Of a DNA stretch of 64,000 nt, positions 1-64,000 are shown in pieces. The first letter of the stretch is position 1. Each line of letters starts with the position of its first letter. Made by a program: the position numbers and the translations under genes. The stretch is from Streptomyces griseoviridis (GTDB lineage: Bacteria; Actinomycetota; Actinomycetes; Streptomycetales; Streptomycetaceae). The notes beneath the pieces were generated by a model. The model did not search any database. It saw only the letters and a program-made list of their open reading frames with translations, and was not told the origin of the DNA. Location of the stretch: contig NZ_CP029078.1 of assembly GCF_005222485.1 (NCBI RefSeq), forward strand, positions 7,007,501 to 7,071,500, written 5' to 3'.

Positions 1-1
1 C

Positions 2-1276
2 GTCGTCTCCCTCCCCGGTGACATCGCCTCCGAGGCAGCCCCCGACAAACCCGTGGAGACCGCCCTCGTCACCTCCCGGCCCACGGTCCGACCGGGCGAC
101 GCCGAGATCGACCAGCTCGTCGACCTCATCGACCGCGCCCGGCGGGTCACCCTGTTCTGCGGCAGCGGCACGGCCGGCGCGCACGCCGAGGTCATGGAGT
201 TCGCCGAGAAGATCAAGTCGCCGGTCGGGCACGCGCTGCGCGGCAAGGAGTGGATCCAGTACGACAACCCGTACGACGTCGGCATGAGCGGACTGCTCGG
301 GTACGGCGCCGCCTACGAAGCCACCCACGAGTGTGATCTGCTCATCCTGCTGGGCACCGACTTCCCGTACAACGCGTTCCTGCCCGACGACGTGAAGATC
401 GCCCAGGTCGACGTCCGCCCCGAACGCCTCGGCCGGCGCTCGAAGTTGGACCTCGCCGTCTGGGGCGATGTGCGCGAGACGCTGCGCTGTCTCACCCCGC
501 GTGTGAAGCCCAAGGAGAACCGGCGCTTCCTCGACAAGATGCTCAAGAAACACGCCGACGCGCTGGAGGGCGTCGTCAAGGCGTACACCAGGAAGGTCGA
601 GAAGCACGTCCCGATCCACCCCGAGTACGTGGCGTCCGTCCTCGACGAACTCGCCGCCGAGGACGCCGTGTTCACCGTCGACACCGGCATGTGCAACGTC
701 TGGGCGGCCCGCTACATCACGCCCAACGGCCGCCGCCGGGTGATCGGTTCGTTCTCCCACGGCTCGATGGCGAACGCGCTGCCGATGGCGATCGGCGCCC
801 AGTTCACCGACAGGGAGCGGCAGGTCGTCTCGATGTCGGGGGACGGCGGGTTCTCCATGCTGATGGGCGACTTCCTCACCCTGGTCCAGTACGACCTCCC
901 GGTGAAGGTCGTCCTCTTCAACAACTCCTCCCTCGGCATGGTCGAGTTGGAGATGCTGGTCGCGGGACTGCCCTCCTACGGCACCACCAACAAGAACCCG
1001 GACTTCTCCGCCGTCGCCCGCGCCTGCGGCGCCTACGGTGTGCGGGTGGAGAAGCCCAAGGATCTCCCGGGCGCGCTGAAGGCGGCGTTCAAGCACAAGG
1101 GCCCGGCCCTCGTCGACATCGTCACCGACCCCAACGCCCTGTCCATCCCTCCGAAGATCAGCAGCGACATGGTCACCGGGTTCGCCCTCTCCGCGTCGAA
1201 GATCGTCCTGGACGGCGGGGTCGGCCGGATGCTCCAGATGGCCCGCTCCAACATCCGCAACGTGCCCCGGCCCTGA
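2..1276 (+). CDS. poxB: Pyruvate dehydrogenase (quinone)-type ThDP enzyme, C-terminal part
   Basis: The 5' end lies outside the window; the reading frame is open from base 2. What remains is the end of the N-terminal ThDP domain (VVSLPGDIAS is typical of PoxB), the central domain, and the C-terminal ThDP-binding domain with the GDGGFSML...NN signature, in which Asp and Asn bind Mg-diphosphate. The tail after LVDIVTDPNAL matches the membrane/quinone-binding end of PoxB more than acetolactate synthase. PoxB decarboxylates pyruvate oxidatively to acetate and passes electrons to quinone at the membrane. It reads toward the convergent HTH gene 29 bases away, and no clear terminator is seen between them. 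The family is secure; the exact substrate is inferred. Confidence 0.85.
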   Translation, partial: VVSLPGDIASEAAPDKPVETALVTSRPTVRPGDAEIDQLVDLIDRARRVTLFCGSGTAGAHAEVMEFAEKIKSPVGHALRGKEWIQYDNPYDVGMSGLLGYGAAYEATHECDLLILLGTDFPYNAFLPDDVKIAQVDVRPERLGRRSKLDLAVWGDVRETLRCLTPRVKPKENRRFLDKMLKKHADALEGVVKAYTRKVEKHVPIHPEYVASVLDELAAEDAVFTVDTGMCNVWAARYITPNGRRRVIGSFSHGSMANALPMAIGAQFTDRERQVVSMSGDGGFSMLMGDFLTLVQYDLPVKVVLFNNSSLGMVELEMLVAGLPSYGTTNKNPDFSAVARACGAYGVRVEKPKDLPGALKAAFKHKGPALVDIVTDPNALSIPPKISSDMVTGFALSASKIVLDGGVGRMLQMARSNIRNVPRP

Positions 1277-1305
1277 CCCTCCGCTGCCCCTCCCGACTCC
1301 TCCGC

Positions 1306-2790
1306 TCAGCCGTCGTACGGCATCCACTGCCGCTGGGAGCCGCTCGACCCGTACCAGTAGCGGGGCAGGCCCTTGATGCTGGTGGTGTGGAAGGGGCGGC
1401 CGTGGTCGTCGACGCGGGTGGTGCCGGTGCGGCCCTGCGAGGACCAGTCCAGCTCCAGGTACCAGGTCGCGTCGTACCGTTCGGTCTCCGCCGTCACCAG
1501 CAGCACCTCAGGGTCGGAGGCGGAGACCCGGTAGGGGAAGCGGACGGCGGGGATCGGGTGCTCGCCGTCCGCGCCCGCGACCGAGCGGGCGATCGGGCGG
1601 TCGACGTCCAGGTTCACCGCGAAGGCGCGCGGCGTCAGCGAACCGCCGCAGCCCTGGTCCATCGCGTAGGCGTTGCCCCCGAGCGGCGCCCCCCGCCCGG
1701 CCACCCGGACCCGAAGTGCCTCCAGGACCACGGCCGTCGACGACTTCCCCTGCACCGAGATCCTGACCATCGTCTGGTGCCCGTGCACGGCGCCCTGCGT
1801 CGCCGCCCAGCCGGCCGCGTCCTGCTGCACCGGGGGCGGCGGGACCTGCCGTGGCTCCTTGGCGATGACGTAGTCGTGGCCGCAGCCCTGCTGCCAGACC
1901 TGCGAGTCGGCCGTCCAGGTGAGCGGCGTGCCCGCGGGGTTCGCGCCGCCGTCGGGAGCCTTCCCGTCGCGCTCCCGCCGCTTTTCTGCGGCGGGGGAGA
2001 GGGACCGCGAGGAGGGCGCCGGGGTCGGCGAGGCCGCCGACGCCGACCCTGATGTCGGGGACGGCGTCGAGGTCGGGGAGGACGACGCCGTCGGGGAAGC
2101 GGAACCGCCGGACGGCGACCCGGTGGAGCCGGGCGCGGCACCCGCCGTCGTCCCGGTCCTGGGGTGGTCCGAGGGCCGGGGCGCCAGACTGCCGAGCGTC
2201 ACCAGCAGCACGGTGGCGGCGGCGGCCCCGACCAGCATCCTGCGGCGACGGAACCAGGCGGCGGGGCTGGTGGCGGGTGTGCCGGCGGGGGTGCTGGCGG
2301 GGGTGGCGGCGGGAGCGGCGAAAGCGGCCGGGGACACCGGAGAGTCGGGAGTGGCGGGGGAGTCGGCAGGGGCTGAGGAGACGGGAGGGGCTGAGGAGAC
2401 AGGGAGGTCGAGGGAGACGGGAGGGGCTGAGGAGATGGAGGGGTCGGGGGAGACGGGAGGGTCTGAGGAGGGGGAAGGGTCGGAAGGGACCGGGGAGACC
2501 GCGGTGGCCTCGGAGGCCGGTTCCGGTGGCTTCGGGCGTTGTCTGGCCGCCACCGCCAGCAGCCACACCCGGTGCAGCTCGTGCCGTTCCGCCGCCGTCG
2601 CCTCGCAGAACGCCGCAGGCCGTTCCACCGGCGCGAACTCCTGCGGTACCGCCTCGCCCGCGCAGTAGCGGTGCAGGGTCGAGGTGTTCATGGCGAGGCG
2701 TCTGGCCAGCGAACCGTAGCTGCGGCCCGTGCGCGCCTTGAGCAGCCGCAGCAGCGCCGCGAACTCCTCGACGTCGTCCTGACTCGTCAC
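1306..2790 (-). CDS. Membrane-anchored helix-turn-helix (XRE-like) protein
   Basis: 494 aa. Residues 8-50 form an XRE-like HTH (ARTGRSYGSLARRL...STLHRYC), followed by a conserved alpha-helical segment rich in AERHELHRVW. Residues 90-180 are a Pro/Ser/Thr linker with repeated SSAPPVS-like units. Residues 185-203 form one transmembrane helix after an RRRR stop-transfer cluster, so the HTH should be cytoplasmic and the roughly 290-residue C-terminal part extracellular. A second low-complexity linker follows the helix; the last 200 residues are a Trp/Cys-containing globular domain I do not recognise. The start is a GTG with a G-rich stretch upstream. This layout is common in Streptomyces and suggests signal sensing coupled to DNA binding, but the ligand and targets are unknown. 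Confidence 0.75.
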   Translation of the reverse strand: MTSQDDVEEFAALLRLLKARTGRSYGSLARRLAMNTSTLHRYCAGEAVPQEFAPVERPAAFCEATAAERHELHRVWLLAVAARQRPKPPEPASEATAVSPVPSDPSPSSDPPVSPDPSISSAPPVSLDLPVSSAPPVSSAPADSPATPDSPVSPAAFAAPAATPASTPAGTPATSPAAWFRRRRMLVGAAAATVLLVTLGSLAPRPSDHPRTGTTAGAAPGSTGSPSGGSASPTASSSPTSTPSPTSGSASAASPTPAPSSRSLSPAAEKRRERDGKAPDGGANPAGTPLTWTADSQVWQQGCGHDYVIAKEPRQVPPPPVQQDAAGWAATQGAVHGHQTMVRISVQGKSSTAVVLEALRVRVAGRGAPLGGNAYAMDQGCGGSLTPRAFAVNLDVDRPIARSVAGADGEHPIPAVRFPYRVSASDPEVLLVTAETERYDATWYLELDWSSQGRTGTTRVDDHGRPFHTTSIKGLPRYWYGSSGSQRQWMPYDG

Positions 2791-3073
2791 CGTACCCCCG
2801 TAGTGTCGCGTTCCGGCATCCCAGGGTGCCCATGTACCTGCACGTCAGAGGGGCTGGGATGGTTCCAGCCCGACGGAGGGGGCGCCGGCTGTTGCGGGCG
2901 GCCCGCGGTACGGCTGATGCTTCTGGTGCCGCACCGAACCGGCCGGCCGACCAACCGGCGGTGGCGCGGCCCACGGCATCCGGCTCCCTCGCGCCCGTCG
3001 ACGTCCGACGGCGCGGGAGTTCGACTCGTCGCTCTCATCCACTCGCTCACGTACGCATCCACGGGGGACCTCC

Positions 3074-3688
3074 ATGCCCAACCGCACCAGGACAGGCGCG
3101 CTCTTCCTGCTCGCCGCCACCGGCCTCGGCGCCGTCTGCGCCGGGCCGGCCGGCGCCGTCGGCCGGACTCCCGGGTTCCTCGCCGCCCGGGACCTCCCGC
3201 CGCACCCGTCGTCCGTCTGGACGGCCGGCCGCGTCCTGCCCGGCGTCGCGGAGGCGACCGGGCACGACACCTGCCTGAAGGACGCCCTCGCGGGCCGGGA
3301 CGACACCTGGCACCGGGACTTCCGCACCGACCTCGACGCCGGCGCCCGGCAGACCAGCGTCGTGCTGCCCGACAGCGGCTCGGCCGAGGCCCTCGCCGAC
3401 CGGATCGCCCGGGAGATCCGGTCCTGCCCGGCCAGGATCGAGCGGCACCGGCCGGACATCAAGGCGGCGCTCAAGGACTACGGCAGGGTCGACGTCGAGG
3501 ACGGCGCGCATCTCTACGGCCTCCACACCGACACCGCCTGGGGCGCCCAGGACATCCGGCTGCTGTCCGTCGGACGGGACGGACGCACCGTCACCGTCGT
3601 CGACTGGACGCAGCTCGGCGGCTTCCCGGACGCGCCCGTGGGGGCCTTCCGGACGACGACGATGACCGCCGTCGGCAAGCTGCGCTGA
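3074..3688 (+). CDS. Secreted protein, sensor-domain-like
   Basis: 204 aa. The N-terminus is a signal peptide (basic start MPNRTRTG, hydrophobic core, cleavage near AGPAGA at about residue 27). The mature part is soluble, with two Cys (in HDTCLKDAL and IRSCPARIE) that could form a disulfide. It resembles the PknH-like extracellular sensor folds seen in actinobacterial lipoproteins, but I cannot name a family firmly. The ATG has a GGGGGA ribosome site. It is followed by a strong hairpin and a second secreted protein in the same orientation. Function unknown. Confidence 0.65.
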   Translation: MPNRTRTGALFLLAATGLGAVCAGPAGAVGRTPGFLAARDLPPHPSSVWTAGRVLPGVAEATGHDTCLKDALAGRDDTWHRDFRTDLDAGARQTSVVLPDSGSAEALADRIAREIRSCPARIERHRPDIKAALKDYGRVDVEDGAHLYGLHTDTAWGAQDIRLLSVGRDGRTVTVVDWTQLGGFPDAPVGAFRTTTMTAVGKLR

Positions 3689-3701
3689 CCCGCACCCACC
3701 A

Positions 3702-3740
3702 GGGGCCGCCCTCCCGCACGGCAGTCGGGCGGGCGGCCCC
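3702..3740 (+). terminator. Hairpin terminator after the first secreted protein
   Basis: A 15-bp stem with one mismatch (3702-3716 pairs with 3726-3740, GGGGCCGCCC arms) encloses a 9-base loop and starts 13 bases after the stop codon. There is no U tract, as usual for Streptomyces. Confidence 0.6.
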
Positions 3741-3826
3741 GCCTTCGCACGCCTCCGCCTGACCACCCCCACCCAGACCCACGCACATACGCACACAGAC
3801 ACCCACACGGATCCAGGGGAACAATC

Positions 3827-4285
3827 ATGAACGGCAAGCACCGCACCGCCCGTCGCACCGTCCTCGCCTGCGCGCTCGCCCTCGGGCTCGGCCTCGGCGT
3901 GGTGGCCGAGGCGTCCGCCGGAGCGCCGCGCAGCGTCAGCGGCGCGTCGTCCGACAACCTCACCCGGATAGCCGACTTCTACGGCACCTACATAGACGCC
4001 GTCACCGACGAGAACAGCGGCGGCCTGCCGGACGGGCTGCGCGCCCACTACCTCAGCACCGCCTTCCAGAAGCGGCTGGCCGCGTGGGAGAGCCGGGAGC
4101 ACGCCAACGGGGTGCTGCGCGCGCAGGACGTCCCCGCCGCCTGGAAGGTGACCGAGCGGGGGACCAACGCGGCCGGCACCACCGAAGCCGTCGTCACGCT
4201 GACCTGGGGCGGCGGCGTCACCACCGAGGTGGTCGTCGACATGAACCGGGATCACCGGATCTTCCGTATCGGGGACACCGTCTGA
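3827..4285 (+). CDS. Small secreted protein, unknown function
   Basis: 152 aa. It has a clear signal peptide: twin Arg pairs in TARRTVLACALALGLGLG, then cleavage near EASAGA (about residue 30). The mature domain begins with a helical stretch (NLTRIADFYGTYIDAVTDE) and ends in beta-rich sequence (AVVTLTWGGGVTTEVVVDM), reminiscent of the small NTF2-like or DUF3828-like secreted proteins of actinobacteria, but this is only a resemblance. The start ATG has an AGGGGAA ribosome site. It may be co-regulated with the secreted gene upstream, although a hairpin lies between them. Confidence 0.65.
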   Translation: MNGKHRTARRTVLACALALGLGLGVVAEASAGAPRSVSGASSDNLTRIADFYGTYIDAVTDENSGGLPDGLRAHYLSTAFQKRLAAWESREHANGVLRAQDVPAAWKVTERGTNAAGTTEAVVTLTWGGGVTTEVVVDMNRDHRIFRIGDTV

Positions 4286-4293
4286 CGGACGAC

Positions 4294-4327
4294 GAGAGGG
4301 GCGCGACCCGTAGGTCGCGCCCCTCTC
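4294..4327. terminator. Bidirectional hairpin terminator between convergent genes
   Basis: A perfect 15-bp stem (4294-4308 with 4313-4327; arm GAGAGGGGCGCGACC) closes on a CGTA loop. It starts 8 bases after the stop of the secreted-protein gene and ends 23 bases before the stop of the opposing gene, so it can serve both. Confidence 0.85.
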
Positions 4328-4350
4328 ATGTCATGCCCTCCCCGTCCGGG

Positions 4351-5376
4351 CTAGCCGAACTGCTGCTCGAGATCCTTGAGCTTGCGCTCCAGGGAGTCGA
4401 GTCGCGGCAGAGCCATTGTGTCGTCCTCCGCGGTGAGGTCGACGGTCATGTCCGAACCGCCTTTGCGTACCGGCTGGAGCGACGGCCGGGAACGGACCGG
4501 GAGAGCTTCCGCAGCGGGTATCGCGGGCTCCGTTCCGGTCGCCGGAGCGGGCTCCAGTGCCTCCATCTGCCGGCCGCGGCCGATGAAGCCGCGGTGGCCC
4601 CGGCTGATCGCCTTGAGCTGGGCGCGGTCCATGCGCTCCTTGTCGCGGCGGCGCAGTCGGGTCTGCTCCTTCTCGCGCTGGTCCTCGCGGACCTCGTCGA
4701 CCGCCTCGTCCAGGCTGCGCACGTTCTCCAGCAGCATGAGCGACCACGCCTTGTAGGTCTCGCGGGGCGCCCGCAGCCACCGGACTATGCGGATCTGGGG
4801 CAGCGGACGGGGCACCAGGCCCTGCTCGCGGAGCGCGGCGCGACGGGTCTGCTTCAGCGCGCGGTCGAACAGCACCGCGGCCGAGAGGGACATGCCCGCG
4901 AAGAAGTGCGGGGCGCCGTCGTGACCGAGACCCCTGGGCGCGTGCACCCAGTTGAACCAGGCGGCGGCACCCGCGAACGTCCACACCAGTATCCGGGAGC
5001 CGAGGGCCGCGTCACCGTGGCTGGCCTCGCGCACGGCGAGGACGGAGCAGAACATCGCCGCGCCGTCCAGGCCGAACGGCACCAGGTACTGCCAGCCGTC
5101 GGACAGGCCCAGGTTCTGCTCACCGAAGCCGACGAGCCCCTTGAAGGAGAGCGCGGCGGCGACGGCCGCACAGCAGAACAGAAGGACGTAGGAGGCCCAG
5201 CCGTATATGGCCTCCTTGCGCCTGCGGCGCTCCTCGCTCCGCTCCCAGGAATCCTCGGTCTTCGCGTGCTCCCCGGACCGCTTGCTGCGTGCCAGCACCG
5301 CAACCGCCGCCAGCATGCCCAGGAGCAGTACGGCGCCCGGAAGCAGCCAATTCAGCGATATGTCGGTCAGTCTCAT
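4351..5376 (-). CDS. DUF2637-type membrane protein (SpdB-like)
   Basis: 341 aa. The start at the MRLTDISLNW methionine is chosen because AAGGGA lies just upstream. One N-terminal helix (about 10-28) is followed by a charged segment and then four more helices (about 58-80, 90-112, 122-140 and 150-168) with the GWQYLVPFGLDGAAMF and FNWVHA patterns of DUF2637 proteins. The C-terminal 170 residues are cytoplasmic, highly charged and probably coiled coil (REDQREKEQTRLRRRDKERM), ending in a Leu-rich helix. DUF2637/SpdB proteins are known from Streptomyces plasmid spread loci and chromosomal relics. No transfer, replication or integrase gene is nearby, so this looks like the chromosomal form with unknown function. 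Confidence 0.7.
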   Translation of the reverse strand: MRLTDISLNWLLPGAVLLLGMLAAVAVLARSKRSGEHAKTEDSWERSEERRRRKEAIYGWASYVLLFCCAAVAAALSFKGLVGFGEQNLGLSDGWQYLVPFGLDGAAMFCSVLAVREASHGDAALGSRILVWTFAGAAAWFNWVHAPRGLGHDGAPHFFAGMSLSAAVLFDRALKQTRRAALREQGLVPRPLPQIRIVRWLRAPRETYKAWSLMLLENVRSLDEAVDEVREDQREKEQTRLRRRDKERMDRAQLKAISRGHRGFIGRGRQMEALEPAPATGTEPAIPAAEALPVRSRPSLQPVRKGGSDMTVDLTAEDDTMALPRLDSLERKLKDLEQQFG

Positions 5377-5701
5377 CTGGGGTCCCTTGCATTGGGATAG
5401 GGCGTAACGCCCGCCATAGTGGCCCAATTCCACCGGCCCTCAGGGGGTTTCGGGGCAAGAGGCCGCCAAGGAAGTGCAAGGGGATGCCCTGGGCGGCGTT
5501 CTGCTCGAACTGCCGCTTGAGGGGCGGGAGTTGAGTTCGAATAAGACTACCCGTACGGGTGGTTCAACGGAAAGTTCCCGCGTCAGGTGAGGAAGTTGTG
5601 AAGTACCTGTAATCAAAGCGACGCGAGGAAGTTGCCGTAGCCGATGTCTTGTTCGCGTCGATCTTACGGGACGCCGGGGGGTGCTCCGTCCTGAGGGTGC
5701 C
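5377..5701. promoter_or_regulatory. Gene-free spacer with palindrome ACCCGTACGGGT
   Basis: This 325-base gap upstream of the DUF2637 gene is less GC-rich than its surroundings. A perfect 12-bp palindrome, ACCCGTACGGGT, sits at 5549-5560, next to AT-rich stretches (GAATAAGACTA and GTAATCAAAG) that could hold a promoter. The palindrome is a candidate operator, but no regulator can be assigned. Confidence 0.35.
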
Positions 5702-6550
5702 TCAAGCTGCCGCGTGCGCAGTGAGTTTGGCGATCCGGTCGGCGTCGCAGGTGCGCGGGCACGTCACGCAGGTGTCCTCGGGGCGCAGTGTGTAGAACAG
5801 GCAGCAGCTCGCCCGGTCCCGGGTCGGCAGCCGCCGCCCCGTCGGCGTGGCCAGCTCGCGGAACGCCGCCGAGCCGACGAACGGGAGCGTCGCGCCCGGC
5901 AGCAGCCGCTTCAGCTCGGCCGTCGCCCGCGCCTCCTCGCCGAGCAGCCCGGCCACGTACCAGAGGCCCTCCACGACCTCGTCCGTCGCCATGCCCCACA
6001 GCGCGCGGCCCCGGCGGCGCATCCTCGGGCCGAACGCCGCGAGCACCGGCTCCAGATGCTCGGCCACCGCCGCCCGCACCTCGGCGTCGAGCGCCTCCTC
6101 GTCGGCCACCACCCGCGCCTCAGGGCGGCCGGCCGCCGGGTCGTCCGGGAGGCACGCGAAGCCCGCCGCGCGCACCGCGAGCCGGCCCATCGCCAGCTCC
6201 GGGACCGTGCGGTCGTAGGACACCTGGGTCACCGGGTAGCGCGGCACCCGGCGCAGCAGGAACCACGGGACGGTGATCAGCAGGCAGACCGGCCACGCGT
6301 ACCGGTGCAGGCCGAAGCTCGCGGTCACGTCCGGGCGGGCCCGCGTGCCGTGATCCCGCCGTATCTGCGCGTCGTCCCAGTCGAGGAACGTGTCCATCGC
6401 CTGACCCGGCCGGGTCAGGGAGGCGCCGGTGATCCAGCCCCCGCCGTCCGGCTGGGCGGCGCCCGGGGGCAGCTCCTGTATGCGCAGCGAGGGCAGCGCG
6501 GTGGCGAGACGGTCGTACGCGTCCGTGAGCGCCGAGGGGGGCACGGGCAT
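5702..6550 (-). CDS. FhuF-like (2Fe-2S) ferric-siderophore reductase
   Basis: 282 aa. The C-terminal Cys pattern is CC-x10-C-x2-C (CCLFYTLRPEDTCVTC), the signature that binds the [2Fe-2S] cluster in FhuF-type ferric iron reductases. These act in the cytoplasm to release iron from imported hydroxamate siderophores. The N-terminal region lacks a signal peptide and membrane helices. The methionine of MPVPPSALTDAYDRL is preferred, because an upstream start would place the iron box inside the coding region. The gene stands alone; no siderophore transporter is adjacent. Regulation by iron is directly suggested by the DtxR-type box 38 bases upstream of the start. Confidence 0.8.
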   Translation of the reverse strand: MPVPPSALTDAYDRLATALPSLRIQELPPGAAQPDGGGWITGASLTRPGQAMDTFLDWDDAQIRRDHGTRARPDVTASFGLHRYAWPVCLLITVPWFLLRRVPRYPVTQVSYDRTVPELAMGRLAVRAAGFACLPDDPAAGRPEARVVADEEALDAEVRAAVAEHLEPVLAAFGPRMRRRGRALWGMATDEVVEGLWYVAGLLGEEARATAELKRLLPGATLPFVGSAAFRELATPTGRRLPTRDRASCCLFYTLRPEDTCVTCPRTCDADRIAKLTAHAAA

Positions 6551-6587
6551 GCGGGGGCCACCGTTCCACGAGGTGAGGCGTGAATCT

Positions 6588-6606
6588 GTAGGTAAGCCTA
6601 GCCTTA
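6588..6606 (-). promoter_or_regulatory. DtxR/IdeR/DmdR1-type iron box
   Basis: The 19-bp sequence GTAGGTAAGCCTAGCCTTA matches the consensus TTAGGTTAGCCTAACCTAA at 15 positions and is an imperfect palindrome (GGTAAG/CTTACC arms). Its position, 38-56 bases upstream of the FhuF-like start, fits iron-dependent repression. Confidence 0.8.
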
Positions 6607-6715
6607 CCCATTCTGGGTGGGATTTGAACTGGTGGCCGATGGGCCTAGGGTGCTTGACGGGTGAGGGCAACCCGTCGTAATGACCTCAAGTACCGACACG
6701 TCCGGAGGAGGGCCC

Positions 6716-7519
6716 GTGGAGCAGCGTGCTGAGCGTGCGCAGAGGGTCGCCGGGGTGGTTCGGGTACCGGCGCAGCCGGGGGCCGCGGACGGGGGGCGGG
6801 GGGAGCGGGGCTCGCGGGAGCGGGGTGAGCGGGGCTCCCGGGAGTCGGGTGAGCCGGGTGAGCGTAGTGAGCACTCGTACTGCGCGCCCGTCGCGCCTCG
6901 GGCCCGGTCCGTCGTGCGGCGGTCCTCCGTGCGGGGGCAGATACTCGACGCCCTGCGGGCCGCCCTCGCGGGAGGTGAGCTGACGCCGGGCGACGTGTAC
7001 TCGGCGCCCGCCCTCGGGGAGCGGTTCGGGGTCTCCGCCACGCCGGTGCGGGAAGCCATGCAGCAGCTCGCGCTCGAAGGCGCCGTCGAGGTGGTGCCCA
7101 ACCGCGGGTTCCGGGTCGTCGCGCGCGGGGTGCGGGAGCTGTCGGAACTGGCGGAGGTGCGGGCGCTCATCGAGGTGCCCGTGGTGCTCGGCCTCGCCCG
7201 CGCGGTGGCCGTCGAGCGGTGGGCCGAGCTGCGGCCGCTCGCCGAGGCCGGTGTCCGGGCCGCGTCGTCGGGGTGCCGGGTCGCCTACGGAGAAGCCGAC
7301 CGGGCGTTCCACCGAGCGGTGCTCGGGCTCTCCGGGAACCGTCAGCTCGTCCAGATCGCCGACGACCTCCAGCGGCGGGTGCAGGTGCCTGTCGGCGACG
7401 GGCGGCTCGACCTGGTCAGCGACGCGGCCGAGCACCAGGCGCTGCTGGACGCGCTGATCGCGCGGGACGACGTGCTGGTGCGGGTGCTGGTGGAGTCGCA
7501 CTTCGGCGGGGTGCGGTGA
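6716..7519 (+). CDS. GntR/FCD-family transcriptional regulator
   Basis: 267 aa. The GTG at 6716 is preferred over an upstream ATG at 6680 because GGAGGAG lies at proper spacing. The first 60 residues are low-complexity and charged, built from repeated GERGSRE-like units. The winged helix follows (RGQILDALRAALAGGELTPG...LGERFGVSATPVREAMQQL), then an FCD-type helical effector domain with conserved acidic and His residues (DRAFHRAVLGLSGN, EHQALLDALIARD). FCD regulators usually respond to small organic acids. No obvious target operon is adjacent; the start of the divergent FhuF-like gene is 165 bases upstream. Confidence 0.8.
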   Translation: MEQRAERAQRVAGVVRVPAQPGAADGGRGERGSRERGERGSRESGEPGERSEHSYCAPVAPRARSVVRRSSVRGQILDALRAALAGGELTPGDVYSAPALGERFGVSATPVREAMQQLALEGAVEVVPNRGFRVVARGVRELSELAEVRALIEVPVVLGLARAVAVERWAELRPLAEAGVRAASSGCRVAYGEADRAFHRAVLGLSGNRQLVQIADDLQRRVQVPVGDGRLDLVSDAAEHQALLDALIARDDVLVRVLVESHFGGVR

Positions 7520-7889
7520 CGGGGGTTCGCTCGGTGGGGGTGGGGCGGGGGCGGGCGGCTCGGCGTAGCGCGGGGGGTCTGGTGCGGCGGGTCTGGTGCG
7601 GGGATCTCGTGCGGCGGGTCTCGTGCGGGGGTTCGGGTGTGGCGGGCTGTGGTTCGGTGGGTCCGGTGCGGCTGCGTGGCCCGGTCGCTCTGTGGTTCGT
7701 GGGTCGGGGCCGCGTGGGTGCGGCGAATCCGCCGCTTCTCGGGCCCTTGGGTCTCTCGTCCTGTTCTACTCGGGTGGTAACCGGCTAGGCGGCGGATTTC
7801 GCCGCACCCCCGCCGCCCACTTCCGTCGTCTCGCGGCCTCCCCCCGGCGGGGGACCTGGCCTGGGCCGGCCGCTTCCGGCGTTGCGCGG
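7520..7889. repeat. Gene-free gap with 27-bp G-rich repeats
   Basis: This 370-base gap lies between convergent genes. Two imperfect 27-bp copies (7581-7607 and 7608-7634) each contain GTGCGGCGGGTCT followed by GTGCGGGG; weaker TGCGG-rich copies continue to about 7680. No coding sequence with Streptomyces codon bias is seen, and no convincing terminator stem. Confidence 0.5.
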
Positions 7890-8660
7890 CTACGCCGGGG
7901 TGGGTGGGGTCAGTTGGCGGGCCAGCCAGGTGGGGACTCCGCCCAGGAGGCGGAAGAGGCGGCGGGCCTCCTCGCGCAGGCGGGACGCCTCCGGTTCCGA
8001 CTCCGCGTCCGCCAGTGACGCCAGTGCCGGTGCCGTGCCCACCAGGTAGCCCAACTCCTCGCGGATCCTGAGGGATTCGGCGAAGCCGTGCCGTGCCTCC
8101 GCCAACTCGCCCTCCCGCAGGGACAGTCCGGCCAGGTGGCGCCAGGTGAAGGAGAGGAGGAGCGGGTCGGGGTTGGCCGTGGCGCCCGCGTGGGCCCTGC
8201 GGTAGGCGGCGCGGGCCGCCTGCGGTGAGGACGTCAGGTTCTCCGCCAGCAGGCCCCTGCGGAAGTCCAGGAGGGCGCGGGCGGGGGCGCCCGGCGGAAT
8301 CAGGGCCGCCGCCCTGCCCAGGGCCGCCCTCGCCTCGTCGGCCCGGTCGCGGACGCCGTGCAGCGTTGCCGCGTAGGCGAGTTGGCCGCGTTCGCAGGCC
8401 GCCGCGCCCCGCTCGTCGTCGGCGTGGGCCTGCGCCTCGGCCGTGCGCAGGGCGTCCTCCGCGTCCTGCCAGCCCTGTTCCGTGTACAGGCAGCGCTCCA
8501 CCAGGAGCGACGCCCGTTGGAGCGATCCCGCCGGGGTGTCCGCCGGGAGCAGGGCCGCCGCGTCCGCCCAGCAGGCGCGGGAGCGCAGCCGCCATACCGC
8601 GGTCTGGAGCGGATCGTCGCCTTCGGTCGTTCCGGCACCAGACATGGCGGTGTGCGCCAC
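7890..8660 (-). CDS. Helical-repeat (TPR-like) protein
   Basis: 256 aa. The GTG at 8660 is chosen because GGGGAGG lies 5 bases before it. The protein is almost wholly alpha-helical with Ala-rich repeated units (for example QTAVWRLRSRACWADAAALL and AARAAYRRAHAGATAN) in TPR-like spacing, and no membrane or enzyme motif. Such proteins usually act as scaffolds or are parts of signal-sensing regulators. No partner is evident; the PucR-type gene upstream (read in the same direction) ends 109 bases away. Confidence 0.6.
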   Translation of the reverse strand: MAHTAMSGAGTTEGDDPLQTAVWRLRSRACWADAAALLPADTPAGSLQRASLLVERCLYTEQGWQDAEDALRTAEAQAHADDERGAAACERGQLAYAATLHGVRDRADEARAALGRAAALIPPGAPARALLDFRRGLLAENLTSSPQAARAAYRRAHAGATANPDPLLLSFTWRHLAGLSLREGELAEARHGFAESLRIREELGYLVGTAPALASLADAESEPEASRLREEARRLFRLLGGVPTWLARQLTPPTPA

Positions 8661-8769
8661 GTTGCCCTCCCCTAGCGCGCCATCGAGCCTGTTGAGTGGT
8701 GGCGGCATCTCAGCATGGATCGCGGGTGGGGCCAAGAGGGTGGGTGAAAGATTTCACAAAGTCGTGTGA

Positions 8770-10437
8770 TCAGCTCATGCGCAGCGCGAGGAAGAAATCG
8801 AGCTTGTCCTCAAGGCGCGACAGGTCACGGCCCGTCAACTGCTCGATTCGCCCGACCCGGTAGCGCAGCGTGTTGACGTGGAGGTGGAGCCGGGCCGCGC
8901 AGCGGGTCCATGAGCCGTCGCAGTCGAGGAACGCCTCCAGGGTGGGGATCAGTTCGGCCCGGTGGCGGCGGTCGTACCCGCGGAGCGGGTCGAGGAGCCG
9001 GGCGGTGAAGGCGCGGCGCACGTCGTCGGGGACGAACGGGAGCAGCAGCACGTGCGAGGCCAGTTCCTGGTGGCCGGCCGCCGAGACCCGGCCGGGACGG
9101 GCCGCCGCCACCCGGCGGGCGTGCCTGGCCTCCTCCAGGGCGCCGCGCAGCCCCTCCGCCGAGTGCACGGCGGCGCTGACGCCCAGGGTCACCTGGCCGT
9201 CGTCGGCGAGGCCGGCGGCGAGCGGTTCCCGTACCGACGCCAGGAGCTGATCGGCGTGGATGCCGGACTCCGAGCCGTCGTGCTCGGCCGACACGGCGGG
9301 CAGCGGGACCAGGGCGACGGCCTCCTCGCCGGTGTGCGCGACGGCGATCCGGTCGGACGGTTCGGGGCCGGTGGCCAGTGGGTCGACGAGGATCTCCTCC
9401 AGGAGCGACTGGGCGGTCGGGCCCGGCTCGATCGCGTCGCCGTCGGTCCACTCGACCCTGGCCACCACCACCTGCCAGTGCGGGGCCGCCCCGAGGCCGG
9501 GGAGCAGGACGGGGGCCGCCACCCGCAGGCGGGCCGCGATCTCGGCCGGGGCCGCGCCCGCCTGGACGAGTTCGAGGACCTCCTGGGCGAGCCTGCGGCG
9601 GACCGTGCGGGCCGCGTCGCGCCGGTCCTGTTCCACCGCTATCAGCTGGGTGACGCCCTGGAGCAGGTCGAGGCGCTCGTCCGGCCAGTCGCCCGCGTCG
9701 GCCTCCACGGCCAGCAGCCAGTCCGACAGGACCGTCTCCCGCACGTCCCGCGACGCCCGCGGGGTGCGCCCGCCGCGGATCGGGAAGAGGGAGAAGTGCG
9801 CCTGGCCGACGGCGACCCGGTGCGGGCCGCGCCGTCCGGTGCGGGCCGCCGCCAGGTGCTCGGCCGCGAGCCGCGCGCACAGGTCGCCCGCGAGGGCCGC
9901 GCCCTTGGGGCCCGCTATCAGGCGGCCGGTCGGGGAGAGCACCCAGGCCCGCAGGTCCAGGTCGCTGCCCAGCAGGTCGAGCACCACGTCGGGGCCGCCG
10001 CCCGCGGGGCCCGACGTCATCATCCTGCGGTGCCGGTCCACCACGGCCGCCAGGTCGCCCGCGCGCTCGCCCGACACCTGGCGCACGACGTGTTCGGTGA
10101 TCGTCGCGAAGGCCACGGACTCGTGGACGGCGAAGAGGGGGAGCCGGTGGCGGGCGCAGGCCTCGACGAGGTCGTCGGGGACGGCGCCGAGCTCGGCCTC
10201 GCCGGCCGCGAGCGCGGACACCCCGGCCTGCACCAGGAGGTGGACGAAGGGGTCGGAGTCCGCCGCTCCGCCGCGCCAGGCCAGGCCCGTGAGGACCAGT
10301 TCGCCGCCGGACAGATAGCGGCTGGGGTCCCGTAGGTCGGTGGTCATCACGCCGCGTACCGTGCGGTCCAGCTCGTCCTCGCCGCCGAGCAGCCGCAGGC
10401 CCAGCGCGTCGGTGTCCAGCAGTGCGCGCAGCCGCAT
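8770..10437 (-). CDS. PucR-family purine-catabolism regulator
   Basis: 555 aa. It starts with a PucR N-terminal domain (about 1-120: TDALGLRLLGGEDELDRTV...SGGELVLTG) and ends with a PucR/CdaR-type HTH (FLDCDGSWTRCAARLHLHVNTLRYR, then LTGRDLSRLEDKLDFFLAL). A GGDEF-like central region lies between. It is transcribed divergently from the xanthine dehydrogenase genes, the classic position for a purine-responsive controller. The chosen ATG is typical for the family start (MRLRALL); an in-frame GTG at 10560 would add 41 residues of unlikely sequence. Activation versus repression cannot be told from sequence. Confidence 0.85.
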   Translation of the reverse strand: MRLRALLDTDALGLRLLGGEDELDRTVRGVMTTDLRDPSRYLSGGELVLTGLAWRGGAADSDPFVHLLVQAGVSALAAGEAELGAVPDDLVEACARHRLPLFAVHESVAFATITEHVVRQVSGERAGDLAAVVDRHRRMMTSGPAGGGPDVVLDLLGSDLDLRAWVLSPTGRLIAGPKGAALAGDLCARLAAEHLAAARTGRRGPHRVAVGQAHFSLFPIRGGRTPRASRDVRETVLSDWLLAVEADAGDWPDERLDLLQGVTQLIAVEQDRRDAARTVRRRLAQEVLELVQAGAAPAEIAARLRVAAPVLLPGLGAAPHWQVVVARVEWTDGDAIEPGPTAQSLLEEILVDPLATGPEPSDRIAVAHTGEEAVALVPLPAVSAEHDGSESGIHADQLLASVREPLAAGLADDGQVTLGVSAAVHSAEGLRGALEEARHARRVAAARPGRVSAAGHQELASHVLLLPFVPDDVRRAFTARLLDPLRGYDRRHRAELIPTLEAFLDCDGSWTRCAARLHLHVNTLRYRVGRIEQLTGRDLSRLEDKLDFFLALRMS

Positions 10438-10779
10438 TCTCGTCGCCGCCGTTCTTGTCTCGAAACTTACGATGGGTGGGGGGCGCCCGTCGCGGCGGGG
10501 CCCGGTGGGGGCGGGCTTGAACCGTTCGCCCGACTGACCGGGTGTTTCCTGTGTTTCCACAGGAGAACCAGGACGTTACTGAGGGCCTCCGTTCATATGA
10601 ATCTACAAGATGCCCGGCCTGGCCAGCCAACTCCTTCATGGTTTCGGTGACTGACCCCGCTGGAGTACGCCGCTGTGTACTGAGCCCACTCCACGTAAAC
10701 AGCTCATGAACGAGCCGGGCCCGCCGCACCCGATCTGGCTCGATCCGAACGATCACGCGACGACGACAGAGAGCCGGTC
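10438..10779. promoter_or_regulatory. Divergent pucR-like/xdh control region
   Basis: This 342-base gap holds three candidate regulator sites: the palindrome TTCATATGAA (10592-10601), the inverted repeat AGTAC-N8-GTACT (10664-10681), and a direct repeat of TGTTTCC near 10543-10557. Both promoters must lie here. Assigning any of these sites to the PucR-type protein is inference. Confidence 0.45.
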
Positions 10780-11670
10780 ATGGACTTCCTTCGCCCCGCC
10801 AGCTGGGAGGAGGCGCTCGCCGCGAAGGCCGAGCACCCCGCCGCTGTGCCGATTGCGGGTGGCACCGATGTGATGGTCGAGATCAACTTCGACCACCGTC
10901 GGCCCGAGTACCTCCTCGACCTCACCCGCATCGGTGATCTCTACGAATGGCAGGACGCCGGCGACAGCGTACGGCTCGGGGCCTCCGTGCCCTACACCCG
11001 GATCATGGAGCGGCTCCGCACCGAGCTGCCCGGCCTGGCCCTCGCCTCGCACACCGTGGCCTCCCCGCAGATCCGCAACCGCGGCGGCGTCGGCGGCAAC
11101 CTCGGCACCGCCTCCCCGGCCGGTGACGCCCACCCCGCCCTGCTCGCCGCGGGCGCCCAGGTCGAGGCCGAGTCGGTGCGCGGCTCCCGGCTCATCCCCA
11201 TCGACGACTTCTACACCGGCGTCAAGCGCAACGCCCTCGCCCCCGACGAACTCATCCGCGCCGTGCACGTCACGAAGGCCGAAGGACCCCAGCAGTACGC
11301 CAAGGTCGGCACCCGCAACGCCATGGTCATCGCCGTCTGCGCCTTCGGCCTCGCCCTGCATCCGCGCACCCGCACCGTCCGCACCGGCATCGGCTCCGCC
11401 GCGCCCACCCCGGTGCGCGCCCGCACCGCCGAGGAGTTCCTGAACGCCGCGCTCGACGAGGGCCGCTTCTGGGACAACGGCAAGGTCATCACCCCCTCGG
11501 TCGTCAAGCAGTTCGCCGACCTGTGCGCCGGCGCCTGCAACCCGATCGACGACGTCCGCGGCACCGCGAGCTACCGGCGGCACGCCGTCGGTGTGCTGGC
11601 CCGCAGGACACTCACCTGGACCTGGGAGTCGTACCGCGGCTCCCGGCGCCTCACGGAGGGAGCCGCGTAA
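10780..11670 (+). CDS. Xanthine dehydrogenase, FAD-binding subunit
   Basis: 296 aa, the usual length for the medium subunit. FAD-binding motifs are visible: PIAGGTDVMVEIN (about 26-38) and RNRGGVGGNLGTASPAGD (about 105-122). The CO-dehydrogenase-flavoprotein C-terminal domain follows. This cytoplasmic subunit passes electrons from the iron-sulfur subunit to NAD+. Its stop overlaps the next start (TAATG), so the three subunits are translationally coupled in the order FAD, 2Fe-2S, Mo. It opens the purine-degradation operon. Confidence 0.93.
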   Translation: MDFLRPASWEEALAAKAEHPAAVPIAGGTDVMVEINFDHRRPEYLLDLTRIGDLYEWQDAGDSVRLGASVPYTRIMERLRTELPGLALASHTVASPQIRNRGGVGGNLGTASPAGDAHPALLAAGAQVEAESVRGSRLIPIDDFYTGVKRNALAPDELIRAVHVTKAEGPQQYAKVGTRNAMVIAVCAFGLALHPRTRTVRTGIGSAAPTPVRARTAEEFLNAALDEGRFWDNGKVITPSVVKQFADLCAGACNPIDDVRGTASYRRHAVGVLARRTLTWTWESYRGSRRLTEGAA

Positions 11671-12239
11671 TGCGCGTCAACTTCACCGTCAACGGACGTC
11701 CGCAGGAGGCCGACGACGTCTGGGAGGGCGAGTCCCTCCTGTACGTGCTGCGCGAGCGGCTCGGCCTCCCCGGCTCCAAGAACGCCTGCGAACAGGGCGA
11801 GTGCGGCTCCTGCACGGTCCGCCTCGACGACGTCCCGGTCTGCTCCTGCCTGGTCGCCGCCGGGCAGGCCGAGGGCCGCGACGTGGTCACCGTCGAAGGA
11901 CTCGCCGACCACGCCCGCAGGCGCTCCTGCGGCGACGCCCCGGGGACCTCGCTGGACGCGGCCCGCGGCTGGCAGCCCAAGGGCACCGGCCCTGCCACCG
12001 GCGACGACCCCGAACTCGCCCCCGTCCAGCAGGCGTTCATCGACGCGGGCGCCGTCCAGTGCGGCTTCTGCACCCCCGGCCTGCTGGTCGCGGCCGACGA
12101 ACTCCTCGAACACCACCCGAACCCGAGCGACGCCGACATCCGCGAGGCGCTGTCCGGCAACCTGTGCCGCTGCACCGGCTACGAGAAGATCATGGACGCC
12201 GTGCGGCTGGCCGCCGCCCGACAGGGAGAGGGGGCCTGA
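11670..12239 (+). CDS. Xanthine dehydrogenase, [2Fe-2S] subunit
   Basis: 189 aa. The first plant-ferredoxin-type cluster uses CEQGECGSC plus a downstream Cys in VPVCSC; the second uses CGFC and CRC (QCGFCTPG, LCRCTGYEK). Both are complete. It relays electrons from the molybdenum centre to FAD. A linker of about 30 residues between the two domains (GTSLDAARGWQPKGTG) is longer than in most homologues. It overlaps the FAD-subunit stop by one base and lies 2 bases before the Mo subunit. Confidence 0.93.
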   Translation: MRVNFTVNGRPQEADDVWEGESLLYVLRERLGLPGSKNACEQGECGSCTVRLDDVPVCSCLVAAGQAEGRDVVTVEGLADHARRRSCGDAPGTSLDAARGWQPKGTGPATGDDPELAPVQQAFIDAGAVQCGFCTPGLLVAADELLEHHPNPSDADIREALSGNLCRCTGYEKIMDAVRLAAARQGEGA

Positions 12240-12241
12240 CC

Positions 12242-14629
12242 ATGTCCGCCACCAGCGGCGCCCCGACCGGGATCACCCAGGGATCGGGGACGAAGGGCGG
12301 CATCGGCGAGTCCACGCTGCGGCCCGACGGCATCCTCAAGGTCACCGGCGAGTTCGCCTACGCGTCCGACATGTGGCACGAGGACATGCTCTGGGGGCAG
12401 ATCCTGCGCTCCACCGTCGCCCACGCCGAGATCGTCTCCATCGACACCGCCGAGGCCCTCGCCACCCCGGGCGTGCACGCCGTCATGACCTACGACGACC
12501 TGCCGACCGACGTGCGCACCTACGGCCTGGAGATCCAGGACACCCCCGTCCTCGCCCACGGCAAGGTCCGCCACCACGGCGAACCCGTCGCCATCGTCGC
12601 CGCCGACCATCCGGAGACCGCCCGCCGCGCCGCCGCCAAGATCAAGGTCGAGTACCGCGACCTGCCCGTCATCACCGACGAGGCGTCCGCGACCGCCCCC
12701 GACGCGGTCCTCGTCCACGAGGGCCGCGACGACCACCACATCGGGCACGTCCCGCACCCCAACATCGTCCACCGGCAGCCCATCGTGCGCGGCGACGCCG
12801 CCGCGGCCGCCGCGCGGGCCGACGTCGTCGTCCGCGGCGAGTACCACTTCGGCATGCAGGACCAGGCGTTCCTCGGCCCCGAGTCGGGGCTCGCCGTGCC
12901 GGAGGAGGACGGCGGCGTCCACCTCTACATCGCCACCCAGTGGCTCCACTCGGACCTGCGGCAGATGGCCCCCGTCCTCGGACTGCCCGAGGACAAGGTG
13001 CGGATGACCCTCTCCGGGGTCGGCGGCGCCTTCGGCGGGCGCGAGGACCTGTCGATGCAGATCCACGCCTGCCTGCTGGCCCTGCGCACCGGCAAGCCCG
13101 TCAAGATCGTCTACAACCGGTTCGAGTCGTTCTTCGGACACGTCCACCGCCACCCCGCGCGCCTCTTCTATGAGCACGGCGCCACCAAGGACGGCAAGCT
13201 CACCCACCTCGTCTGCCGGATCGTCCTGGACGGCGGCGCCTACGCCTCCGCCTCCCCGGCCGTCGTCGGCAACGCCTCCTCGCTCGCCGTCGGCCCGTAC
13301 GTCGTCGACGACGTCGACATCGAGGCCGTCGCCCTCTACACCAACAACCCGCCCTGCGGCGCGATGCGCGGCTTCGGCGCGGTCCAGGCGTGCTTCGCCT
13401 ACGAGGCGCAGATGGACAAGCTCGCCCACCGGCTCGGCATGGACCCGGTGCGGTTCCGGCAGCTCAACGCCATGGAACAGGGCGCCGTCATGCCGACCGG
13501 GCAGATCGTCGACTCGCCCGCGCCGGTCGCCGAACTGCTGCGCCGGGTCGCCGCGATGCCGCTGCCGCCCGAGCGCCAGTGGGAGAGCAGCGAGGGCGTC
13601 GACGTACGGCAGCTGCCCGGCGGCCTCTCCAACACCACGCACGGCGAGGGCGTCGTGCGGGGCGTCGGCTACGCGGTCGGCATCAAGAACGTCGGGTTCT
13701 CCGAAGGCTTCGACGACTACTCCACCGCCAGGGTCCGCCTCGAGGTGGTCGCGGGGCAGGCCGTCGCCACCGTGCACACCGCGATGGCCGAGGTCGGCCA
13801 GGGCGGGGTCACCGTGCACGCCCAGATCGCCCGCACCGAGCTGGGCGTCACCCAGGTCACCATCAACCCGGCCGACACCCAGGTCGGCAGCGCCGGTTCG
13901 ACCTCCGCGTCCCGGCAGACGTACGTGACGGGCGGCGCCGTCAAGAACAGCTGCGAGCTGGTGCGGGAACGGGTCCTGGAGATCGGGCGCCGCAGGTTCG
14001 GCACCTACCACCCGGCCTGGGCCACCGCCGAACTCCTGCTGGAGGGCGGCAAGGTCGTCACCGACGGCGGCGAGGTCCTCTGCGATCTCGTCGACCTGCT
14101 CGCCGACGACGTCGTCGAGGTCGAGGCCGAGTGGCGGCACCGGCCGACCCAGCCCTTCGACCCGCACACCGGGCAGGGCGACGGGCACGTCCAGTACTCG
14201 TTCGCCGCGCACCGCGCCGTCGTCGAGGTCGACACCGAACTCGGCCTGGTCAAGGTGATCGAGCTGGCCTGCGCCCAGGACGTCGGCAAGGCGCTCAACC
14301 CGCTCTCGGTGATCGGCCAGATCCAGGGCGGCACCACCCAGGGCCTCGGTATCGCGGTGATGGAGGAGATCGTCGTCGATCCGCGGACCGCCAAGGTCAG
14401 GAACCCGTCGTTCACGGACTACCTGATCCCCACCATCCTCGACACGCCCACCATTCCGGTGGACCTGCTCGAACTCGCCGACGACCACGCCCCCTACGGG
14501 CTGCGCGGCATCGGTGAGGCCCCGACCCTGTCGTCCACCCCGGCCGTCCTCGCGGCGATCAGGGAGGCGACGGGACTTGAGCTGAACCGCGCGCCGGTCC
14601 GTCCTGAGCATCTGACCGGCACAACGTGA
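12242..14629 (+). CDS. Xanthine dehydrogenase, molybdopterin-binding subunit
   Basis: 795 aa. The hammerhead domain (about 20-140) is followed by the molybdopterin-binding domain with GVGGAFGGRED, CGAMRGFGAVQ, EVGQGG and the active-site Glu in GIGEAP near the C-terminus. It hydroxylates hypoxanthine/xanthine toward urate. The surrounding permease, XdhC factor and PucR-type regulator support purine rather than aldehyde or CO oxidation; no CO-specific active-site signature is seen. Confidence 0.92.
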   Translation: MSATSGAPTGITQGSGTKGGIGESTLRPDGILKVTGEFAYASDMWHEDMLWGQILRSTVAHAEIVSIDTAEALATPGVHAVMTYDDLPTDVRTYGLEIQDTPVLAHGKVRHHGEPVAIVAADHPETARRAAAKIKVEYRDLPVITDEASATAPDAVLVHEGRDDHHIGHVPHPNIVHRQPIVRGDAAAAAARADVVVRGEYHFGMQDQAFLGPESGLAVPEEDGGVHLYIATQWLHSDLRQMAPVLGLPEDKVRMTLSGVGGAFGGREDLSMQIHACLLALRTGKPVKIVYNRFESFFGHVHRHPARLFYEHGATKDGKLTHLVCRIVLDGGAYASASPAVVGNASSLAVGPYVVDDVDIEAVALYTNNPPCGAMRGFGAVQACFAYEAQMDKLAHRLGMDPVRFRQLNAMEQGAVMPTGQIVDSPAPVAELLRRVAAMPLPPERQWESSEGVDVRQLPGGLSNTTHGEGVVRGVGYAVGIKNVGFSEGFDDYSTARVRLEVVAGQAVATVHTAMAEVGQGGVTVHAQIARTELGVTQVTINPADTQVGSAGSTSASRQTYVTGGAVKNSCELVRERVLEIGRRRFGTYHPAWATAELLLEGGKVVTDGGEVLCDLVDLLADDVVEVEAEWRHRPTQPFDPHTGQGDGHVQYSFAAHRAVVEVDTELGLVKVIELACAQDVGKALNPLSVIGQIQGGTTQGLGIAVMEEIVVDPRTAKVRNPSFTDYLIPTILDTPTIPVDLLELADDHAPYGLRGIGEAPTLSSTPAVLAAIREATGLELNRAPVRPEHLTGTT

Positions 14630-14635
14630 CAGACC

Positions 14636-14666
14636 CTCCGGGCGGCGCGCACCGCGCCGTCCGGAG
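14636..14666 (+). terminator. Hairpin after the xanthine dehydrogenase genes
   Basis: A 14-bp stem with one mismatch (14636-14649 with 14653-14666) closes on a 3-base loop directly after the Mo-subunit stop. It may attenuate rather than end transcription, since the permease follows in the same direction. Confidence 0.6.
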
Positions 14667-14782
14667 CGCACGGAGATCGTTCGTCTCGGGCCGTCCCCCG
14701 GGTCGTGCGGCCGAAGCACCTTCCCAAATCCCGCCGCCGTACCCGGCGCGGGAGTCCCTTTGAACCTTGGGAGCAGGCCCAC

Positions 14783-16240
14783 ATGACCCAGCAGTCCATC
14801 GAGCCGGAGGCCACCGCGCAGGACGCGGGCGCGGGCAGCCGCGTCCCGGCCGGCCGGTCCTGGCTCGACCGGTACTTCCACATCAGCCGGCGGGGCTCCA
14901 CGGTCGCGCGCGAGGTGCGCGGCGGAGTCACCACCTTCATGGCGATGGCGTACATCCTCCTGCTCAACCCCTTGATCCTGTCGGGCAAGGACGTGGCGGG
15001 CGACACCCTCGGCCGGCAGGCGCTGATCACCGCGACCGCGTTCGCGGCGGCCCTCACCACGCTCCTGATGGGGTTCGTCGGCAAGGTGCCGCTCGCCCTG
15101 GCCGCCGGGCTCTCCGTCTCCGGCGTGATCTCCTCGCAGGTCGCCCCCGAGATGACCTGGCCGCAGGCGATGGGGATGTGCGTCGTGTACGGCGTCGTCA
15201 TCATGCTGCTGGTCGTCACCGGGCTCCGCGAGATGATCATGAACGCGATTCCCCTGGCGCTCAAACACGGCATCACCATGGGCATCGGCATGTTCATCGC
15301 CCTCATCGGCTTCTACAAGTCCGGTTTCGTGCACCAGGGCAAGGCCACCCCGGTCACCCTCGGCCCCGCGGGCGAGCTGGCCGGATGGCCGGTGCTGCTG
15401 TTCGCCGGGACGCTGCTGCTGATCTTCATGCTCCAGGCGCGGAACGTCCCCGGCGCCATCCTGATCGGCATCGTCGGCGGCACCGTCGTCGCGGCGATCC
15501 TCAACGCGGCCGGAGCCGTCGCCCCGGGGCAGTGGGCAGCGGGACCCCCCGAACTGCGCGGCGGCGCGGTCTCCATGCCCGACTTCTCGCTCTTCGGGCA
15601 GGTCGAGTTCGGCGGCTGGGGGCAGGTCGGCGTGATGACCGTCGGGCTGATCGTCTTCACCCTGGTGCTCGCCGGGTTCTTCGACGCGATGGCCACCATC
15701 ATCGGCGTCGGCACCGAAGCGGGACTCGCCGACGCCAAGGGCCGGATGCCGGGCCTCTCCAAGGCCCTGTTCATCGACGGCGCGGGCGGCGTGATCGGCG
15801 GCGTCGCGGGTGGCTCGGGGCAGACCGTGTTCGTCGAGTCGGCGACCGGCGTCGGCGAGGGCGCCCGCACCGGGCTCGCCTCCGCGGTCACCGGGGTGTT
15901 CTTCGCGGCCTGCCTGTTCTTCACCCCGCTCACCGCGATCGTCCCGCAGGAGGTCGCCTCCGCCGCGCTCGTCGTCATCGGCGCCATGATGCTGATGAAC
16001 GCCCGGCACGTGGACTGGGCCGACCGGGCCACCGCCATCCCGGTCTTCCTCACCGTCGTCCTGATGCCCTTCACGTACACCATCACCACCGGTGTCGCCG
16101 CGGGCGTCATCTCCTACACCGCCATCAAGACCGCCCAGGGCAGGGCCAGGGAGATCGGCGCCTTCATGTGGGGGCTGACGGCGATCTTCCTCGTCTACTT
16201 CGCCCTCCACCCCATCGAGAGCTGGCTCGGCGTCCACTAG
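14783..16240 (+). CDS. NCS2-family purine permease
   Basis: 485 aa. The ATG is preceded by GGGAG. About 12 hydrophobic segments are visible, with the family signatures MAYILLLNPLIL in helix 1, the GxxxAxxIIGVGTEAG segment (ATIIGVGTEAGLADAKG) and SGQTVFVESATGVGEGARTG. This pattern fits the AzgA/PbuG-like branch that imports adenine, guanine or hypoxanthine by proton symport. It follows the xanthine dehydrogenase genes and precedes xdhC, so it most likely brings in the purine to be degraded. Confidence 0.9.
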   Translation: MTQQSIEPEATAQDAGAGSRVPAGRSWLDRYFHISRRGSTVAREVRGGVTTFMAMAYILLLNPLILSGKDVAGDTLGRQALITATAFAAALTTLLMGFVGKVPLALAAGLSVSGVISSQVAPEMTWPQAMGMCVVYGVVIMLLVVTGLREMIMNAIPLALKHGITMGIGMFIALIGFYKSGFVHQGKATPVTLGPAGELAGWPVLLFAGTLLLIFMLQARNVPGAILIGIVGGTVVAAILNAAGAVAPGQWAAGPPELRGGAVSMPDFSLFGQVEFGGWGQVGVMTVGLIVFTLVLAGFFDAMATIIGVGTEAGLADAKGRMPGLSKALFIDGAGGVIGGVAGGSGQTVFVESATGVGEGARTGLASAVTGVFFAACLFFTPLTAIVPQEVASAALVVIGAMMLMNARHVDWADRATAIPVFLTVVLMPFTYTITTGVAAGVISYTAIKTAQGRAREIGAFMWGLTAIFLVYFALHPIESWLGVH

Positions 16241-16297
16241 AGCCGCCTGCCCACCCCTCCGACGCCCTTCGCGCAGACCCCCCAAGGAGACCGAGAC

Positions 16298-17449
16298 ATG
16301 CTGGACATCGCCGAGGACCTCAACCGGTGGGTCGAGCAGGGACGCGACTTCGCCGTGGCCACCGTGGTCGCCGTCGGCGGCAGCGCGCCCCGCAGACCCG
16401 GCGCCGCCCTCGCGGTGGACGCCGACGGCACGGCGATCGGCTCGGTCTCCGGGGGCTGCGTGGAGGGCGCCGTGTACGAGCTGTGCCGGCAGGCGCTCGC
16501 GGACGGCGAGAGCGTCCTCGAACGCTTCGGCTACAGCGACGAGGACGCCTTCGCCGTCGGCCTGACCTGCGGCGGCGTCATCGACATCCTCGTCACCCCG
16601 GTCCGGGCGGCCGACGCCGTCAGGCCGGTGCTCGCGGACGCCGTCGCCGCCGCCGCGGCCGGCCGGACGGCGGCCCTGGCGCGGATCGTCTCGGGCCCCG
16701 CCGACCTGCTCGGCCGCGCCCTGCTCGTCCGGCCCGACGGCACCCACGACGGCGGCTTCGGCGGCCACCCCGAACTCGACCGCACGGTCGCCGCCGAGGC
16801 CGCCGCGTTCCTGGACGCCGGCCGCACCGGCACCCTGGAGATCGGCGCCCGCGGCTCCCGCTGCGGGGCGCCGCTCACCGTCCTGGTCGAGTCGTCGCTG
16901 CCGGCCCCCCGGATGATCGTCTTCGGCGCCATAGACTTCGCGTCCGCGCTGGTCAGCGCGGGCAGGTTCGTCGGCTACCGGGTCACCGTCTGCGACGCCA
17001 GGCCCGTCTTCGCCACCCCGGCCCGCTTCCCCGACGCCGACGAGATCGTCGTCGAGTGGCCCCACCAGTACCTGGCGCGCACCGACGTCGACGCGCGCAC
17101 CGTGCTCTGCGTGCTCACCCACGACGCCAAGTTCGACGTCCCGCTGCTGAAACTCGCCCTGCGGCTGCCCGTCGCCTACATCGGCGCCATGGGCTCCCGC
17201 CGCACCCACCTCGACCGCAACGAGCGGCTGCGCCAGGTCGGCGTGACCGAACTCGAACTGGCCCGGCTGCGCTCGCCCATCGGCCTCGACCTCGGTGCCC
17301 GCACCCCCGAGGAGACGGCCCTGTCGATCGCCGCGGAGATCGTCGCCGCCCGGCGCGGCGGCAGCGGCGTCCCGCTCACCGGCGCCCACACCCCCATCCA
17401 CCACGACCCGGCGTCCCTGCCGCCGCGCGGCATCGGATCGGTCGCCTGA
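16298..17449 (+). CDS. xdhC: XdhC-type molybdenum cofactor maturation factor
   Basis: 383 aa. The N-terminal XdhC/CoxI domain (VATVVAVGGSAPRRPGA...GSVSGGCVEGAVYE) is followed by a Rossmann-type domain (MIVFGAIDFASALVSAGRF and YIGAMGSRRTHLDRN). XdhC proteins bind molybdopterin, insert it into the dehydrogenase and promote sulfuration of the Mo centre. It is the last gene of the purine operon. A 23-bp tandem duplication begins inside its last codons and continues beyond the stop. Confidence 0.9.
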   Translation: MLDIAEDLNRWVEQGRDFAVATVVAVGGSAPRRPGAALAVDADGTAIGSVSGGCVEGAVYELCRQALADGESVLERFGYSDEDAFAVGLTCGGVIDILVTPVRAADAVRPVLADAVAAAAAGRTAALARIVSGPADLLGRALLVRPDGTHDGGFGGHPELDRTVAAEAAAFLDAGRTGTLEIGARGSRCGAPLTVLVESSLPAPRMIVFGAIDFASALVSAGRFVGYRVTVCDARPVFATPARFPDADEIVVEWPHQYLARTDVDARTVLCVLTHDAKFDVPLLKLALRLPVAYIGAMGSRRTHLDRNERLRQVGVTELELARLRSPIGLDLGARTPEETALSIAAEIVAARRGGSGVPLTGAHTPIHHDPASLPPRGIGSVA

Positions 17450-17479
17450 GCGTCAACGGATCGGTCGCCTGAGCGTCAA
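17434..17479. repeat. Two tandem copies of a 23-bp unit across convergent stop codons
   Basis: Copies at 17434-17456 and 17457-17479 are identical (unit begins CGGATCGGTCGCC). The first carries the xdhC stop; the second supplies the stop of the opposing kinase gene. The duplication is exact and therefore probably recent. Confidence 0.9.
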
Positions 17480-19710
17480 CGGGCGGTGGCGGTGGCGGTG
17501 GCGGAGGGCCGGTCGGGGCGGACCGAGAACGCCGTGTCGCCCGCGACGGCCACGATCGCGTCCTTCACCAGCCGCAGATACGGGACGGAGTTCTGCGCCG
17601 AGTCACCCGGATCGGCGATCGCGTCGGTGCGCCACCGCACCCTGCCCGTCGCCGGGTCCACCGCCGTCAGCCGGCCGAACCGGTTGGCGAGGTAGAGGCT
17701 GTGGTACTTCTCCGACAGCACCGGGGCCGACAGGTTCTCCACCGCCGTGCCGCGCTGCCAGAGCCGGGTGCCGTCGCTCGCCCTGACCGCCGTGATCGTC
17801 CCGTCCGGCCGCACGAAGTACACGACCCCGTCGACGAGGGTCGGCGTGCCGCGCGTCCCCGCCGCCAGCTTCAGCCGCCGCACTGCGCCGCTGCCCGGGT
17901 CCACCCGCAGCAGCGTCGCGTAGGGCCAGTCCCCTTCGGCCGCCGACACGTGCTCCTTCGCCGCCGAGACGAGCAGCGGCCGGCCGCCGTCGGCGCCGAG
18001 AGCCGCGGTCTGCGCCGGCAGCCGGGCGAGTTCACGGGCCGATCCGTCGGCCGGGTCGAGCCGCAGCAGCGCCGTCGAGCCCTCGTCCAGGCCGTCCGAC
18101 GCGGACGTGCACAGCCCGTAGGGGGAGCCGCCGAACACCACGGCCGCGCAGGCGTCGCCCACCGACGACGTCGCGGGGGTCCGCCAGAGCTGCCGGCCCG
18201 ACGCGTCCAGGGCGAGGAAGTGCGTCGCCGCGTTGTCCGTCGTCACGATGCCCCGGTCGAACAGCAGCGAGGGCTCGTCCTCCCGCACCGCGCGGGACCA
18301 GAGCAGCTTGCCGGTCTTCTCGTCCAGGGCCGCCAACCGCCGTGCTTCGTACGACACTTGCGAGTCCGGCTTCAGATACGCGTAGACGTGCCCGTCCCGG
18401 ACGCCGACCGGGCGCGAGGTCTCGGGGCTGGTGCCTGAGCGCCAGCGGACGCGTCCGGTCGCCGCGTCCAGCCGCGCGGTCGTGAAACCGGTGCCCGCGC
18501 AGTACACGGCGCTCGCGTCGCCGGGCACACAGCCCGACTCCAACTCGTCGAGCGGCTGGCCCTTCTTGGCCGTCACCAGGCTGGTCCGCCAGGCCCGCCA
18601 GCCCTCCGGCAGCCCGGGTGCGGGCACCTCGCTCGCGGCGCCCGACCCCTTCGCCGGGTGCGCGCCGTCGTCCCCCGCCAGCCGTACGGCGGTGACGGCG
18701 ACGGCGGTGACGGCCAGCGCCGAGGCCAGCGCGACCAGCGTCCGCCGCGTCCGGCGCCCACGGCGCGCGCCCGAAGGACCGCCGACGGTCGCCGCGGTCC
18801 CGGACGGTCCCGAGGTCGGCGCGGTTCCGCCGCCACGGCGCCGCCGGGGGGCCGGGACCGCGGCGGCGTCCGGCGTGGCGGTGCCGGTGATCCGCTCGGG
18901 CAGCGCCACCAGCATCGCCTGGACCTCGTCCAGAGGGGGCCTGGCCGCCGGGTCCTTGGCGAGGCAGCGCGTGACGACGGCCCGCAGCGGCTCGGGGACG
19001 CCGTCGAGCACCGGAGCCTCGTGCATCACCTGATACCCCGTCAGATACGGGCTGCCGCCCTCGAACGGGCGGTTCCCCGTCGACGCGTACACCAGCACCG
19101 AACCCAGCGAGAACACGTCCGACGCGGCGGTGACATCCCGCGGCGCCGAGAACTGCTCGGGCGACATGAAAGGCGGCGTGCCGATCAGCCGGCCGGTGAC
19201 CGTGAGGTCCTCGTTGTCGGCGGCCCGCGAGATGCCGAAGTCGATGACGCGCGGACCGTCGTCGGCCACCAGGACGTTGCTCGGCTTCAGATCCCGGTGC
19301 ACCACCCCCGCCCGGTGGATGTCCCGCAACGCCTCGACCAGGCCGAGCGCCAGCGTGCGCAGCGCGCGGCCGGTCAGCGGGCCGTCCTCCGCGACCGTCT
19401 CGGTCAGCGTGCGGCCCGGCACGTACAGGGTCGCCATCCACGGCTGCCCGGCCTCCGGATCGGCGTCCACCACCGGCGCGGTGAACGCGCCGCTCACCCG
19501 CCTGGCCGCCGCCACCTCCTGCCGGAACCGGGCCCTGAACTCCTCGTCGAGCGCGTACTGCGCGTGCACGACCTTGATCGCCACATGCCGTCCGGAAGGC
19601 GAGAGACCCAGGTGGACGACGCCCATACCGCCGCTGCCGAGCGTGTCGATCAGGGTGTAGTCCCCGATGGACCCACCCGTCGACTCGGCACTCCCCGCGC
19701 TCAGTGACAT
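17476..19710 (-). CDS. AfsK-like Ser/Thr kinase with beta-propeller sensor
   Basis: 744 aa. The kinase domain (about 15-270) has the Gly loop GSGGMGVVHLG, the VAIKVV lysine, HRDLKPSN and DFGISRA, so it should be active. A Pro/Gly/Arg-rich linker leads to one membrane helix near residue 325 (LVALASALAVTAVAVTAV). The C-terminal 380 residues are PQQ-type propeller blades (for example LDAATGRVRWRSG and LDEKTGKLLWSRA). This is the architecture of AfsK, which phosphorylates the activator AfsR; the present protein is a paralogue, and its substrate is unknown. Confidence 0.88.
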   Translation of the reverse strand: MSLSAGSAESTGGSIGDYTLIDTLGSGGMGVVHLGLSPSGRHVAIKVVHAQYALDEEFRARFRQEVAAARRVSGAFTAPVVDADPEAGQPWMATLYVPGRTLTETVAEDGPLTGRALRTLALGLVEALRDIHRAGVVHRDLKPSNVLVADDGPRVIDFGISRAADNEDLTVTGRLIGTPPFMSPEQFSAPRDVTAASDVFSLGSVLVYASTGNRPFEGGSPYLTGYQVMHEAPVLDGVPEPLRAVVTRCLAKDPAARPPLDEVQAMLVALPERITGTATPDAAAVPAPRRRRGGGTAPTSGPSGTAATVGGPSGARRGRRTRRTLVALASALAVTAVAVTAVRLAGDDGAHPAKGSGAASEVPAPGLPEGWRAWRTSLVTAKKGQPLDELESGCVPGDASAVYCAGTGFTTARLDAATGRVRWRSGTSPETSRPVGVRDGHVYAYLKPDSQVSYEARRLAALDEKTGKLLWSRAVREDEPSLLFDRGIVTTDNAATHFLALDASGRQLWRTPATSSVGDACAAVVFGGSPYGLCTSASDGLDEGSTALLRLDPADGSARELARLPAQTAALGADGGRPLLVSAAKEHVSAAEGDWPYATLLRVDPGSGAVRRLKLAAGTRGTPTLVDGVVYFVRPDGTITAVRASDGTRLWQRGTAVENLSAPVLSEKYHSLYLANRFGRLTAVDPATGRVRWRTDAIADPGDSAQNSVPYLRLVKDAIVAVAGDTAFSVRPDRPSATATATAR

Positions 19711-19896
19711 GAGCCGGTCACCATCCCCGTCTCCCTCGGGCGTGTCTGGCCATTCCCGCCTGCCGCCTTTCGGGCGACGACGTGCGCGGTCGGACCCGTC
19801 CTGGCCCGAACGGCTCGTACTCCGCCCAGCCTAGGCCGTCCCTGTGCGGCGCCTCACCTCACGTCCGCGAACCCGCCCCCTCCGGCCCCGCGTCCG

Positions 19897-20355
19897 TCAG
19901 CCCTCCCGCAGCAGCCGGTTGACGGCCCGCCCGAACACCCGTCGCGACGCCCCCGCGGCCAGCGGGTCGAACAGGCCGGGCAGCGGGCGGACGTTCAGCT
20001 CCTCCCGCCACACCACCCGGCTGCGCCCGCCGGGCCCGGGACGCACCTCCAGCTCGGCCCACCCGGTCACCACCCGGCCCCGCTTCTCCAGCCTGCACAG
20101 TCCGGGCGTCCCGGGCGTATCGGGTGTCCCGGCGGACGGCGGTCGCCACACCGTCACCTCCATCGGGTCGTCGAAGGCGAGCGGGCCCACGCCCGAGCGG
20201 GCCACGAACACCGTGCCCTCAGCCGTCGGCGCGGGCGTGACGACCCGGACGCGGGTCAGCGGGACGACCTCGCCGTGCCGCGGCCAGTCGGTGAGACGGC
20301 GCCAGGCCTCGTCGAGAGGGAGCGGCGCCGTGCGTTCGAGGAGGAAGTAGACCAC
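19897..20355 (-). CDS. SRPBCC-family protein
   Basis: 152 aa. It has the polyketide-cyclase/START fold pattern: N-terminal strand YFLLERTAPLPLDEAWRRLTDWPRHGEVVPLT, several long strands, and a C-terminal helix ending FGRAVNRLLREG. These cytoplasmic proteins bind hydrophobic ligands in a deep cavity. The start is a GTG with no strong ribosome site. It lies between the kinase and the FAD monooxygenase, all on the minus strand but separated by gaps, so no pathway is implied. Confidence 0.7.
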   Translation of the reverse strand: MVYFLLERTAPLPLDEAWRRLTDWPRHGEVVPLTRVRVVTPAPTAEGTVFVARSGVGPLAFDDPMEVTVWRPPSAGTPDTPGTPGLCRLEKRGRVVTGWAELEVRPGPGGRSRVVWREELNVRPLPGLFDPLAAGASRRVFGRAVNRLLREG

Positions 20356-20485
20356 GAGCCGATCGTAGGGAGTCGGGGCTGCTCAGCGGAGGGATCACCG
20401 CCCTGTCACGCGGATGGCGGGTGACGTCGGAGCGTGGGGAGGGGTGCGGCGAGGGGCGTGGGGGTGCGGCGCGGGGTGTGGGGGC

Positions 20486-20530
20486 GCGGGCCTGCGGGCG
20501 GGGGAGGGCTGCCCCCGCCCGCAGGCCCGC
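20486..20530 (-). terminator. Strong hairpin terminator of the FAD monooxygenase gene
   Basis: A perfect 19-bp stem (20486-20504 with 20512-20530) with a 7-base loop begins immediately after the monooxygenase stop codon. GTGCGG-rich repeats of about 16 bp lie beyond it (20440-20480). Confidence 0.85.
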
Positions 20531-21709
20531 TCACGCCTCGGTGCCGCCCGACGTCTCCCAGAGGTCCGTCGACCACTCCAGGTGGTGGATCAGGTCGTCG
20601 TCGCCCGGCCGGGACCGCGCCGGGCCGCCCCGGCGGGGGGCGCCGGACACGGCCGTGCCCCGGGAGATGTTCCCGCTCGCCGTCACGTTGTGCTCGACGC
20701 GCGGTCGGCGCAGCGTCTCGTACAGCGTGAACGCGGCCCCGGTGTCCGGCGCGTCCCGCAGGCACTTGGCGAGGACGACCGCGTCCTCCAGGGCCATCGA
20801 GGCGCCCTGCCCGCTCGCCGGTGAGGCCGCGTGCGCGGCGTCGCCGAGCAGCAGCGCGCGCCCGTGCCGCCAGCGGGTGCCGGTGGGGATCTCGGCGGCG
20901 TCGGTGACCATCAGGTCGTCGGTCGTCGCGGCCACCAGACCGGCGGCGGGCGAGGTGTCCCCGCGCAGCAGAGTCAGCAGCAGCTCCCGCCGCTCCGCCG
21001 CCGTACCGAGCCGCCCGGCCGCCGACGGTGCACCCGCCACCCGCGCGAACCAGTACGTCTCACCGGCGGGGGAGACCGTGTACCCGAGGGAGACCGAGCT
21101 GCCCCGCACCATCGTGATCCGCGCGTCCTTCGGGGCGTCGGGTGCGACGGGCGCGCTGTCCGTGTAGCCGTAGTAGACGCGCTGCCCGGCGTGGACCGGC
21201 GTGACCCCGGGGTCGAGCGCCCGGCGGACCGCCGAACGGAGCCCGTCCGCGCCGATCAGCAGATCACCGCTCGCGGTGGTGCCGTCGGTGAAGTGCGCGG
21301 TGACGCCGCCCGGCCCCTCCTCGACGGCGTCGAGCCGGGCGCCGTGCCTGATCCGGACGCCCCTGCGCGCCGCCTCCGCCTGGAGCACCCCGCTCAGCAC
21401 ACCGCGCCGCAGGCACCGGTACCGCAGCACCGGGTCGGCCGCCTCGCCCAGCGGCACCAGCCCGACCTCCGCGCCCGAGGCGTCGAGGACCCGCATCGAC
21501 GTCAGCGGGAAACCGGCCCTGCCGACGGCCGTGGCCGCGTCGAGCTGCACCAGCGCCCGCATGCCGTTGCTGGCCAGGGTCAGGAACGCGCCGATGTCCT
21601 CGGCCGCGTCCGGATGCGCCTCGTACACCTCGACGTCCACCCCCGCCCGGTGCAGGCCGAGTGCCGTCGCCGTACCGGCGATCCCGCCGCCGATGACCAG
21701 TGCCCTCAC
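20531..21709 (-). CDS. FAD-dependent monooxygenase (aromatic hydroxylase type)
   Basis: 392 aa. All three flavin motifs are present: GGGIAGTATA near the N-terminus, LLIGADGLRSAVR (DG motif) in the middle and LLLGDAAHAASPASGQGAS (GD motif). This defines class A NAD(P)H-dependent monooxygenases of the PHBH/TetX type. The start GTG overlaps an out-of-frame ATG and has GGGGAGC upstream. The C-terminal 35 residues are polar and unlike the core. The substrate cannot be named, and no aromatic-catabolism genes adjoin it. Confidence 0.85.
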   Translation of the reverse strand: MRALVIGGGIAGTATALGLHRAGVDVEVYEAHPDAAEDIGAFLTLASNGMRALVQLDAATAVGRAGFPLTSMRVLDASGAEVGLVPLGEAADPVLRYRCLRRGVLSGVLQAEAARRGVRIRHGARLDAVEEGPGGVTAHFTDGTTASGDLLIGADGLRSAVRRALDPGVTPVHAGQRVYYGYTDSAPVAPDAPKDARITMVRGSSVSLGYTVSPAGETYWFARVAGAPSAAGRLGTAAERRELLLTLLRGDTSPAAGLVAATTDDLMVTDAAEIPTGTRWRHGRALLLGDAAHAASPASGQGASMALEDAVVLAKCLRDAPDTGAAFTLYETLRRPRVEHNVTASGNISRGTAVSGAPRRGGPARSRPGDDDLIHHLEWSTDLWETSGGTEA

Positions 21710-21799
21710 ATCGCTCCCCGTCCGTCGCGCGCCGTCGTCGCGGCCCCCGGAGATCCAACGCCCGGCCAGGCCGGAGGGTTCCGGCGCCCTGATACCCCG

Positions 21800-22249
21800 T
21801 CAGCGGACCACCGTGAACTCAGCCGCCTTCGGCACGAACGTCGTGTCGCCGTCCTTGGCGGTCGCCAGTACCGACACGTACCAGGTGCCCTCGGTCAGCT
21901 TCTCGGCCTCCTTCTCGGTGATCGGCGGCGCGTAGGTGCAGACGGCCTTCTCCGCCGACACCTTTGCGCAGGTCGCCCGGTCCACATCGCGCATGTCCCG
22001 CTCGGTCGGGTCGAGCTTGGAATCCGCGGGCCACGCCAGCACATTGAGGCTCTTGACGCCGGAATCGTCGCGCACGTCCGCGGTGAAGGTGAGCGAGGCC
22101 GTTTTCTTGCCGGACGCGGGGGTGTAACGGGCGGTGGCGTGGTCCACGGTCAGCTCCGTCGCGGCGGCGGCGACAGCCAGCCCACCTGCGACGACAGCGC
22201 CGAAGACGGCGACACCGATGACGGAGGAGACAACAAGGCGCTTGGACAT
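21800..22249 (-). CDS. Small secreted protein (DUF5707-like)
   Basis: 149 aa. It has a signal peptide (MSKRLVVSSVIGVAVFGAVVAGGLAVAAAAT), then an Ig-like beta domain (ASLTFTADVRDDSGVKSLNVLAWP) with two Cys (in ATCAKV and AVCTYA) likely joined by a disulfide. It matches my recollection of the Streptomyces DUF5707 family of unknown function. The start is supported by GGAG upstream. It is transcribed away from the two-component system, sharing a 297-base control region that shows no clear operator. Confidence 0.7.
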   Translation of the reverse strand: MSKRLVVSSVIGVAVFGAVVAGGLAVAAAATELTVDHATARYTPASGKKTASLTFTADVRDDSGVKSLNVLAWPADSKLDPTERDMRDVDRATCAKVSAEKAVCTYAPPITEKEAEKLTEGTWYVSVLATAKDGDTTFVPKAAEFTVVR

Positions 22250-22546
22250 GGAAACGCTCCTGAGAGAAAAGGGATGCGACAGAAGAAAGGAATGCGGAAA
22301 GGCCCGCCGTGACGTGCCGAGAGCGACGCGTGAATACGGTGACGATCGCACCGGTATCCGGTTCGTGAATGCCTCGCGGTCTGGGAGGCCGCCTTTCGAC
22401 GATGTCGACACTAGGGCCGCGCACCCGCGCCGGTCTTCGGCCCGCCGGACGATCGCCGACTCGAACCAGAGATAGAGGAGCGCCGCCGAGGCTCCGCCCA
22501 CGGCCCGAGTCGCCCGCCCGCACCCCGCGCCTAGCCTGGATCCACC

Positions 22547-25075
22547 ATGAACGCCCTCACCCGTGTGAACCGAGACGACGACCGGCTGCTCCCGGTCCTC
22601 CTGCTGTGCGCCCAGGCCGCCGTGTGGCCCGGCGCGGACCTGGTGCGCGGTGCCGTGCCGCCCGCGTCCGCGCTCCTCGTGGCGGTGCTGGTGGCCGGCA
22701 CGGTCACCGCGGCCCTCGCCGTGCGCCGCACCCGGCCGGTGGTCACCCTCGTCCTGGTCGCCGCGGCCTGCGCGCTCGGCGCCGGGGCGCTGCCGGTCGG
22801 CGGCACCGCCGTCCTCGGCACGGCGGGCATCGCCCTCGCCCTCTTCACCGTGGCGACCGAACGCGACACGTTCACCGCCGTGTTGTGCGTGCTGGCGCTC
22901 GCCTTCTGGCAGTTCGCCCAGGACATCACCCTGCACGGACTCAGCGGCCTCGACGGACTCGCGGGGCTCGACCCGGTACCGACCACCCTGCTGTACCTGA
23001 TCACCTGCGGCGTCGGCCTCCGGACCCGGCGGACCCGCCGCGCGCGCCGCACCGCCGAACGGCGCCTGAAGCGCGCCGAGGCCGAGCGCCACCGTCTTCC
23101 CGCGGCCGAACGGCGGCGCATGGAGCGGGAGTTGCACGACGTCAGCGCCCACCACCTCACCGCCGTCGTCGTCACCGCGGGCGCCGCCCTCGGACTGCGC
23201 GAACGACGCCCCGAACTGGCTGCCGAGGCCCTGGAGTTCGCCGTCGAGACCGGGCGGACGGTGAGCCGCGCGCTCGGCGCGGTGCGGGCGCCCGCCCCCT
23301 CGCGGGAGGAACTCCCCTCGCCCGAGGAGCGGTTGCGGGCCCTGGTCGCCGGATTCCGCCGACTGGACCAGCCGGTCGACGACGAGATCGACCCGCTGCC
23401 CGAAGGGGTCGTCGCCGACGCGGCCTTCGGCATCGTCCGGGAGGCGCTCACCAACGTGGCCAGGCACGCGCCGGGCGCCGCCACCACGGTGGTGTGCCGG
23501 TACGGCGACACCCGCACCGACGTCGTCGTCACCAGCGCCGCCCCGCCGGCGGGCGTCACCGCCCATGGCGCGGGCCTCGGCGGCGGGCGCGGACAGGGCT
23601 TCCTGCGCTCCCGGGCCCGCGAGGCGGGCGGCACCCTGAGCACCGGGCCCACCCCGGACGGCGGCTGGGAGGTCCGCGCGGAACTGCCGGGGCGGACGGC
23701 GGCCCCGGGCGACGTGACGCTGCCGCCCTCCTACCGCGTCGCGCAGGTCGTCGCCGCGATCGGCCTCTGTGTGCAGCCGCTGCTTCCGGTGCTGGTGATG
23801 CGCCCCGAGCCGGTCGACGAGGCCGAGGCGATGTCGACCGGGTGGGAGGTGACCCCGGGCGTGCTCTTCGCGCTGCTCGCCGCCGCCCAGGCGGTCGCCC
23901 TGCTGTGGCTGCGCCGGGCACCCCGCGCCGCACCGGCCGTGCTGCTCGGCCTGGCCGCGCTGTGGCCGGTGGCGATGGCCGCGGCCGACTACGCGGGACC
24001 GGTGCTGCCGCCCGCCTTCCTCGGCGCGCTCGCCCTCTGCGTGGCGGTGGCGCGGACGGCGGCCCGGGAGACGTCACGAGCGGCCCCGCCCGAGCCCGCG
24101 CGCCGGGGCCCGAAAACCGACTGGACGCGGCCGTTCCGGCCCCGGCCGACGGCACCGGAGCCCGGTACGGCGCGTAGGTCCGGGCCCGCGGGACGAGCCC
24201 CCGGCACCGGGGCCGGGTTCCTTCCCCGCGCCGACGCCCGGCGGGCGGCCTCCGTCCTCGCGCTCGCGGCCGTCGTCGTCCAGGCAGTGGCCGCCGCCGT
24301 CGCCGTCCTCGACCGTGGGACGACGGCCCCCACCTGGGCGGTCGTCGTCGGCGCCGGCGCTGGATCGGCCGCCATGGTGGGCGCCGCCCGCTGGGCCGGC
24401 GCGCTGCGCGGCCGGCGCGAGCGGGACGCCAGGGGCGCCGGCGCGCGGCGCCTCGCCGGGTGGACTCAGGAAGCCGTGCGGGACGCCTGGGCCGAACGCC
24501 GCCGGATCGCCGCCGGCCTGGAGACCACCGTCCTCGCCCGCACCGCCGACATGGTCGCGCAGGCCGAGGCCGGCCACCTCGACGCCACCGCCGACCGGGC
24601 CCGCGCCGCGCTGGCCGCCATGCGCGCCCTCCTCGACACCGTCAGGGCGGGCGACGACGGACCCACGCTCCGCCCGCAGCCCACCCTCCAGGCGCTCGAC
24701 CTGCTCGCCCACCAGTGCCGGGCCACCGGCCGCGATGTCGAGATCCGGCTCGGCCCCGGGGTCCCCGAGCACCTGCCCACCGCCGTCGACCTGGCCGCCT
24801 ACCACGCGGCCGAGACGCTGCTCGCGGCCGGCGGCGAGGACCCCGCGACGATCGAGATCGACGCGGACGACGGTACGTTGACGCTCACCGCCACCGGTGT
24901 CCCCGAGGCCGCCCGCCCCGCCGTGCGCGACCGGCTGACGGCCCGGGTCGCGGCGCTCGGCGGCACCCTGACCGCCGGGGCCGCCGCACCGGCGGGCACG
25001 GTGAGCCTGCTGCTGCCGCTCACCGCGGACCGCGCGCCCGCCGCCGCGCGCACAGACGAGGAGAGAGACCGATGA
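22547..25075 (+). CDS. Sensor histidine kinase with duplicated, partly degenerate kinase module
   Basis: 842 aa, about twice the usual NarL-type sensor. Residues 1-160 hold several membrane helices. A HisKA_3 dimerisation helix carries the phosphoacceptor His197 (RELHDVSAHHL), followed by an ATPase domain (FGIVREALTNVARHAPG; GRGQGFLRSRAREAGG). A second set of membrane helices (about 400-520 and 565-625) leads to a second HisKA_3-like helix near 650 (RRIAAGLETTVLARTADM) in which the ELHD motif, including its His, is lost, and to a degenerate ATPase domain. Its stop overlaps the response regulator start (ATGA), so it is that regulator's cognate sensor. Confidence 0.85.
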   Translation: MNALTRVNRDDDRLLPVLLLCAQAAVWPGADLVRGAVPPASALLVAVLVAGTVTAALAVRRTRPVVTLVLVAAACALGAGALPVGGTAVLGTAGIALALFTVATERDTFTAVLCVLALAFWQFAQDITLHGLSGLDGLAGLDPVPTTLLYLITCGVGLRTRRTRRARRTAERRLKRAEAERHRLPAAERRRMERELHDVSAHHLTAVVVTAGAALGLRERRPELAAEALEFAVETGRTVSRALGAVRAPAPSREELPSPEERLRALVAGFRRLDQPVDDEIDPLPEGVVADAAFGIVREALTNVARHAPGAATTVVCRYGDTRTDVVVTSAAPPAGVTAHGAGLGGGRGQGFLRSRAREAGGTLSTGPTPDGGWEVRAELPGRTAAPGDVTLPPSYRVAQVVAAIGLCVQPLLPVLVMRPEPVDEAEAMSTGWEVTPGVLFALLAAAQAVALLWLRRAPRAAPAVLLGLAALWPVAMAAADYAGPVLPPAFLGALALCVAVARTAARETSRAAPPEPARRGPKTDWTRPFRPRPTAPEPGTARRSGPAGRAPGTGAGFLPRADARRAASVLALAAVVVQAVAAAVAVLDRGTTAPTWAVVVGAGAGSAAMVGAARWAGALRGRRERDARGAGARRLAGWTQEAVRDAWAERRRIAAGLETTVLARTADMVAQAEAGHLDATADRARAALAAMRALLDTVRAGDDGPTLRPQPTLQALDLLAHQCRATGRDVEIRLGPGVPEHLPTAVDLAAYHAAETLLAAGGEDPATIEIDADDGTLTLTATGVPEAARPAVRDRLTARVAALGGTLTAGAAAPAGTVSLLLPLTADRAPAAARTDEERDR

Positions 25076-25755
25076 GCCTGCGGGTACTGGTCGTCGACGA
25101 CCAGGGCATCGTCCGGGCGGGCTTCGCCGCCGTGATCGACGCCGAGGACGACATGACGGTCGTCGGGGAGGCCGCCGACGGAGCCGAAGCGGTGCGCCTC
25201 GCGGGGGAGTTGACGCCCGACGTCGTCGTCATGGACGTCCGCATGCCCGAACTGGACGGCATCGCCGCCACCCGGATCATCACCGGCCGCCAGGACCCGC
25301 CGAGGGTCCTCGTGCTGACCACCTTCGACCTCGACTCCTACGTCTTCGACGCGCTGCGCGCCGGCGCCTCCGGCTTCCTCCTCAAGGACGTCCAGCCCTC
25401 CGAACTCCTCGACGGCATCCGGGTGGTGGCCACCGGCGAGAGCGTCCTCGCCCCCTCCGCGACCCGCCGGCTCATCGGCCACTACGCGTCAGGGGCGGGC
25501 GCGGGGTTCCGCTCCGGGGACGGCCCCCGCGAACTGGAGAGCCTCACCGCCCGCGAACGGTACGTCCTCGCACTGATCGCGGCCGGCCTCAACAACGCGG
25601 AGATCGCCGGGGAACTCGGCATCACCGTCGGCACCGTCAAGTCCCATGTGAACGCGCTGCTGCGCAAACTCGGCCTGCGCGACCGCGTGCAGGCGACGAT
25701 CCTCGCCTACGACCTGGGCCTCGCCCGCCCCAACCCGCCCGGCCCCCGCGCCTGA
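25072..25755 (+). CDS. NarL/LuxR-type response regulator
   Basis: 227 aa. The receiver domain has the acidic pair VVDDQ, phosphoacceptor Asp55 (VVVMDVRMPELDG), and the conserved Thr and Lys (LTTFDLDSY; LLKDVQP). The LuxR-type HTH is at about 155-215 (LTARERYVLALIAAGLNNAEIAGELGI and TVKSHVNALLRKLGL). Translation is coupled to the sensor by a 4-base overlap. Targets are unknown; the downstream membrane protein and the divergent secreted protein are candidates. Confidence 0.93.
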   Translation: MSLRVLVVDDQGIVRAGFAAVIDAEDDMTVVGEAADGAEAVRLAGELTPDVVVMDVRMPELDGIAATRIITGRQDPPRVLVLTTFDLDSYVFDALRAGASGFLLKDVQPSELLDGIRVVATGESVLAPSATRRLIGHYASGAGAGFRSGDGPRELESLTARERYVLALIAAGLNNAEIAGELGITVGTVKSHVNALLRKLGLRDRVQATILAYDLGLARPNPPGPRA

Positions 25756-25823
25756 CGCTCCCCCTTCCCGCGCCCGACCACCGCCGATACCCGCCAACAC
25801 CCCTACCCCAGGAGCCTCTTCCC

Positions 25824-26135
25824 GTGACCGGTCCCGACCGCAGCCCGCTCCGGGTGCTGCGCCGCGCGCTCACCGACGTCGTCGCCCTCGCCTATCTCGG
25901 CCTCTGCGCGGCCCTGTTGATCTGGGCGGTCGTCGTGACCGCCCTCGACGACTCGGGCGAGTCCATGGCGGGCGTCATCCCGATCTTCGCGACCGCCCCG
26001 ACCAGCCTGATCTTCCTCGTCCTGCCGGACCACGTCTGGGCGTTCTTCGCCGCTGTCGTCCTCGCCGCGCTGGTGAACGCCGCCGTGATCGGCTGGTGCT
26101 CCCGCACGCTCAGGGCCAGACGGCGGACCGGCTGA
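25824..26135 (+). CDS. Small two-helix membrane protein
   Basis: 103 aa starting at GTG after CAGGAG. Two hydrophobic helices (about 18-45 and 65-92, ending WAFFAAVVLAALVNAAVIGW) flank a short loop; the C-terminus is basic. Same direction as the two-component genes, 68 bases downstream, so it may belong to their output. No family recognised. Confidence 0.6.
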   Translation: MTGPDRSPLRVLRRALTDVVALAYLGLCAALLIWAVVVTALDDSGESMAGVIPIFATAPTSLIFLVLPDHVWAFFAAVVLAALVNAAVIGWCSRTLRARRRTG

Positions 26136-26221
26136 CGGCAGACCGGCTGACGGCGCGGTCTGAGGGCGCGGGCCCGAGGGCGGCGCGGCTCTGAGGGCGC
26201 GGGTCTGAGGGCGGCGCGGGA
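26126..26221. repeat. Tandem 15-bp and 31-bp repeats
   Basis: Two 15-bp copies (26126-26140 and 26141-26155, GACCGGCTGACGGC) span the stop of the membrane-protein gene. They are followed by two 31-bp copies (26160-26190 and 26191-26221, beginning CTGAGGGCGCGGG) between the convergent genes. Confidence 0.75.
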
Positions 26222-26239
26222 CGCCGGTCGCCCCGCCCG

Positions 26240-26887
26240 TCACTCGTCCTTCGGCGGCGGACCGTCCCCCGGCCTCTCCTGGTGGGAGTGGCGCTGCTCC
26301 CGCCAGACCTCGCCGACGTTGTGGAAGCCGCGCTCCTCCCAGAAGCCGCGCCGGTCCTCGGTCAGGTACTCGACGGCCCGCAGCCACTTCGGGCTCTTGT
26401 AGCCGTAGAGGTGCGGGACGATCAGCCGCAGCGGGAAGCCGTGCTCGGCGGTCAGCGGCTCGCCGTTGTGATGAGTGGCCAGGAGCGTGTCGGGCCGGTC
26501 GAAGTCGGCGAGCCGCAGATTGGCCGAGTAGCCGTACTCCGCCCAGGCCATCACATGGGTGACGTCGGGCGCGGGCGGCACCATCTCCAGGAGGGCGCGG
26601 GCCGGGATGCCGTACCACTCGTGGTCGGTGGAGGTGGAGCCGGTCGCGCAGTGCAGGTCGGAGGCGACCGTGAGGTGCGGCAGGGCGGACAGCTCGGCGA
26701 AGTTCCATACGCACATACCGCCGTCGGCGGTGGCGCCGTGCACGCGCAGGTCCCAGCGTTCCAGACGGAAACGCGGCACCGGGCCGTAGTGCGAGACGGG
26801 CCAGCCATGGACCTGGCGCTGACCCGGCGGAAGCCGGCGGGGCCCGCCCGCCGCGGCCTCGGTCGTGCCCTGTCCCTCGCTCGCCAC
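26240..26887 (-). CDS. Sulfite-oxidase-like molybdopterin oxidoreductase
   Basis: 215 aa. It has the SUOX/YedY-type molybdopterin fold: GPVPRFRLERWDLRVHG, the Mo-ligand Cys80 in LHCATGSTS, and GFPLRLIVPHLYGYKSPKW near the C-terminus. No signal peptide or Tat motif and no heme domain are present, so it is a cytoplasmic single-domain form whose substrate is unknown. The start is a GTG with GAGAGGGG upstream. The adjacent molybdate-binding protein supports a shared molybdenum theme. Confidence 0.85.
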   Translation of the reverse strand: MASEGQGTTEAAAGGPRRLPPGQRQVHGWPVSHYGPVPRFRLERWDLRVHGATADGGMCVWNFAELSALPHLTVASDLHCATGSTSTDHEWYGIPARALLEMVPPAPDVTHVMAWAEYGYSANLRLADFDRPDTLLATHHNGEPLTAEHGFPLRLIVPHLYGYKSPKWLRAVEYLTEDRRGFWEERGFHNVGEVWREQRHSHQERPGDGPPPKDE

Positions 26888-26983
26888 CAGCCGGCCCCTC
26901 TCCCTCTGCTTCTCTCCGCGCGTCCGTCGCGCGGTTGCCTCCTGTGCAGCGTAGATGCTCGCCGTCCGGGCGGCGGCCGGGGG

Positions 26984-27403
26984 TCACGCCGTCGCGAGCG
27001 ACACCTCGGTGGACTTGATCAGCGCGACGACCGGTGAGCCGGGCGCGAGCCGCAGGTCGGCGGCTGCCTCCCGGGTGATGGCCGAGGTCAGCTCGGCGCC
27101 CGCCACCGAGACCTTCACCGTCGCCATCGCCCCGCCCAGGGCGACGTCGGCGACCGTGCCGGGAAGCTGGTTGCGGATGGAAACCCCGGCGACCTGCCCG
27201 GTGGCCAGCGCGACCTCCGTGGACTTCACCAGGGCGCGGACGGCGGACCCCGCGGCGAGCCCGAGATCCTTGACGGCCTCCAGGGTGATGGCGGCGGTCA
27301 GATCCTGGCCGCCCTCCAGCCGCACCTTCACTGTGGCCATGACCTCACCGGGCGTGACGGCGGTGACGGTACCGGGAAGCTGGTTGCGCAGACTCAGACT
27401 CAT
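26984..27403 (-). CDS. Double-Mop molybdate/tungstate-binding protein (molbindin)
   Basis: 139 aa, composed of two tandem Mop/TOBE domains: residues 1-69 and 70-139 align with each other (both contain RNQLPGTV near the start and VKSTEVALAT or IKSTEVSLAT at the end). Stand-alone di-Mop proteins assemble into rings that store molybdate or tungstate in the cytoplasm. The start at ATG 27403 has GAGGTGG upstream. Located 96 bases upstream of the molybdopterin oxidoreductase on the same strand. Confidence 0.9.
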   Translation of the reverse strand: MSLSLRNQLPGTVTAVTPGEVMATVKVRLEGGQDLTAAITLEAVKDLGLAAGSAVRALVKSTEVALATGQVAGVSIRNQLPGTVADVALGGAMATVKVSVAGAELTSAITREAAADLRLAPGSPVVALIKSTEVSLATA

Positions 27404-27513
27404 GGCGGACCACCTCGGAGACAGGGGCATGCAGGAGTAAATCCTATGATTGCGCCCAAATGGTGATTATCGGGCGCGTGTGTGCCCAAGCTAACCCGCG
27501 TCGCCCCGCCTCC

Positions 27514-28233
27514 CTAGCCGGCCGCGCCGACCTCGGTCAGGGTGAGCGGCGCCGGCGGGGGCAGCGGTCCCCACTCCTCCGACCTGAACGCCTGGAAGAG
27601 ATAGGCGAGCAGACGGCGGGAGGCGGCGAGCGCGGTGTCCCGGGGCTGTCCGGCGAGGCCGGCGTGGGCCAGCAGCAGGAGGGTGATGTCGGCCGGGTCG
27701 AAGTCGTCGCGCAACTGCCCGGCCTCGCGGGCGCGTTGGACCAGCCGCCGCAACCCCTCCTCGGCCAGGGCGCGTTCCTGGCCGTGGTCGAGCGCGTCGG
27801 GGAACCGGGTCATGAAGGCGGAGCCGAAACCGCGGTCGGTCACCTGCGTGGTGCACACCTTCTCCAGGAGCACGTACAGGCCGCGCCCCGGGTCGGGTTC
27901 GGCGAGCGCCTCCTCGAACGCCGAGGCGCAGACGCTGAGTTGCTCGGCGAAGGCGGCCTCGACGAGCGCGGCACGGGTGGGGAAGCGGCGGTAGAGGGTG
28001 GCCATGCCGACCCCGGCGCGACGGGCGACGGCGCTCAGCGGCGCGTCGACGCCCTGGGCCGAGAACGTCTCACGGGCGGCCTCGATGATCCGCTCACGGT
28101 TGCGCCGGGCGTCCGCCCGCAGACCGTCCCCGCCGAGGGAGGCGGTACGGGCGGAAGGGGCGGCGCAGGCCGGGGCGGCGGTGGGTGCCCCGGTGCCGGG
28201 CGCGGGGGCGTTGCGAGAGGTCTGGGCGGGCAA
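27514..28233 (-). CDS. TetR-family transcriptional regulator
   Basis: 239 aa. After a 38-residue Ala/Pro-rich extension comes the TetR HTH (RERIIEAARETFSAQGVDAP...VARRAGVGMATLYRRFPTR), then a helical ligand domain typical of regulators of quinone- or drug-related genes. The first codon is TTG, which I infer from frame continuity. It is divergent from the NADP-dependent oxidoreductase at 28499, its likely target. Confidence 0.85.
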   Translation of the reverse strand: MPAQTSRNAPAPGTGAPTAAPACAAPSARTASLGGDGLRADARRNRERIIEAARETFSAQGVDAPLSAVARRAGVGMATLYRRFPTRAALVEAAFAEQLSVCASAFEEALAEPDPGRGLYVLLEKVCTTQVTDRGFGSAFMTRFPDALDHGQERALAEEGLRRLVQRAREAGQLRDDFDPADITLLLLAHAGLAGQPRDTALAASRRLLAYLFQAFRSEEWGPLPPPAPLTLTEVGAAG

Positions 28234-28498
28234 TGTCTCTCACTTCGGGTCAAGTGGAAGGTGCTGTCCACTTACGGGTCTACGGTGAGATTACCGCGGG
28301 TGCGGCGGGCCGCGTCGGGCGTCCTCGCGGCTCCGGGGCGCGACGCGGGACTCACGCCACGGGCGGACTCACGGCACGGCGCGGACTCACGGCACGGCGC
28401 CGGACACCCAGCACCGAGTACCGAATGCCGGTACCGGATACCGGTCGTTCTTCGAGCACAGGACACAGGACACAGGACACAGGACATTGAGCACCGAC
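28234..28498. repeat. Repeat-rich divergent promoter: 3x18 bp and 4x7 bp
   Basis: Three 18-bp units lie at 28346-28399 (the last two identical, CGGACTCACGGCACGGCG). Four perfect copies of ACAGGAC occupy 28458-28485, ending just before the start of the oxidoreductase gene, where each AGGAC resembles a weak Shine-Dalgarno sequence. A possible TetR site near 28234-28300 cannot be resolved. Confidence 0.8.
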
Positions 28499-29455
28499 AT
28501 GAGCGACATGCGCGCAGTTCTCTTCGACCGCTTCGGCCCGCCGGAGGTCCTCCGCGTCGGCACGCTCCCGCGGCCCGTCCCCGCACCCGACGAGGTGCTG
28601 GTGCGGGTGAGCGCGGTGAGCCTCAACGGCGGTGAACTGCTCGACCGGGCGGGCAGGACGCGCCTGGTGACCGGCCGCACCTTCCCCAAGCCGACCGGGA
28701 TCGACTTCGCCGGTGAGGTGGCCGAGGTCGGGTCCTCGGTGACCGGGGTGCGCGAAGGCGACCAGGTCTGGGGGTTGTTGGGGCGCAGGACCGGCAGTCT
28801 GGCCGAGTACGTCGCCGTCCGCCCCGAGCGGATCGCCCCCGCTCCGGGCAACCTGACGCCGGTGGACGCCGTCTCGCTGCTCGCGGGCGCGACGACCGCG
28901 GTGACCGCCCTGCGGGAGAAGGCCGCCGTCAGGCCCGGTGAACGGCTCCTGGTGCGCGGCGGCAGCGGGGGCGTGGGCAGTGTCGCCGTACAGATCGGGA
29001 AGCTGTTCGGCGCCCGGGTGGTCGCGCTGGCGGGCGCCGCGAACCTGGACTTCGTGCGCGGTCTCGGTGCCGACGAGGCGCTCGACCGCCGGACGACACC
29101 CTTCTCCGCGCTGGGCCGCTTCGACGTCATCCTCGACACGGCCGGCACCCAACAGGCCGCGCTGCGCCGCCTGTTGGCGCCGGGTGGACGCATGGTCGCC
29201 GTCACCGCCGACTTCGACAGACCGGTGGCCGCCGTGGCGACCCTCCTCGCCTCGACGGTCCACGGCCGCGGGCGCATCCGCTTCTTCAGCGGCAATCCCG
29301 ACACCGAGCTGCTGACCGAGGTCGCCGGCTACGCGGAGCGCGGTGAGATCGTGCCGGTCGTGGACACCGTCCACCCGCTGGACGACATCGTCGCGGCGCA
29401 CCGGGCCCTGGAGTCGGGGGGCGTCCGCGGCAAGCACGTCATCCGGATCGGCTGA
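28499..29455 (+). CDS. Zinc-independent NADP-dependent oxidoreductase (quinone reductase family)
   Basis: 318 aa. GroES-like N-terminal domain (PPEVLRVGTLPRPVPAPDEVLV), then a Rossmann domain with GGSGGVGSVAVQIGKLFGARVVA. The structural zinc Cys cluster and the catalytic zinc ligands of alcohol dehydrogenases are absent, placing it with quinone oxidoreductases. The start could also be ATG 28508 or TTG 28487. Likely repressed by the divergent TetR protein; role probably detoxification of quinones or enones. Confidence 0.85.
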   Translation: MSDMRAVLFDRFGPPEVLRVGTLPRPVPAPDEVLVRVSAVSLNGGELLDRAGRTRLVTGRTFPKPTGIDFAGEVAEVGSSVTGVREGDQVWGLLGRRTGSLAEYVAVRPERIAPAPGNLTPVDAVSLLAGATTAVTALREKAAVRPGERLLVRGGSGGVGSVAVQIGKLFGARVVALAGAANLDFVRGLGADEALDRRTTPFSALGRFDVILDTAGTQQAALRRLLAPGGRMVAVTADFDRPVAAVATLLASTVHGRGRIRFFSGNPDTELLTEVAGYAERGEIVPVVDTVHPLDDIVAAHRALESGGVRGKHVIRIG

Positions 29456-29478
29456 ACCGCCCACAGAGCGCGCGGAGT

Positions 29479-31125
29479 TCAGGCGGCGGGCAGGACGTGG
29501 TCCGCTGCGCCGTCGGTGCTCAGGCACAGCGAGCAGACCATCGCGTCATGGGTGGCGCAGGCCGCGAGGTCGGGCCGCTCGTAGCTCTGGAGGCAGACGT
29601 GACAGTCGAACGTGACCGCGCTCGGGTTGCCGTCCGCGTCCAGGAGGGGTTCGGCGATGCCGTCGTCGGCGCGGCGCAGGTAGTACCTGCCCTTGGTGGC
29701 GACGGCGGTCAGCGGGGTGAGGACGAAGGCGATGAGGGCGGCCGCGACCGGTGAGTACGGCTGGAGGGTGTCGCCGAGGGCGTGGAAGTACATCGCGATG
29801 GAGAGGCCCGAGGCGGCGACGAAGGAGACGACCCCGACCGGGTTGACGGCGTGCAGCATGCCCCGGCGGAACTCCGGCTGGAGCGGCGAGAGATGGAGCA
29901 GGTACTTGTTGACGCCGATGTCGGTGGCGACGGTCACCACCCAGGCGATCGCGCAGTTCGAGTAGAAGCCCAGGATGCTGTTGAGGAAGCTGAACATGTC
30001 GGCTTCCATCAGGGCCAGCGCGAAGCCCAGGTTGACCAGGACGAAGACCATGCGGCCCGGGTAGTGGCGGGTGACACGGGTGAAGGAGTTCGTCCACGCC
30101 AGTGAGCCGGAGTACGCGTTCGTCACGTTGATCTTGATCTGGCTGATCACGACGAGCGCCACGGCCAGCGGCAGCACCAGCCAGGACGGCATCATCGCGT
30201 CGAAGGCGCTGCGGAACTGCTGGATCGGCTCGGTCGCGGCGGCGGGGCCGACCTCGGAGAGGATGTAGACGGCGAGGAAGACGCCGATGGCCTGCTTCAG
30301 CGCGCCGAGCACCACCCAGCCGGGGCCCGCCATGACGACGGCGGTCCACCAGGTGCGCCGGTTCTCCGGGGTCTTGGGCGGCATGAAGCGCAGGTAGTCG
30401 ATCTGCTCGCCGATCTGCGCGATCAGCGAGAGGCAGACACCCGCGCCGAGGAGCACGGAGGCGGTGTTGACGCCGCCGTCGCCGTCGCTGCCGGGGTAGC
30501 GCAGGAAGCGGTCGACGGTGCCGGGGTCGTGGGCGATCAGGTAGACGAGCGGCCCGACCATCAGCAGCAGCCAGACCGGGGTCGTCCACACCTGGAGCTT
30601 GCTGAGCGCCTTCATGCCGTAGATCACCAGCGGGATCACCATCAGCGTGGACACCAAGTAGCCCAGCCAGAGCGGGAGTCCGAGGCCCAGCTTGAGGCCC
30701 TGCGCCATGATGGAGCCTTCGAGGGCGAAGAAGATGAAGGTGAAGCTGGCGAAGATGACGCTGGTCAACACCGAGCCGTAGTAGCCGAATCCGGAGCCCC
30801 GGGTGATCAGGTCGAGGTCGATGTTGTAGCGGGCGCCGTAGTAGGCGAGCGGGAACCCGGTGACGAAGATGACGACAGCGGCGACGGCGATCGCCACGAG
30901 CGCGTTGCCGGTGCCGTGCGCGAGGCCGATGCCCGCCCCGATGGAGAAGTCCGCCATGTAGGCGATGCCGCCGAGCGCCGTGGTGGCCACCACCATCGGG
31001 GTCCAGCGGCGGTAACTGCGGGGCGCGAAGCGGAGGGTGTAGTCCTCCAGGGTCTCCTTCGTCGCCTGGTCGGTGCCGGCCGCTCGTGGTGGCGCGGGCG
31101 CGGTGCGGGACTCGGCTGTCGTCAT
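29479..31125 (-). CDS. NCS1-family purine/cytosine permease with C-terminal Cys-rich domain
   Basis: 548 aa. The start at 31125 has GGAAGGG upstream. Twelve or so membrane helices occupy residues 40-475, with NCS1 features (YTLRFAPRSYRRWTP; FGYYGSVLTSVIFASF; AQIGEQIDYLRFMP). After the last helix comes a 70-residue cytoplasmic tail with six potential zinc ligands, Cys508, 511, 523, His526, Cys531 and 534 (CHVC...CATHDAMVCSLC). The transporter should import a nucleobase or hydantoin-like compound; the Cys-rich tail is not part of the basic NCS1 fold and may be regulatory. Confidence 0.85.
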   Translation of the reverse strand: MTTAESRTAPAPPRAAGTDQATKETLEDYTLRFAPRSYRRWTPMVVATTALGGIAYMADFSIGAGIGLAHGTGNALVAIAVAAVVIFVTGFPLAYYGARYNIDLDLITRGSGFGYYGSVLTSVIFASFTFIFFALEGSIMAQGLKLGLGLPLWLGYLVSTLMVIPLVIYGMKALSKLQVWTTPVWLLLMVGPLVYLIAHDPGTVDRFLRYPGSDGDGGVNTASVLLGAGVCLSLIAQIGEQIDYLRFMPPKTPENRRTWWTAVVMAGPGWVVLGALKQAIGVFLAVYILSEVGPAAATEPIQQFRSAFDAMMPSWLVLPLAVALVVISQIKINVTNAYSGSLAWTNSFTRVTRHYPGRMVFVLVNLGFALALMEADMFSFLNSILGFYSNCAIAWVVTVATDIGVNKYLLHLSPLQPEFRRGMLHAVNPVGVVSFVAASGLSIAMYFHALGDTLQPYSPVAAALIAFVLTPLTAVATKGRYYLRRADDGIAEPLLDADGNPSAVTFDCHVCLQSYERPDLAACATHDAMVCSLCLSTDGAADHVLPAA

Positions 31126-31588
31126 GGTCGGCCCTTCCGGGGATGCGGTGCGGGAGAGGTGGTGGGGCACCCCCGGCCTGCACCTTCGGCACCCGGGGTC
31201 CGCGGCCTCAGCGGCGTTCGGTGCCCGCCGTGGGCGCGGGCTCCGCACTCGATGGCGTACAACGCGACGAATCCATGGGCGGCCACGATAGGGACGCCGT
31301 GTTTCCCCGGCCCTGGCCGGGCGATGAACACGGCGTTTCCGTGAACTCACCCCGCGTGCACGGGAGATGGCCTGCGGGGAAGGCGGCCGGTGACCTGGTG
31401 GAGGGCGCGGCCGATGGCCTGGCGAAGCGGCGGCCCCGACCCGCCGGGCAGGGCGATCGACGCACCGCGGGCAGGGCGATCGACGACCCGCCGAGCAGGG
31501 CGATCGACGCCTCGCCGAAGAGGGCGATCGACGCCCCGCCGATGAGGGCGGCCGGTGGACGGCCGCCCTCCTCCTTCCGCCCGCGCCC
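31126..31588. repeat. Gene-free gap with 24-bp tandem repeats
   Basis: This 463-base gap between the permease start and the secreted SRPBCC gene contains four tandem copies (31450-31472, 31473-31496, 31497-31520 and 31521-31544), all starting AGGGCGATCGACG and 23-24 bp long, plus a partial fifth to about 31558. An open frame through it would encode RAID[AD]xP repeats, but has neither a ribosome site nor Streptomyces-like codon bias. Confidence 0.75.
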
Positions 31589-32257
31589 CTACCGCGCCGC
31601 GTGCCCCCGGTGAGGGGCCTCGGCCGCGGTCTTCAGGTCGCGCAGCCACGCTTCGAGTCCGGCGCCGAGCGCCTGGGTCGCCGTCGGGACGTCGGCCTCG
31701 ACCTGCGCGCCGGTCCAGGTCTCCTCGGTGCGCACCAGGACCCCGCCCCTGACCTTCGTGAACGTCCACACATGGACGCCCTCGTCGATGCGCAGCCCCT
31801 CGCCGACGGCGGGGCCGCGCCAGCGCACGCACCGGTCGCGCTCCAACTGCCGCACGGTCGAGGTGATCACCAGGGTGGTGGCCGGGGTCGTCGGGGTGGC
31901 CGGTGCCGGGGTGGTCCACCGGAACGCGGACCCGGCGCGCAGCGGGCCGTGGTCGAGCCGCTCGGCGGTGAGCACCGGGGACTGCCAGGCGGGCCAACGC
32001 GCCACGTCCGTCTGGGTCTTGAAGATCCTGCTGATCGGGGCCTTGATCACGATGTCCGACCGGTAGCGGATCTCGGCCTTCGGGTCGACGCCGAGTCCCC
32101 GGCAGGTGGGGGCGCGGTCCTGGCTCCGCGCGGAGGCGGCCGGGGCGCTCGCTGTGACCACGCCGACGGCGGCGAGTGCGAGCGCGAGGGCGAGGGCGGG
32201 GGTGCCCGCGGCCCGGGTGCGACGGCCTCGGAGGTGCGACGACGGGGTGCCGGTCAT
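31589..32257 (-). CDS. Secreted SRPBCC-family protein
   Basis: 222 aa. A signal peptide (basic RGRRTRAAG, then LALALALAAVGVVTASAPAASA; cleavage near residue 43) precedes an SRPBCC domain (DIVIKAPISRIFKTQTDVARWPAWQ, then the strand-rich core and C-terminal long helix). Exported SRPBCC proteins are common in Streptomyces, and their ligands are mostly unknown. The ATG has GAGAGGAA upstream. It follows the oxidoreductase at 32352-33386 on the same strand after a 94-base gap. Confidence 0.8.
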   Translation of the reverse strand: MTGTPSSHLRGRRTRAAGTPALALALALAAVGVVTASAPAASARSQDRAPTCRGLGVDPKAEIRYRSDIVIKAPISRIFKTQTDVARWPAWQSPVLTAERLDHGPLRAGSAFRWTTPAPATPTTPATTLVITSTVRQLERDRCVRWRGPAVGEGLRIDEGVHVWTFTKVRGGVLVRTEETWTGAQVEADVPTATQALGAGLEAWLRDLKTAAEAPHRGHAAR

Positions 32258-32351
32258 GGTGGTTCCTCTCGGGAGGGAAGGAGGGGTGACGCGGGGTGGG
32301 GGAGCGCGGAGGGGGTGGGAGTGGCGGTCGCGGGGAGGGGGCGGGTGTCGC

Positions 32352-33386
32352 CTACGGCGTCAGGACGACCTTGCCCGTGACCGTGCCCGACTCGGCGAGC
32401 CGCAGGGCCTCGGCGGCCCGGTCGAGGGGGAGTTCGGCGGCGACGCGGGGGGTGATGTCACCGCTCATGAGCGCGTCGAACACCTTGGTGAGGTCGGCGC
32501 GCAGCCGGGCGCGGAACGCGTTCTTGGCGAGGGCACGTCCGGCCCAGATGTTGTAGAAGTAGGCGCGTCGCCGGTTGGGGAGCGCGTTCCACAGCCACAC
32601 CCGGCCGAGCAGCTTCAGCACGGGCGTCTGCTTGGAGCCCTGGTCGTCGCGGGTGGCGGCGCTGCCGTAGGAGACGAGCGTGCCGCCCGGCGCGAGCAGC
32701 CGCCATGAGCCGACGATGCCCGAGCCGCCGACGTGGTCGAAGACGGCGTCGACCCCGCCCGGCGCGAGGGCGCGGATCCGTGCGGCGACGTCGCCCGTCC
32801 GGTAGTCGACCGGTGTCACGCCCTGCTCGCGCAGCGCGTCGTGGTGGCGGGTTGAGGCGGTGCCGATGACCTGCACGCCGGCCGCGCGGGCGAGTTGGAC
32901 CAGCACCCAGCCGACGCCGCCGCCCGCGCCGAGCACCACGATGGTCTGCCCGGCGCGGACGCGGGCCTTGCGGTGCAGCATCTGCCAGGCGGTGATGCCG
33001 TTGACGACGACCGTCTCGGCCTCGGCCGCGCCGATCCCGGCGGGGACCTCGACGACGTCCGCCGCGTCGACGACCACGTGGCTGGCCCAGCCGCCGACCT
33101 TGACCAGCGCGGCCACCCGGCGGCCGACGAACCCGGCCTCGACGCCCTCGCCCGCCTCCGCCACCGTGCCGACCAGGTCGTAGCCCGGGACGAAGGGGAA
33201 CGGCGGCTGGTCGTAGTAGCGGCCCCGGCGCATCTGCTGCTCCGCGAACGAGACCCCGGTGGCCTCCATCCGGACGACGACCTGTCCCCGGCCCGGGGTG
33301 GGAACGGTCCCGCCGCGCCGGATCTGGAGCCCCTCCGGCTCCACGGTGCCCGGCAGGACGACCTCGATCAGTCCTTCGGTGCTCAT
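32352..33386 (-). CDS. Medium-chain dehydrogenase/reductase (quinone reductase type)
   Basis: 344 aa. The methionine at 33386 is chosen because GGAGG lies 6 bases upstream. GroES domain 1-125 (PTPGRGQVVVRMEATGVSFAE), Rossmann motif VVLGAGGGVGWVLVQLARAAG, no catalytic-zinc ligand set. It likely reduces an enone or quinone with NADPH. It is divergent from a TetR gene, and the shared promoter holds a matched pair of operator-like half sites. Confidence 0.85.
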   Translation of the reverse strand: MSTEGLIEVVLPGTVEPEGLQIRRGGTVPTPGRGQVVVRMEATGVSFAEQQMRRGRYYDQPPFPFVPGYDLVGTVAEAGEGVEAGFVGRRVAALVKVGGWASHVVVDAADVVEVPAGIGAAEAETVVVNGITAWQMLHRKARVRAGQTIVVLGAGGGVGWVLVQLARAAGVQVIGTASTRHHDALREQGVTPVDYRTGDVAARIRALAPGGVDAVFDHVGGSGIVGSWRLLAPGGTLVSYGSAATRDDQGSKQTPVLKLLGRVWLWNALPNRRRAYFYNIWAGRALAKNAFRARLRADLTKVFDALMSGDITPRVAAELPLDRAAEALRLAESGTVTGKVVLTP

Positions 33387-33439
33387 GACGGCCTCCATGT
33401 CGCTGCTTGGGCGGTCTCGGTCGCTGCCCGCCGCTGTGA

Positions 33440-33566
33440 GTTAGAAGCTATAGCGAAAGCTAGAGGCCGTCAACGCCGATCGGGCTGATCCCGCTCTCGC
33501 CGGAGCCTCGAAACCGCCTCTGACCAGGCACAATGATGACCTGAAGGCATAGTGATAGCCTCTAAC
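33440..33566. promoter_or_regulatory. Inverted pair of GTTAGA(A/G)GCTAT sites in a divergent promoter
   Basis: GTTAGAAGCTAT at 33440-33451 and its inverted partner ATAGCCTCTAAC at 33555-33566 match at 11 of 12 positions and lie near the start of each divergent gene (oxidoreductase and TetR). The TA-rich sites stand out in this GC-rich DNA. They are the likely operator of the adjacent TetR regulator. Confidence 0.6.
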
Positions 33567-33612
33567 GAGACGGGGCTGAAGCCTGTCGGAATCGGTGAGG
33601 AGGCGGGTCGCG

Positions 33613-34266
33613 ATGGGCGCGAAGACCGAGACCCCGCGCGAGCGCTACCGCGCTCAGGTGCGGGCGGAGATCAAGAAGCACGCGTGGGAGCAGATCGCCA
33701 CGGCCGGCGCGTCCGCGCTCTCCCTGAACGCCATCGCCAAGCAGATGGGGGTGAGCGGCCCGGCGCTCTACCGCTACTACGCGGGCCGCGACGAACTGAT
33801 CACCGAGCTGATCAAGGACGGGTACCGGAGCCTCGCCGACCGGATGCACGCCGCCGCCGACGAAGGCGCCGACGTGCGCGCCCTCGCCCGCACCATCCGG
33901 GGCTGGGCGCTGGAGGACCCGCACCGCTACTTCCTCCTCTACGGCACCCCGGTCCCCGGCTACCACGCGCCCGACGAGACGACGGTGATCAGTCAGGAGA
34001 TCATGGCCGTCCTGCTCGACACCTGTGTGCGCGAACCGTGGGCGCCGGCCGCCGAGGAGCCCGAGGTCCCGTTCGCCGCGCATCTGCGCGACCACCGCGC
34101 CTGGGCGCAGGGCCACCCCGCCCCGCCCGCGGTGCTGCACCGGGCGCTCAGCCTCTGGGTCCGCGTCCAGGGCGTCCTCTCCCTCGAACTCGCGGGCCAG
34201 TTCGCCGGTATGGGTTTCGACACGGACGCCTTCTTCGAGGCGGAGATGGCGGACGCCGTGAAGTAG
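33613..34266 (+). CDS. TetR/AcrR-family transcriptional regulator
   Basis: 217 aa. The ATG at 33613 has GAGGAGG 9 bases upstream. HTH: QIATAGASALSLNAIAKQMGVSGPALYRYY; the C-terminal ligand domain has the DPHRYFLLYGTPVPGY motif found in the WHG/TetR_C_11-like group. Divergent from the medium-chain reductase, which it probably represses together with itself. Confidence 0.88.
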   Translation: MGAKTETPRERYRAQVRAEIKKHAWEQIATAGASALSLNAIAKQMGVSGPALYRYYAGRDELITELIKDGYRSLADRMHAAADEGADVRALARTIRGWALEDPHRYFLLYGTPVPGYHAPDETTVISQEIMAVLLDTCVREPWAPAAEEPEVPFAAHLRDHRAWAQGHPAPPAVLHRALSLWVRVQGVLSLELAGQFAGMGFDTDAFFEAEMADAVK

Positions 34267-34635
34267 CTGGCGTCACCTGCGTCACCTGCGTCATCGGCGT
34301 CACCGAGGTCGCCGAGGTTACCGAGTCGGCCGGAGTGGCCGGGGTCGGCCGGAGTGGCGGGCGAGGGTCTGCGCGGGTCTGCCGGGGGGCTTTGGGGGAG
34401 TGCGGCGCGGCGGGTCATGGGAACCCCAAATCTCAAACCGAACCGTTTGGTCGTGCGATACGTCGGAAAAGATGTACCGGGCACGTAACTCCTCGCCCAC
34501 CAGTGATGCGCACCGCGTGATCGAGGGCGCGCGGAGGGGCGTGCCTCCCAATGCCAGCCACGCGCATCCCGGTGCGGCGCCGGGGATGCCGCCGCCCGAA
34601 CGACGCGCGTGGTCGTGACTCATGGAAGGCTGACC
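34267..34635. promoter_or_regulatory. Upstream region of the carboxylic acid reductase gene
   Basis: This 369-base gap begins with degenerate GTCACC/GGCCGGAGTGG repeats (34270-34370). The near-palindrome CAAACCGAACCGTTTG (34434-34449) lies in a less GC-rich stretch that also reads GAAAAGATGTACC, and is a candidate operator for one of the TetR proteins flanking this locus. No small gene is apparent. Confidence 0.4.
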
Positions 34636-37600
34636 ATGGCGAACGGACCGCAGCCCGGGTACCTCGACCCCGACGACCGCATGGAGCGACGCACCGCCCA
34701 CCTCCGCGCCCACGATCCCCAGGTGCGCGACGCCACCCCGCTGCCCGCGATCGACGAGGCGATCAGGCGGCCGGGCATCACCCTCGCGCGGACCATGGCG
34801 ACCGTGATGGACGCCTACGCCGACCGGCCCGCGCTCGCCGAACGCGCCCGCGAACTCGTCAGGGACCCGGAGACCGGCCGCGCCGAGCACCGGCTGCTGC
34901 CGCGGTTCGACGCCCTCACCTACGCCGAACTCTGGTCCCGGGTCGGCGCCCTCGCCGCCGAGCTGCACCACGCGCCCCACCACCCGCTGCGCGCGGGCGA
35001 GTTCGTCGCCGTCCTCGGCTTCACCGGCATCGACTACGCCACCATCGACCTGGCGTGCGCCAGGACCGGCGCCGTCTGCGTGCCGCTCCAGAACAGCGCG
35101 ACGGCCGACCGGCTGCTGCCGATCATGACGGAGACCGCGCCCCGCGTCCTGGCCGCCGGCAGCGAACTCCTCGACACCGCAGTGGACTTGGCGCTGCGCA
35201 CCGACTCCGTGCGCCGGCTCGTCGTCTTCGACCACCGCCCCGACGCCGACGACGACCGCGAACGGTTCGAGGCCGCGCGGCAGCGGCTCGCCGACGCGGG
35301 CGGCAGGGTCGTCGTGGAGGCGCTCGCCGAGGTCGTCGACCGGGGCCGAGGACTGGCGCCCGCACCGGAGTTCGAGGACGGCGACCCCGACCGGCTCGCC
35401 CTGCTCATCTACACCTCGGGTAGCACCGGAGCCCCCAAGGGCGCGATGTACACCGACCGCCTGGTGGCCCGGCTGTGGCAGGGGTTCTGGCCGCGTGAGA
35501 CCGGGCTGCCGCTCATCGGGTTCGGCTATCTCCCGATGAGCCATCTCGCGGGCCGGGCCATGCTGTTCGCCACCCTCGGCAGCGGTGGCACCACCTGCTT
35601 CACCGCCCGCAGCGACCAGTCCACCCTCTTCGAGGACCTGGAACTGGCCCGCCCCACCGACCTGTTGCTGGTGCCCAGGGTCTGCGACACCCTCTTGCAG
35701 CGCTACCGCGCCGAGATCGACCGCAGGACCGCCGAAGGCGGCGACCCGGCGGCCCTCGACGCCGAGGTGAAGCGGGAGCTGCGCGAGACGTTCCTCGGCG
35801 GGCGGCTGCTGTGGGTCGGCTGCGGATCGGCGCCGCTCTCCGACGAGATGGCGGCCTTCGTCGAGTCCTGCGTCGACCTGCCGCTGCACGACGGCTACGG
35901 CTCGACCGAGGCGGGCGGGGTGCTCGGCGACCACCGGCTGATGCGCCCGCCGGTCCGCGACTACAAGCTCGTCGACGTCCCCGAACTGGGCTACTTCCGC
36001 ACCGACCTGCCGCATCCGCGCGGTGAACTCCTCCTCCTCACCGACGCCCTCGTCCCCGGCTACTACCGGCGCCCCGAGGTCATGGCCGGGCTCCTCGACG
36101 AGGACGGCTACTACCGCACCGGCGACATCATGGCGGAGACAGGCCCCGACCAGCTCGTCTACGTCGACCGGCGCAACAACGTGCTCAAGCTCTCGCAGGG
36201 CGAGTTCGTCGCCGTCTCCCATCTGGAGGCCGTCTTCGCGAGCAGCCCGCTGGTGCGGCAGATCTTCGTCCACGGCAGCAGCGAACGCGCCTATCTGCTG
36301 GCGGTCGTCGTCCCGGTGCCGGAGGCGGTCGAGCAGGCCGGCGGCGACCTCGACGAGCTGAAGGCGCTGATCGCCGCCTCGTTGCAGCGGACGGCCAAGG
36401 AGGCGGGGCTCAACTCCTATGAGATCCCACGGGACTTCCTCGTCGAGACCGAGCCCTTCAGCACCGCGAACGGGCTCCTGTCCGACATCCGCAAACTGCT
36501 GCGGCCCCGCCTCAAGGACCATTACGGGGAGCGCCTGGAAGGGCTGTACACCGAACTCGCCGAGCGGGAGAGCGACGAACTGCGGGCGCTGCGCGGCGCC
36601 GGACGCGACCAGCCGGTCGTCGACACCGTCGTCCGGGCCGCGCGGGCCCTCCTCGGCTGCCCCACCCGGCCCACCGCCCGCTTCACCGACCTCGGCGGCG
36701 ACTCGCTGTCCGCGCTGTCGTTCTCCCGGCTGCTCGGCGAGATCTTCGGCGTCGAGGTACCGGTGAGCGTCGTCATCAGCCCCGCCAACGACCTGCGGCG
36801 GCTCGCCGAGCACATCGAGCGCGCCCTCTCGTCCGACGCCCGCCGCCCCTCACCGGCCGCCGTGCACGGCGCCGCCGCCACCGAGGTGCGGGCGGGCGAC
36901 CTCACCCTCGACGCCTTCGTCGACGCGGCGACCCTCGCCGCCGCCCCGACCCTCCCGCACGTCGAAGGCCCCGCGAGGACCGTGCTGTTGACCGGCGCCA
37001 GCGGCTATCTCGGCCGCTTCCTCTGCCTTGCCTGGCTGGAGCGGCTCGCGGCCACCGGCGGCACCCTCGTCTGTGTCGTCCGGGGCGCCGACGCGGCGGC
37101 CGCACGCGAGCGGCTGCACGACACCTTCGACAGCGGTGACCCCGAACTCCTGGCGCACTTCGAGAAGTTGGCCGAGGGGCGGCTCGAGGTGCTGGCCGGT
37201 GACATCGGTGAACCCGACCTCGGGCTCGACGGACCCACCTGGCACCGCCTCGCCCGCGACGTCGACCTGATCGTCCACCCGGCCGCCCTGGTCAACCATG
37301 TCCTGCCCTACGAGGAGCTGTTCGGGCCCAACGTGGTGGGCACGGCCGAGCTGATCAGGATGGCGCTGACCGGGCGCGTCAAGCGGTTCACGTACCTGTC
37401 GACGGTCGGCGTGATCACCGCGCAGACCAGCAGCCCCGACGAGTCGGCCGACATCCGCGTCACCAGCCCCGTCCGCCGCCTCGACGACGGGTACGCGAGC
37501 GGCTACGCGACGAGCAAGTGGGCGGGTGAGGTGCTGCTGCGGGAGGCGCACGACCTGTGCGGGCTGCCGGTCGCCACGTTCCGCTCGGACATGATCCTCG

Positions 37601-38163
37601 CGCACAGCAGGTGGGGCGGCCAGCTCAACGTCCCCGACCTGTTCACCCGGCTGCTGCTGAGCGTCGTCGCGACGGGCATCGCGCCCGGCTCCTTCTACCG
37701 CGGGGGACCCGACGGCGGGCACGTCCCGGCCCACTACGACGGCCTGCCGGCCGACTTCACGGCCGAGGCCGTCACCGCCCTCGGCGAGCGCGCCACCGAG
37801 GGCCACCACACCTACAACGTCCTCAACCCGCACGACGACGGCGTCAGCCTCGACACCTTCGTGGACTGGCTCGCCGACGCCGGGCACCCGGTGCGGCGCA
37901 TCGACGACTACGACGCGTGGCTGGCCCGCTTCGAGACGGCGATGCGGTCTCTGCCGGAACGACAGCGCCAGCACTCGCTGCTGCCGCTGCTGCACGCGTT
38001 CGCGGCCCCCGCCGAGCCCGTCGCCGGGTCCGGACTCCCCGCCGACCGCTTCCGGGCCGCCGTCCGGGCGGCCGGGGTGGGACCCGACGCCGACATCCCG
38101 CACGTGTCGGCGGCCCTGATCCACAAGTACGCGGCCGATCTGCGGGCCCTCAAACTGATCTGA
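34636..38163 (+). CDS. car: Carboxylic acid reductase (A-PCP-R)
   Basis: 1175 aa, the full length of Nocardia/Mycobacterium CARs. Start ATG 34636 with GGAAGG upstream. Adenylation domain: [14 protein letters not shown] (about 256-269), GYGSTEAG (about 420), YRTGDI. Carrier domain: LGGDSLSA with phosphopantetheine Ser690. Reductase domain: [10 protein letters not shown] (about 785) and the Tyr-x3-Lys pair in [11 protein letters not shown] near 957. It activates a carboxylic acid with ATP, loads it as a thioester, and releases an aldehyde with NADPH. No phosphopantetheinyl transferase is adjacent. Whether it serves the polyketide cluster on the right is unclear; a TetR gene and a strand switch lie between them. 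Confidence 0.92.
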
Positions 38164-38205
38164 CCCGCGACCAGCCCCGAACGGGCGGGACGGCGACGGC
38201 CGGGA

Positions 38206-38895
38206 TCACCCGCCGCCGCCCCGCCCGACCCCGCTGCCCTGCCCGATCTTGCCGCTCCTCCGCCCGACCCCGCCGTCCGCCGTCCCGGCCACCGGTCCGC
38301 CGTCGCCCGCCGCCGGGAACAGGCGCCGCACCCCCTCCACGACGGCCGCCCGCCGGGCCGCCGTCCCCGGATCGCGGGCCAGCTGCGCCGCCACCGCCGC
38401 CATGTCGGTCCTGGTGAGCCAGGCGGTGGCGATCTGGTCGACCAGCGTGAGGACGTCGACCGGGTCCCACGCCGGATCGAGCTGCCCCGACTCCTGTGCC
38501 TCGCGGAGCTGCCGCACCTTCGACAGCACCGCGCCGCGCGTCGCCTCGTCGCCGTCGAGCAGCGACATTTCGGCCAGTTCGAGCCGTCCCCAGCCCATCA
38601 GCCTGAAGCGCTCGGGGTGCGCGGTGAAGTAGTCGAAGAGGCGCCCCGCGTACCCCGGCAGATCGGCCGGGTCGAGACGCGTCGCCTCCGCCACCGCCGC
38701 CAGCTCCCGGCCCGCCACGAACGCGTAAAGCGCCTGCTTGCTGCGGAAATAGGCGTAGACGCGCTCCTTGCTGGTCCGTGCCTCACGGGCGATCCGGTCC
38801 ACCCGCGCACCGGCGATCCCGTACCGCGAGAACTCGGTCTTCGCCGCGCCGACGATCCGTTCACGGGTGGAGTCCGGGGCACTCGAAGCCGTCAT
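38206..38895 (-). CDS. TetR-family transcriptional regulator
   Basis: 229 aa starting at ATG 38895. HTH (RERIVGAAKTEFSRYGIAGA...IAREARTSKERVYAYFRSK), a helical ligand domain, and a 30-residue Gly-rich tail. Divergent from the dTDP-glucose dehydratase gene across 270 bases and convergent with the carboxylic acid reductase, so it may control either. Confidence 0.85.
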   Translation of the reverse strand: MTASSAPDSTRERIVGAAKTEFSRYGIAGARVDRIAREARTSKERVYAYFRSKQALYAFVAGRELAAVAEATRLDPADLPGYAGRLFDYFTAHPERFRLMGWGRLELAEMSLLDGDEATRGAVLSKVRQLREAQESGQLDPAWDPVDVLTLVDQIATAWLTRTDMAAVAAQLARDPGTAARRAAVVEGVRRLFPAAGDGGPVAGTADGGVGRRSGKIGQGSGVGRGGGG

Positions 38896-39165
38896 CACCC
38901 CAGAATAATCAACAGAACCGAGCCACCCGAGACCCGTGACAGCACCACTTTTTGGCCGCACCCGCTGCCGGTGCCGGGTGACGGTTCGAGTGAAGGTCGA
39001 CGGCTCCGCGACCGGGTGGCTGCCATCCTCGACGGACCGACACGGCGACCGGCGGGAGCGGAAGATGGCCTCGGAACGGTACGGGACGCGGCGCACGGCA
39101 CAGACGTCCCGCGACGACGGCGAGCGCGCCGGCCGGCCGCGCCACGAGCCCGGGGGCGGGCGGCC

Positions 39166-40161
39166 GTGAGACTCCTCGTCACCGGCGGCGCCGGATTCAT
39201 CGGCTCCCACTACGTCCGCAGCCTCCTCGCCGGCGCCTACCCCGGGCACGACGGGACCCGGCTGACCGTGCTGGACAGCCTCACCTACTCGGGCACCCTC
39301 ACCAGCCTGCCGCCCGCGCACCCGCGCCTGACGTTCGTGCGCGGCGACATCCGCGACCGCGAACTCCTCCTCGACCTGCTGCCAGGACACGACGCGGTCG
39401 TCCACTTCGCCGCCGAGTCGCACGTGGACCGCTCCATCGCGGGCTCCACCCCCTTCGTCACCACCAACGTCGTCGGCACCCACACCCTCCTCGAATGCTG
39501 CCGGCGGAGGGGTGTGGAGCGCTTCGTGCACATCTCGACCGACGAGGTCTACGGCTCGGTCGAGGACGGCTCGTGGACGGAGGCGTCCCCACTGGAGGCC
39601 AACTCGCCCTACGGCGCCTCCAAAGCCGCCTCCGACCTGCTGGTGCGCGCCTTCCACCGCACCTACGGGATGTGGACCACCGTCACCCGGTGCAGCAACA
39701 ACTACGGCCCCCACCAGTTCCCCGAGAAGATCATCCCGCTGTTCGTCACCCGCCTCCTCGACGGGCGCAAGGCACCCCTGTACGGCGACGGCCTGCATGT
39801 GCGGGAGTGGCTGCACGTCGACGACCACTGCCGGGCCGTCCAGCTCGTCCTGGAGTCGGGCCGGGCCGGCCGGACCTACAACGTCGGCGGCGGTACGGAG
39901 CTGACCAACCGCGCGCTGACCGAGCGGGTGCTCGCCGAACTCGGTGTCGGCTGGGACCGGGTGGAGCGGGTCGCGGACCGCCCGGGACACGACCGCCGCT
40001 ACTCCCTGGACGGCACCCGCATCCGCGAGGAGCTGGGCTTCGCGCCCCGGGTGGACTTCGCGCGCGGGCTCGCCGACACCGTCCGCTGGTACCGGGACCA
40101 CCGCGACTGGTGGGAGCCGCTCGCCCACCGCGCCGCCGCACTCGACGCCCCGGTCGGCTGA
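39166..40161 (+). CDS. rfbB: dTDP-glucose 4,6-dehydratase
   Basis: 331 aa from GTG. SDR-extended features: TGGAGFIGSH at the N-terminus, AAESHVDRSI, STDEVYGS, and the active-site Tyr-x3-Lys in SPYGASKAASDL. It converts dTDP-glucose to dTDP-4-keto-6-deoxyglucose, the branch point to all dTDP-deoxyhexoses. It faces the thymidylyltransferase gene across a shared terminator. The later sugar genes (epimerase, ketoreductase, transferase) are not in this window, so the pathway must be completed elsewhere, probably to the right. Confidence 0.95.
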   Translation: MRLLVTGGAGFIGSHYVRSLLAGAYPGHDGTRLTVLDSLTYSGTLTSLPPAHPRLTFVRGDIRDRELLLDLLPGHDAVVHFAAESHVDRSIAGSTPFVTTNVVGTHTLLECCRRRGVERFVHISTDEVYGSVEDGSWTEASPLEANSPYGASKAASDLLVRAFHRTYGMWTTVTRCSNNYGPHQFPEKIIPLFVTRLLDGRKAPLYGDGLHVREWLHVDDHCRAVQLVLESGRAGRTYNVGGGTELTNRALTERVLAELGVGWDRVERVADRPGHDRRYSLDGTRIREELGFAPRVDFARGLADTVRWYRDHRDWWEPLAHRAAALDAPVG

Positions 40162-40172
40162 GCCGAGGCCGC

Positions 40173-40217
40173 CGGGCGGGCCCGCGCCGCGGACGACGTC
40201 CGGCGCGGGCCCGCCCG
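40173..40217. terminator. Bidirectional terminator between rfbB and rfbA
   Basis: A perfect 17-bp GC stem (40173-40189 with 40201-40217; arm CGGGCGGGCCCGCGCCG) with an 11-base loop lies between the two convergent sugar genes. Confidence 0.85.
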
Positions 40218-40243
40218 CACGCCCGCTCAACCCCCTTTGTGGC

Positions 40244-41116
40244 TCAGCGGAGTTCGGCGGCGATGGAGATGACGTACTGGCCGTAGCCCGAGGCGGCCAT
40301 CCGCGACCCCAGCCGGTGACAGGCGTCGGCGTCGATGAGGCCGAGCCGCAGCGCGATCTCCTCCAGGCAGGCGATCCGCACGCCCTGGCGCTCCTCCAGC
40401 GTCCGCACGTACTGGCCGGCCTGGAGCAGCGACTCCGGTGTCCCGGTGTCCAGCCAGGCGAAGCCCCGGCCCAGGTCGACCAGCCGGGCCAGGCCCCGCT
40501 CCAGGTAGACCCGGTTCACATCGGTGATCTCCAGCTCGCCGCGCGCCGAGGGCCGCAGGTTCTTCGCGATGTCGACCACGTCGTTGTCGTACAGATAGAG
40601 GCCGGTGATCGCGCGGTTGGAGCGCGGACGCTCCGGTTTCTCCTGGAGGCCGACGAGGACGCCGTCCGCGTCGGTCTCCCCGACGCCGTAGCGCTGCGGG
40701 TCGTTGACCGGGTAGCCGAACAGCACACAGCCCCTGACGTCCCTCGCGTTCGCCGCGAGGGTCTCCGAGAAGCTGGTGCCGTGGAAGATGTTGTCGCCGA
40801 GGATGAGCGCCACCGGGCCGTCCCCGATGTGCTCGGCGCCGATCAGGATCGCGTCGGCGATGCCCCGCGGGGTGTCCTGCTCCGCGTAGGTGAGCCGCAG
40901 CCCGAGGTGGGAGCCGTCACCGAGGAGCGCCGTGAAGCGCGCGGTGTCGGCGGGGTTGGTGATGAGGAGGATGTCCCGGACGCCCGCGAGCATGAGCACC
41001 GAGAGCGGGTAGTAGATCATCGGCTTGTCGCCCACGGGAAGAAGCTGCTTCGACGTCCCGATGGTGATCGGGTGCAGCCGGGTCCCGGTCCCGCCGGCGA
41101 GAATGATGCCCTTCAT
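40244..41116 (-). CDS. rfbA: Glucose-1-phosphate thymidylyltransferase
   Basis: 290 aa. The start at MKGIILAGGTGTRLHP is fixed by the family and by AAGGGG upstream. Signature GGTGTRLHP...SKQLLPVGDKPMIYYP binds nucleotide; the C-terminal dimer region (GYGQYVISIAAELR) is intact. It makes dTDP-glucose for the adjacent dehydratase. Its start faces that of the E1 alpha gene across 372 bases. Confidence 0.95.
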   Translation of the reverse strand: MKGIILAGGTGTRLHPITIGTSKQLLPVGDKPMIYYPLSVLMLAGVRDILLITNPADTARFTALLGDGSHLGLRLTYAEQDTPRGIADAILIGAEHIGDGPVALILGDNIFHGTSFSETLAANARDVRGCVLFGYPVNDPQRYGVGETDADGVLVGLQEKPERPRSNRAITGLYLYDNDVVDIAKNLRPSARGELEITDVNRVYLERGLARLVDLGRGFAWLDTGTPESLLQAGQYVRTLEERQGVRIACLEEIALRLGLIDADACHRLGSRMAASGYGQYVISIAAELR

Positions 41117-41488
41117 ACGCGCGTGCCCCTTCGGACGTCGGGTGCGGGTCAGGACGAGCGGTCCGGCCGGCGGGCCTGCCGCGAGCGGCGGCCCCGCGCG
41201 GTGGTCACCGGTCCGTTTCGACGGCCGTTCCGGTCCGTCGAACACCTCGTCACCGGTCCACACGGAGGAGTCCACCGCACCGCACCTGGCTCGGCTGCCT
41301 CTGGAACGGGGCTCGACTCCCGTTGCCCCAGGGGCCGTTCGGCACCGCGCCCGCCCCGGGTGTCGAGGCGGGCTTCACCAGTCCTCTAGGGCACGCTCCG
41401 ACGATAGGGCTCCGAGGAGGGGCGCCGTCCGGCAGCTCGGCACCGTTCGCGGGCCCGGCGCCCCGGAACTGGCTGCGAGGAGGCTCGA
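41117..41488. promoter_or_regulatory. Divergent control region between rfbA and the E1 alpha gene
   Basis: This 372-base gap has no open frame with convincing codon use. A direct repeat GCTCCGA (41395-41401 and 41409-41415) near a CTAGGGC/GATAGGG stretch could be part of an activator-controlled promoter for the E1 genes, but the evidence is thin. Confidence 0.3.
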
Positions 41489-42472
41489 ATGACGTCCGGC
41501 CCTGCCCGGTTGCTCCGAGACATGGTGCGCATCCGCGTCGTCGAGGAGACACTCGCCGACCACTACCGCGACGAGCAGGAGATGCGTACCCCCACCCACT
41601 TCTCGATCGGCCAGGAGGCGACCGCGGTCGGCGTCTGCGCGGCCACCCGGCCCGGCGACTGGGTCTACACCGCCCACCGCTCCCACGCCCCCTACCTCGC
41701 CAAGGGCGGTGACCTCACGGCCATGGTCGCCGAGCTGTACGGCCGGCAGTCCGGCTGCGCGCACGGCCGGGGCGGCTCCATCCACCTCGTCGACCGGACG
41801 GCGGGCTTCGCGGGCTCCGCGGCCATCCTCGGCGAGATGATCCCGGTGGCGGTCGGCACCGCCTGGGCCTTCGCCCGCCAGGGCGGGTCGCGGGTCGCGG
41901 TCACCTTCTTCGGCGACGGCGCGACCGAGGAGGGCGTCTTCGCCGAGTCCCTCAACCTGGCGGCGGTGCGGCGCGCCCCGGTCGTCTTCGTCTGCGAGAA
42001 CAACCTCTACTCCATCTCCTCCCCGCTCGCCGCGAGGCAGCCCGCGGGCCCGACGATCCGGGACCGGGCCGAGGCCGCGGGGGTGACCGCCGTCCAGGTC
42101 GACGGCAACGACGTGTTCGCCGTCCACGACGCGGCCCTGACGGCGCTGCGGCACTGCCGCGACGGCGGCGGACCCTATCTGCTCGAACTGGCGACCTACC
42201 GCTGGCGCGAACACGTCGGTCCCGGCCACGACCACGGTCACGGCCAGGGGTACCGGCCGGTCGAGGAGACCGAGGCGTGGATCGCCCGCTGCCCGATCGC
42301 GCGGGCGGCCGACGCCCTGCGCGAACGGGACCCCGGCATCGACCGGACCGTCGCCGACTGGCGCGAGCGGTGCCGCGAGGAGATCCGCGACGCGGTCGCC
42401 CACGCCAGGCAGCAGCCGTTCCCCGACGTCGAGGCCCTGCTCGACGGCGCCTACCAGCCCGTGCCCCGCTGA
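41489..42472 (+). CDS. ThDP-dependent dehydrogenase E1, alpha subunit
   Basis: 327 aa from ATG with GAGGAGG upstream. ThDP motif GDGATEEGVFAESLN and the conserved HRSHAPYLAKGG and GRGGSIH segments are intact; an unusual His-rich stretch (HVGPGHDHGHGQG) precedes the C-terminus. Together with the beta subunit it should decarboxylate a 2-keto acid on ThDP. No E2 acyltransferase gene follows. Two roles fit: acetyl transfer onto a dTDP-ketosugar, as described for avilamycin- and kosinostatin-type branched sugars, or supply of a branched acyl-CoA starter with a housekeeping E2. The neighbouring dTDP-sugar genes favour the first. Confidence 0.88.
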   Translation: MTSGPARLLRDMVRIRVVEETLADHYRDEQEMRTPTHFSIGQEATAVGVCAATRPGDWVYTAHRSHAPYLAKGGDLTAMVAELYGRQSGCAHGRGGSIHLVDRTAGFAGSAAILGEMIPVAVGTAWAFARQGGSRVAVTFFGDGATEEGVFAESLNLAAVRRAPVVFVCENNLYSISSPLAARQPAGPTIRDRAEAAGVTAVQVDGNDVFAVHDAALTALRHCRDGGGPYLLELATYRWREHVGPGHDHGHGQGYRPVEETEAWIARCPIARAADALRERDPGIDRTVADWRERCREEIRDAVAHARQQPFPDVEALLDGAYQPVPR

Positions 42473-42504
42473 CCGGGTGCACTCGACGAGGAGGACCAGG
42501 ACCC

Positions 42505-43542
42505 GTGCGCACTCTCACCTATGGGCAGGCGATCAGTGAGGCCACCGTGCAGTGCATGGCGGCGGACGACAGCATCTTCGTCGCGGGAGAGGGCGTCGAC
42601 GACATCAAGGGCACCTTCGGCACCACGAAGGAGGCGTACGCGCGGTTCGGCGCCGGCCGCGTCATCGACGTGCCCAACTCCGAGAACGCCATGGCGGGGT
42701 TCGCGATCGGCGCGGCGGCGGCCGGACTGCGCCCGCTGCTGGTGCACACCCGCGCCGACTTCATGTTCCTCGCGCTCGACCCGCTGGTGAACCTGGCCGC
42801 CAAGTGGCGCTACATGTACGGCGGCGACAAGGGCGGGGTGCCCGTCGTCACCCGCGGGGTCGTCGGGCGGGGCTGGGGGCAGGGCGCGACGCACTCGCAG
42901 AGCCCGCACGCCACCTTCGCCCACTACGCGGGCCTGCACGTGGCGGCGCCCGCGTCACCCGCGGACGCCAAGGGGCTGCTGGTGCGGGCGCTGACCGGGG
43001 AGACCCCCGTCGTGCTGGTGGAGAACCGCAACCTGTACCCGCTCACCGGGGAGGTGCCCGAGGAGGCCACCCCGATCGACTTCGGGGTCGGCAGGATCGC
43101 CCGCAGGGGCGACGACGTCACCGTGGTCGCGACCTCCCTGATGGTGCACGAGGCGGAACGCGCCGCCGAGCAACTGGCCGGACGGGGCATCAGCGTGGAG
43201 GTCGTCGACGTGCGCACCCTGCGCCCCCTCGACGACCGGATCATCTGCGAGTCGGTGGCCAGGACCGGCCGGCTGGTCGTGGCCGACACCAGCTGGGCCC
43301 GCTACGGATTCAGCGCGGAGGTCGCGGCGGTGGTCGCGGAGCACATACCGCAGGCCCTGACCGCCCCGGTACGGCGCCTCACCCTGCCGGACAGCCCGGC
43401 CCCGGTGTCCTGGCCCCTGGAGGAGGCGTTCCACCCGGGCGCCGCCGGGGTCGTCGAGGCCTGCCTGCGACTGTGCGGCCAGGCCCCGGGCGACCTGCCC
43501 GCGCTGGCGGACGTGGCGGCGGGGTTCCAGGGCCCGTACTGA
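42505..43542 (+). CDS. ThDP-dependent dehydrogenase E1, beta subunit
   Basis: 345 aa from GTG with GAGGAGG upstream, 32 bases after the alpha subunit. It has the transketolase pyrimidine-binding domain (PNSENAMAGFAIGAAAAGLRP; ALDPLVNLAAKWRYMYGG) and C-terminal domain (VVTRGVVGRG; VVDVRTLRPLD). The LVNLAAKWRYMYGG segment resembles the E1 beta proteins of sugar-branching and surface-polysaccharide loci more than the PDH/BCKDH type, by my recollection. It forms the ThDP site jointly with the alpha subunit. Confidence 0.88.
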   Translation: MRTLTYGQAISEATVQCMAADDSIFVAGEGVDDIKGTFGTTKEAYARFGAGRVIDVPNSENAMAGFAIGAAAAGLRPLLVHTRADFMFLALDPLVNLAAKWRYMYGGDKGGVPVVTRGVVGRGWGQGATHSQSPHATFAHYAGLHVAAPASPADAKGLLVRALTGETPVVLVENRNLYPLTGEVPEEATPIDFGVGRIARRGDDVTVVATSLMVHEAERAAEQLAGRGISVEVVDVRTLRPLDDRIICESVARTGRLVVADTSWARYGFSAEVAAVVAEHIPQALTAPVRRLTLPDSPAPVSWPLEEAFHPGAAGVVEACLRLCGQAPGDLPALADVAAGFQGPY

Positions 43543-43560
43543 GGCGCGGCCGACCCGGCC

Positions 43561-43650
43561 CACCGGACGCCGGCCGCGGGGGCGCAGGCCCGTGCGGCCG
43601 GCGTCCGGTGGCGTCCGGTGGCGTCCGGTGGCGTCCGGTGGCGTCCGGTG
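43561..43650. repeat. Hairpin with five-fold repeated right arm (10-bp unit)
   Basis: CACCGGACGCCGG (43561-43573) pairs perfectly with CCGGCGTCCGGTG (43598-43610). The right-arm core GCGTCCGGTG is then repeated in tandem five times (43601-43650), offering alternative stems. Located just after the E1 beta stop and before the convergent acyltransferase operon, it probably acts as a terminator. Confidence 0.75.
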
Positions 43651-43769
43651 GCGATCGGGCGGCCGGGTGTCGGGACCGCCGCGGCTTCACCGGCGTCCGG
43701 CGGTCGGCGTCAGGTGGTCGGCGGTCGGCTTCCGGCGGTCCGCCGGGCCGGGCCTGGCCTGGGCGTCCG

Positions 43770-43958
43770 TCAGTCGGGTCCGTCGCGCAGGGCGCGGTCC
43801 AGGGCGCGTTCCGTCTCGGTGAGCGGTGTGCCGTGCCCGAGCCGCTCCGGGTGGCCGGGTGCCGGGGCGTCGAGCGGGCGGACGGCCGGGACGTACACCC
43901 AGATGCCGCCCGCCGCGATCATCGCCCGGGACACGGCGCGCAGGACGCGACTGATCAT
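43770..43958 (-). CDS. Small protein at the end of the minimal PKS operon (DUF6059-like)
   Basis: 62 aa, too short for most gene finders. It starts at an ATG overlapping the acyltransferase stop (ATGA), which implies translational coupling. The sequence has a hydrophobic/aromatic N-terminal segment (SRAMIAAGGIWVYVP), the PGHPERL motif and a C-terminal acidic helix (PLTETERALDRAL). I recall similar short proteins (DUF6059) in Streptomyces natural-product clusters. Function unknown; a peripheral membrane or partner-protein role is possible. Confidence 0.7.
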   Translation of the reverse strand: MISRVLRAVSRAMIAAGGIWVYVPAVRPLDAPAPGHPERLGHGTPLTETERALDRALRDGPD

Positions 43959-45640
43959 CGTCGTCGTCCCGCCGCCGGTAGCGGCCCGCGCGCCGGGTTC
44001 CCCGGGCCGCCGCTCCACAGGTTCTCCAGCGCCGTGGTGTCCAGGTCGTGGCCCTCGGTCCAGAGCCGGGACACCGCGCCGAGCACGGCCCTGCGGTCCG
44101 CCGCCGGGTCGCTCGGGCGGGCCGGAAGCATCGGGACCACCGCGCTCGCCCCGCTGCGCACCGCCGGGTGGCGGCGCGTGAACGACGCCAGCGTCTGCCG
44201 CGGCCCCGCCTCCACCAGCAGCATGTCCTCCGCGGCGAGCAACTCGTCGAGGGCCGGTCCGAAGTACACCGTGTCGGTGATCTGCCGCGCCCAGAACCGC
44301 GGGCTCAGCGCCTCCGGTTCGCCCATCAGCCCGCCCGTGTAACCGGAGTAGAGCGCGAGGCCGGGGGGCCGGAACCGGATGCCGGCGTACGCGCGCTCGA
44401 CGGCCGCCGAGGCCGGTGCCATCGCGGGGGAGTGGAAGGGGCTGGTCGCCGGCACCGCCACCACCGTGTACCCGTCGTCCCGCAGCCGCTTCCCGACGGC
44501 GGACAGCGGGGCGGCCGGACCGGCCAGCATCGTCTGGAGCCGGGCGTTGACGGCGGCCACGGCCACCTCGCCGACCAGGTAGGGCCGCAACCGCTCCGCC
44601 GAAGCGGCCACCGCGAGCATCCCCCCGGCGGGCACCGACAGCGCGTGCCGGACGCGGGCCCGCATCATCGCGACCGCGTCCCCGAGGGACACCACACCGG
44701 CGAAGACCGCCGCCACCAGTTCGCCCGCGCTGTGCCCGAGCAGGGCCGTCGGACGGACCCCCCAGCTCATGACCATCGAGCCGAGCGCGTAGTCCACGGC
44801 GAACAGCAGCGGCTGCGCCCGCCGGACGTCGTCGACCGGGACAACCGGGTCGTGCGGGCTGAGCCAGTCGGCGCGGACGGCCGCGCCCTCGGCGCCCATC
44901 AGTCCGAGGACCGTGTCGACGGCCTCGGTGAACACCTGGTCCCGCGTGTAGAGCCCGGCCGCCATCGCGGTGTGCTGCGAGCCCTGGCCGGGGAAGAGCA
45001 GGGCCACCGGGCGGGGCCGGCCGGCCGTGACCTGCTCGGCGGCGTCGAGGGCGGCGGCCGGGTCCGCGCGTGCGCACAGGGCCGCGCCCCTGACGGGCCC
45101 CGCCGCCGGACCGCAGGGCACCACCGCGGGCAGCGCCCGGAACACGTCGTCGGTCAACTCGCGGGCCACCGGGCGCAGTCGGTCCCGGGTCCCGGCCGCG
45201 TCCGCCGGGGTGCGGCCCGACCAGAGCAGCAGCCGCGAGGTGTCGTCGGCCGGCGCCCCGGCCGGCTCCCGATCGCGGGGAGCCCCGCGCCGGGTCACCC
45301 GGGTGACCCGGACCGTGCCGGGCGCACCGGTCAGGTTCACCACCAGCACCAGGTCCTCGGCGCCGTCCGCGAGCGTCCTGTGCGCGAGGGCCAGGGCGCC
45401 GAGCGGGGAGACCGCCGTCCGGACGGGGACCCCCTCGACGACGGTGCCGCCCGGCGGCGAGGCGTCCCGGGTCACCACCACCACGGCCGCCGCCCGCGTC
45501 GGCGCGTCGACGAGGCCGTGGGCGGCCAGCGCGGTGCGGACCAACCGCAGGTCACCCTGCGGACGGTGCGCCCCGCCCGTCTCAGGGACCGTCAACTCCG
45601 CTGTGGCCAGGGACAGTTCGGTACGAGCTGTGGAGCGCAT
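43955..45640 (-). CDS. Stand-alone PKS acyltransferase with long N-terminal extension
   Basis: 561 aa. The start at ATG 45640 follows GGGAGGAG. The acyltransferase domain (about 210-510) has LFPGQGSQ, the nucleophile Ser304 in GHSAGE, and catalytic His403 in SPFHSPAM. Residues 135-180 resemble the post-KS linker of modular type I PKSs (LLLWSGRTPADAAGTRDRLRPV), and residues 30-110 look like a KS-domain remnant, so the gene may derive from a modular PKS. It should transfer malonyl, or a special acyl group, onto the ACP encoded just upstream; its start overlaps the 3' end region of the ACP operon neighbour closely. Confidence 0.88.
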   Translation of the reverse strand: MRSTARTELSLATAELTVPETGGAHRPQGDLRLVRTALAAHGLVDAPTRAAAVVVVTRDASPPGGTVVEGVPVRTAVSPLGALALAHRTLADGAEDLVLVVNLTGAPGTVRVTRVTRRGAPRDREPAGAPADDTSRLLLWSGRTPADAAGTRDRLRPVARELTDDVFRALPAVVPCGPAAGPVRGAALCARADPAAALDAAEQVTAGRPRPVALLFPGQGSQHTAMAAGLYTRDQVFTEAVDTVLGLMGAEGAAVRADWLSPHDPVVPVDDVRRAQPLLFAVDYALGSMVMSWGVRPTALLGHSAGELVAAVFAGVVSLGDAVAMMRARVRHALSVPAGGMLAVAASAERLRPYLVGEVAVAAVNARLQTMLAGPAAPLSAVGKRLRDDGYTVVAVPATSPFHSPAMAPASAAVERAYAGIRFRPPGLALYSGYTGGLMGEPEALSPRFWARQITDTVYFGPALDELLAAEDMLLVEAGPRQTLASFTRRHPAVRSGASAVVPMLPARPSDPAADRRAVLGAVSRLWTEGHDLDTTALENLWSGGPGNPARGPLPAAGRRR

Positions 45641-45675
45641 CCGGGTCTCCTCCCGTCGCGTGGCGCGGTGCCGCT

Positions 45676-45948
45676 TCACCCGGCCCCGGGGAGGTCGCCG
45701 CCCGCGTTGATCAGCGCCAGCAGGGCGCGCGGGGTGTCCGCGTCGGCGACCGTCTCGTCCGGCAGCCGGACGCCGTACTCGCGCTGGACCTGGCCGATGA
45801 CCTCGAGCATGGCCAGGGAGTCGTAGCCGAGGTCGTCGAAGGAGACGTCCAGGACGTCCCCGTCCAGGTCGACGCCCTCCTCCTCGCCCGCGCTCTCCCG
45901 CAGCATCCGGGTGAGATCGGCCAGGGTTACCGTGGTGCCTGTGGACAT
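45676..45948 (-). CDS. Acyl carrier protein (type II PKS)
   Basis: 90 aa. The phosphopantetheine attachment Ser44 lies in the LGYDSLAMLE motif. It lies between the chain-length factor and the acyltransferase genes, the expected place for a minimal PKS ACP. It must be activated by a phosphopantetheinyl transferase encoded elsewhere. Confidence 0.95.
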   Translation of the reverse strand: MSTGTTVTLADLTRMLRESAGEEEGVDLDGDVLDVSFDDLGYDSLAMLEVIGQVQREYGVRLPDETVADADTPRALLALINAGGDLPGAG

Positions 45949-45977
45949 GGCGGGGTCCTCTCGTCGGGGTCGGACGG

Positions 45978-47198
45978 TCAGTCGTCGGTTCGGCGCAGCA
46001 CCAGGGCCGCGTTGAAGCCCCCGTAGCCGCGGGCCAGCACCAGGGCCGACCGGGGCGCGGTGTCCCGGGGTCTGTCGGTCACCAGGTCGAGGCCGTAGTC
46101 GGGCGCGGGGTCCGGCACGTTGACGGTCGGCGGGATCACCCCGTCGCGCAGGGCGAGCAGCGCGGTGGCGACGTCGAGGGCGGCGCCGCCCGCCAGGAGC
46201 CTGCCGGTCATCGTCTTGGGCACGGTCACCGGCACTCCGCGCGGCCCGAACAGCCCGCTGATCGCGGCCGCTTCGGCGCGGTCCAGCGCGAGGACGCCCG
46301 CTCCGTCGGCGAAGACCACGTCGATGTCCCGCGCGGTGAGACGGGCGTCGGCGAGGGCGTTCTCGGCCGCCCGCCGCAGCCCGGGGGGCCGGCCGCTGCC
46401 GGGCGCCGGGTCCATCGTCGCCGCGTATCCGGCGATCTCCCCGTAGACGCGCGGCGCGCCCCGCTCCCGCGCCGAGGCGGCGTCCTCGACGACGATGACG
46501 GCGCCCCCCTCACCGACGACGTATCCGCGGGCGTCGGCGGAGAACGGCAGGTAGGCGCGGTCCGGGTCGCGGGCGGTGCTCATGAGCCCCGAGGCGATCT
46601 GCGGCACCCACCCCCAGGGGCACAGCGCGGCGTCCACCCCGCCCGACACCACGAGCGGGGTGCCCTTGCGGATGTGGCGCCGCGCGTGGCCGAGGGCGTC
46701 GATGCCCCCGGCCTGTTCGGTGAGCAGGACCCCGCTGGGGCCGCGCATCTTGTGCCGGATGGAGATCTGGCCGGTGTTGACCGCGTAGAACCAGGCGAAG
46801 GACTGGTACGCGCTGACGTGTTCCTTGCCCTTGCTCCACAGGTTCTCCAGCTCCCGCTGGCCGAACTCGACGGCCCCGCCCGAGGCCGCGGTGACCACGC
46901 CCATCCCGTACTCGGGCAGCCGCCGCAGGTCGGCGCCCGCGTCGCCGATCGCCCAGTCGGCGGCGGCCAGGGCGATGCGGGTCATGTGGTCGGTCTGCGG
47001 CATCAGCCGGCTGGGGATGTGGTCCTCGGCGACGAACCCCTTGATCTCCCCGGCGAGCACGGACGGGTACTGGGTGGCGTCGAAGCGGGTCAGCGGGGCG
47101 AGGCCGGTGCGTCCGGCGAGGGTGGCCTTCCAGAACGCCTCCGTGCCGAGGCCGTTGGGCGCCGCGACCCCGAGGCCCGTGACGACGGCGCGGGTCAT
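45978..47198 (-). CDS. Type II PKS chain-length factor (KS beta)
   Basis: 406 aa. It has the KAS fold, but the active-site Cys is replaced by Gln162 ([10 protein letters not shown]), the hallmark of KS beta. It pairs with the ketosynthase to set chain length and to generate acetyl-ACP by decarboxylation when acetate priming is used. Its ATG overlaps the ketosynthase stop (ATGA), so the heterodimer partners are translated in coupled fashion. Residues around the gate region ([15 protein letters not shown]) are small, which may permit a longer chain than act-type octaketides, but this is tentative. Confidence 0.95.
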
Positions 47199-48457
47199 GA
47201 CCGCACCTCGGGTCCGGTGAGGAGCATGGCGCTCTGGAACCCGCCGAAGCCGCTGCCGACGCTGAGCACCACGTCGGCCTGCTGCCTGCGCGCGGTCAAC
47301 GGGATGTAGTCGAGGTCGAGTTCGGGGTCGGGTTCGTGCAGGTTGGCGGTCGGGGGCAGCACCCCGTGCTCGATCGCCAGGGCGCAGGCGACGACCTCCA
47401 GGGCGCCGATCGCGCCGAGCGAGTGCCCGATCATCGACTTGATGGAGCTGATCGGCACCGCGTAGGCGTGGTCGCCGAGGCTGCGCTTGAACGCGCCTGT
47501 CTCGTGGCGGTCGTTCATCTTGGTGCCGGAGCCGTGGGCGTTGACGTAGCCGATGGAGTCGGGCGGCAGCCTGGCCTCCTGGAGGGCGGCGTCGATGGCC
47601 TCGGCCATCTCGCGTCCGTCCGGCTTGAGGCCCGTCATGTGGTACGCGTTGCAGCGGGCGGCGAACCCGGCGATCTCGGCGTAGATGTGCGCCCCGCGCC
47701 GCCTGGCGCTCTCCCACTCCTCCAGGACCATGACCGCGGCGCCCTCGCCGAGGACCAGTCCGCCGCGACTGCGGTCGAAGGGCCGGCAGGCGCGCTCCGG
47801 TTCGTCGTTGTGCGGGGTGGTGGCGTGGATGGCGTCGAAGCATGCGGAGGTGATGGGGGAGATGGGGGCCTCGGTGGCGCCCGCCATCATCACGTCGACG
47901 CTCCCCTCCCTGATCAGCTCCACCGCGTGCCCGACCGCGTCGAGCCCCGAGGTGCAGCCGGTGGAGATCACGGCGGCCGGACCCTCGGCGCCCGCGACCC
48001 AGGCGACCTCGGCCGCCATCGTGTTGGGCACGAAATGCCGGTACAGCTCGGGCACCGCGTACCGGTGGTCGACGTTCCACGTCCGGCCGCCGTCGCTGAC
48101 GACGACGTACTCGCGCTCCAGACTCGTGGTGCACCCCACGGCGCTGCCGATCGACGTGCCGATCCGGTCGGGTGCCAGCCGGGCGACGTCGAGACCGCTG
48201 TCGGCGAGCGCCTCGCGTGCGCTCACCACGGCGAACTGGGCGGCCCGGTCGAGGCGTCGGATCTCCTGCGGGGTCAGACCCGCGGCCACCGGGTCGAAGT
48301 CGCACTCGGCCGCGACCCGGGAGCGGAAGGGCGACGGGTCGAAGAAGCTGATGGTGCGGGTGGCGGACCGGCCGGAGGTGAGGAGTTCCCAGTACTCCTT
48401 CACCCCGATGCCTCCGGGGGCCACCGTGCCCAGGCCCGTGACGGCGACTCTGCGCAT
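47195..48457 (-). CDS. Type II PKS ketosynthase alpha
   Basis: 420 aa. Catalytic triad Cys168 (STGCTSGLD), His308 (NAHGSGT) and His345 (IGHSLGA) is complete and spaced as in the actinorhodin KS. The KAETGAFK-type segment ([13 protein letters not shown]) is that of aromatic rather than polyene (highly reducing) systems. Start at ATG 48457 with GAGGTGAGG. First gene of the operon KS-CLF-ACP-AT-small protein. The 294 bases upstream have no gene; no clear SARP heptamer repeats could be recognised there. Confidence 0.96.
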
Positions 48458-48751
48458 GGTCCTCACCTCGTTTCCGTGCGGACCGAGCTGCCGCGGGTCC
48501 GCGGGCCGGGCGGAGTTGTGCCAGTCACTGTGGAGGTCCCTCTCTCGTCGATCCGGTCCGGTGGGCCAGCGTGCGAGACGCCGCAGGGTCGCTGTCGACG
48601 CGTCCCGCCCGCTGAATCGGCCGGCGGCGCGCTCGTGACGGGACGCCGGTGGCGATCCGGTTCATCGTTCGGCGGCCGCCTCGACGGACGCTCGTGCCGG
48701 CATGGAGCCCGGCGCGCGGACGGCCGGTCACGGCCGGGGCGACGGCCCAGC

Positions 48752-49543
48752 TCAGAGGGCCGCGACCTCCAGCTCCAGGGCCGGATCGCCGACCAGGATC
48801 GACTGGTGCAGCCGCTGGAGCCTGGCGGACGGTTCGAGGCCGAGCTCCTCGACGAGGGTGGCGCGCAGCTGCTGGAACGCCTGAAGGGCCCGCCAGGCGT
48901 TGCCCGACCGGTAGGCGGCCAGCATGAGCAGCGCGCAGAAGTTCTCGTGCATCGGGTAGCGGGCCGTCAGCACGGTCAGCTCGGGCACGAGTTCGCAGTG
49001 CCTGGCCAGGCGCAGGTCGGCGCCGACGCGCCGTTCGAGCACCGCGAGCCGGCCCTGGTCGACGCGGAGCACCTCAAGCTCAAGCACCCTCCCGATCCGC
49101 ACGTCGACCAGCGCGGGACCCCGCCACACGGCCAGGGCCCGGCCGAGCAGGTCGGAGGCTGCGCGGTCGTCGTGCGCGTCGAGGGCGGCCCGGCCGGCCG
49201 CGGCGAACCGCTCGTACTCGTGGGCGTCGACCTCGCCCGGGGGTATGTCGAGCAGGTAGCCGCCGTGCCGGGTGACCAGGACGTCCTTGGCGCCGCGCGC
49301 CGCGTCCCGGGGGAGCGCCGCGGCGATCCTGCGGCGCAACTGGAGAATGTAGGTCTGCAACGTGGTCGCGGCACTGCGGGGCACCGCCTCTCCCCAGATC
49401 TCCTCCATCAGCGTGGACACCGTGACGACATGGCCCGCCTGGAGGGCGAGCACCGCGAGGATCTGCCGCGGTTTGGCGGCGGTCGGGACCACCGAGATCC
49501 CGTTCTCCTGTGCGCTCAGCGGACCCAGCACCTTGATTTCCAT
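48752..49543 (-). CDS. SARP-family pathway activator
   Basis: 263 aa. The start at ATG 49543 follows GAGGGGAG. N-terminal OmpR-type winged helix (about 1-95: VLGPLSAQENG...ILAVLALQAGHVVTVSTLMEEIWG...LQTYILQLRRRI) and bacterial transcriptional activation domain (about 105-250). It is the short form without ATPase domain, like ActII-ORF4 and DnrI, which activate aromatic polyketide clusters. It almost certainly switches on the PKS genes around it. Confidence 0.93.
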   Translation of the reverse strand: MEIKVLGPLSAQENGISVVPTAAKPRQILAVLALQAGHVVTVSTLMEEIWGEAVPRSAATTLQTYILQLRRRIAAALPRDAARGAKDVLVTRHGGYLLDIPPGEVDAHEYERFAAAGRAALDAHDDRAASDLLGRALAVWRGPALVDVRIGRVLELEVLRVDQGRLAVLERRVGADLRLARHCELVPELTVLTARYPMHENFCALLMLAAYRSGNAWRALQAFQQLRATLVEELGLEPSARLQRLHQSILVGDPALELEVAAL

Positions 49544-50097
49544 CTGCGCTCCCCTCGTACACCGGTACGACAGTGGTGGAGCCTCGCACTTCGGGCCGGG
49601 GCGGGCACAGTGAGCCAGACACGAGCGGCGTCGTGAATATGTCATAGCGAATGGGTGAGGGCGGCACTACCAGGAGTCACAGAATCCCATCGAGAATCTA
49701 CAGGTGCCGGGGCGCCGCCCGGAGCACCGTCCACGCGGTCTGTCAAGACAAGGAGCAGCCGTCGGGGCGGTGGCCGAAGGGCGGTGCCGGGCGCCGTCCG
49801 GTAGTGGCGCACCGCCGCGAACCAGCCACGTTTCGGATCATTGCGGAGTGGGTGGTTCTGTCCCGCGGCCCGCGGCCGGGCATGCGCCCAGGGCCCCCGG
49901 GTATCCGAGGGGCAGCGCCGGTGAATTGATCACCGTGTCCGGGGAGGCTGGTTTTGTGCAGGTGTAAATCACGGACGGTGATCACACCGTAGGCACCGGT
50001 TGTACCGGAACCACGTCCTGTTATTATCGCTCCGATATGCCGGTGGCTTTTGCAATGTGACCAACAGTGCATTGGATCTCAGGTATACGGGGGACAG
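49544..50097. promoter_or_regulatory. 554-base divergent control region with paired inverted repeats
   Basis: The largest gene-free gap of the cluster. CGGTGA-N5-TCACCG (49919-49935) and ACGGTG-N4-CACCGT (49975-49990) are related inverted repeats 40 bases apart, lying in a stretch that turns AT-rich (TTATTATCGCTCCGATATG, 50020-50039). Both the SARP and the histidine kinase promoters should be here. The sites may bind the pathway regulator or a pleiotropic repressor; no coding frame with convincing codon use is seen. Confidence 0.5.
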
Positions 50098-51279
50098 GTG
50101 GATGCTCTTTGTCGTGGAGATTCTCGCAACGCGAAACGATCGGACCTCACACGAGTGGCTCTCCAGATAGCCCGCTCGCTGATCGTTGCCTTGGTGCTGA
50201 GCCATGGTGTGCTGGTTCTGGCCGATGTGGCCCAACGTTCTCGCGGTACGGGCGAGACAGTCGTCTATGGTTTGTGCGCGGTAATACTGCTCGGTTTCCA
50301 GGCCGTTCTCCCATTTCTTTCCTATCAGCGATGGGAGCCGGCGAGCAGAGTTTCCGTCTTCTTTTTCGTCGCGGCCGCCACTTATTTCACGGTGGCGTTC
50401 GGCGGAATGAGTTGGAACGGTCTGACCGGCCCGCTGGCCGGTTCGGCACTGCTTCTGCTCACCGGAATTCGGGCCTGGGGCGCCTTCGCGGTCGTCGTCG
50501 CGGTGCTGCCCCTGCGCGCCCTGGCCCACGACTCGCCGCTGCTGCCCGCCGTCGGGCTCGCCCTGGTCTCGGGTCTCGGCGGGCTCGTCGTCCTCGGCCT
50601 CTGCCGGCTGACCCATCTGGTCTCCGAGGCGTGGGCCTCCCGCGCGGAGGCGGCCCGCAGCGCCGTCGTGAGCGAGCGGCTGCGCTTCTCCATGGACCTG
50701 CACGACCTGCTCGGCTTCAGCCTGTCGTCGATCGCGCTGAAGAGTGAGCTGATCTACCGGCTGGTGCCCAACAGACCCGACCAGGCCCGCAAGGAGATCG
50801 ACGAGATCCTCGGCATCTCCCGGCAGGCCCTGTCCGACGTACGACTGGTCGCCCGCGGCTACCGCGACATGTCCCTGGAGGGCGAGGCGTCCTCGGCGCG
50901 TTCCGTCCTGGACTCGCTCGGGGTCGCCGTGCGGGTGGACATCCGGTGCGGCAGCCTGCCCCCGGCCGTGGACGCCGTCCTGGCCACCGCGGTCCGCGAG
51001 GGCGTGACCAACGCGCTGCGCCACGCCTGCGTCCGGCACATCACGATCCGGGTGGCCGACGAGCGGGAGAAGGTGCGGCTCGTGGTGGCCAACGACGGAG
51101 TGGCCCGCGCCCCGGCCGAGCCGTGCCGCTCCGACGGCACCGGCCTGCACAACCTGGCCAGCCGGTTCGACGTCGTCGGAGGCCGCGTCGACACCGCGAT
51201 GGTCGACGACGGCTGGTTCCACCTGGTGTGCGAGGTCCCGCTCGCCGTGTCGCTCGGCTCAGGTCGGCCGCCCTCCTGA
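50098..51279 (+). CDS. NarL-type sensor histidine kinase
   Basis: 393 aa if it begins at GTG 50098, which has GGGGGA just upstream; a TTG at 50050 or GTG at 50155 are alternatives. Four to five membrane helices (about 20-180), then HisKA_3 with phosphoacceptor His202 (MDLHDLLGFSLSSIALKSEL) and an ATPase domain (VREGVTNALRHAC; GTGLHNLASRF). It is the DesK-like class with no extracellular sensor domain. The first 100 codons use more A/T-ending codons, including ATA, than the neighbours. Probable cognate of the response regulator 21 bases downstream. Confidence 0.85.
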   Translation: MDALCRGDSRNAKRSDLTRVALQIARSLIVALVLSHGVLVLADVAQRSRGTGETVVYGLCAVILLGFQAVLPFLSYQRWEPASRVSVFFFVAAATYFTVAFGGMSWNGLTGPLAGSALLLLTGIRAWGAFAVVVAVLPLRALAHDSPLLPAVGLALVSGLGGLVVLGLCRLTHLVSEAWASRAEAARSAVVSERLRFSMDLHDLLGFSLSSIALKSELIYRLVPNRPDQARKEIDEILGISRQALSDVRLVARGYRDMSLEGEASSARSVLDSLGVAVRVDIRCGSLPPAVDAVLATAVREGVTNALRHACVRHITIRVADEREKVRLVVANDGVARAPAEPCRSDGTGLHNLASRFDVVGGRVDTAMVDDGWFHLVCEVPLAVSLGSGRPPS

Positions 51280-51300
51280 GAGGGAGAGAGGAGGTTCACG

Positions 51301-51912
51301 TTGTCCGTCAGAGTCCTCATCGCCGAAGACGTCTCCATGCTCCGTGAGGCCCTCGTCGCCCTCCTTGAACTGGAGAGCGACCTGGAGGTCGTGGCGGCCG
51401 TCGGACGCGGCGACGCCATTGTGCCCACCGCCCTGCGGGCCAGGCCCGACGTCGCCGTCATCGACATCTCGCTGCCCGGCATCGACGGGCTGAGCGCCGC
51501 CAAGGAACTCCACAGACAGCTCCCGCACTGCCGGACCATCATGATGACCGGCATGGGCCGCTCGGGCACCCTGCGCCGAGCGCTGGACGCCAAGGTCGCC
51601 GGATTCCTGCTGAAGGACTCCGACCCGCACCGGCTCGCCCAGGCCATCCGCGCCGTGGCGGCGGGCCAGCGCGCCATCGACCCCGAACTCGCCCTGTCCG
51701 CGTGGGACGTCCAGGACACCCCCCTGACCAGACGGGAACTGGAGGTGCTCAGGCTGGCGGCCCAGGGAGCCGAGGCCGGTGAGATCGCCGGCCGGCTCTA
51801 CCTCACCAAGGGGACCGTCCGGAACTACCTGACCTCCATCGTCACCAAGCTCAACGCCCGCAACCGGGTCGACGCGGTCCGGATCGCGGAGCAGGCGGGC
51901 TGGATCCCCTGA
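51301..51912 (+). CDS. NarL/LuxR-type response regulator
   Basis: 203 aa from TTG with AGAGGAGG upstream. Receiver with phosphoacceptor Asp55 (VAVIDISLPGIDG) and the conserved Lys in LLKDSDP; LuxR HTH (LTRRELEVLRLAAQGAEAGEIAGRLYL). It forms a pathway-situated two-component system with the sensor gene upstream, and together with the SARP gives the cluster two layers of control. Confidence 0.92.
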   Translation: MSVRVLIAEDVSMLREALVALLELESDLEVVAAVGRGDAIVPTALRARPDVAVIDISLPGIDGLSAAKELHRQLPHCRTIMMTGMGRSGTLRRALDAKVAGFLLKDSDPHRLAQAIRAVAAGQRAIDPELALSAWDVQDTPLTRRELEVLRLAAQGAEAGEIAGRLYLTKGTVRNYLTSIVTKLNARNRVDAVRIAEQAGWIP

Positions 51913-52073
51913 CCACGCGGGGAACGGCAGCCCGACGCCCCCGCGGGGTCCGGCAGCCGGAAGCGGCCCGGGAACACTCCCAGGGCCGCGCGCCGGGGGA
52001 GCGGGAACCCGCCGTGATCCGACTCGTGATCCGACTCCCCGCCCCGGGCCGGCCCGCCGTCTGGACATCGCGG

Positions 52074-52099
52074 AGACGCCCCGGTCGCCCGGGGCGTCT
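52074..52099. terminator. Hairpin terminator between convergent regulator and cyclase genes
   Basis: A perfect 11-bp stem (52074-52084 with 52089-52099, AGACGCCCCGG arms) on a TCGC loop. Short direct repeats GGGGATCACGC follow near 52110-52135. Confidence 0.8.
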
Positions 52100-52151
52100 G
52101 GGTCTCACGGGGGGATCACGCGGGGATCACGCGGCAATCACGCCCGCGCGG

Positions 52152-53123
52152 TCACGGCGTCCCGCCCTCCACGTGCCGCTTCGCCCTGAGCAGGGTCGCC
52201 GAGCTGTTCGCGGTGAGGGACCGCTCGATCATCGCGCGCGCCTCGGCCGGCTCGGTGCCCGGCCCCAGTACCCGGCGCACGCCCTGCGGGTCGACCACCA
52301 CCGTGTGCCAGGAGGTGACCCGCGCCACCCGCGCGCCGGACGCGTCCCTGACGTCCTCCACGACCCACCGCCCGGTGTGGCCGCTCATCACCGGCGGCGG
52401 GGTCGTCTGCTTGTAGACGATCAGCCCCCGCTCCGGGAAGCACAGCCGGACCGAGGACGTGGTGTGCGCCGAACCGTCCGGGCCGTAGGTGTCCATCGTC
52501 ATGTGCTGCACGCCGGGCTCCTCCTCGCGCAGATCGAGCCGGGCCACGTGCGGAAGCCGGCTCGGCCACAGCTCGGCCCTGGCGAGGAAGTCGAAGGCCG
52601 CCCGCGGGTCGCCGTGGATGTCCTGCCGGGTGCTGAAGGTGAACCTCGACTGCGCGAACTCCGCGAACCGCTCGGCCGTCGTCCGCAACGCGTGCAGTTC
52701 GGCGGTGCTGTTGGCCTCCACCGCGTTCTCGATCAGCCGCACGCCCTCCGGGTCGTCGTCGACGGCTCGGTAGTCGTGCAGCAGCGTCACCCGGCAGCCG
52801 CCCGCCGTCTCCTCGATCCGCCAGGTGCCGCCCATCGACGCCACCGGCGGCGCCGACACCACCTGGCGGAACGTCACCGTCCGCGCCTCGGGGTCGAGGA
52901 TCCGCCGGGACGCCCAGGTGCGCACCCGGCCGTTCGCGAACGCCCAGATCCGCAGCTCCTGCCGGCGCTCCGTCCCGCTCTCCACCTCGCAGTGCACCGT
53001 CGGACCGAAGACGTCGGGCCAGCCGGCCGCGTCGGCGACGAGACGGTAGACGTCCGCGGCCGGCGCCGCGATGGCGACCCCGTGCTCCGTGACATGCGTG
53101 GGTTCCGCGCTGCTCCGCACCAC
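52152..53123 (-). CDS. Didomain aromatase/cyclase
   Basis: 323 aa from GTG with AGAGGAAG upstream. Two SRPBCC (polyketide cyclase) domains in tandem: residues 10-150 (EHGVAIAAPAADVYRLVADAAGWPDVFGPTV) and 165-310 (RQDIHGDPRAAFDFLARAELWPSRLPHV). Didomain cyclases fold and aromatise the first ring of the nascent poly-beta-ketone, usually in pathways that use C9 ketoreduction. It ends the starter-unit operon, 64 bases after the KSIII gene. Confidence 0.92.
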   Translation of the reverse strand: MVRSSAEPTHVTEHGVAIAAPAADVYRLVADAAGWPDVFGPTVHCEVESGTERRQELRIWAFANGRVRTWASRRILDPEARTVTFRQVVSAPPVASMGGTWRIEETAGGCRVTLLHDYRAVDDDPEGVRLIENAVEANSTAELHALRTTAERFAEFAQSRFTFSTRQDIHGDPRAAFDFLARAELWPSRLPHVARLDLREEEPGVQHMTMDTYGPDGSAHTTSSVRLCFPERGLIVYKQTTPPPVMSGHTGRWVVEDVRDASGARVARVTSWHTVVVDPQGVRRVLGPGTEPAEARAMIERSLTANSSATLLRAKRHVEGGTP

Positions 53124-53187
53124 AGGACACTTCCTCTCGGTAGGGCCGCCGCGGCGGCCTCGGTCTTGTCGGGCCCGGCACCGGGCG

Positions 53188-54222
53188 TCAGCCGTCCGCC
53201 CAGGCCGGGCGGTCGAGGATGTCGACGACGGCGCAGCCCCAGCTGTACCCCGCGCCCACCGACATCAGGACGCAGCGGTCACCGGGCACCGCCCGGCCGG
53301 ACACCACGAGCCGGTCGAGGCTCGCGAACTGGTCGCCCGCGCCCAGATGCCCCACCGTCCTGGCCCACTCCCACGGCGTGCGGTCCGGATCGATGCCGAA
53401 CGGCCGGTAGTAGATGGACTGGAGCCTGCGGCGGCCGAAGTGCGGGAGGATCACCCACGCGGCGTCGGCCAGCTCCATCCCGGCGTCCGACAGCGCCTCC
53501 TTGACGACGCTGTACTGTCCGGCGCCGCTGCGCGCGACGGCGTACGAGATGCCCATCCGTTCGACGAAGGACCGTTTCGCCGCGTCGAAGTCGACGGGCA
53601 TGCCGTTCGTGAAGGGCGCCGGGGAGAACGGGGTGTCGCCCCGGTGCAGGGGCTCCAGCTCCGAGTCGGCGAACAGGGCGAGCGAGGTGAGCGCGGCGAA
53701 CCCGCTGTGCCGGGAGAGCACCAGCGCGGTGCCCCCGTCGGCGTACGGCGTGCCGGGGTCGGTGCGCCAGCGGTCGATGCCGGGCTCGCAGAACCGGTCG
53801 GCGGTGGTCAGCAGGGCCTGACGGCGGCCGGGCGCCGCCTTCAGATACGCGGCGGCCAGCTCGACGGCGGTCAGACCGCCGTTGGACATCTGCCGGATCT
53901 CCAGGGCGGGGCAGGAGTTGCGCAGCGTCTCGCGCTGGATGTACGACGCCACCGGCCAGAGGTCCTGGCCCTGGTGGTAGGTGTCCGCGTGCAGGATCAG
54001 ATCGATGTCCTCCGGCCGCGCCCCGGCCCGGTCCAGGGCGTGGGCGGCGGCCGCGACCGCCATCTCCGCCGCCGACTCCTCGGGCGAGTACGCCACCGAC
54101 ACGACGCCGGTGGTCTGCGCGGTCCTGGGCGGGCACGCGCCCGCCGCGACCGCGTCGTCCACCCGCAGCCTGGCGGGCAGCCGCACTCCGGTCGCCTGTA
54201 CGAAGATGCCGTCCACACGCAT
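53188..54222 (-). CDS. KSIII-family acyltransferase with Ser nucleophile (DpsC/CerJ-like)
   Basis: 344 aa. The KAS III fold is clear, but the nucleophile position is Ser113 (RQMSNGG) instead of Cys. His292 and Asp297 (GHLGAGDQ) complete a triad with the spacing I recall for DpsC of daunorubicin (Ser118, His297, Asp302) and CerJ (Cys116, His295, Asp300). DpsC selects propionyl-CoA as starter and transfers it as an acyl group. This gene lies 2 bases after the citramalate-synthase-like gene in an operon with an alpha-methylacyl-CoA racemase, suggesting a branched starter. Confidence 0.9.
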   Translation of the reverse strand: MRVDGIFVQATGVRLPARLRVDDAVAAGACPPRTAQTTGVVSVAYSPEESAAEMAVAAAAHALDRAGARPEDIDLILHADTYHQGQDLWPVASYIQRETLRNSCPALEIRQMSNGGLTAVELAAAYLKAAPGRRQALLTTADRFCEPGIDRWRTDPGTPYADGGTALVLSRHSGFAALTSLALFADSELEPLHRGDTPFSPAPFTNGMPVDFDAAKRSFVERMGISYAVARSGAGQYSVVKEALSDAGMELADAAWVILPHFGRRRLQSIYYRPFGIDPDRTPWEWARTVGHLGAGDQFASLDRLVVSGRAVPGDRCVLMSVGAGYSWGCAVVDILDRPAWADG

Positions 54223-54224
54223 GG

Positions 54225-55532
54225 TCAGTCCGTCCCTGTGAGGGTGGGCTCTGTGAGGGTGGGTCCGTACGCGACGGCGGCCGGCCGGCGCTCCGCCGTC
54301 CGCCCGTCGCCGTGCCGCTCCCGCGCCGGCAGCCGGCGCACGGCCTCCAGCAGCGCCCGCAGGAAGGCCGCGCCGGTGTCGGCGGCCACCCCCACGGTGT
54401 CCAGCCGCCCGTCGCCGTCCGCGAACGACGCGACGACCCTGGCCGTCCCCGCTGTCCCCGCGTGACCGGCCGGGACCCGCGCCAGGTGACCGGTGAGCCG
54501 CAGCCGCCGCACCCCGGGCAGCACCGGGTCGAGCGCCCGGTGCACCGCACGGTCGAGCGCCTCCACCGCCCCGCCGCCGGACGCGGTCGCCGCCGTCGCC
54601 ACCCCGTCCACCCGCAGCAGGACCGAGGCGCTCGACCGGTCCTGGCCACCGCCCGCAGGGTCCGCGCCGACCTGCCAGGACACCACCTCGACGGCCCGTC
54701 CGGCGCTCTCCGCGACGGCCGCGCCCAGGACGGCGGACCCGCCCGGCAGCGCCGCCGCCCCGCGCGTGACGATCAGCTGCGCGGCCACGCTCAACAGGTC
54801 CGCGTCGCGTCGCCGCCCGTATCCGCACACCGTGCCCCGCACCTGCCGGGCCCCGGCGGCCACCGCCGCCACCGAGCCGGCGACCGCGCGCCCCGCGCCG
54901 CCACGGCAGTGGACGCCCAGCTCCACCCCGGTGCCGTGCAGCGTGTCGGACACCACCGCGCCCACCTCGTCGGGCGGCCGGCCGCCGGCGCCGTCGCACA
55001 GGACGACGGTCTCCGCGCCGGCCTCCGCGGCGGTGCGCACGACCTCCAGGGCGTACTCCCGGTTGGCCCGGTGGCCGTCGAAGAAGTGCTCCGCGTCCAG
55101 GAGGACCCGCCGCCCCGCCCGCACCAGGTGCCGCACCGTGCCGCCGACGGCCGCGAGGTTCTCCGCCAGGTTCGTCCCCCGCGCCCGCTCCACCCGCCGC
55201 GAGTCGCTCACGGCCGCCAGGGTCACCACCGGGGTCCCGGCCGCGAGCAGCTCCCGCACCCGCGGGTCGGTCGCGGCCGAGGCGCCGGGCGCACGGGCCG
55301 CCCCGCGCGCCACCAACACCGCACCGGTCAGGCGCAGTTCACCGGCCGCCCGGCGGAAGAACTCGGTGTCCGCCGCCGTCGCGCCCGGCCGCCCGCCCTC
55401 GATGAAGCCCACCCCGAGGCCGTCGAGACAGCGGGCCACGGCGAGCCTGTCGTCCACCGGCAGCACCCGGCCCGCAGGGCGCGCGCCGTCCCGCAGGGTC
55501 GTGTCATGGAGCTGGATGTCCTGTCCCGCCAT
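54225..55532 (-). CDS. Citramalate synthase-like protein with diverged metal site
   Basis: 435 aa. ATG 55532 follows GGAGG. The DTTLRDG motif (residues 10-16), FIEGGRPGA and the C-terminal LeuA-type regulatory domain (AVEALDRAVHRALDPVLPG) match citramalate synthases (CimA). However, the metal-binding HxH segment is HCR (His208, Cys209, Arg210), the following Asn-Asp pair is Gly-Gly, and the usual NGYG is CGYG. CimA condenses pyruvate and acetyl-CoA to citramalate, a route to 2-ketobutyrate and isoleucine-type precursors. The altered site may mean changed substrate, weak activity or a non-catalytic role. Confidence 0.82.
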   Translation of the reverse strand: MAGQDIQLHDTTLRDGARPAGRVLPVDDRLAVARCLDGLGVGFIEGGRPGATAADTEFFRRAAGELRLTGAVLVARGAARAPGASAATDPRVRELLAAGTPVVTLAAVSDSRRVERARGTNLAENLAAVGGTVRHLVRAGRRVLLDAEHFFDGHRANREYALEVVRTAAEAGAETVVLCDGAGGRPPDEVGAVVSDTLHGTGVELGVHCRGGAGRAVAGSVAAVAAGARQVRGTVCGYGRRRDADLLSVAAQLIVTRGAAALPGGSAVLGAAVAESAGRAVEVVSWQVGADPAGGGQDRSSASVLLRVDGVATAATASGGGAVEALDRAVHRALDPVLPGVRRLRLTGHLARVPAGHAGTAGTARVVASFADGDGRLDTVGVAADTGAAFLRALLEAVRRLPARERHGDGRTAERRPAAVAYGPTLTEPTLTGTD

Positions 55533-55613
55533 CTGCCCGTCCTCCACCGCTGGTCGGATCCGGATCGTGCCCGCCGCGACCCGAAAGCCTGCGGCCGGGG
55601 ACTCGCGTCCCGC

Positions 55614-56849
55614 TCAAGACCGGCTGGTCACGTCCCCCGCCACGGCGTCGTCCGGCGCGGAGCCGGTGCGGGCCGCGCCGGACGCCAGCAGCCGCCTGAT
55701 CTCCGGCCCCGAGCAGCCCAGTTCGGTCAGCACCTCACGGGTGTGCTGGCCGGGCGCCGGGGGCGGCGCGGGCCGGCCCTGCCCGACCCCCTCGAACCGG
55801 GGCGCGGCGCCGGGCTGGAGCAGCGGACCGTCCTGCACGTACGCGCCCCTGGCCCGCAGATGCGGGTGCCTGGCGGCCTCCTCGACGGTCAGCACCGGCG
55901 TCACACAGGCGTCCGTGCCCGCGAAGGCCGCCGCCCAGCCGTCCCGGGTCCGCCGCGCGAACCGCTCCGCGAACACCGACCGCAGCGCCTCCCACTCCGC
56001 GCGCCGCCACCGGTCGGGCAACCGGGCCAGGTCCAGCCCGAGCCCCTTGACCAGCGCCGCGTAGAACCGGTCCTCCAGGGCCCCGACCGCGACGTACCTC
56101 CCGTCCTGGCACCGGTACACGCCGTAGAAGGGGGCGCCGCCGTCGAGCAGGTTGCCGCCCCGCGCCGGATGCCACTGCCCGGCGCCCGACATGCCGAGGA
56201 CCATGCTCATCAGCAGCGCGGTCCCGTCCACGACGGCCGTGTCCACCACCCGGCCCCGCCCGGTCCGCCGCTGGTCGAGGACGGCCGCGAGGATGCCGCC
56301 GAACAGCAGCATCCCGCCGCCCGCGAAGTCGCCGAGCAGGTTCACCGGCGGCACCGGCGGGCCCCCGGCCGAGCCGATCGCGTCCAGAGCGCCGGTCAGC
56401 GCGATGTAGTTGATGTCGTGGCCCGGCGCCTGGGCCAGCGGACCCCGCTGCCCCCAGCCGGTCATCCGCGCGTACACCAGGGCCGGATTGCGGGCGTGGC
56501 ACTGGCGGGGCCCGATGCCGAGACGCTCGGCCACCCCGGGCCTGAACCCCTCGACGAGCACATCGCACCGCTGCGCCAGCCGCAGCGCGGTCCGCACCCC
56601 CTGACGGTTCTTCAGGTCGAGCGCGATCGAACGGCGGCCCCGGTCGAGGACGCTGTGCCACTGCGCGTAGGGCCGGACCCCGTCGGCCCGGTCGACGCGG
56701 ATCACCTCGGCCCCCAGATCGGCCAGCAGCATGCAGGCGAAGGGCACCGGGCCGATGCCGTTCAGCTCCAGGACGCGCAGCCCGGCCAGCGGCGGCCTGG
56801 CCGCCTGCGCCTCGGCTGCCGGAGGCGAGTGATCACGGATTGCCGACAT
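55614..56849 (-). CDS. Alpha-methylacyl-CoA racemase (CaiB/BaiF superfamily)
   Basis: 411 aa, starting ATG 56849 with GGAG upstream. The whole sequence matches the racemase branch rather than formyl- or carnitine-CoA transferases: GWGQRGPLAQAPGHDINYIAL, VPPVNLLGDFAGGG and DGGAPFYGVYRC. His144, Asp174 and Glu259 correspond to His126, Asp156 and Glu241 of M. tuberculosis MCR (constant offset of 18, from memory). The enzyme interconverts 2R and 2S methyl-branched acyl-CoAs. First gene of the starter operon; such a gene in a type II PKS cluster points to a stereodefined 2-methyl acyl starter. Confidence 0.87.
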   Translation of the reverse strand: MSAIRDHSPPAAEAQAARPPLAGLRVLELNGIGPVPFACMLLADLGAEVIRVDRADGVRPYAQWHSVLDRGRRSIALDLKNRQGVRTALRLAQRCDVLVEGFRPGVAERLGIGPRQCHARNPALVYARMTGWGQRGPLAQAPGHDINYIALTGALDAIGSAGGPPVPPVNLLGDFAGGGMLLFGGILAAVLDQRRTGRGRVVDTAVVDGTALLMSMVLGMSGAGQWHPARGGNLLDGGAPFYGVYRCQDGRYVAVGALEDRFYAALVKGLGLDLARLPDRWRRAEWEALRSVFAERFARRTRDGWAAAFAGTDACVTPVLTVEEAARHPHLRARGAYVQDGPLLQPGAAPRFEGVGQGRPAPPPAPGQHTREVLTELGCSGPEIRRLLASGAARTGSAPDDAVAGDVTSRS

Positions 56850-57216
56850 GACACGCTCCGTCGCTCGGCGACACGGTCGGCTCCAGGCTGCGCGAGAGCG
56901 GTCAACAGCGGCTCGAACGGGGGCAGTGCCGGGGCCCGGACAGCCCCGGAGGACGTCTTGAGGCCCGAGGCCCCGGCCCCGGCCCCGGCAAGTCCACCCG
57001 AGGCCCGGCCCGGACAGCCCCGGAGGACCTCTTGAGGCCCGAGGCACCGGCCCCGGCAAGTCACCCGAGGTCCTAGGAAGGGCCCCGGCAGGTCCACCCG
57101 AGGTCCAGGGCAGCACAACCGCGTTCGCCCACGCTGGCCGTCCGACCGACCGCGGCCGGTGGCGGCACGGCGAGCCGCCGGGCCGCTCCAGGACGACCGC
57201 CGTGAAGGGGACAACC
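56850..57216. repeat. Divergent gap with 74-bp tandem repeat
   Basis: Two copies of a 74-bp period (from 56935 and from 57009, each starting CCCGGACAGCCCCGGAGGAC) are followed by a partial third ending GGTCCACCCGAGG near 57105. The gap separates the racemase and SDR genes, which are transcribed away from each other, so promoters for both operons must lie around the repeats. Confidence 0.8.
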
Positions 57217-57999
57217 ATGCCCGATCCAACGTTCGCGGGCCGTACCGTCGTCGTCACCGGCGCGGGCACCGGCATCGGCAGGGCCACCGCGCTGGCCTTC
57301 GCCGAACAGGGCGCCGCCACCGTCGTCGTCTGCGGCCGGCGCAAGGAACGCCTGGAGGAGGTCGCGGCCGAGCACCCCGCGATCGTCCCGGTGGTCGCCG
57401 ACGTGGCCACCGGGACCGGCGCGCGGGCCCTCGCCGACGAGGTGCGGGCCTGCGGCGACGGCCTTGACGTCCTGGTGCACAACGCGGGTGTCTTCCGCTT
57501 CAGCCCGCTCGCCGCCCTCGCCCCCGACACCGTGCGGGAGGTCCTCGACACCAATCTGCTCGGCCCGCTGCTGGTCACGGGGGAGTTGCTGCCGGCGCTG
57601 CTCGCGCGGCGCGGGACCATCGTCCTGGTCTCCAGCCGGGCCGGTCACAACCCCGGGCCTGGCAGCTCGGTGTACTCGGCGAGCAAGGCGGGCGTGCACA
57701 GCCTGACCCGCAGCTGGGCGGCGGAGCTGGCCGTCCACGGGGTCCGGGTCAACGCCGTCGCCCCCGGCTTCGTGCGCACCGAGGCGTACCGCGCCAACGG
57801 CATGACGGTCCGTCAGGTGGAGGGGCTGTTCGACGCGGTGGCCGGCTCCGTCCCGCTGGGCCGGGTCGCGGACACCGACGACATCACGCCCTGGATCACC
57901 CGGCTGGCCGATCCGGCGGCGTCGCTGGTCACCGGGCAGGTCATCACCGTCGACGGCGGCATGGACACGGGCGCGGGGCAGGCCGGCCAAGACGCCTGA
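57217..57999 (+). CDS. Short-chain dehydrogenase/reductase
   Basis: 260 aa from ATG 57217 with AAGGGG upstream. Cofactor motif TGAGTGIG, NAG, catalytic Ser (VSSRAG) and YSASK. It is a classical SDR with NADP-type spacing but lacks features that would mark it as the C9 ketoreductase of aromatic PKSs; it could be that or a later tailoring reductase. First gene of a rightward operon with the exporter and an enoyl reductase. Confidence 0.88.
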   Translation: MPDPTFAGRTVVVTGAGTGIGRATALAFAEQGAATVVVCGRRKERLEEVAAEHPAIVPVVADVATGTGARALADEVRACGDGLDVLVHNAGVFRFSPLAALAPDTVREVLDTNLLGPLLVTGELLPALLARRGTIVLVSSRAGHNPGPGSSVYSASKAGVHSLTRSWAAELAVHGVRVNAVAPGFVRTEAYRANGMTVRQVEGLFDAVAGSVPLGRVADTDDITPWITRLADPAASLVTGQVITVDGGMDTGAGQAGQDA

Positions 58000-58185
58000 C
58001 GCCGGATGCCCGGCTCTCCTGACCGGCTCCTGGCCGGCTCCCGACCGGTCCCGGGACACGGGCGGGCCGCACGCCGGGCGCGCCCGCGGCCGGTCCCGCG
58101 GCGGCCAACGCGGACACGTCCGGGCCTACATGGCGCCTAGCGTCGCTCACGCGGTTCCCACACCACTGTGAGCAGGGAGAAATCC

Positions 58186-59688
58186 ATGACGTTCACGTTC
58201 CGCCCAGGACCGGCCACCAGACCCCGGCCGACGCGGGCGACCGCGAGGACCCGCCGGACGGCCCTGGCCGTGGTGATGACGGCCACCCTGCTCGACCTGG
58301 TCGACCTCACCGTGGTCACCGTCGCTCTCCCGACCATCAGGACCGGCCTCGGCGTGCCCTACGGCACGCTCCCCTGGATCGCGGGCGGTTACGCCCTCGC
58401 GTTCGCCGTCGTGCTCGTCCCAGGGGCCCGGCTGGGCGGTGTCCACGGCCGCCGCCGGGTCTTCCTCCTGGGCGTCGGCGCCTTCACCGTCGCCTCGGCG
58501 GCCGGCGGGCTCGCGCCCGACGCCGGGACCCTGGTGGCCGCGCGGGTGGCGCAGGGCGCGGCGGCGGCGCTGATGGTGCCGCAGGTGCCGCACCTCATCG
58601 ACGCGCTGTCCCCGGCCGCCGGACGGCGCCGGGCGACCGCCGTCTTCGGCACGGTGATCGGCCTCGGCGCGCTGGCGGGCCCGGTGGTGGGCGCGCTCCT
58701 GCTAGAGAGCGACCTGTTCGGCCTCGGCTGGCGCGCGCTGTTCCTCGCCGACGTCCCGGTCGGCGTCGCGTGCCTGCTGCTGGGCCGGCGGTGCGTCGTC
58801 GAGCGGCGGGACCCGCTGGCGGGCGCCCCCGACTGGCCGGGGACCGCCGTCGCCGCCGCCGGGGTGCTGCTGATCCTCTACCCGCTGGGCCGCGGGCCCG
58901 GCGCGGGCTGGCCGGTGTGGGTCCCGCTGTCGATCGCGGCGGGCGCCGGCCTGGTCGCCCTCTTCGTGCGCCGCGAACGGGCCAGGAGCCGCAGCGGCGC
59001 GGGATCGCTGGTGGTGCCGTCCCTCTTCGCCGTCCGCGGCTACGCCGTCGGCATCGGGATCGAACTCGTCCACGGCGTCCTGGGCGGCCTGTACCTCCTG
59101 GCCTGGTGCTTCCACCTCCAGGTCGGGCTCGGCTGGTCGCCGCTGCGGACCGCGCTGTGCATGCTCCTGTTCGGCGCGGCGGTCGCGGTGGCCGCCGGGC
59201 TCTCCTGCGACGTCCTGTTCCCCCGGTACGGGCGCACCGTCCTCCAGGCGGGAGCGCTCACGCAGCTCACCGGGGCGCTGCTGTACGGCTGGCAGACGCG
59301 GGCCCTCGGCACCGACATCCAGGTCTGGCAGATCCTGCCCGCGCTGATCCTGCTCGGCACCGGCATGGGGCTGACGGTCGCCCCGCTGTCGACGCTGCTG
59401 CTGACGGAGGTGCCGCCCGAGCACCGGCACGCCGCGGCCGGGCTCGGCAACACGACGTACCAACTGGGCACCGCGCTCGGCATCTGCCTGGTCCCGCTGG
59501 CCTTCCTGCGGCTGCTGGACACCGGCCACCCGGTCCCGGCGGCCTTCTCCCACACCCTGCGCTGGCTGGCCTGCCTCCTGCTGGGGGTCCTCGCCCTGAC
59601 CTGCGCGCTGCCGCGCGGCCCCGGGCACCGCCGGGCCGGCGGCCCGCTGACCGGCGCCGCAGCGGGCGACACCTCACCGGTCCGCTGA
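58186..59688 (+). CDS. MFS exporter, DHA2 (14-helix) type
   Basis: 500 aa; ATG 58186 follows AGGGAG. About 14 hydrophobic segments with the DHA2 signatures LDLVDLTVVTVALPTI in helix 1, RLGGVHGRRRVFLLG in loop 2-3, and a charged GRR loop. Exporters of this type commonly give self-resistance to antibiotics. Located between the SDR and the reductase, it probably secretes the cluster product. Confidence 0.9.
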   Translation: MTFTFRPGPATRPRPTRATARTRRTALAVVMTATLLDLVDLTVVTVALPTIRTGLGVPYGTLPWIAGGYALAFAVVLVPGARLGGVHGRRRVFLLGVGAFTVASAAGGLAPDAGTLVAARVAQGAAAALMVPQVPHLIDALSPAAGRRRATAVFGTVIGLGALAGPVVGALLLESDLFGLGWRALFLADVPVGVACLLLGRRCVVERRDPLAGAPDWPGTAVAAAGVLLILYPLGRGPGAGWPVWVPLSIAAGAGLVALFVRRERARSRSGAGSLVVPSLFAVRGYAVGIGIELVHGVLGGLYLLAWCFHLQVGLGWSPLRTALCMLLFGAAVAVAAGLSCDVLFPRYGRTVLQAGALTQLTGALLYGWQTRALGTDIQVWQILPALILLGTGMGLTVAPLSTLLLTEVPPEHRHAAAGLGNTTYQLGTALGICLVPLAFLRLLDTGHPVPAAFSHTLRWLACLLLGVLALTCALPRGPGHRRAGGPLTGAAAGDTSPVR

Positions 59689-59746
59689 ACCACCGTCCAC
59701 GCCACCACCGTCCACCCCTGCCATCGCGCACCACGGAAGGAGAACC

Positions 59747-60781
59747 ATGAGCACCGACAACAGCCGGCGGACACCGACGAGGGCCCGGGAGGTCCGGCTC
59801 ACGAAACCACTGGAGGGCGCGCTGACCCTCGACCACTTCGAGGTCGTCGAGACGCCCGTCCCCGACCCGGCGGACGGAGAGGTGCTGGTCCGCACGGACC
59901 ATCTGTCCCTCGCGGCGGCCTACGCCGACCTCATGCGGCCCGGCTGCCCGCTGCCGGTGCCGCCGTTCCTGCCCGGCGAGCGCCTCGGCGGCGCCGCCCT
60001 CGGCACCGTGGTGCGCTCCGCCTCCGCCGAACTGGCCGCGGGCGACCTGGTCCAGTCGATGAGCGGCTGGTCGGAGTACTCGTCAGGACCCGCGGACCGG
60101 TACGTCAAGCTGGCGCCCGACCTCTTCCCGAGCCCGGTGTACTTCCTGAGCCAGGGCCCCACCGCCTACTACGGGATGGCCGACATCGCCCGGGTGGGCG
60201 CGGGCGACGTCGTCTACGTCTCCGGGGCGGCGGGCGGGGTCGGGTCGCTCGCCGGGCAGATCGCCAGGTGCCGGGGGGCAGCCCGGGTCATCGGCAGCGC
60301 GGGCAGCAAGGAGAAGGCCGCCTACCTCGTCGACGAACTCGGCTACGACGCCGCGTTCGACTACCACGACGGGCCCGTCGTCGACCGGCTGCGCGACCTC
60401 GCCCCCGACGGCATCGACGTGTTCTTCGACAACGTCGGCGGCGAGCAGTTCGAGGCCGCCGTCCAGGTCGCCTCCCCGCACGCCCGCTTCGCCCTGTGCG
60501 GGGCGCTGGCGGGACAGATCGGCGACGCCTCGGCCGGGCACCCCAGGCTCGACCTGATGCGCGCCATCACCCGGCACCTGGAGATCAGGCCGTTCGCCTG
60601 CTACCACCTGCCCGAGCAGATCAGCGCCTGGTACGAGCACTTCGCGCGCTGGTACCACGAGGGCCGGTTCGTCTTCCCGCACACCGTCGTCGAGGGCGGC
60701 CTCCCGCGCGCCCCCGAGGCGATGCTCGCGCTCCTGGACGGCCGCTACCGGGGCAACGTCAGCGTCCGCGTCGGCGACTGA
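59747..60781 (+). CDS. NADP-dependent enoyl/alkenal reductase (PTGR-like MDR)
   Basis: 344 aa from ATG with GAAGGAG upstream. It has the Rossmann signature VYVSGAAGGVGSLAGQIARCRGAARVIGSAGS and DVFFDNVGGEQFEAAV; no zinc ligands. This is the leukotriene-B4-dehydrogenase/CurA branch, which reduces alpha,beta-unsaturated ketones. In the cluster it may act on an enone of the polyketide or of the sugar, or detoxify a reactive product. Confidence 0.85.
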   Translation: MSTDNSRRTPTRAREVRLTKPLEGALTLDHFEVVETPVPDPADGEVLVRTDHLSLAAAYADLMRPGCPLPVPPFLPGERLGGAALGTVVRSASAELAAGDLVQSMSGWSEYSSGPADRYVKLAPDLFPSPVYFLSQGPTAYYGMADIARVGAGDVVYVSGAAGGVGSLAGQIARCRGAARVIGSAGSKEKAAYLVDELGYDAAFDYHDGPVVDRLRDLAPDGIDVFFDNVGGEQFEAAVQVASPHARFALCGALAGQIGDASAGHPRLDLMRAITRHLEIRPFACYHLPEQISAWYEHFARWYHEGRFVFPHTVVEGGLPRAPEAMLALLDGRYRGNVSVRVGD

Positions 60782-60790
60782 CGGCACGAC

Positions 60791-60829
60791 GACGGTGGCG
60801 GGCGCCCCCCTCGGGCACCCGCCACCGTC
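60791..60829. terminator. Hairpin terminator after the reductase
   Basis: A 17-bp stem with one mismatch (60791-60807 with 60813-60829, GACGGTGGCGGG arms) on a 5-base loop, 9 bases after the reductase stop and 39 before the stop of the convergent small gene. Confidence 0.85.
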
Positions 60830-60868
60830 TCGTCGCCTCCGCCGTCTCCAGTCCCGCCTCCGCCGTGT

Positions 60869-61249
60869 TCAGTCCCCGACCCGGGTCGCCTCCACCGCGA
60901 CCGGCACCGCCCGGGTCAGCCGGCCGTCGGCGTCGTAGACCCGGGAGGTGCCCCGGCTGGTGAAGAACCCGCCGCGCTGACGCGCGTGCTGCTCGATGTC
61001 CACCCACCCGGCGCACCGCCCGTCGGCGTCGAGGACCGGCTCCGTGATCCGGAACAGGAAGCCGCCCGGCCCGAGCGACGACCAGCGCCCCGCCCCCACC
61101 CCGCCCACCGTGAGCAGCGCGTGCCCCCAGGCGGTGAAGCGGAACGAGCCGACCGAGTTGCCTCCCGGCCTGCGCACCCGGGCCGTCCAGGTGCCGACCG
61201 GGGTCAGCGGAACGCGGGACGGCGGCCGCCCCGCCGAGCTGTCCGACAC
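60869..61249 (-). CDS. Small beta-rich protein coupled to the P450
   Basis: 126 aa from GTG, 6 bases after the P450 stop. The sequence alternates short strands and turns (VGTWTARVRRPGG, VGSFRFTAWGHALLTVGG, FFTSRGTSRVYDADGRL) and suggests a small beta-barrel (lipocalin- or allene-oxide-cyclase-like). No catalytic motif is recognised. Tight spacing to the P450 implies joint action or regulation; a small cyclase, binding protein or partner is possible. Confidence 0.65.
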   Translation of the reverse strand: MSDSSAGRPPSRVPLTPVGTWTARVRRPGGNSVGSFRFTAWGHALLTVGGVGAGRWSSLGPGGFLFRITEPVLDADGRCAGWVDIEQHARQRGGFFTSRGTSRVYDADGRLTRAVPVAVEATRVGD

Positions 61250-61255
61250 CGGCCG

Positions 61256-62473
61256 CTACGCCCGGCCGGCCCGCGTGAAGCGCACCGGCAGCTGCGCGAG
61301 CCCGCGCAGTTGGAACGTCGGCGGCTTCCAGGTGAGGTCCTCGTACGGCACCGCGAGCGCCAGATCCGGGCACCGTTCGAGCAGGGCCCGCAGCGCGATG
61401 GCGCTCTCCATCCGGGCCAGCGGGGCGCCGACGCAGTGGTGGACGCCGTGCCCGAAGGCGAGATGGGCGCGCACCTCACGCACCTCGCGCTCCAGACTGA
61501 ACCGCTCCGCGTCGGGGAACTGCCTGGCGTCCCGCCCGACGGCCGCCATGCCGATCAGCACCACCTCGCCCGCCGGGATCTCGGTGTCGCCCACCCGCAC
61601 CGGCTCGGTCGTGTACCGGTACGCGGACACCTCCACGGGACCGTCGAACCGCAGGACCTCCTCCACGGCCGTGTCGAGGAGCGACCAGTCGGACCGCAGC
61701 AGGGCGAGCTGGTCAGGGTTGCGCAGCAGGGCGAGCGCCCCGCTGGAGATGACGTTGGCGGTGGACTCGTGCCCGCCGACCAGCAGCAGGAACGCCATCC
61801 CGAGGAGTTCCTCGGGGGAGAGCCGGTCGCCGTCGTCCTGCACGGCCCGCGCCATCGCGCCGAGGAGATCCTCGCCGCCCTCCTTCCGCTTGGTCTCCAC
61901 CAGCGCGTACAGGTAGGCGCCCATCGCCTCCTGCGCCGCGTCGCCCCGCTCGGGGGTCGGCGGCGCCGACAGGTCGCTCGACCACTGGTGGAAGTCGGAG
62001 CGGTCCCCCTCGGGGACGCCCAGCAGTTCGCAGATGACGGACATCGGCAGCGGCAGCGCGTACGACTCCACCAGGTCCACCTCGCCCGCGGCGGGCAGCG
62101 CGTCGAGCAGGTCGTGCGCGATCCGCTCCACCCGAGGGCGCATCGACCGCACCCGGCGCAGCGTGAACTCCCGCGCGATGAACTTCCGCAGCCGGGTGTG
62201 GTCCGGCGGGTCCACCTGCATCAGGGTCTTGCCCACCACATTGCGGCCGAGGTTCTCCCAGGCCTTGAGATGGCGGATGTCGTTGCTCAGCCGGGGATCG
62301 GCGAAGGCGGCCCGCGCCGCCTCGTAGTCGGTGATCAGCCAGCAGTCACGCCCGTCAAGGACGCGGGCCCGGTGCACCGGACCCCGCGCGCGCAGCTCGG
62401 CGAAGAGCGGATAGGGGTCGGCGGTGTAACTCGGGTCCGCTCCGGTGAGATCGGCTACCAGGCCCTCGGTCAT
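61256..62473 (-). CDS. Cytochrome P450
   Basis: 405 aa, start at MTEGLVADLTG. I-helix GGHEST, ExxR (EEVLRF), and heme ligand Cys347 in FGHGVHHCVG are all present. Soluble actinobacterial CYP of the 105/107-like type, needing external ferredoxin and reductase, neither of which is adjacent. It likely hydroxylates or epoxidises the polyketide, and its gene shares a promoter region with the AlkZ-like gene. Confidence 0.92.
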   Translation of the reverse strand: MTEGLVADLTGADPSYTADPYPLFAELRARGPVHRARVLDGRDCWLITDYEAARAAFADPRLSNDIRHLKAWENLGRNVVGKTLMQVDPPDHTRLRKFIAREFTLRRVRSMRPRVERIAHDLLDALPAAGEVDLVESYALPLPMSVICELLGVPEGDRSDFHQWSSDLSAPPTPERGDAAQEAMGAYLYALVETKRKEGGEDLLGAMARAVQDDGDRLSPEELLGMAFLLLVGGHESTANVISSGALALLRNPDQLALLRSDWSLLDTAVEEVLRFDGPVEVSAYRYTTEPVRVGDTEIPAGEVVLIGMAAVGRDARQFPDAERFSLEREVREVRAHLAFGHGVHHCVGAPLARMESAIALRALLERCPDLALAVPYEDLTWKPPTFQLRGLAQLPVRFTRAGRA

Positions 62474-62857
62474 GACAGCTCCAGGGGGGTCCGAACGGCG
62501 ATGGGCACACAGGCGCGGCAGGCGCCCAGTCCGAGACCGTAGGCGGCGCCGCTCGACCCCCGCTCGCGCCCTGCTCACCCGCCGTCCGCCCACCGGCAGG
62601 CCCGCGCGCGGGCGGCCCGGGAGGGGGCGGGGCGGCGGATGCCGACGCACCGGCAGGTCCGCGCGCGGGCGGCGCGGGAGGGGGCGAGGCGGCGGATGTT
62701 GACGCACCGGCAGGTCCGTGCGCGGGCGGCTCGGGAGGGGGGGCGGGGCGGCGGATGTTGACGCACCGGCAGGCCCGCGCGCGGGCGGCCCGGGAGGGGG
62801 CAAGACGGCCGATGCCGACGCACCGGCTCGCCCCGCGCCGGCGGCTCGACGGGGATA
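62474..62857. repeat. Divergent gap holding a 57-bp minisatellite
   Basis: Four tandem copies of a 57-bp unit (starting at 62591, 62648, 62705 and 62764; the third is 59 bp) and a partial fifth from 62821 run to about 62830. Each unit begins CACCGGCAGG and contains GCGCGGGCGGC and GGGAGGGGGC. They fill the promoter region shared by the P450 and the AlkZ-like gene. Confidence 0.9.
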
Positions 62858-63970
62858 ATGAACCGCATGCCGTCGCTCTCCACGCGCACCCTCAACCGGA
62901 CCCTGCTGCAACGCCAGTTGCTCCTCGACCGGGTGACCTGGCCGGTCGCCGACGTGGTCGGACGGCTGGTCGCGATGCAGGGGCAGGAACCCGACGCGCC
63001 CTACGTGGGCCTGTGGACGCGGGTGACCGGCTTCCGGCACGACGCGCTGTCGACGTCGCTGCGCGAGCGCCGGATCGTGCGCGGCGCCCATCTGCGCACC
63101 ACCCAGCACCTCGCGCTCGCCGACGACTTCCGCTGGCTGCGCCCGCTGCTCCAACCCCGCCTCGACCGCGCCCCGATGGCCGGCCTGCGGCGCGAGATCG
63201 ACGGCGTCGACCTCGCCGAACTCGCGGCCGTGGCCCGCCGGACGCTGGCCGGAAAGACCCTGACCAGGCGGGAGTTGGGCGTGCTGCTCGCGGAGCACTT
63301 CCCCGACCGGCGGCCGGGCCCCCTCGCCGTCTCGGCGCACTTCCTGGTGGCGATGGTGCACCCGCCGCCCAGCGGACTGTGGGGGCGGCGCGGTCCCGTG
63401 CCGTGCGCGCTCGCGGAGGACTGGATCGGGCGCGACCTCGAACAGGCGCCGTCGGTGGCCACGTTGGTGACGCGGTACCTGGCCGCGTTCGGGCCCGCCG
63501 ACGTGAAGGACGTCCAGGCGTGGTCGGGGCTGACCCGGCTGCGGGAGGTCGTCGAGGAGCTGCGGCCCCGGCTGCGGGTCCACCGCGACGAGCACGGCAG
63601 GGAGCTGTTCGACCTGCCGGAGGCCGAGCCCGCAGACCCCGAACTCCCGGCGCCGGTACGGTTCCTGCCCGCCTTCGACAACCTGCTCCTCGGCCACGCC
63701 GACCGCGGCCGGGTGATCGCCGACGCGCACCGCAAGCTGGTCTGCCCCGGACAGGCGACGGTACGGCCGACGTTCCTCGTCGACGGCTTCGTCAGCGGTG
63801 TCTGGGCGCACCGGGAAGGCCAGTTGCTGGTCTCCCCGTTCCGTGAACTGCCCGGCGGTGACCTCGACGAGGTGACCCGGGAGGCGGGGCGGCTGGCCGC
63901 GTTCCTGGCCGAGGACGGCACCCCGCCGACCGTCAGGTTCGACAACGCCCTCGTCTCAGGCGGACGGTGA
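62858..63970 (+). CDS. HTH_42/AlkZ-family winged-helix protein, putative DNA glycosylase
   Basis: 370 aa from ATG 62858. The fold pattern of the AlkZ/YcaQ (HTH_42) family spans the protein, and the catalytic-loop motif is Gln38-Gly-Gln40 (VAMQGQEPDAPYVGLW), the QxQ type described for AlkZ, the azinomycin self-resistance glycosylase; YcaQ-like members have QxD. Family members unhook bulky alkyl adducts and interstrand crosslinks from DNA. Homologues occur widely in Streptomyces outside clusters, so linkage to this polyketide as a self-resistance factor is inference. Confidence 0.8.
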   Translation: MNRMPSLSTRTLNRTLLQRQLLLDRVTWPVADVVGRLVAMQGQEPDAPYVGLWTRVTGFRHDALSTSLRERRIVRGAHLRTTQHLALADDFRWLRPLLQPRLDRAPMAGLRREIDGVDLAELAAVARRTLAGKTLTRRELGVLLAEHFPDRRPGPLAVSAHFLVAMVHPPPSGLWGRRGPVPCALAEDWIGRDLEQAPSVATLVTRYLAAFGPADVKDVQAWSGLTRLREVVEELRPRLRVHRDEHGRELFDLPEAEPADPELPAPVRFLPAFDNLLLGHADRGRVIADAHRKLVCPGQATVRPTFLVDGFVSGVWAHREGQLLVSPFRELPGGDLDEVTREAGRLAAFLAEDGTPPTVRFDNALVSGGR

Positions 63971-64000
63971 CAGGTGCCGCCGCAGGTCGAAGCCGGGGCG

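What the first reader, a model, noticed from the sequence alone, without database searches (positions are those of the whole stretch)
39166..63970. Type II PKS cluster combining branched-starter, two-carbon-sugar and DNA-repair-type genes
A minimal aromatic PKS, a Ser-type KSIII, an alpha-methylacyl-CoA racemase, a citramalate-synthase-like enzyme, dTDP-sugar genes with an E1 alpha/beta pair, a P450 and an AlkZ-like protein occur in one continuous region. The combination recalls trioxacarcin/LL-D49194 (2-methylbutyryl starter, octose, DNA alkylation, AlkZ-type resistance) but I do not recognise this exact gene set. The right end is cut by the window.
Basis: partly seen in the sequence, partly recalled or inferred. 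Interest (0 to 1): 0.88.

Follow-up and report, generated by a model that had tools for sequence, protein, structure and literature searches.

The report
Trioxacarcin-type cluster, starter branch lost
This Streptomyces chromosome carries a complete cluster of the kind that makes trioxacarcins (DNA-damaging antitumour antibiotics), but two genes thought to help prepare the first building block are dead or gone, which makes the strain a natural test of what those genes do.

Summary
The listed genes are real. The cluster runs past the window: from RmlB (39,166) to a methyltransferase about 31.7 kb beyond the right edge, 51 called genes.

It is a trioxacarcin-type cluster: its second AlkZ-type glycosylase is 84% identical to TxnU4, and 49 of 51 genes have reciprocal best hits in S. 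lushanensis and in S. tendae.

The neighbouring AMP-ligase gene (TxnP1 in S. bottropensis) is absent. All 31 scorable loci that carry the ligase keep the synthase's metal motif; S. bottropensis has both genes; strain SolWspMP-5a-2 shares both losses. Against strict coupling, 4 of 13 non-Streptomyces genomes have a synthase without the ligase.

The priming ketosynthase, racemase, PKS, sugar and resistance genes stay conserved. Best reading: a live pathway that now takes its branched starter from ordinary isoleucine breakdown. A changed starter is not excluded. New variant of a known kind; the product is untested.

The parts
39166..40161 (+). RmlB, dTDP-glucose 4,6-dehydratase; left edge of the cluster
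   Evidence: gene call; orthologues 82-99% in five relatives, the two genes to its left had no hits there
40244..41116 (-). RmlA, glucose-1-phosphate thymidylyltransferase
41489..42472 (+). E1 alpha (ThDP enzyme, probable two-carbon branching of the octose)
   Evidence: PF00676; present in 4 relatives, absent from S. beigongshangae
42505..43542 (+). E1 beta, partner of the above
   Evidence: PF02779/PF02780; 91-100% in four relatives, at most 37% for other matches in the five genomes searched; own-genome paralogues 35-37%
43955..45544 (-). acyltransferase with GHSxG motif (starter/editing AT type)
   Evidence: PF00698; motif
45676..45948 (-). acyl carrier protein
   Evidence: serine motif
45978..47198 (-). 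chain length factor
   Evidence: Gln in place of Cys
47195..48457 (-). ketosynthase alpha
   Evidence: 91-99% in five relatives; tree
48752..49543 (-). SARP-type regulator
   Evidence: gene (class by eye); orthologues
50503..51279 (+). sensor histidine kinase
   Evidence: gene (class by eye); orthologues
51301..51912 (+). response regulator
   Evidence: gene (class by eye); orthologues
51913..52151 (.). 239-bp gap where relatives carry the ~552-580 aa AMP ligase (TxnP1 in S. bottropensis): gene absent here
   Evidence: no remnant with E below 0.1 by tblastn; no orthologue elsewhere in the genome, best 33%
52152..53123 (-). aromatase/cyclase (two Polyketide_cyc2 stretches)
   Evidence: PF10604
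53188..54222 (-). DpsC-like priming ketosynthase (KSIII), triad Ser113-His292-Asp297
   Evidence: PDB 4xs7/5wgc DpsC, E about 1e-108, aligned triad; 1 of 109 family-invariant positions changed
54225..55532 (-). degenerate citramalate-synthase-like gene: reading frame open, catalytic motifs and HCS_D2 domain lost
55614..56849 (-). CoA-transferase family III protein, alpha-methylacyl-CoA racemase type
   Evidence: PF02515; stretches carrying the His/Asp/Glu recalled as catalytic in these racemases present; 0 of 115 invariant positions changed
57202..57999 (+). short-chain dehydrogenase
   Evidence: PF13561
58270..59688 (+). MFS transporter
   Evidence: gene (class by eye); orthologues
59747..60781 (+). 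quinone-oxidoreductase-like MDR protein
   Evidence: PF00107/PF16884
60869..61177 (-). short protein of unknown role, similar to a second copy about 23.5 kb to the right
   Evidence: no Pfam hit; both copies pick up the same stretches
61256..62473 (-). cytochrome P450 (first of four in the cluster)
   Evidence: haem Cys motif; orthologues 86-98%
62858..63970 (+). AlkZ-type DNA glycosylase, Q-Phi-Q motif (class of TxnU2/LldU5)
   Evidence: PF06224 E 1e-78; motif
63956..64000 (-). 3' end of a FAD/ferredoxin reductase; the cluster continues beyond the window to about 95,723 (L021, L022)

Best explanation
This is a complete trioxacarcin-type biosynthetic cluster. A type II PKS makes a polyketide on a branched starter; an E1 alpha/beta pair and deoxysugar genes make an octose and a second, C-methylated sugar; four P450s and other oxidases build the reactive aglycone; two AlkZ-type glycosylases protect the host from its own DNA adducts. 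In this lineage the starter branch made of the citramalate-synthase-like enzyme and the TxnP1-type AMP ligase has been lost: the ligase gene is gone and the synthase lacks the residues for catalysis. The pathway most likely still uses an alpha-methyl-branched acyl-CoA, taken directly from ordinary isoleucine breakdown, handed over by the racemase and the DpsC-like priming ketosynthase. SHOWN: gene content, synteny, motif loss, ligase absence, conservation of the other genes. INFERRED: the product, the sugars, the source of the starter, the resistance function, the loss of activity. The open frame of the synthase may be kept because it ends 2 bases before the ketosynthase start (translational coupling, inferred).
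For: Family: TxnU4 84% identity; 49 of 51 genes with reciprocal best hits in S. lushanensis, 49 of 51 in S. tendae, 46 of 51 in S. beigongshangae, counted on my own gene calls; catalytic motifs found in the 12 genes checked. Starter branch: in the synthase 24 of 136 positions conserved at >=99% are changed and 33 deleted, against 0-2 changed and none deleted in 14 relatives printed from the same test, and 25 plus 33 in SolWspMP-5a-2; among the 120 best homologues TLRDG is kept in 119, DAEH in 120, CDTNG in 120, H-x-H-x-D in 119 and GERxGN in 120; HCS_D2 domain present in S. lushanensis and not found here. Own-branch dN 0.193, highest of 48 genes, next 0.116. GC at codon positions 1+2 up 8.1 points, next of 49 genes 3.9. 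Ligase present in 32 of 59 KSIII loci; the synthase can be scored in 31 of those 32 and keeps the metal motif in all 31. S. bottropensis: synthase with all motifs (P0124) and ligase TxnP1 (P0243). The same loss in an independent draft genome, SolWspMP-5a-2. Rest of starter set under constraint: KSIII 1 of 109 and racemase 0 of 115 family-invariant positions changed, synthase 82 of 183. Paralogous E1 beta genes elsewhere in the genome.
Against: Nothing shows that the strain makes any product. dN/dS of the synthase between this strain and SolWsp is 0.37, not 1, and five of the 41 other genes compared score higher, so the recent divergence does not single it out. By the ratio of own-branch to S. 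lushanensis-branch dN it is third of 48 (4.8, after 6.7 and 6.2 for two slower genes). The ligase-synthase link is not strict: 4 of 13 non-Streptomyces genomes keep a cluster-type synthase (61%) without a ligase of 45% or more. A primary citramalate synthase (55%) remains in this genome, as in four others, and could stand in. The txn and lld clusters themselves could not be aligned (records not held); comparison with S. bottropensis rests on three proteins, one of which (P0124) is placed in txn only by its neighbouring accession.
Confidence: 0.55

Rival explanations
1. The starter has been switched. Without the synthase and ligase the PKS is primed by another acyl group (for example isobutyryl, propionyl or acetyl), so the strain makes a trioxacarcin congener with a different tail.
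For: Two genes found together in 31 of 31 scorable ligase-bearing loci are both lost here. DpsC shows almost no preference among three short acyl-CoAs in vitro (PMC12664062, passages). A review says direct evidence for 2-methylbutyryl-CoA is lacking (PMC5321127, passages).
Against: Priming KSIII and racemase keep nearly all invariant positions; an alpha-methylacyl racemase would be useless for an unbranched starter (inference).
Confidence: 0.25
2. The synthase-like protein is no longer an enzyme but keeps a structural or regulatory role (pseudoenzyme), which is why its frame stays open.
For: Frame open in two strains after heavy divergence; dN/dS 0.37 between them; both ends still align in one frame with S. 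lushanensis across 7 gap runs.
Against: Codon-position GC drift and loss of invariant residues look like relaxed constraint. Ending 2 bases before the KSIII start gives a simpler reason to keep the frame.
Confidence: 0.12
3. The whole cluster is in early decay and makes nothing.
For: One degenerate gene and one missing gene in the starter branch.
Against: Most other genes keep low dN/dS, and the 12 genes checked keep their motifs; few genes score high between this strain and SolWsp.
Confidence: 0.07
4. The synthase damage is a sequencing or assembly artefact.
For: None found; considered by default.
Against: An independent draft genome (SolWspMP-5a-2) shows the same motif losses and no ligase, while its synthase differs in 9% of residues.
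Confidence: 0.01

Closest known systems
Trioxacarcin (txn) cluster, S. bottropensis NRRL 12051, KP410250
   Same: TxnU4 orthologue 84%; two HTH_42 glycosylases, one Q-Phi-Q and one H-Phi-Q (PMC8934636); a citramalate synthase in S. bottropensis (P0124), placed in txn by its neighbouring accession; SARP and response regulator (Txn9, Txn11 named in a reference title); an acyltransferase_3 gene like the TxnB11 of a review.
   Different: Here the citramalate-synthase-like protein is degenerate (P0124 keeps the motifs) and the TxnP1 ligase gene is absent (P0243 in S. bottropensis). The record itself was not available for gene-by-gene alignment.
Clusters in S. lushanensis, S. tendae and Streptomyces sp. 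AC512_CC834
   Same: 65-95% identity for reciprocal best hits, E1 pair present, same order where one contig spans the cluster.
   Different: They keep the synthase motifs and the ligase. S. lushanensis has an extra MFS gene.
Streptomyces sp. SolWspMP-5a-2 cluster
   Same: 94-100% in the genes compared except the synthase; the same degenerate synthase (91%) and no ligase.
   Different: Draft assembly, cluster split over contigs; nine of our genes were not found as orthologues in the stretches fetched.
LL-D49194 (lld) cluster, and the S. beigongshangae cluster that resembles it
   Same: S. beigongshangae has the same PKS, starter and oxidation genes.
   Different: S. beigongshangae lacks the E1 pair and its TxnU4/LldU1-class glycosylase is 67-68% to ours; it keeps synthase and ligase. 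That it is an lld cluster is inferred, not tested against MK501817.
Kidamycin (kid) cluster
   Same: DNA-reactive aromatic polyketide with unusual starter.
   Different: Primed by a type I PKS, Kid13 (PMC10646177, abstract and passages).

Membership tests
Trioxacarcin-type cluster | Type II minimal PKS with a priming KSIII (here DpsC-like, Ser-His-Asp) | tested here: met
   synteny; that txn's own KSIII is DpsC-like was not seen
Trioxacarcin-type cluster | Two HTH_42 glycosylases, one Q-Phi-Q and one H-Phi-Q | tested here: met
   note 118 of the 120 best homologues of the second also carry H-A-Q, so the motif alone is not diagnostic
Trioxacarcin-type cluster | ThDP E1 alpha/beta pair plus deoxysugar genes and two glycosyltransferases (branched octose and second sugar) | tested here: met
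   sugar structures not testable
Trioxacarcin-type cluster | Membrane O-acyltransferase gene (TxnB11 class) | tested here: met
   PF01757 in L022:8831-10012; equation with TxnB11 inferred
Trioxacarcin-type cluster | Intact citramalate-synthase-like gene (feature of the relatives, not of the product definition) | tested here: not met
Trioxacarcin-type cluster | TxnP1-type AMP ligase gene (feature of the relatives, not of the product definition) | tested here: not met
Trioxacarcin-type cluster | Production of a trioxacarcin with an isoleucine-derived starter | not testable with these tools
   needs fermentation and labelling
DpsC-like priming ketosynthase | Ser-His-Asp triad in a KSIII-type protein | tested here: met
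   Ser113, His292, Asp297 align with DpsC (triad named in PMC12664062)
AlkZ/TxnU DNA glycosylase | AlkZ-like domain with the catalytic motif | tested here: met
   PF06224 for both proteins, motifs; activity not tested
Citramalate synthase | H-x-H metal site, GERxGN loop and post-HMGL domain | tested here: not met
   TIGR00977 hit is 265 bits against a cut-off of 450

The most novel reading that the evidence does not exclude
A natural double loss of the citramalate-synthase-like enzyme and the TxnP1-type ligase has rewired chain initiation, so that this lineage makes a trioxacarcin-type DNA alkylator on a different starter: an undescribed congener produced by evolution rather than by engineering.
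Probability: 0.25. Interest if true: 0.65.

Novelty: new variant of a known kind. Interest (0 to 1): 0.5.

Why it matters
How trioxacarcin PKSs obtain their branched starter is not settled: one review notes isoleucine labelling but no direct evidence for 2-methylbutyryl-CoA (PMC5321127, passages), another adds a condensation with acetyl-CoA and a decarboxylation (PMC9570651, passages). This strain and its relative are natural mutants lacking the two genes that, by my inference, best fit the extra steps. Whether they still make trioxacarcins, and with what tail, would tell whether those genes build the starter or only boost its supply. If the tail has changed, the strain is a source of new members of a very potent antitumour class.

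Tried and rejected
A spore-pigment or simple acetate-primed cluster was considered and rejected on gene content (starter, sugar and resistance genes); the KS/CLF tree agrees but holds no spore-pigment reference. The idea that the E1 pair makes the branched starter was rejected as less likely: it is absent from S. beigongshangae, which keeps the starter genes. The idea that the loci with about 69-74% KSIII are kidamycin clusters was dropped: kidamycin is primed by a type I PKS. A strict rule that synthase and ligase always go together was dropped. The H-Phi-Q motif as a diagnostic mark was dropped: 118 of the 120 best homologues have it. A second copy of the lost genes elsewhere in the genome was sought and not found, apart from a primary citramalate synthase at 55%. 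No structure was predicted; I judged that it would not separate the rivals.
Full report
WHAT IS THERE. The window is bases 7007501-7071500 of a single-contig genome of 8.96 Mb. I fetched the 37 kb to the right and called genes there. The cluster continues with a ferredoxin and its reductase, three more P450s, and, by eye, an epoxide hydrolase, sugar 4-ketoreductase, epimerase, C-methyltransferase, 2,3-dehydratase, 3-ketoreductase, a transporter, cyclase-like and SnoaL-like proteins and three O-methyltransferases; two glycosyltransferases, an acyltransferase and a second AlkZ-like protein are supported by Pfam. It ends at an O-methyltransferase at about 95,723 in window coordinates. RmlB (39166) and that methyltransferase are taken as the edges: the two genes to the left, and the second gene to the right, had no hits in the relatives' stretches; the first gene to the right (DinB-like) has a 74% orthologue in S. 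tendae only.

WHICH FAMILY. The second AlkZ-like protein is 84% identical to TxnU4 of S. bottropensis. In the NAR 2022 paper (PMC8934636: abstract, passages and section 21 seen) the txn and lld clusters each hold two such glycosylases, one with a Q-Phi-Q and one with an H-Phi-Q motif; here the first has Q-G-Q and the second H-A-Q with His at residue 43, as in TxnU4. H-A-Q is however found in 118 of the 120 best homologues, so identity, not the motif, carries the argument. A scan of genome contigs with the KSIII gave 59 loci (records very near the window's own may be left out). Five (L023-L027) are the same kind of cluster. Comparison on my own gene calls (51 genes): reciprocal best hits for 49 of 51 in S. 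lushanensis, 49 of 51 in S. tendae and 46 of 51 in S. beigongshangae; some misses are gene-calling misses (the short gene at 60869 is seen by tblastn in L024-L027). SolWspMP-5a-2 and AC512 are split over contigs, so missing genes there mean little. Gene order is the same in S. tendae and S. lushanensis apart from inserted genes; S. beigongshangae is rearranged on its right side. In a small tree KS and CLF nest with these clusters; named outside systems were not in it.

TWO-CARBON SUGAR. The E1 beta protein is 91-100% identical in four relatives, and other matches in the five genomes, S. beigongshangae included, reach at most 37%; E1 alpha is likewise missing from S. beigongshangae. A review describes alpha-ketoacid dehydrogenase pairs that add two-carbon branches to sugars, trioxacarcin included (PMC12247030, passages).

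THE STARTER GENES. The KSIII matches DpsC of daunorubicin biosynthesis (4xs7, 5wgc; E about 1e-108) with Ser113, His292 and Asp297 in the triad columns (triad named in PMC12664062, passages). The CoA-transferase family III protein has the stretches that I recall as the racemase His/Asp/Glu. Of positions invariant in all other members taken from my loci, 1 of 109 (KSIII, 57 references) and 0 of 115 (racemase, 25 references) are changed; cyclase 1 of 72 (52 references), KS 5 of 188 (10), CLF 8 of 230 (5), one P450 17 of 347 (4), synthase 82 of 183 (17).

THE BROKEN BRANCH. The protein of 54225-55532 is 435 residues long; the full-length relatives have about 540. No HCS_D2 domain is found in it, while the S. 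lushanensis protein has one, and it has lost one histidine of the H-x-H metal site and the GERxGN loop. Among the 120 best homologues of the S. lushanensis protein H-x-H-x-D is kept by 119, GERxGN by 120, and three further motifs by 119-120. Of 136 positions conserved in at least 99% of 120 references (118 of the 120 listed homologues, two dropped for length, plus S. tendae and S. beigongshangae), 24 are changed and 33 deleted here, 25 and 33 in SolWsp; the 14 references printed lose 0 to 2 and delete none. On the branch to this lineage its dN is 0.193, highest of 48 genes (next 0.116), while on the S. lushanensis branch it is an ordinary 0.040; by the ratio of the two branches it is third of 48. 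GC at codon positions 1 and 2, over aligned codons, is 8.1 points higher than in S. lushanensis; the next of 49 genes is 3.9, and the same gene differs by 0.1 between S. tendae and S. lushanensis. I read this as relaxed constraint in a high-GC genome. Between this strain and SolWsp dN/dS is 0.37, and five of 41 other genes score higher, so recent change is not neutral and does not single the gene out.

Between the response regulator and the cyclase four relatives carry an AMP-ligase gene of about 552-580 codons. The S. bottropensis orthologue is named TxnP1 in UniRef (P0243). Here the gap is 239 bp with no remnant at E below 0.1, and the best match in this genome is 33% identical over part of the protein, as is the best in SolWsp (33%). 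Among the 59 KSIII loci (at most 10 kb on each side, several shorter), 32 have the ligase and 27 do not. Of the 32, which are Streptomyces apart from two, 31 have the synthase in the stretch, all with the H-x-H-[DN]-D motif; three of these are called without their N-terminus, and L054 is cut by its contig end. The 27 without are L023 and 26 loci from Lentzea and other non-Streptomyces genera. In 13 genomes from that group, searched whole, none has a ligase of 45% identity or more (best 42%; where those matches lie was not checked), and 4 of 13 have a 61% synthase besides a 51-53% one, so the pairing is strong where the ligase occurs but the synthase can occur without it. In a sample of 392 genomes of the genus, 19 have this KSIII at E <= 1e-130 (this one included); of the other 18, 17 have the synthase with its metal motif beside the KSIII and one has none within 1.5 kb.

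HOW IT PROBABLY WORKS. [quoted passage not shown] another that it is 2-methylbutyryl-CoA from isoleucine (PMC9636800, passages); a third that direct evidence for that CoA ester is lacking (PMC5321127, passages). The primary paper (Zhang 2015) is not held. The synthase is the candidate for the condensation and the ligase for activating a free acid; this is my inference, and no paper in the library holds both 'trioxacarcin' and 'citramalate'. Both are lost here while racemase and KSIII are kept, so the simplest reading is that the branched acyl-CoA now comes straight from primary metabolism; paralogous E1 beta genes exist elsewhere in the genome, and that they belong to branched-chain ketoacid dehydrogenases is assumed. 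A switched starter is the main rival. The synthase reading frame ends 2 bases before the KSIII start; translational coupling would explain why the frame stays open.

STATUS. Family assignment and the loss of the branch: shown by sequence, about 0.95 each by my judgement. Source of the starter and product: inferred, about even odds for the best explanation. Resistance by the glycosylases: by homology to TxnU4 and the AlkZ family only.

WHAT IS NEW. Trioxacarcin clusters and their AlkZ-type resistance are known. A natural lineage that has lost the citramalate-synthase/TxnP1 branch while keeping the rest was not found in the paper searches I made (I saw listings, and passages of the papers named above). 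The window's strain is unnamed in these tools, so its chemistry may already have been examined elsewhere.

Noticed in passing
genome C1:8762000-8779558 (L142): A second type II PKS cluster: KS 73% and CLF 68% to the window's, with two FAD-oxygenase-like genes (by eye), a cyclase, and deoxysugar genes including a 2,3-dehydratase-like one at 66%; probably a glycosylated aromatic polyketide, not further identified.
   Followed up: partly
L028-L054, L079: A group of 28 loci, Streptomyces apart from two, with 69-74% KSIII, AMP ligase, cyclase and (where the stretch reaches) a citramalate-synthase-like gene, many also with epoxide hydrolase, P450 or an AlkZ-like gene: probably another family of branched-starter aromatic polyketides, product unknown to me.
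   Followed up: partly
L055, L058, L059, L060, L070, L073: Loci of the Lentzea group carry short open frames (121-193 aa) that resemble a fragment of the citramalate-synthase-like protein, possibly independent remnants.
   Followed up: no
L022:11374-14723: Two O-methyltransferases, almost identical over long stretches by eye, flank a P450 at the right end of the cluster; the same arrangement is called in S. tendae.
   Followed up: no
proteins P0001-P0120: The H-Phi-Q motif, described in print as a unique active-site motif of TxnU4/LldU1, occurs in 118 of the 120 best homologues of the second glycosylase, many from metagenome sources.
   Followed up: partly
window 34636-38163: Carboxylic-acid-reductase-like protein (adenylation, carrier and reductase parts, by eye) just left of the cluster; no hit in the relatives' stretches, so probably not part of it.
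   Followed up: no
L098 (S. lushanensis contig, 5111-6265): The genome search reports one in-frame stop within the matched stretch of the TxnU4-class glycosylase gene; the listed protein is shorter (372 aa, P0005), so this may be only a start-site matter.
   Followed up: no
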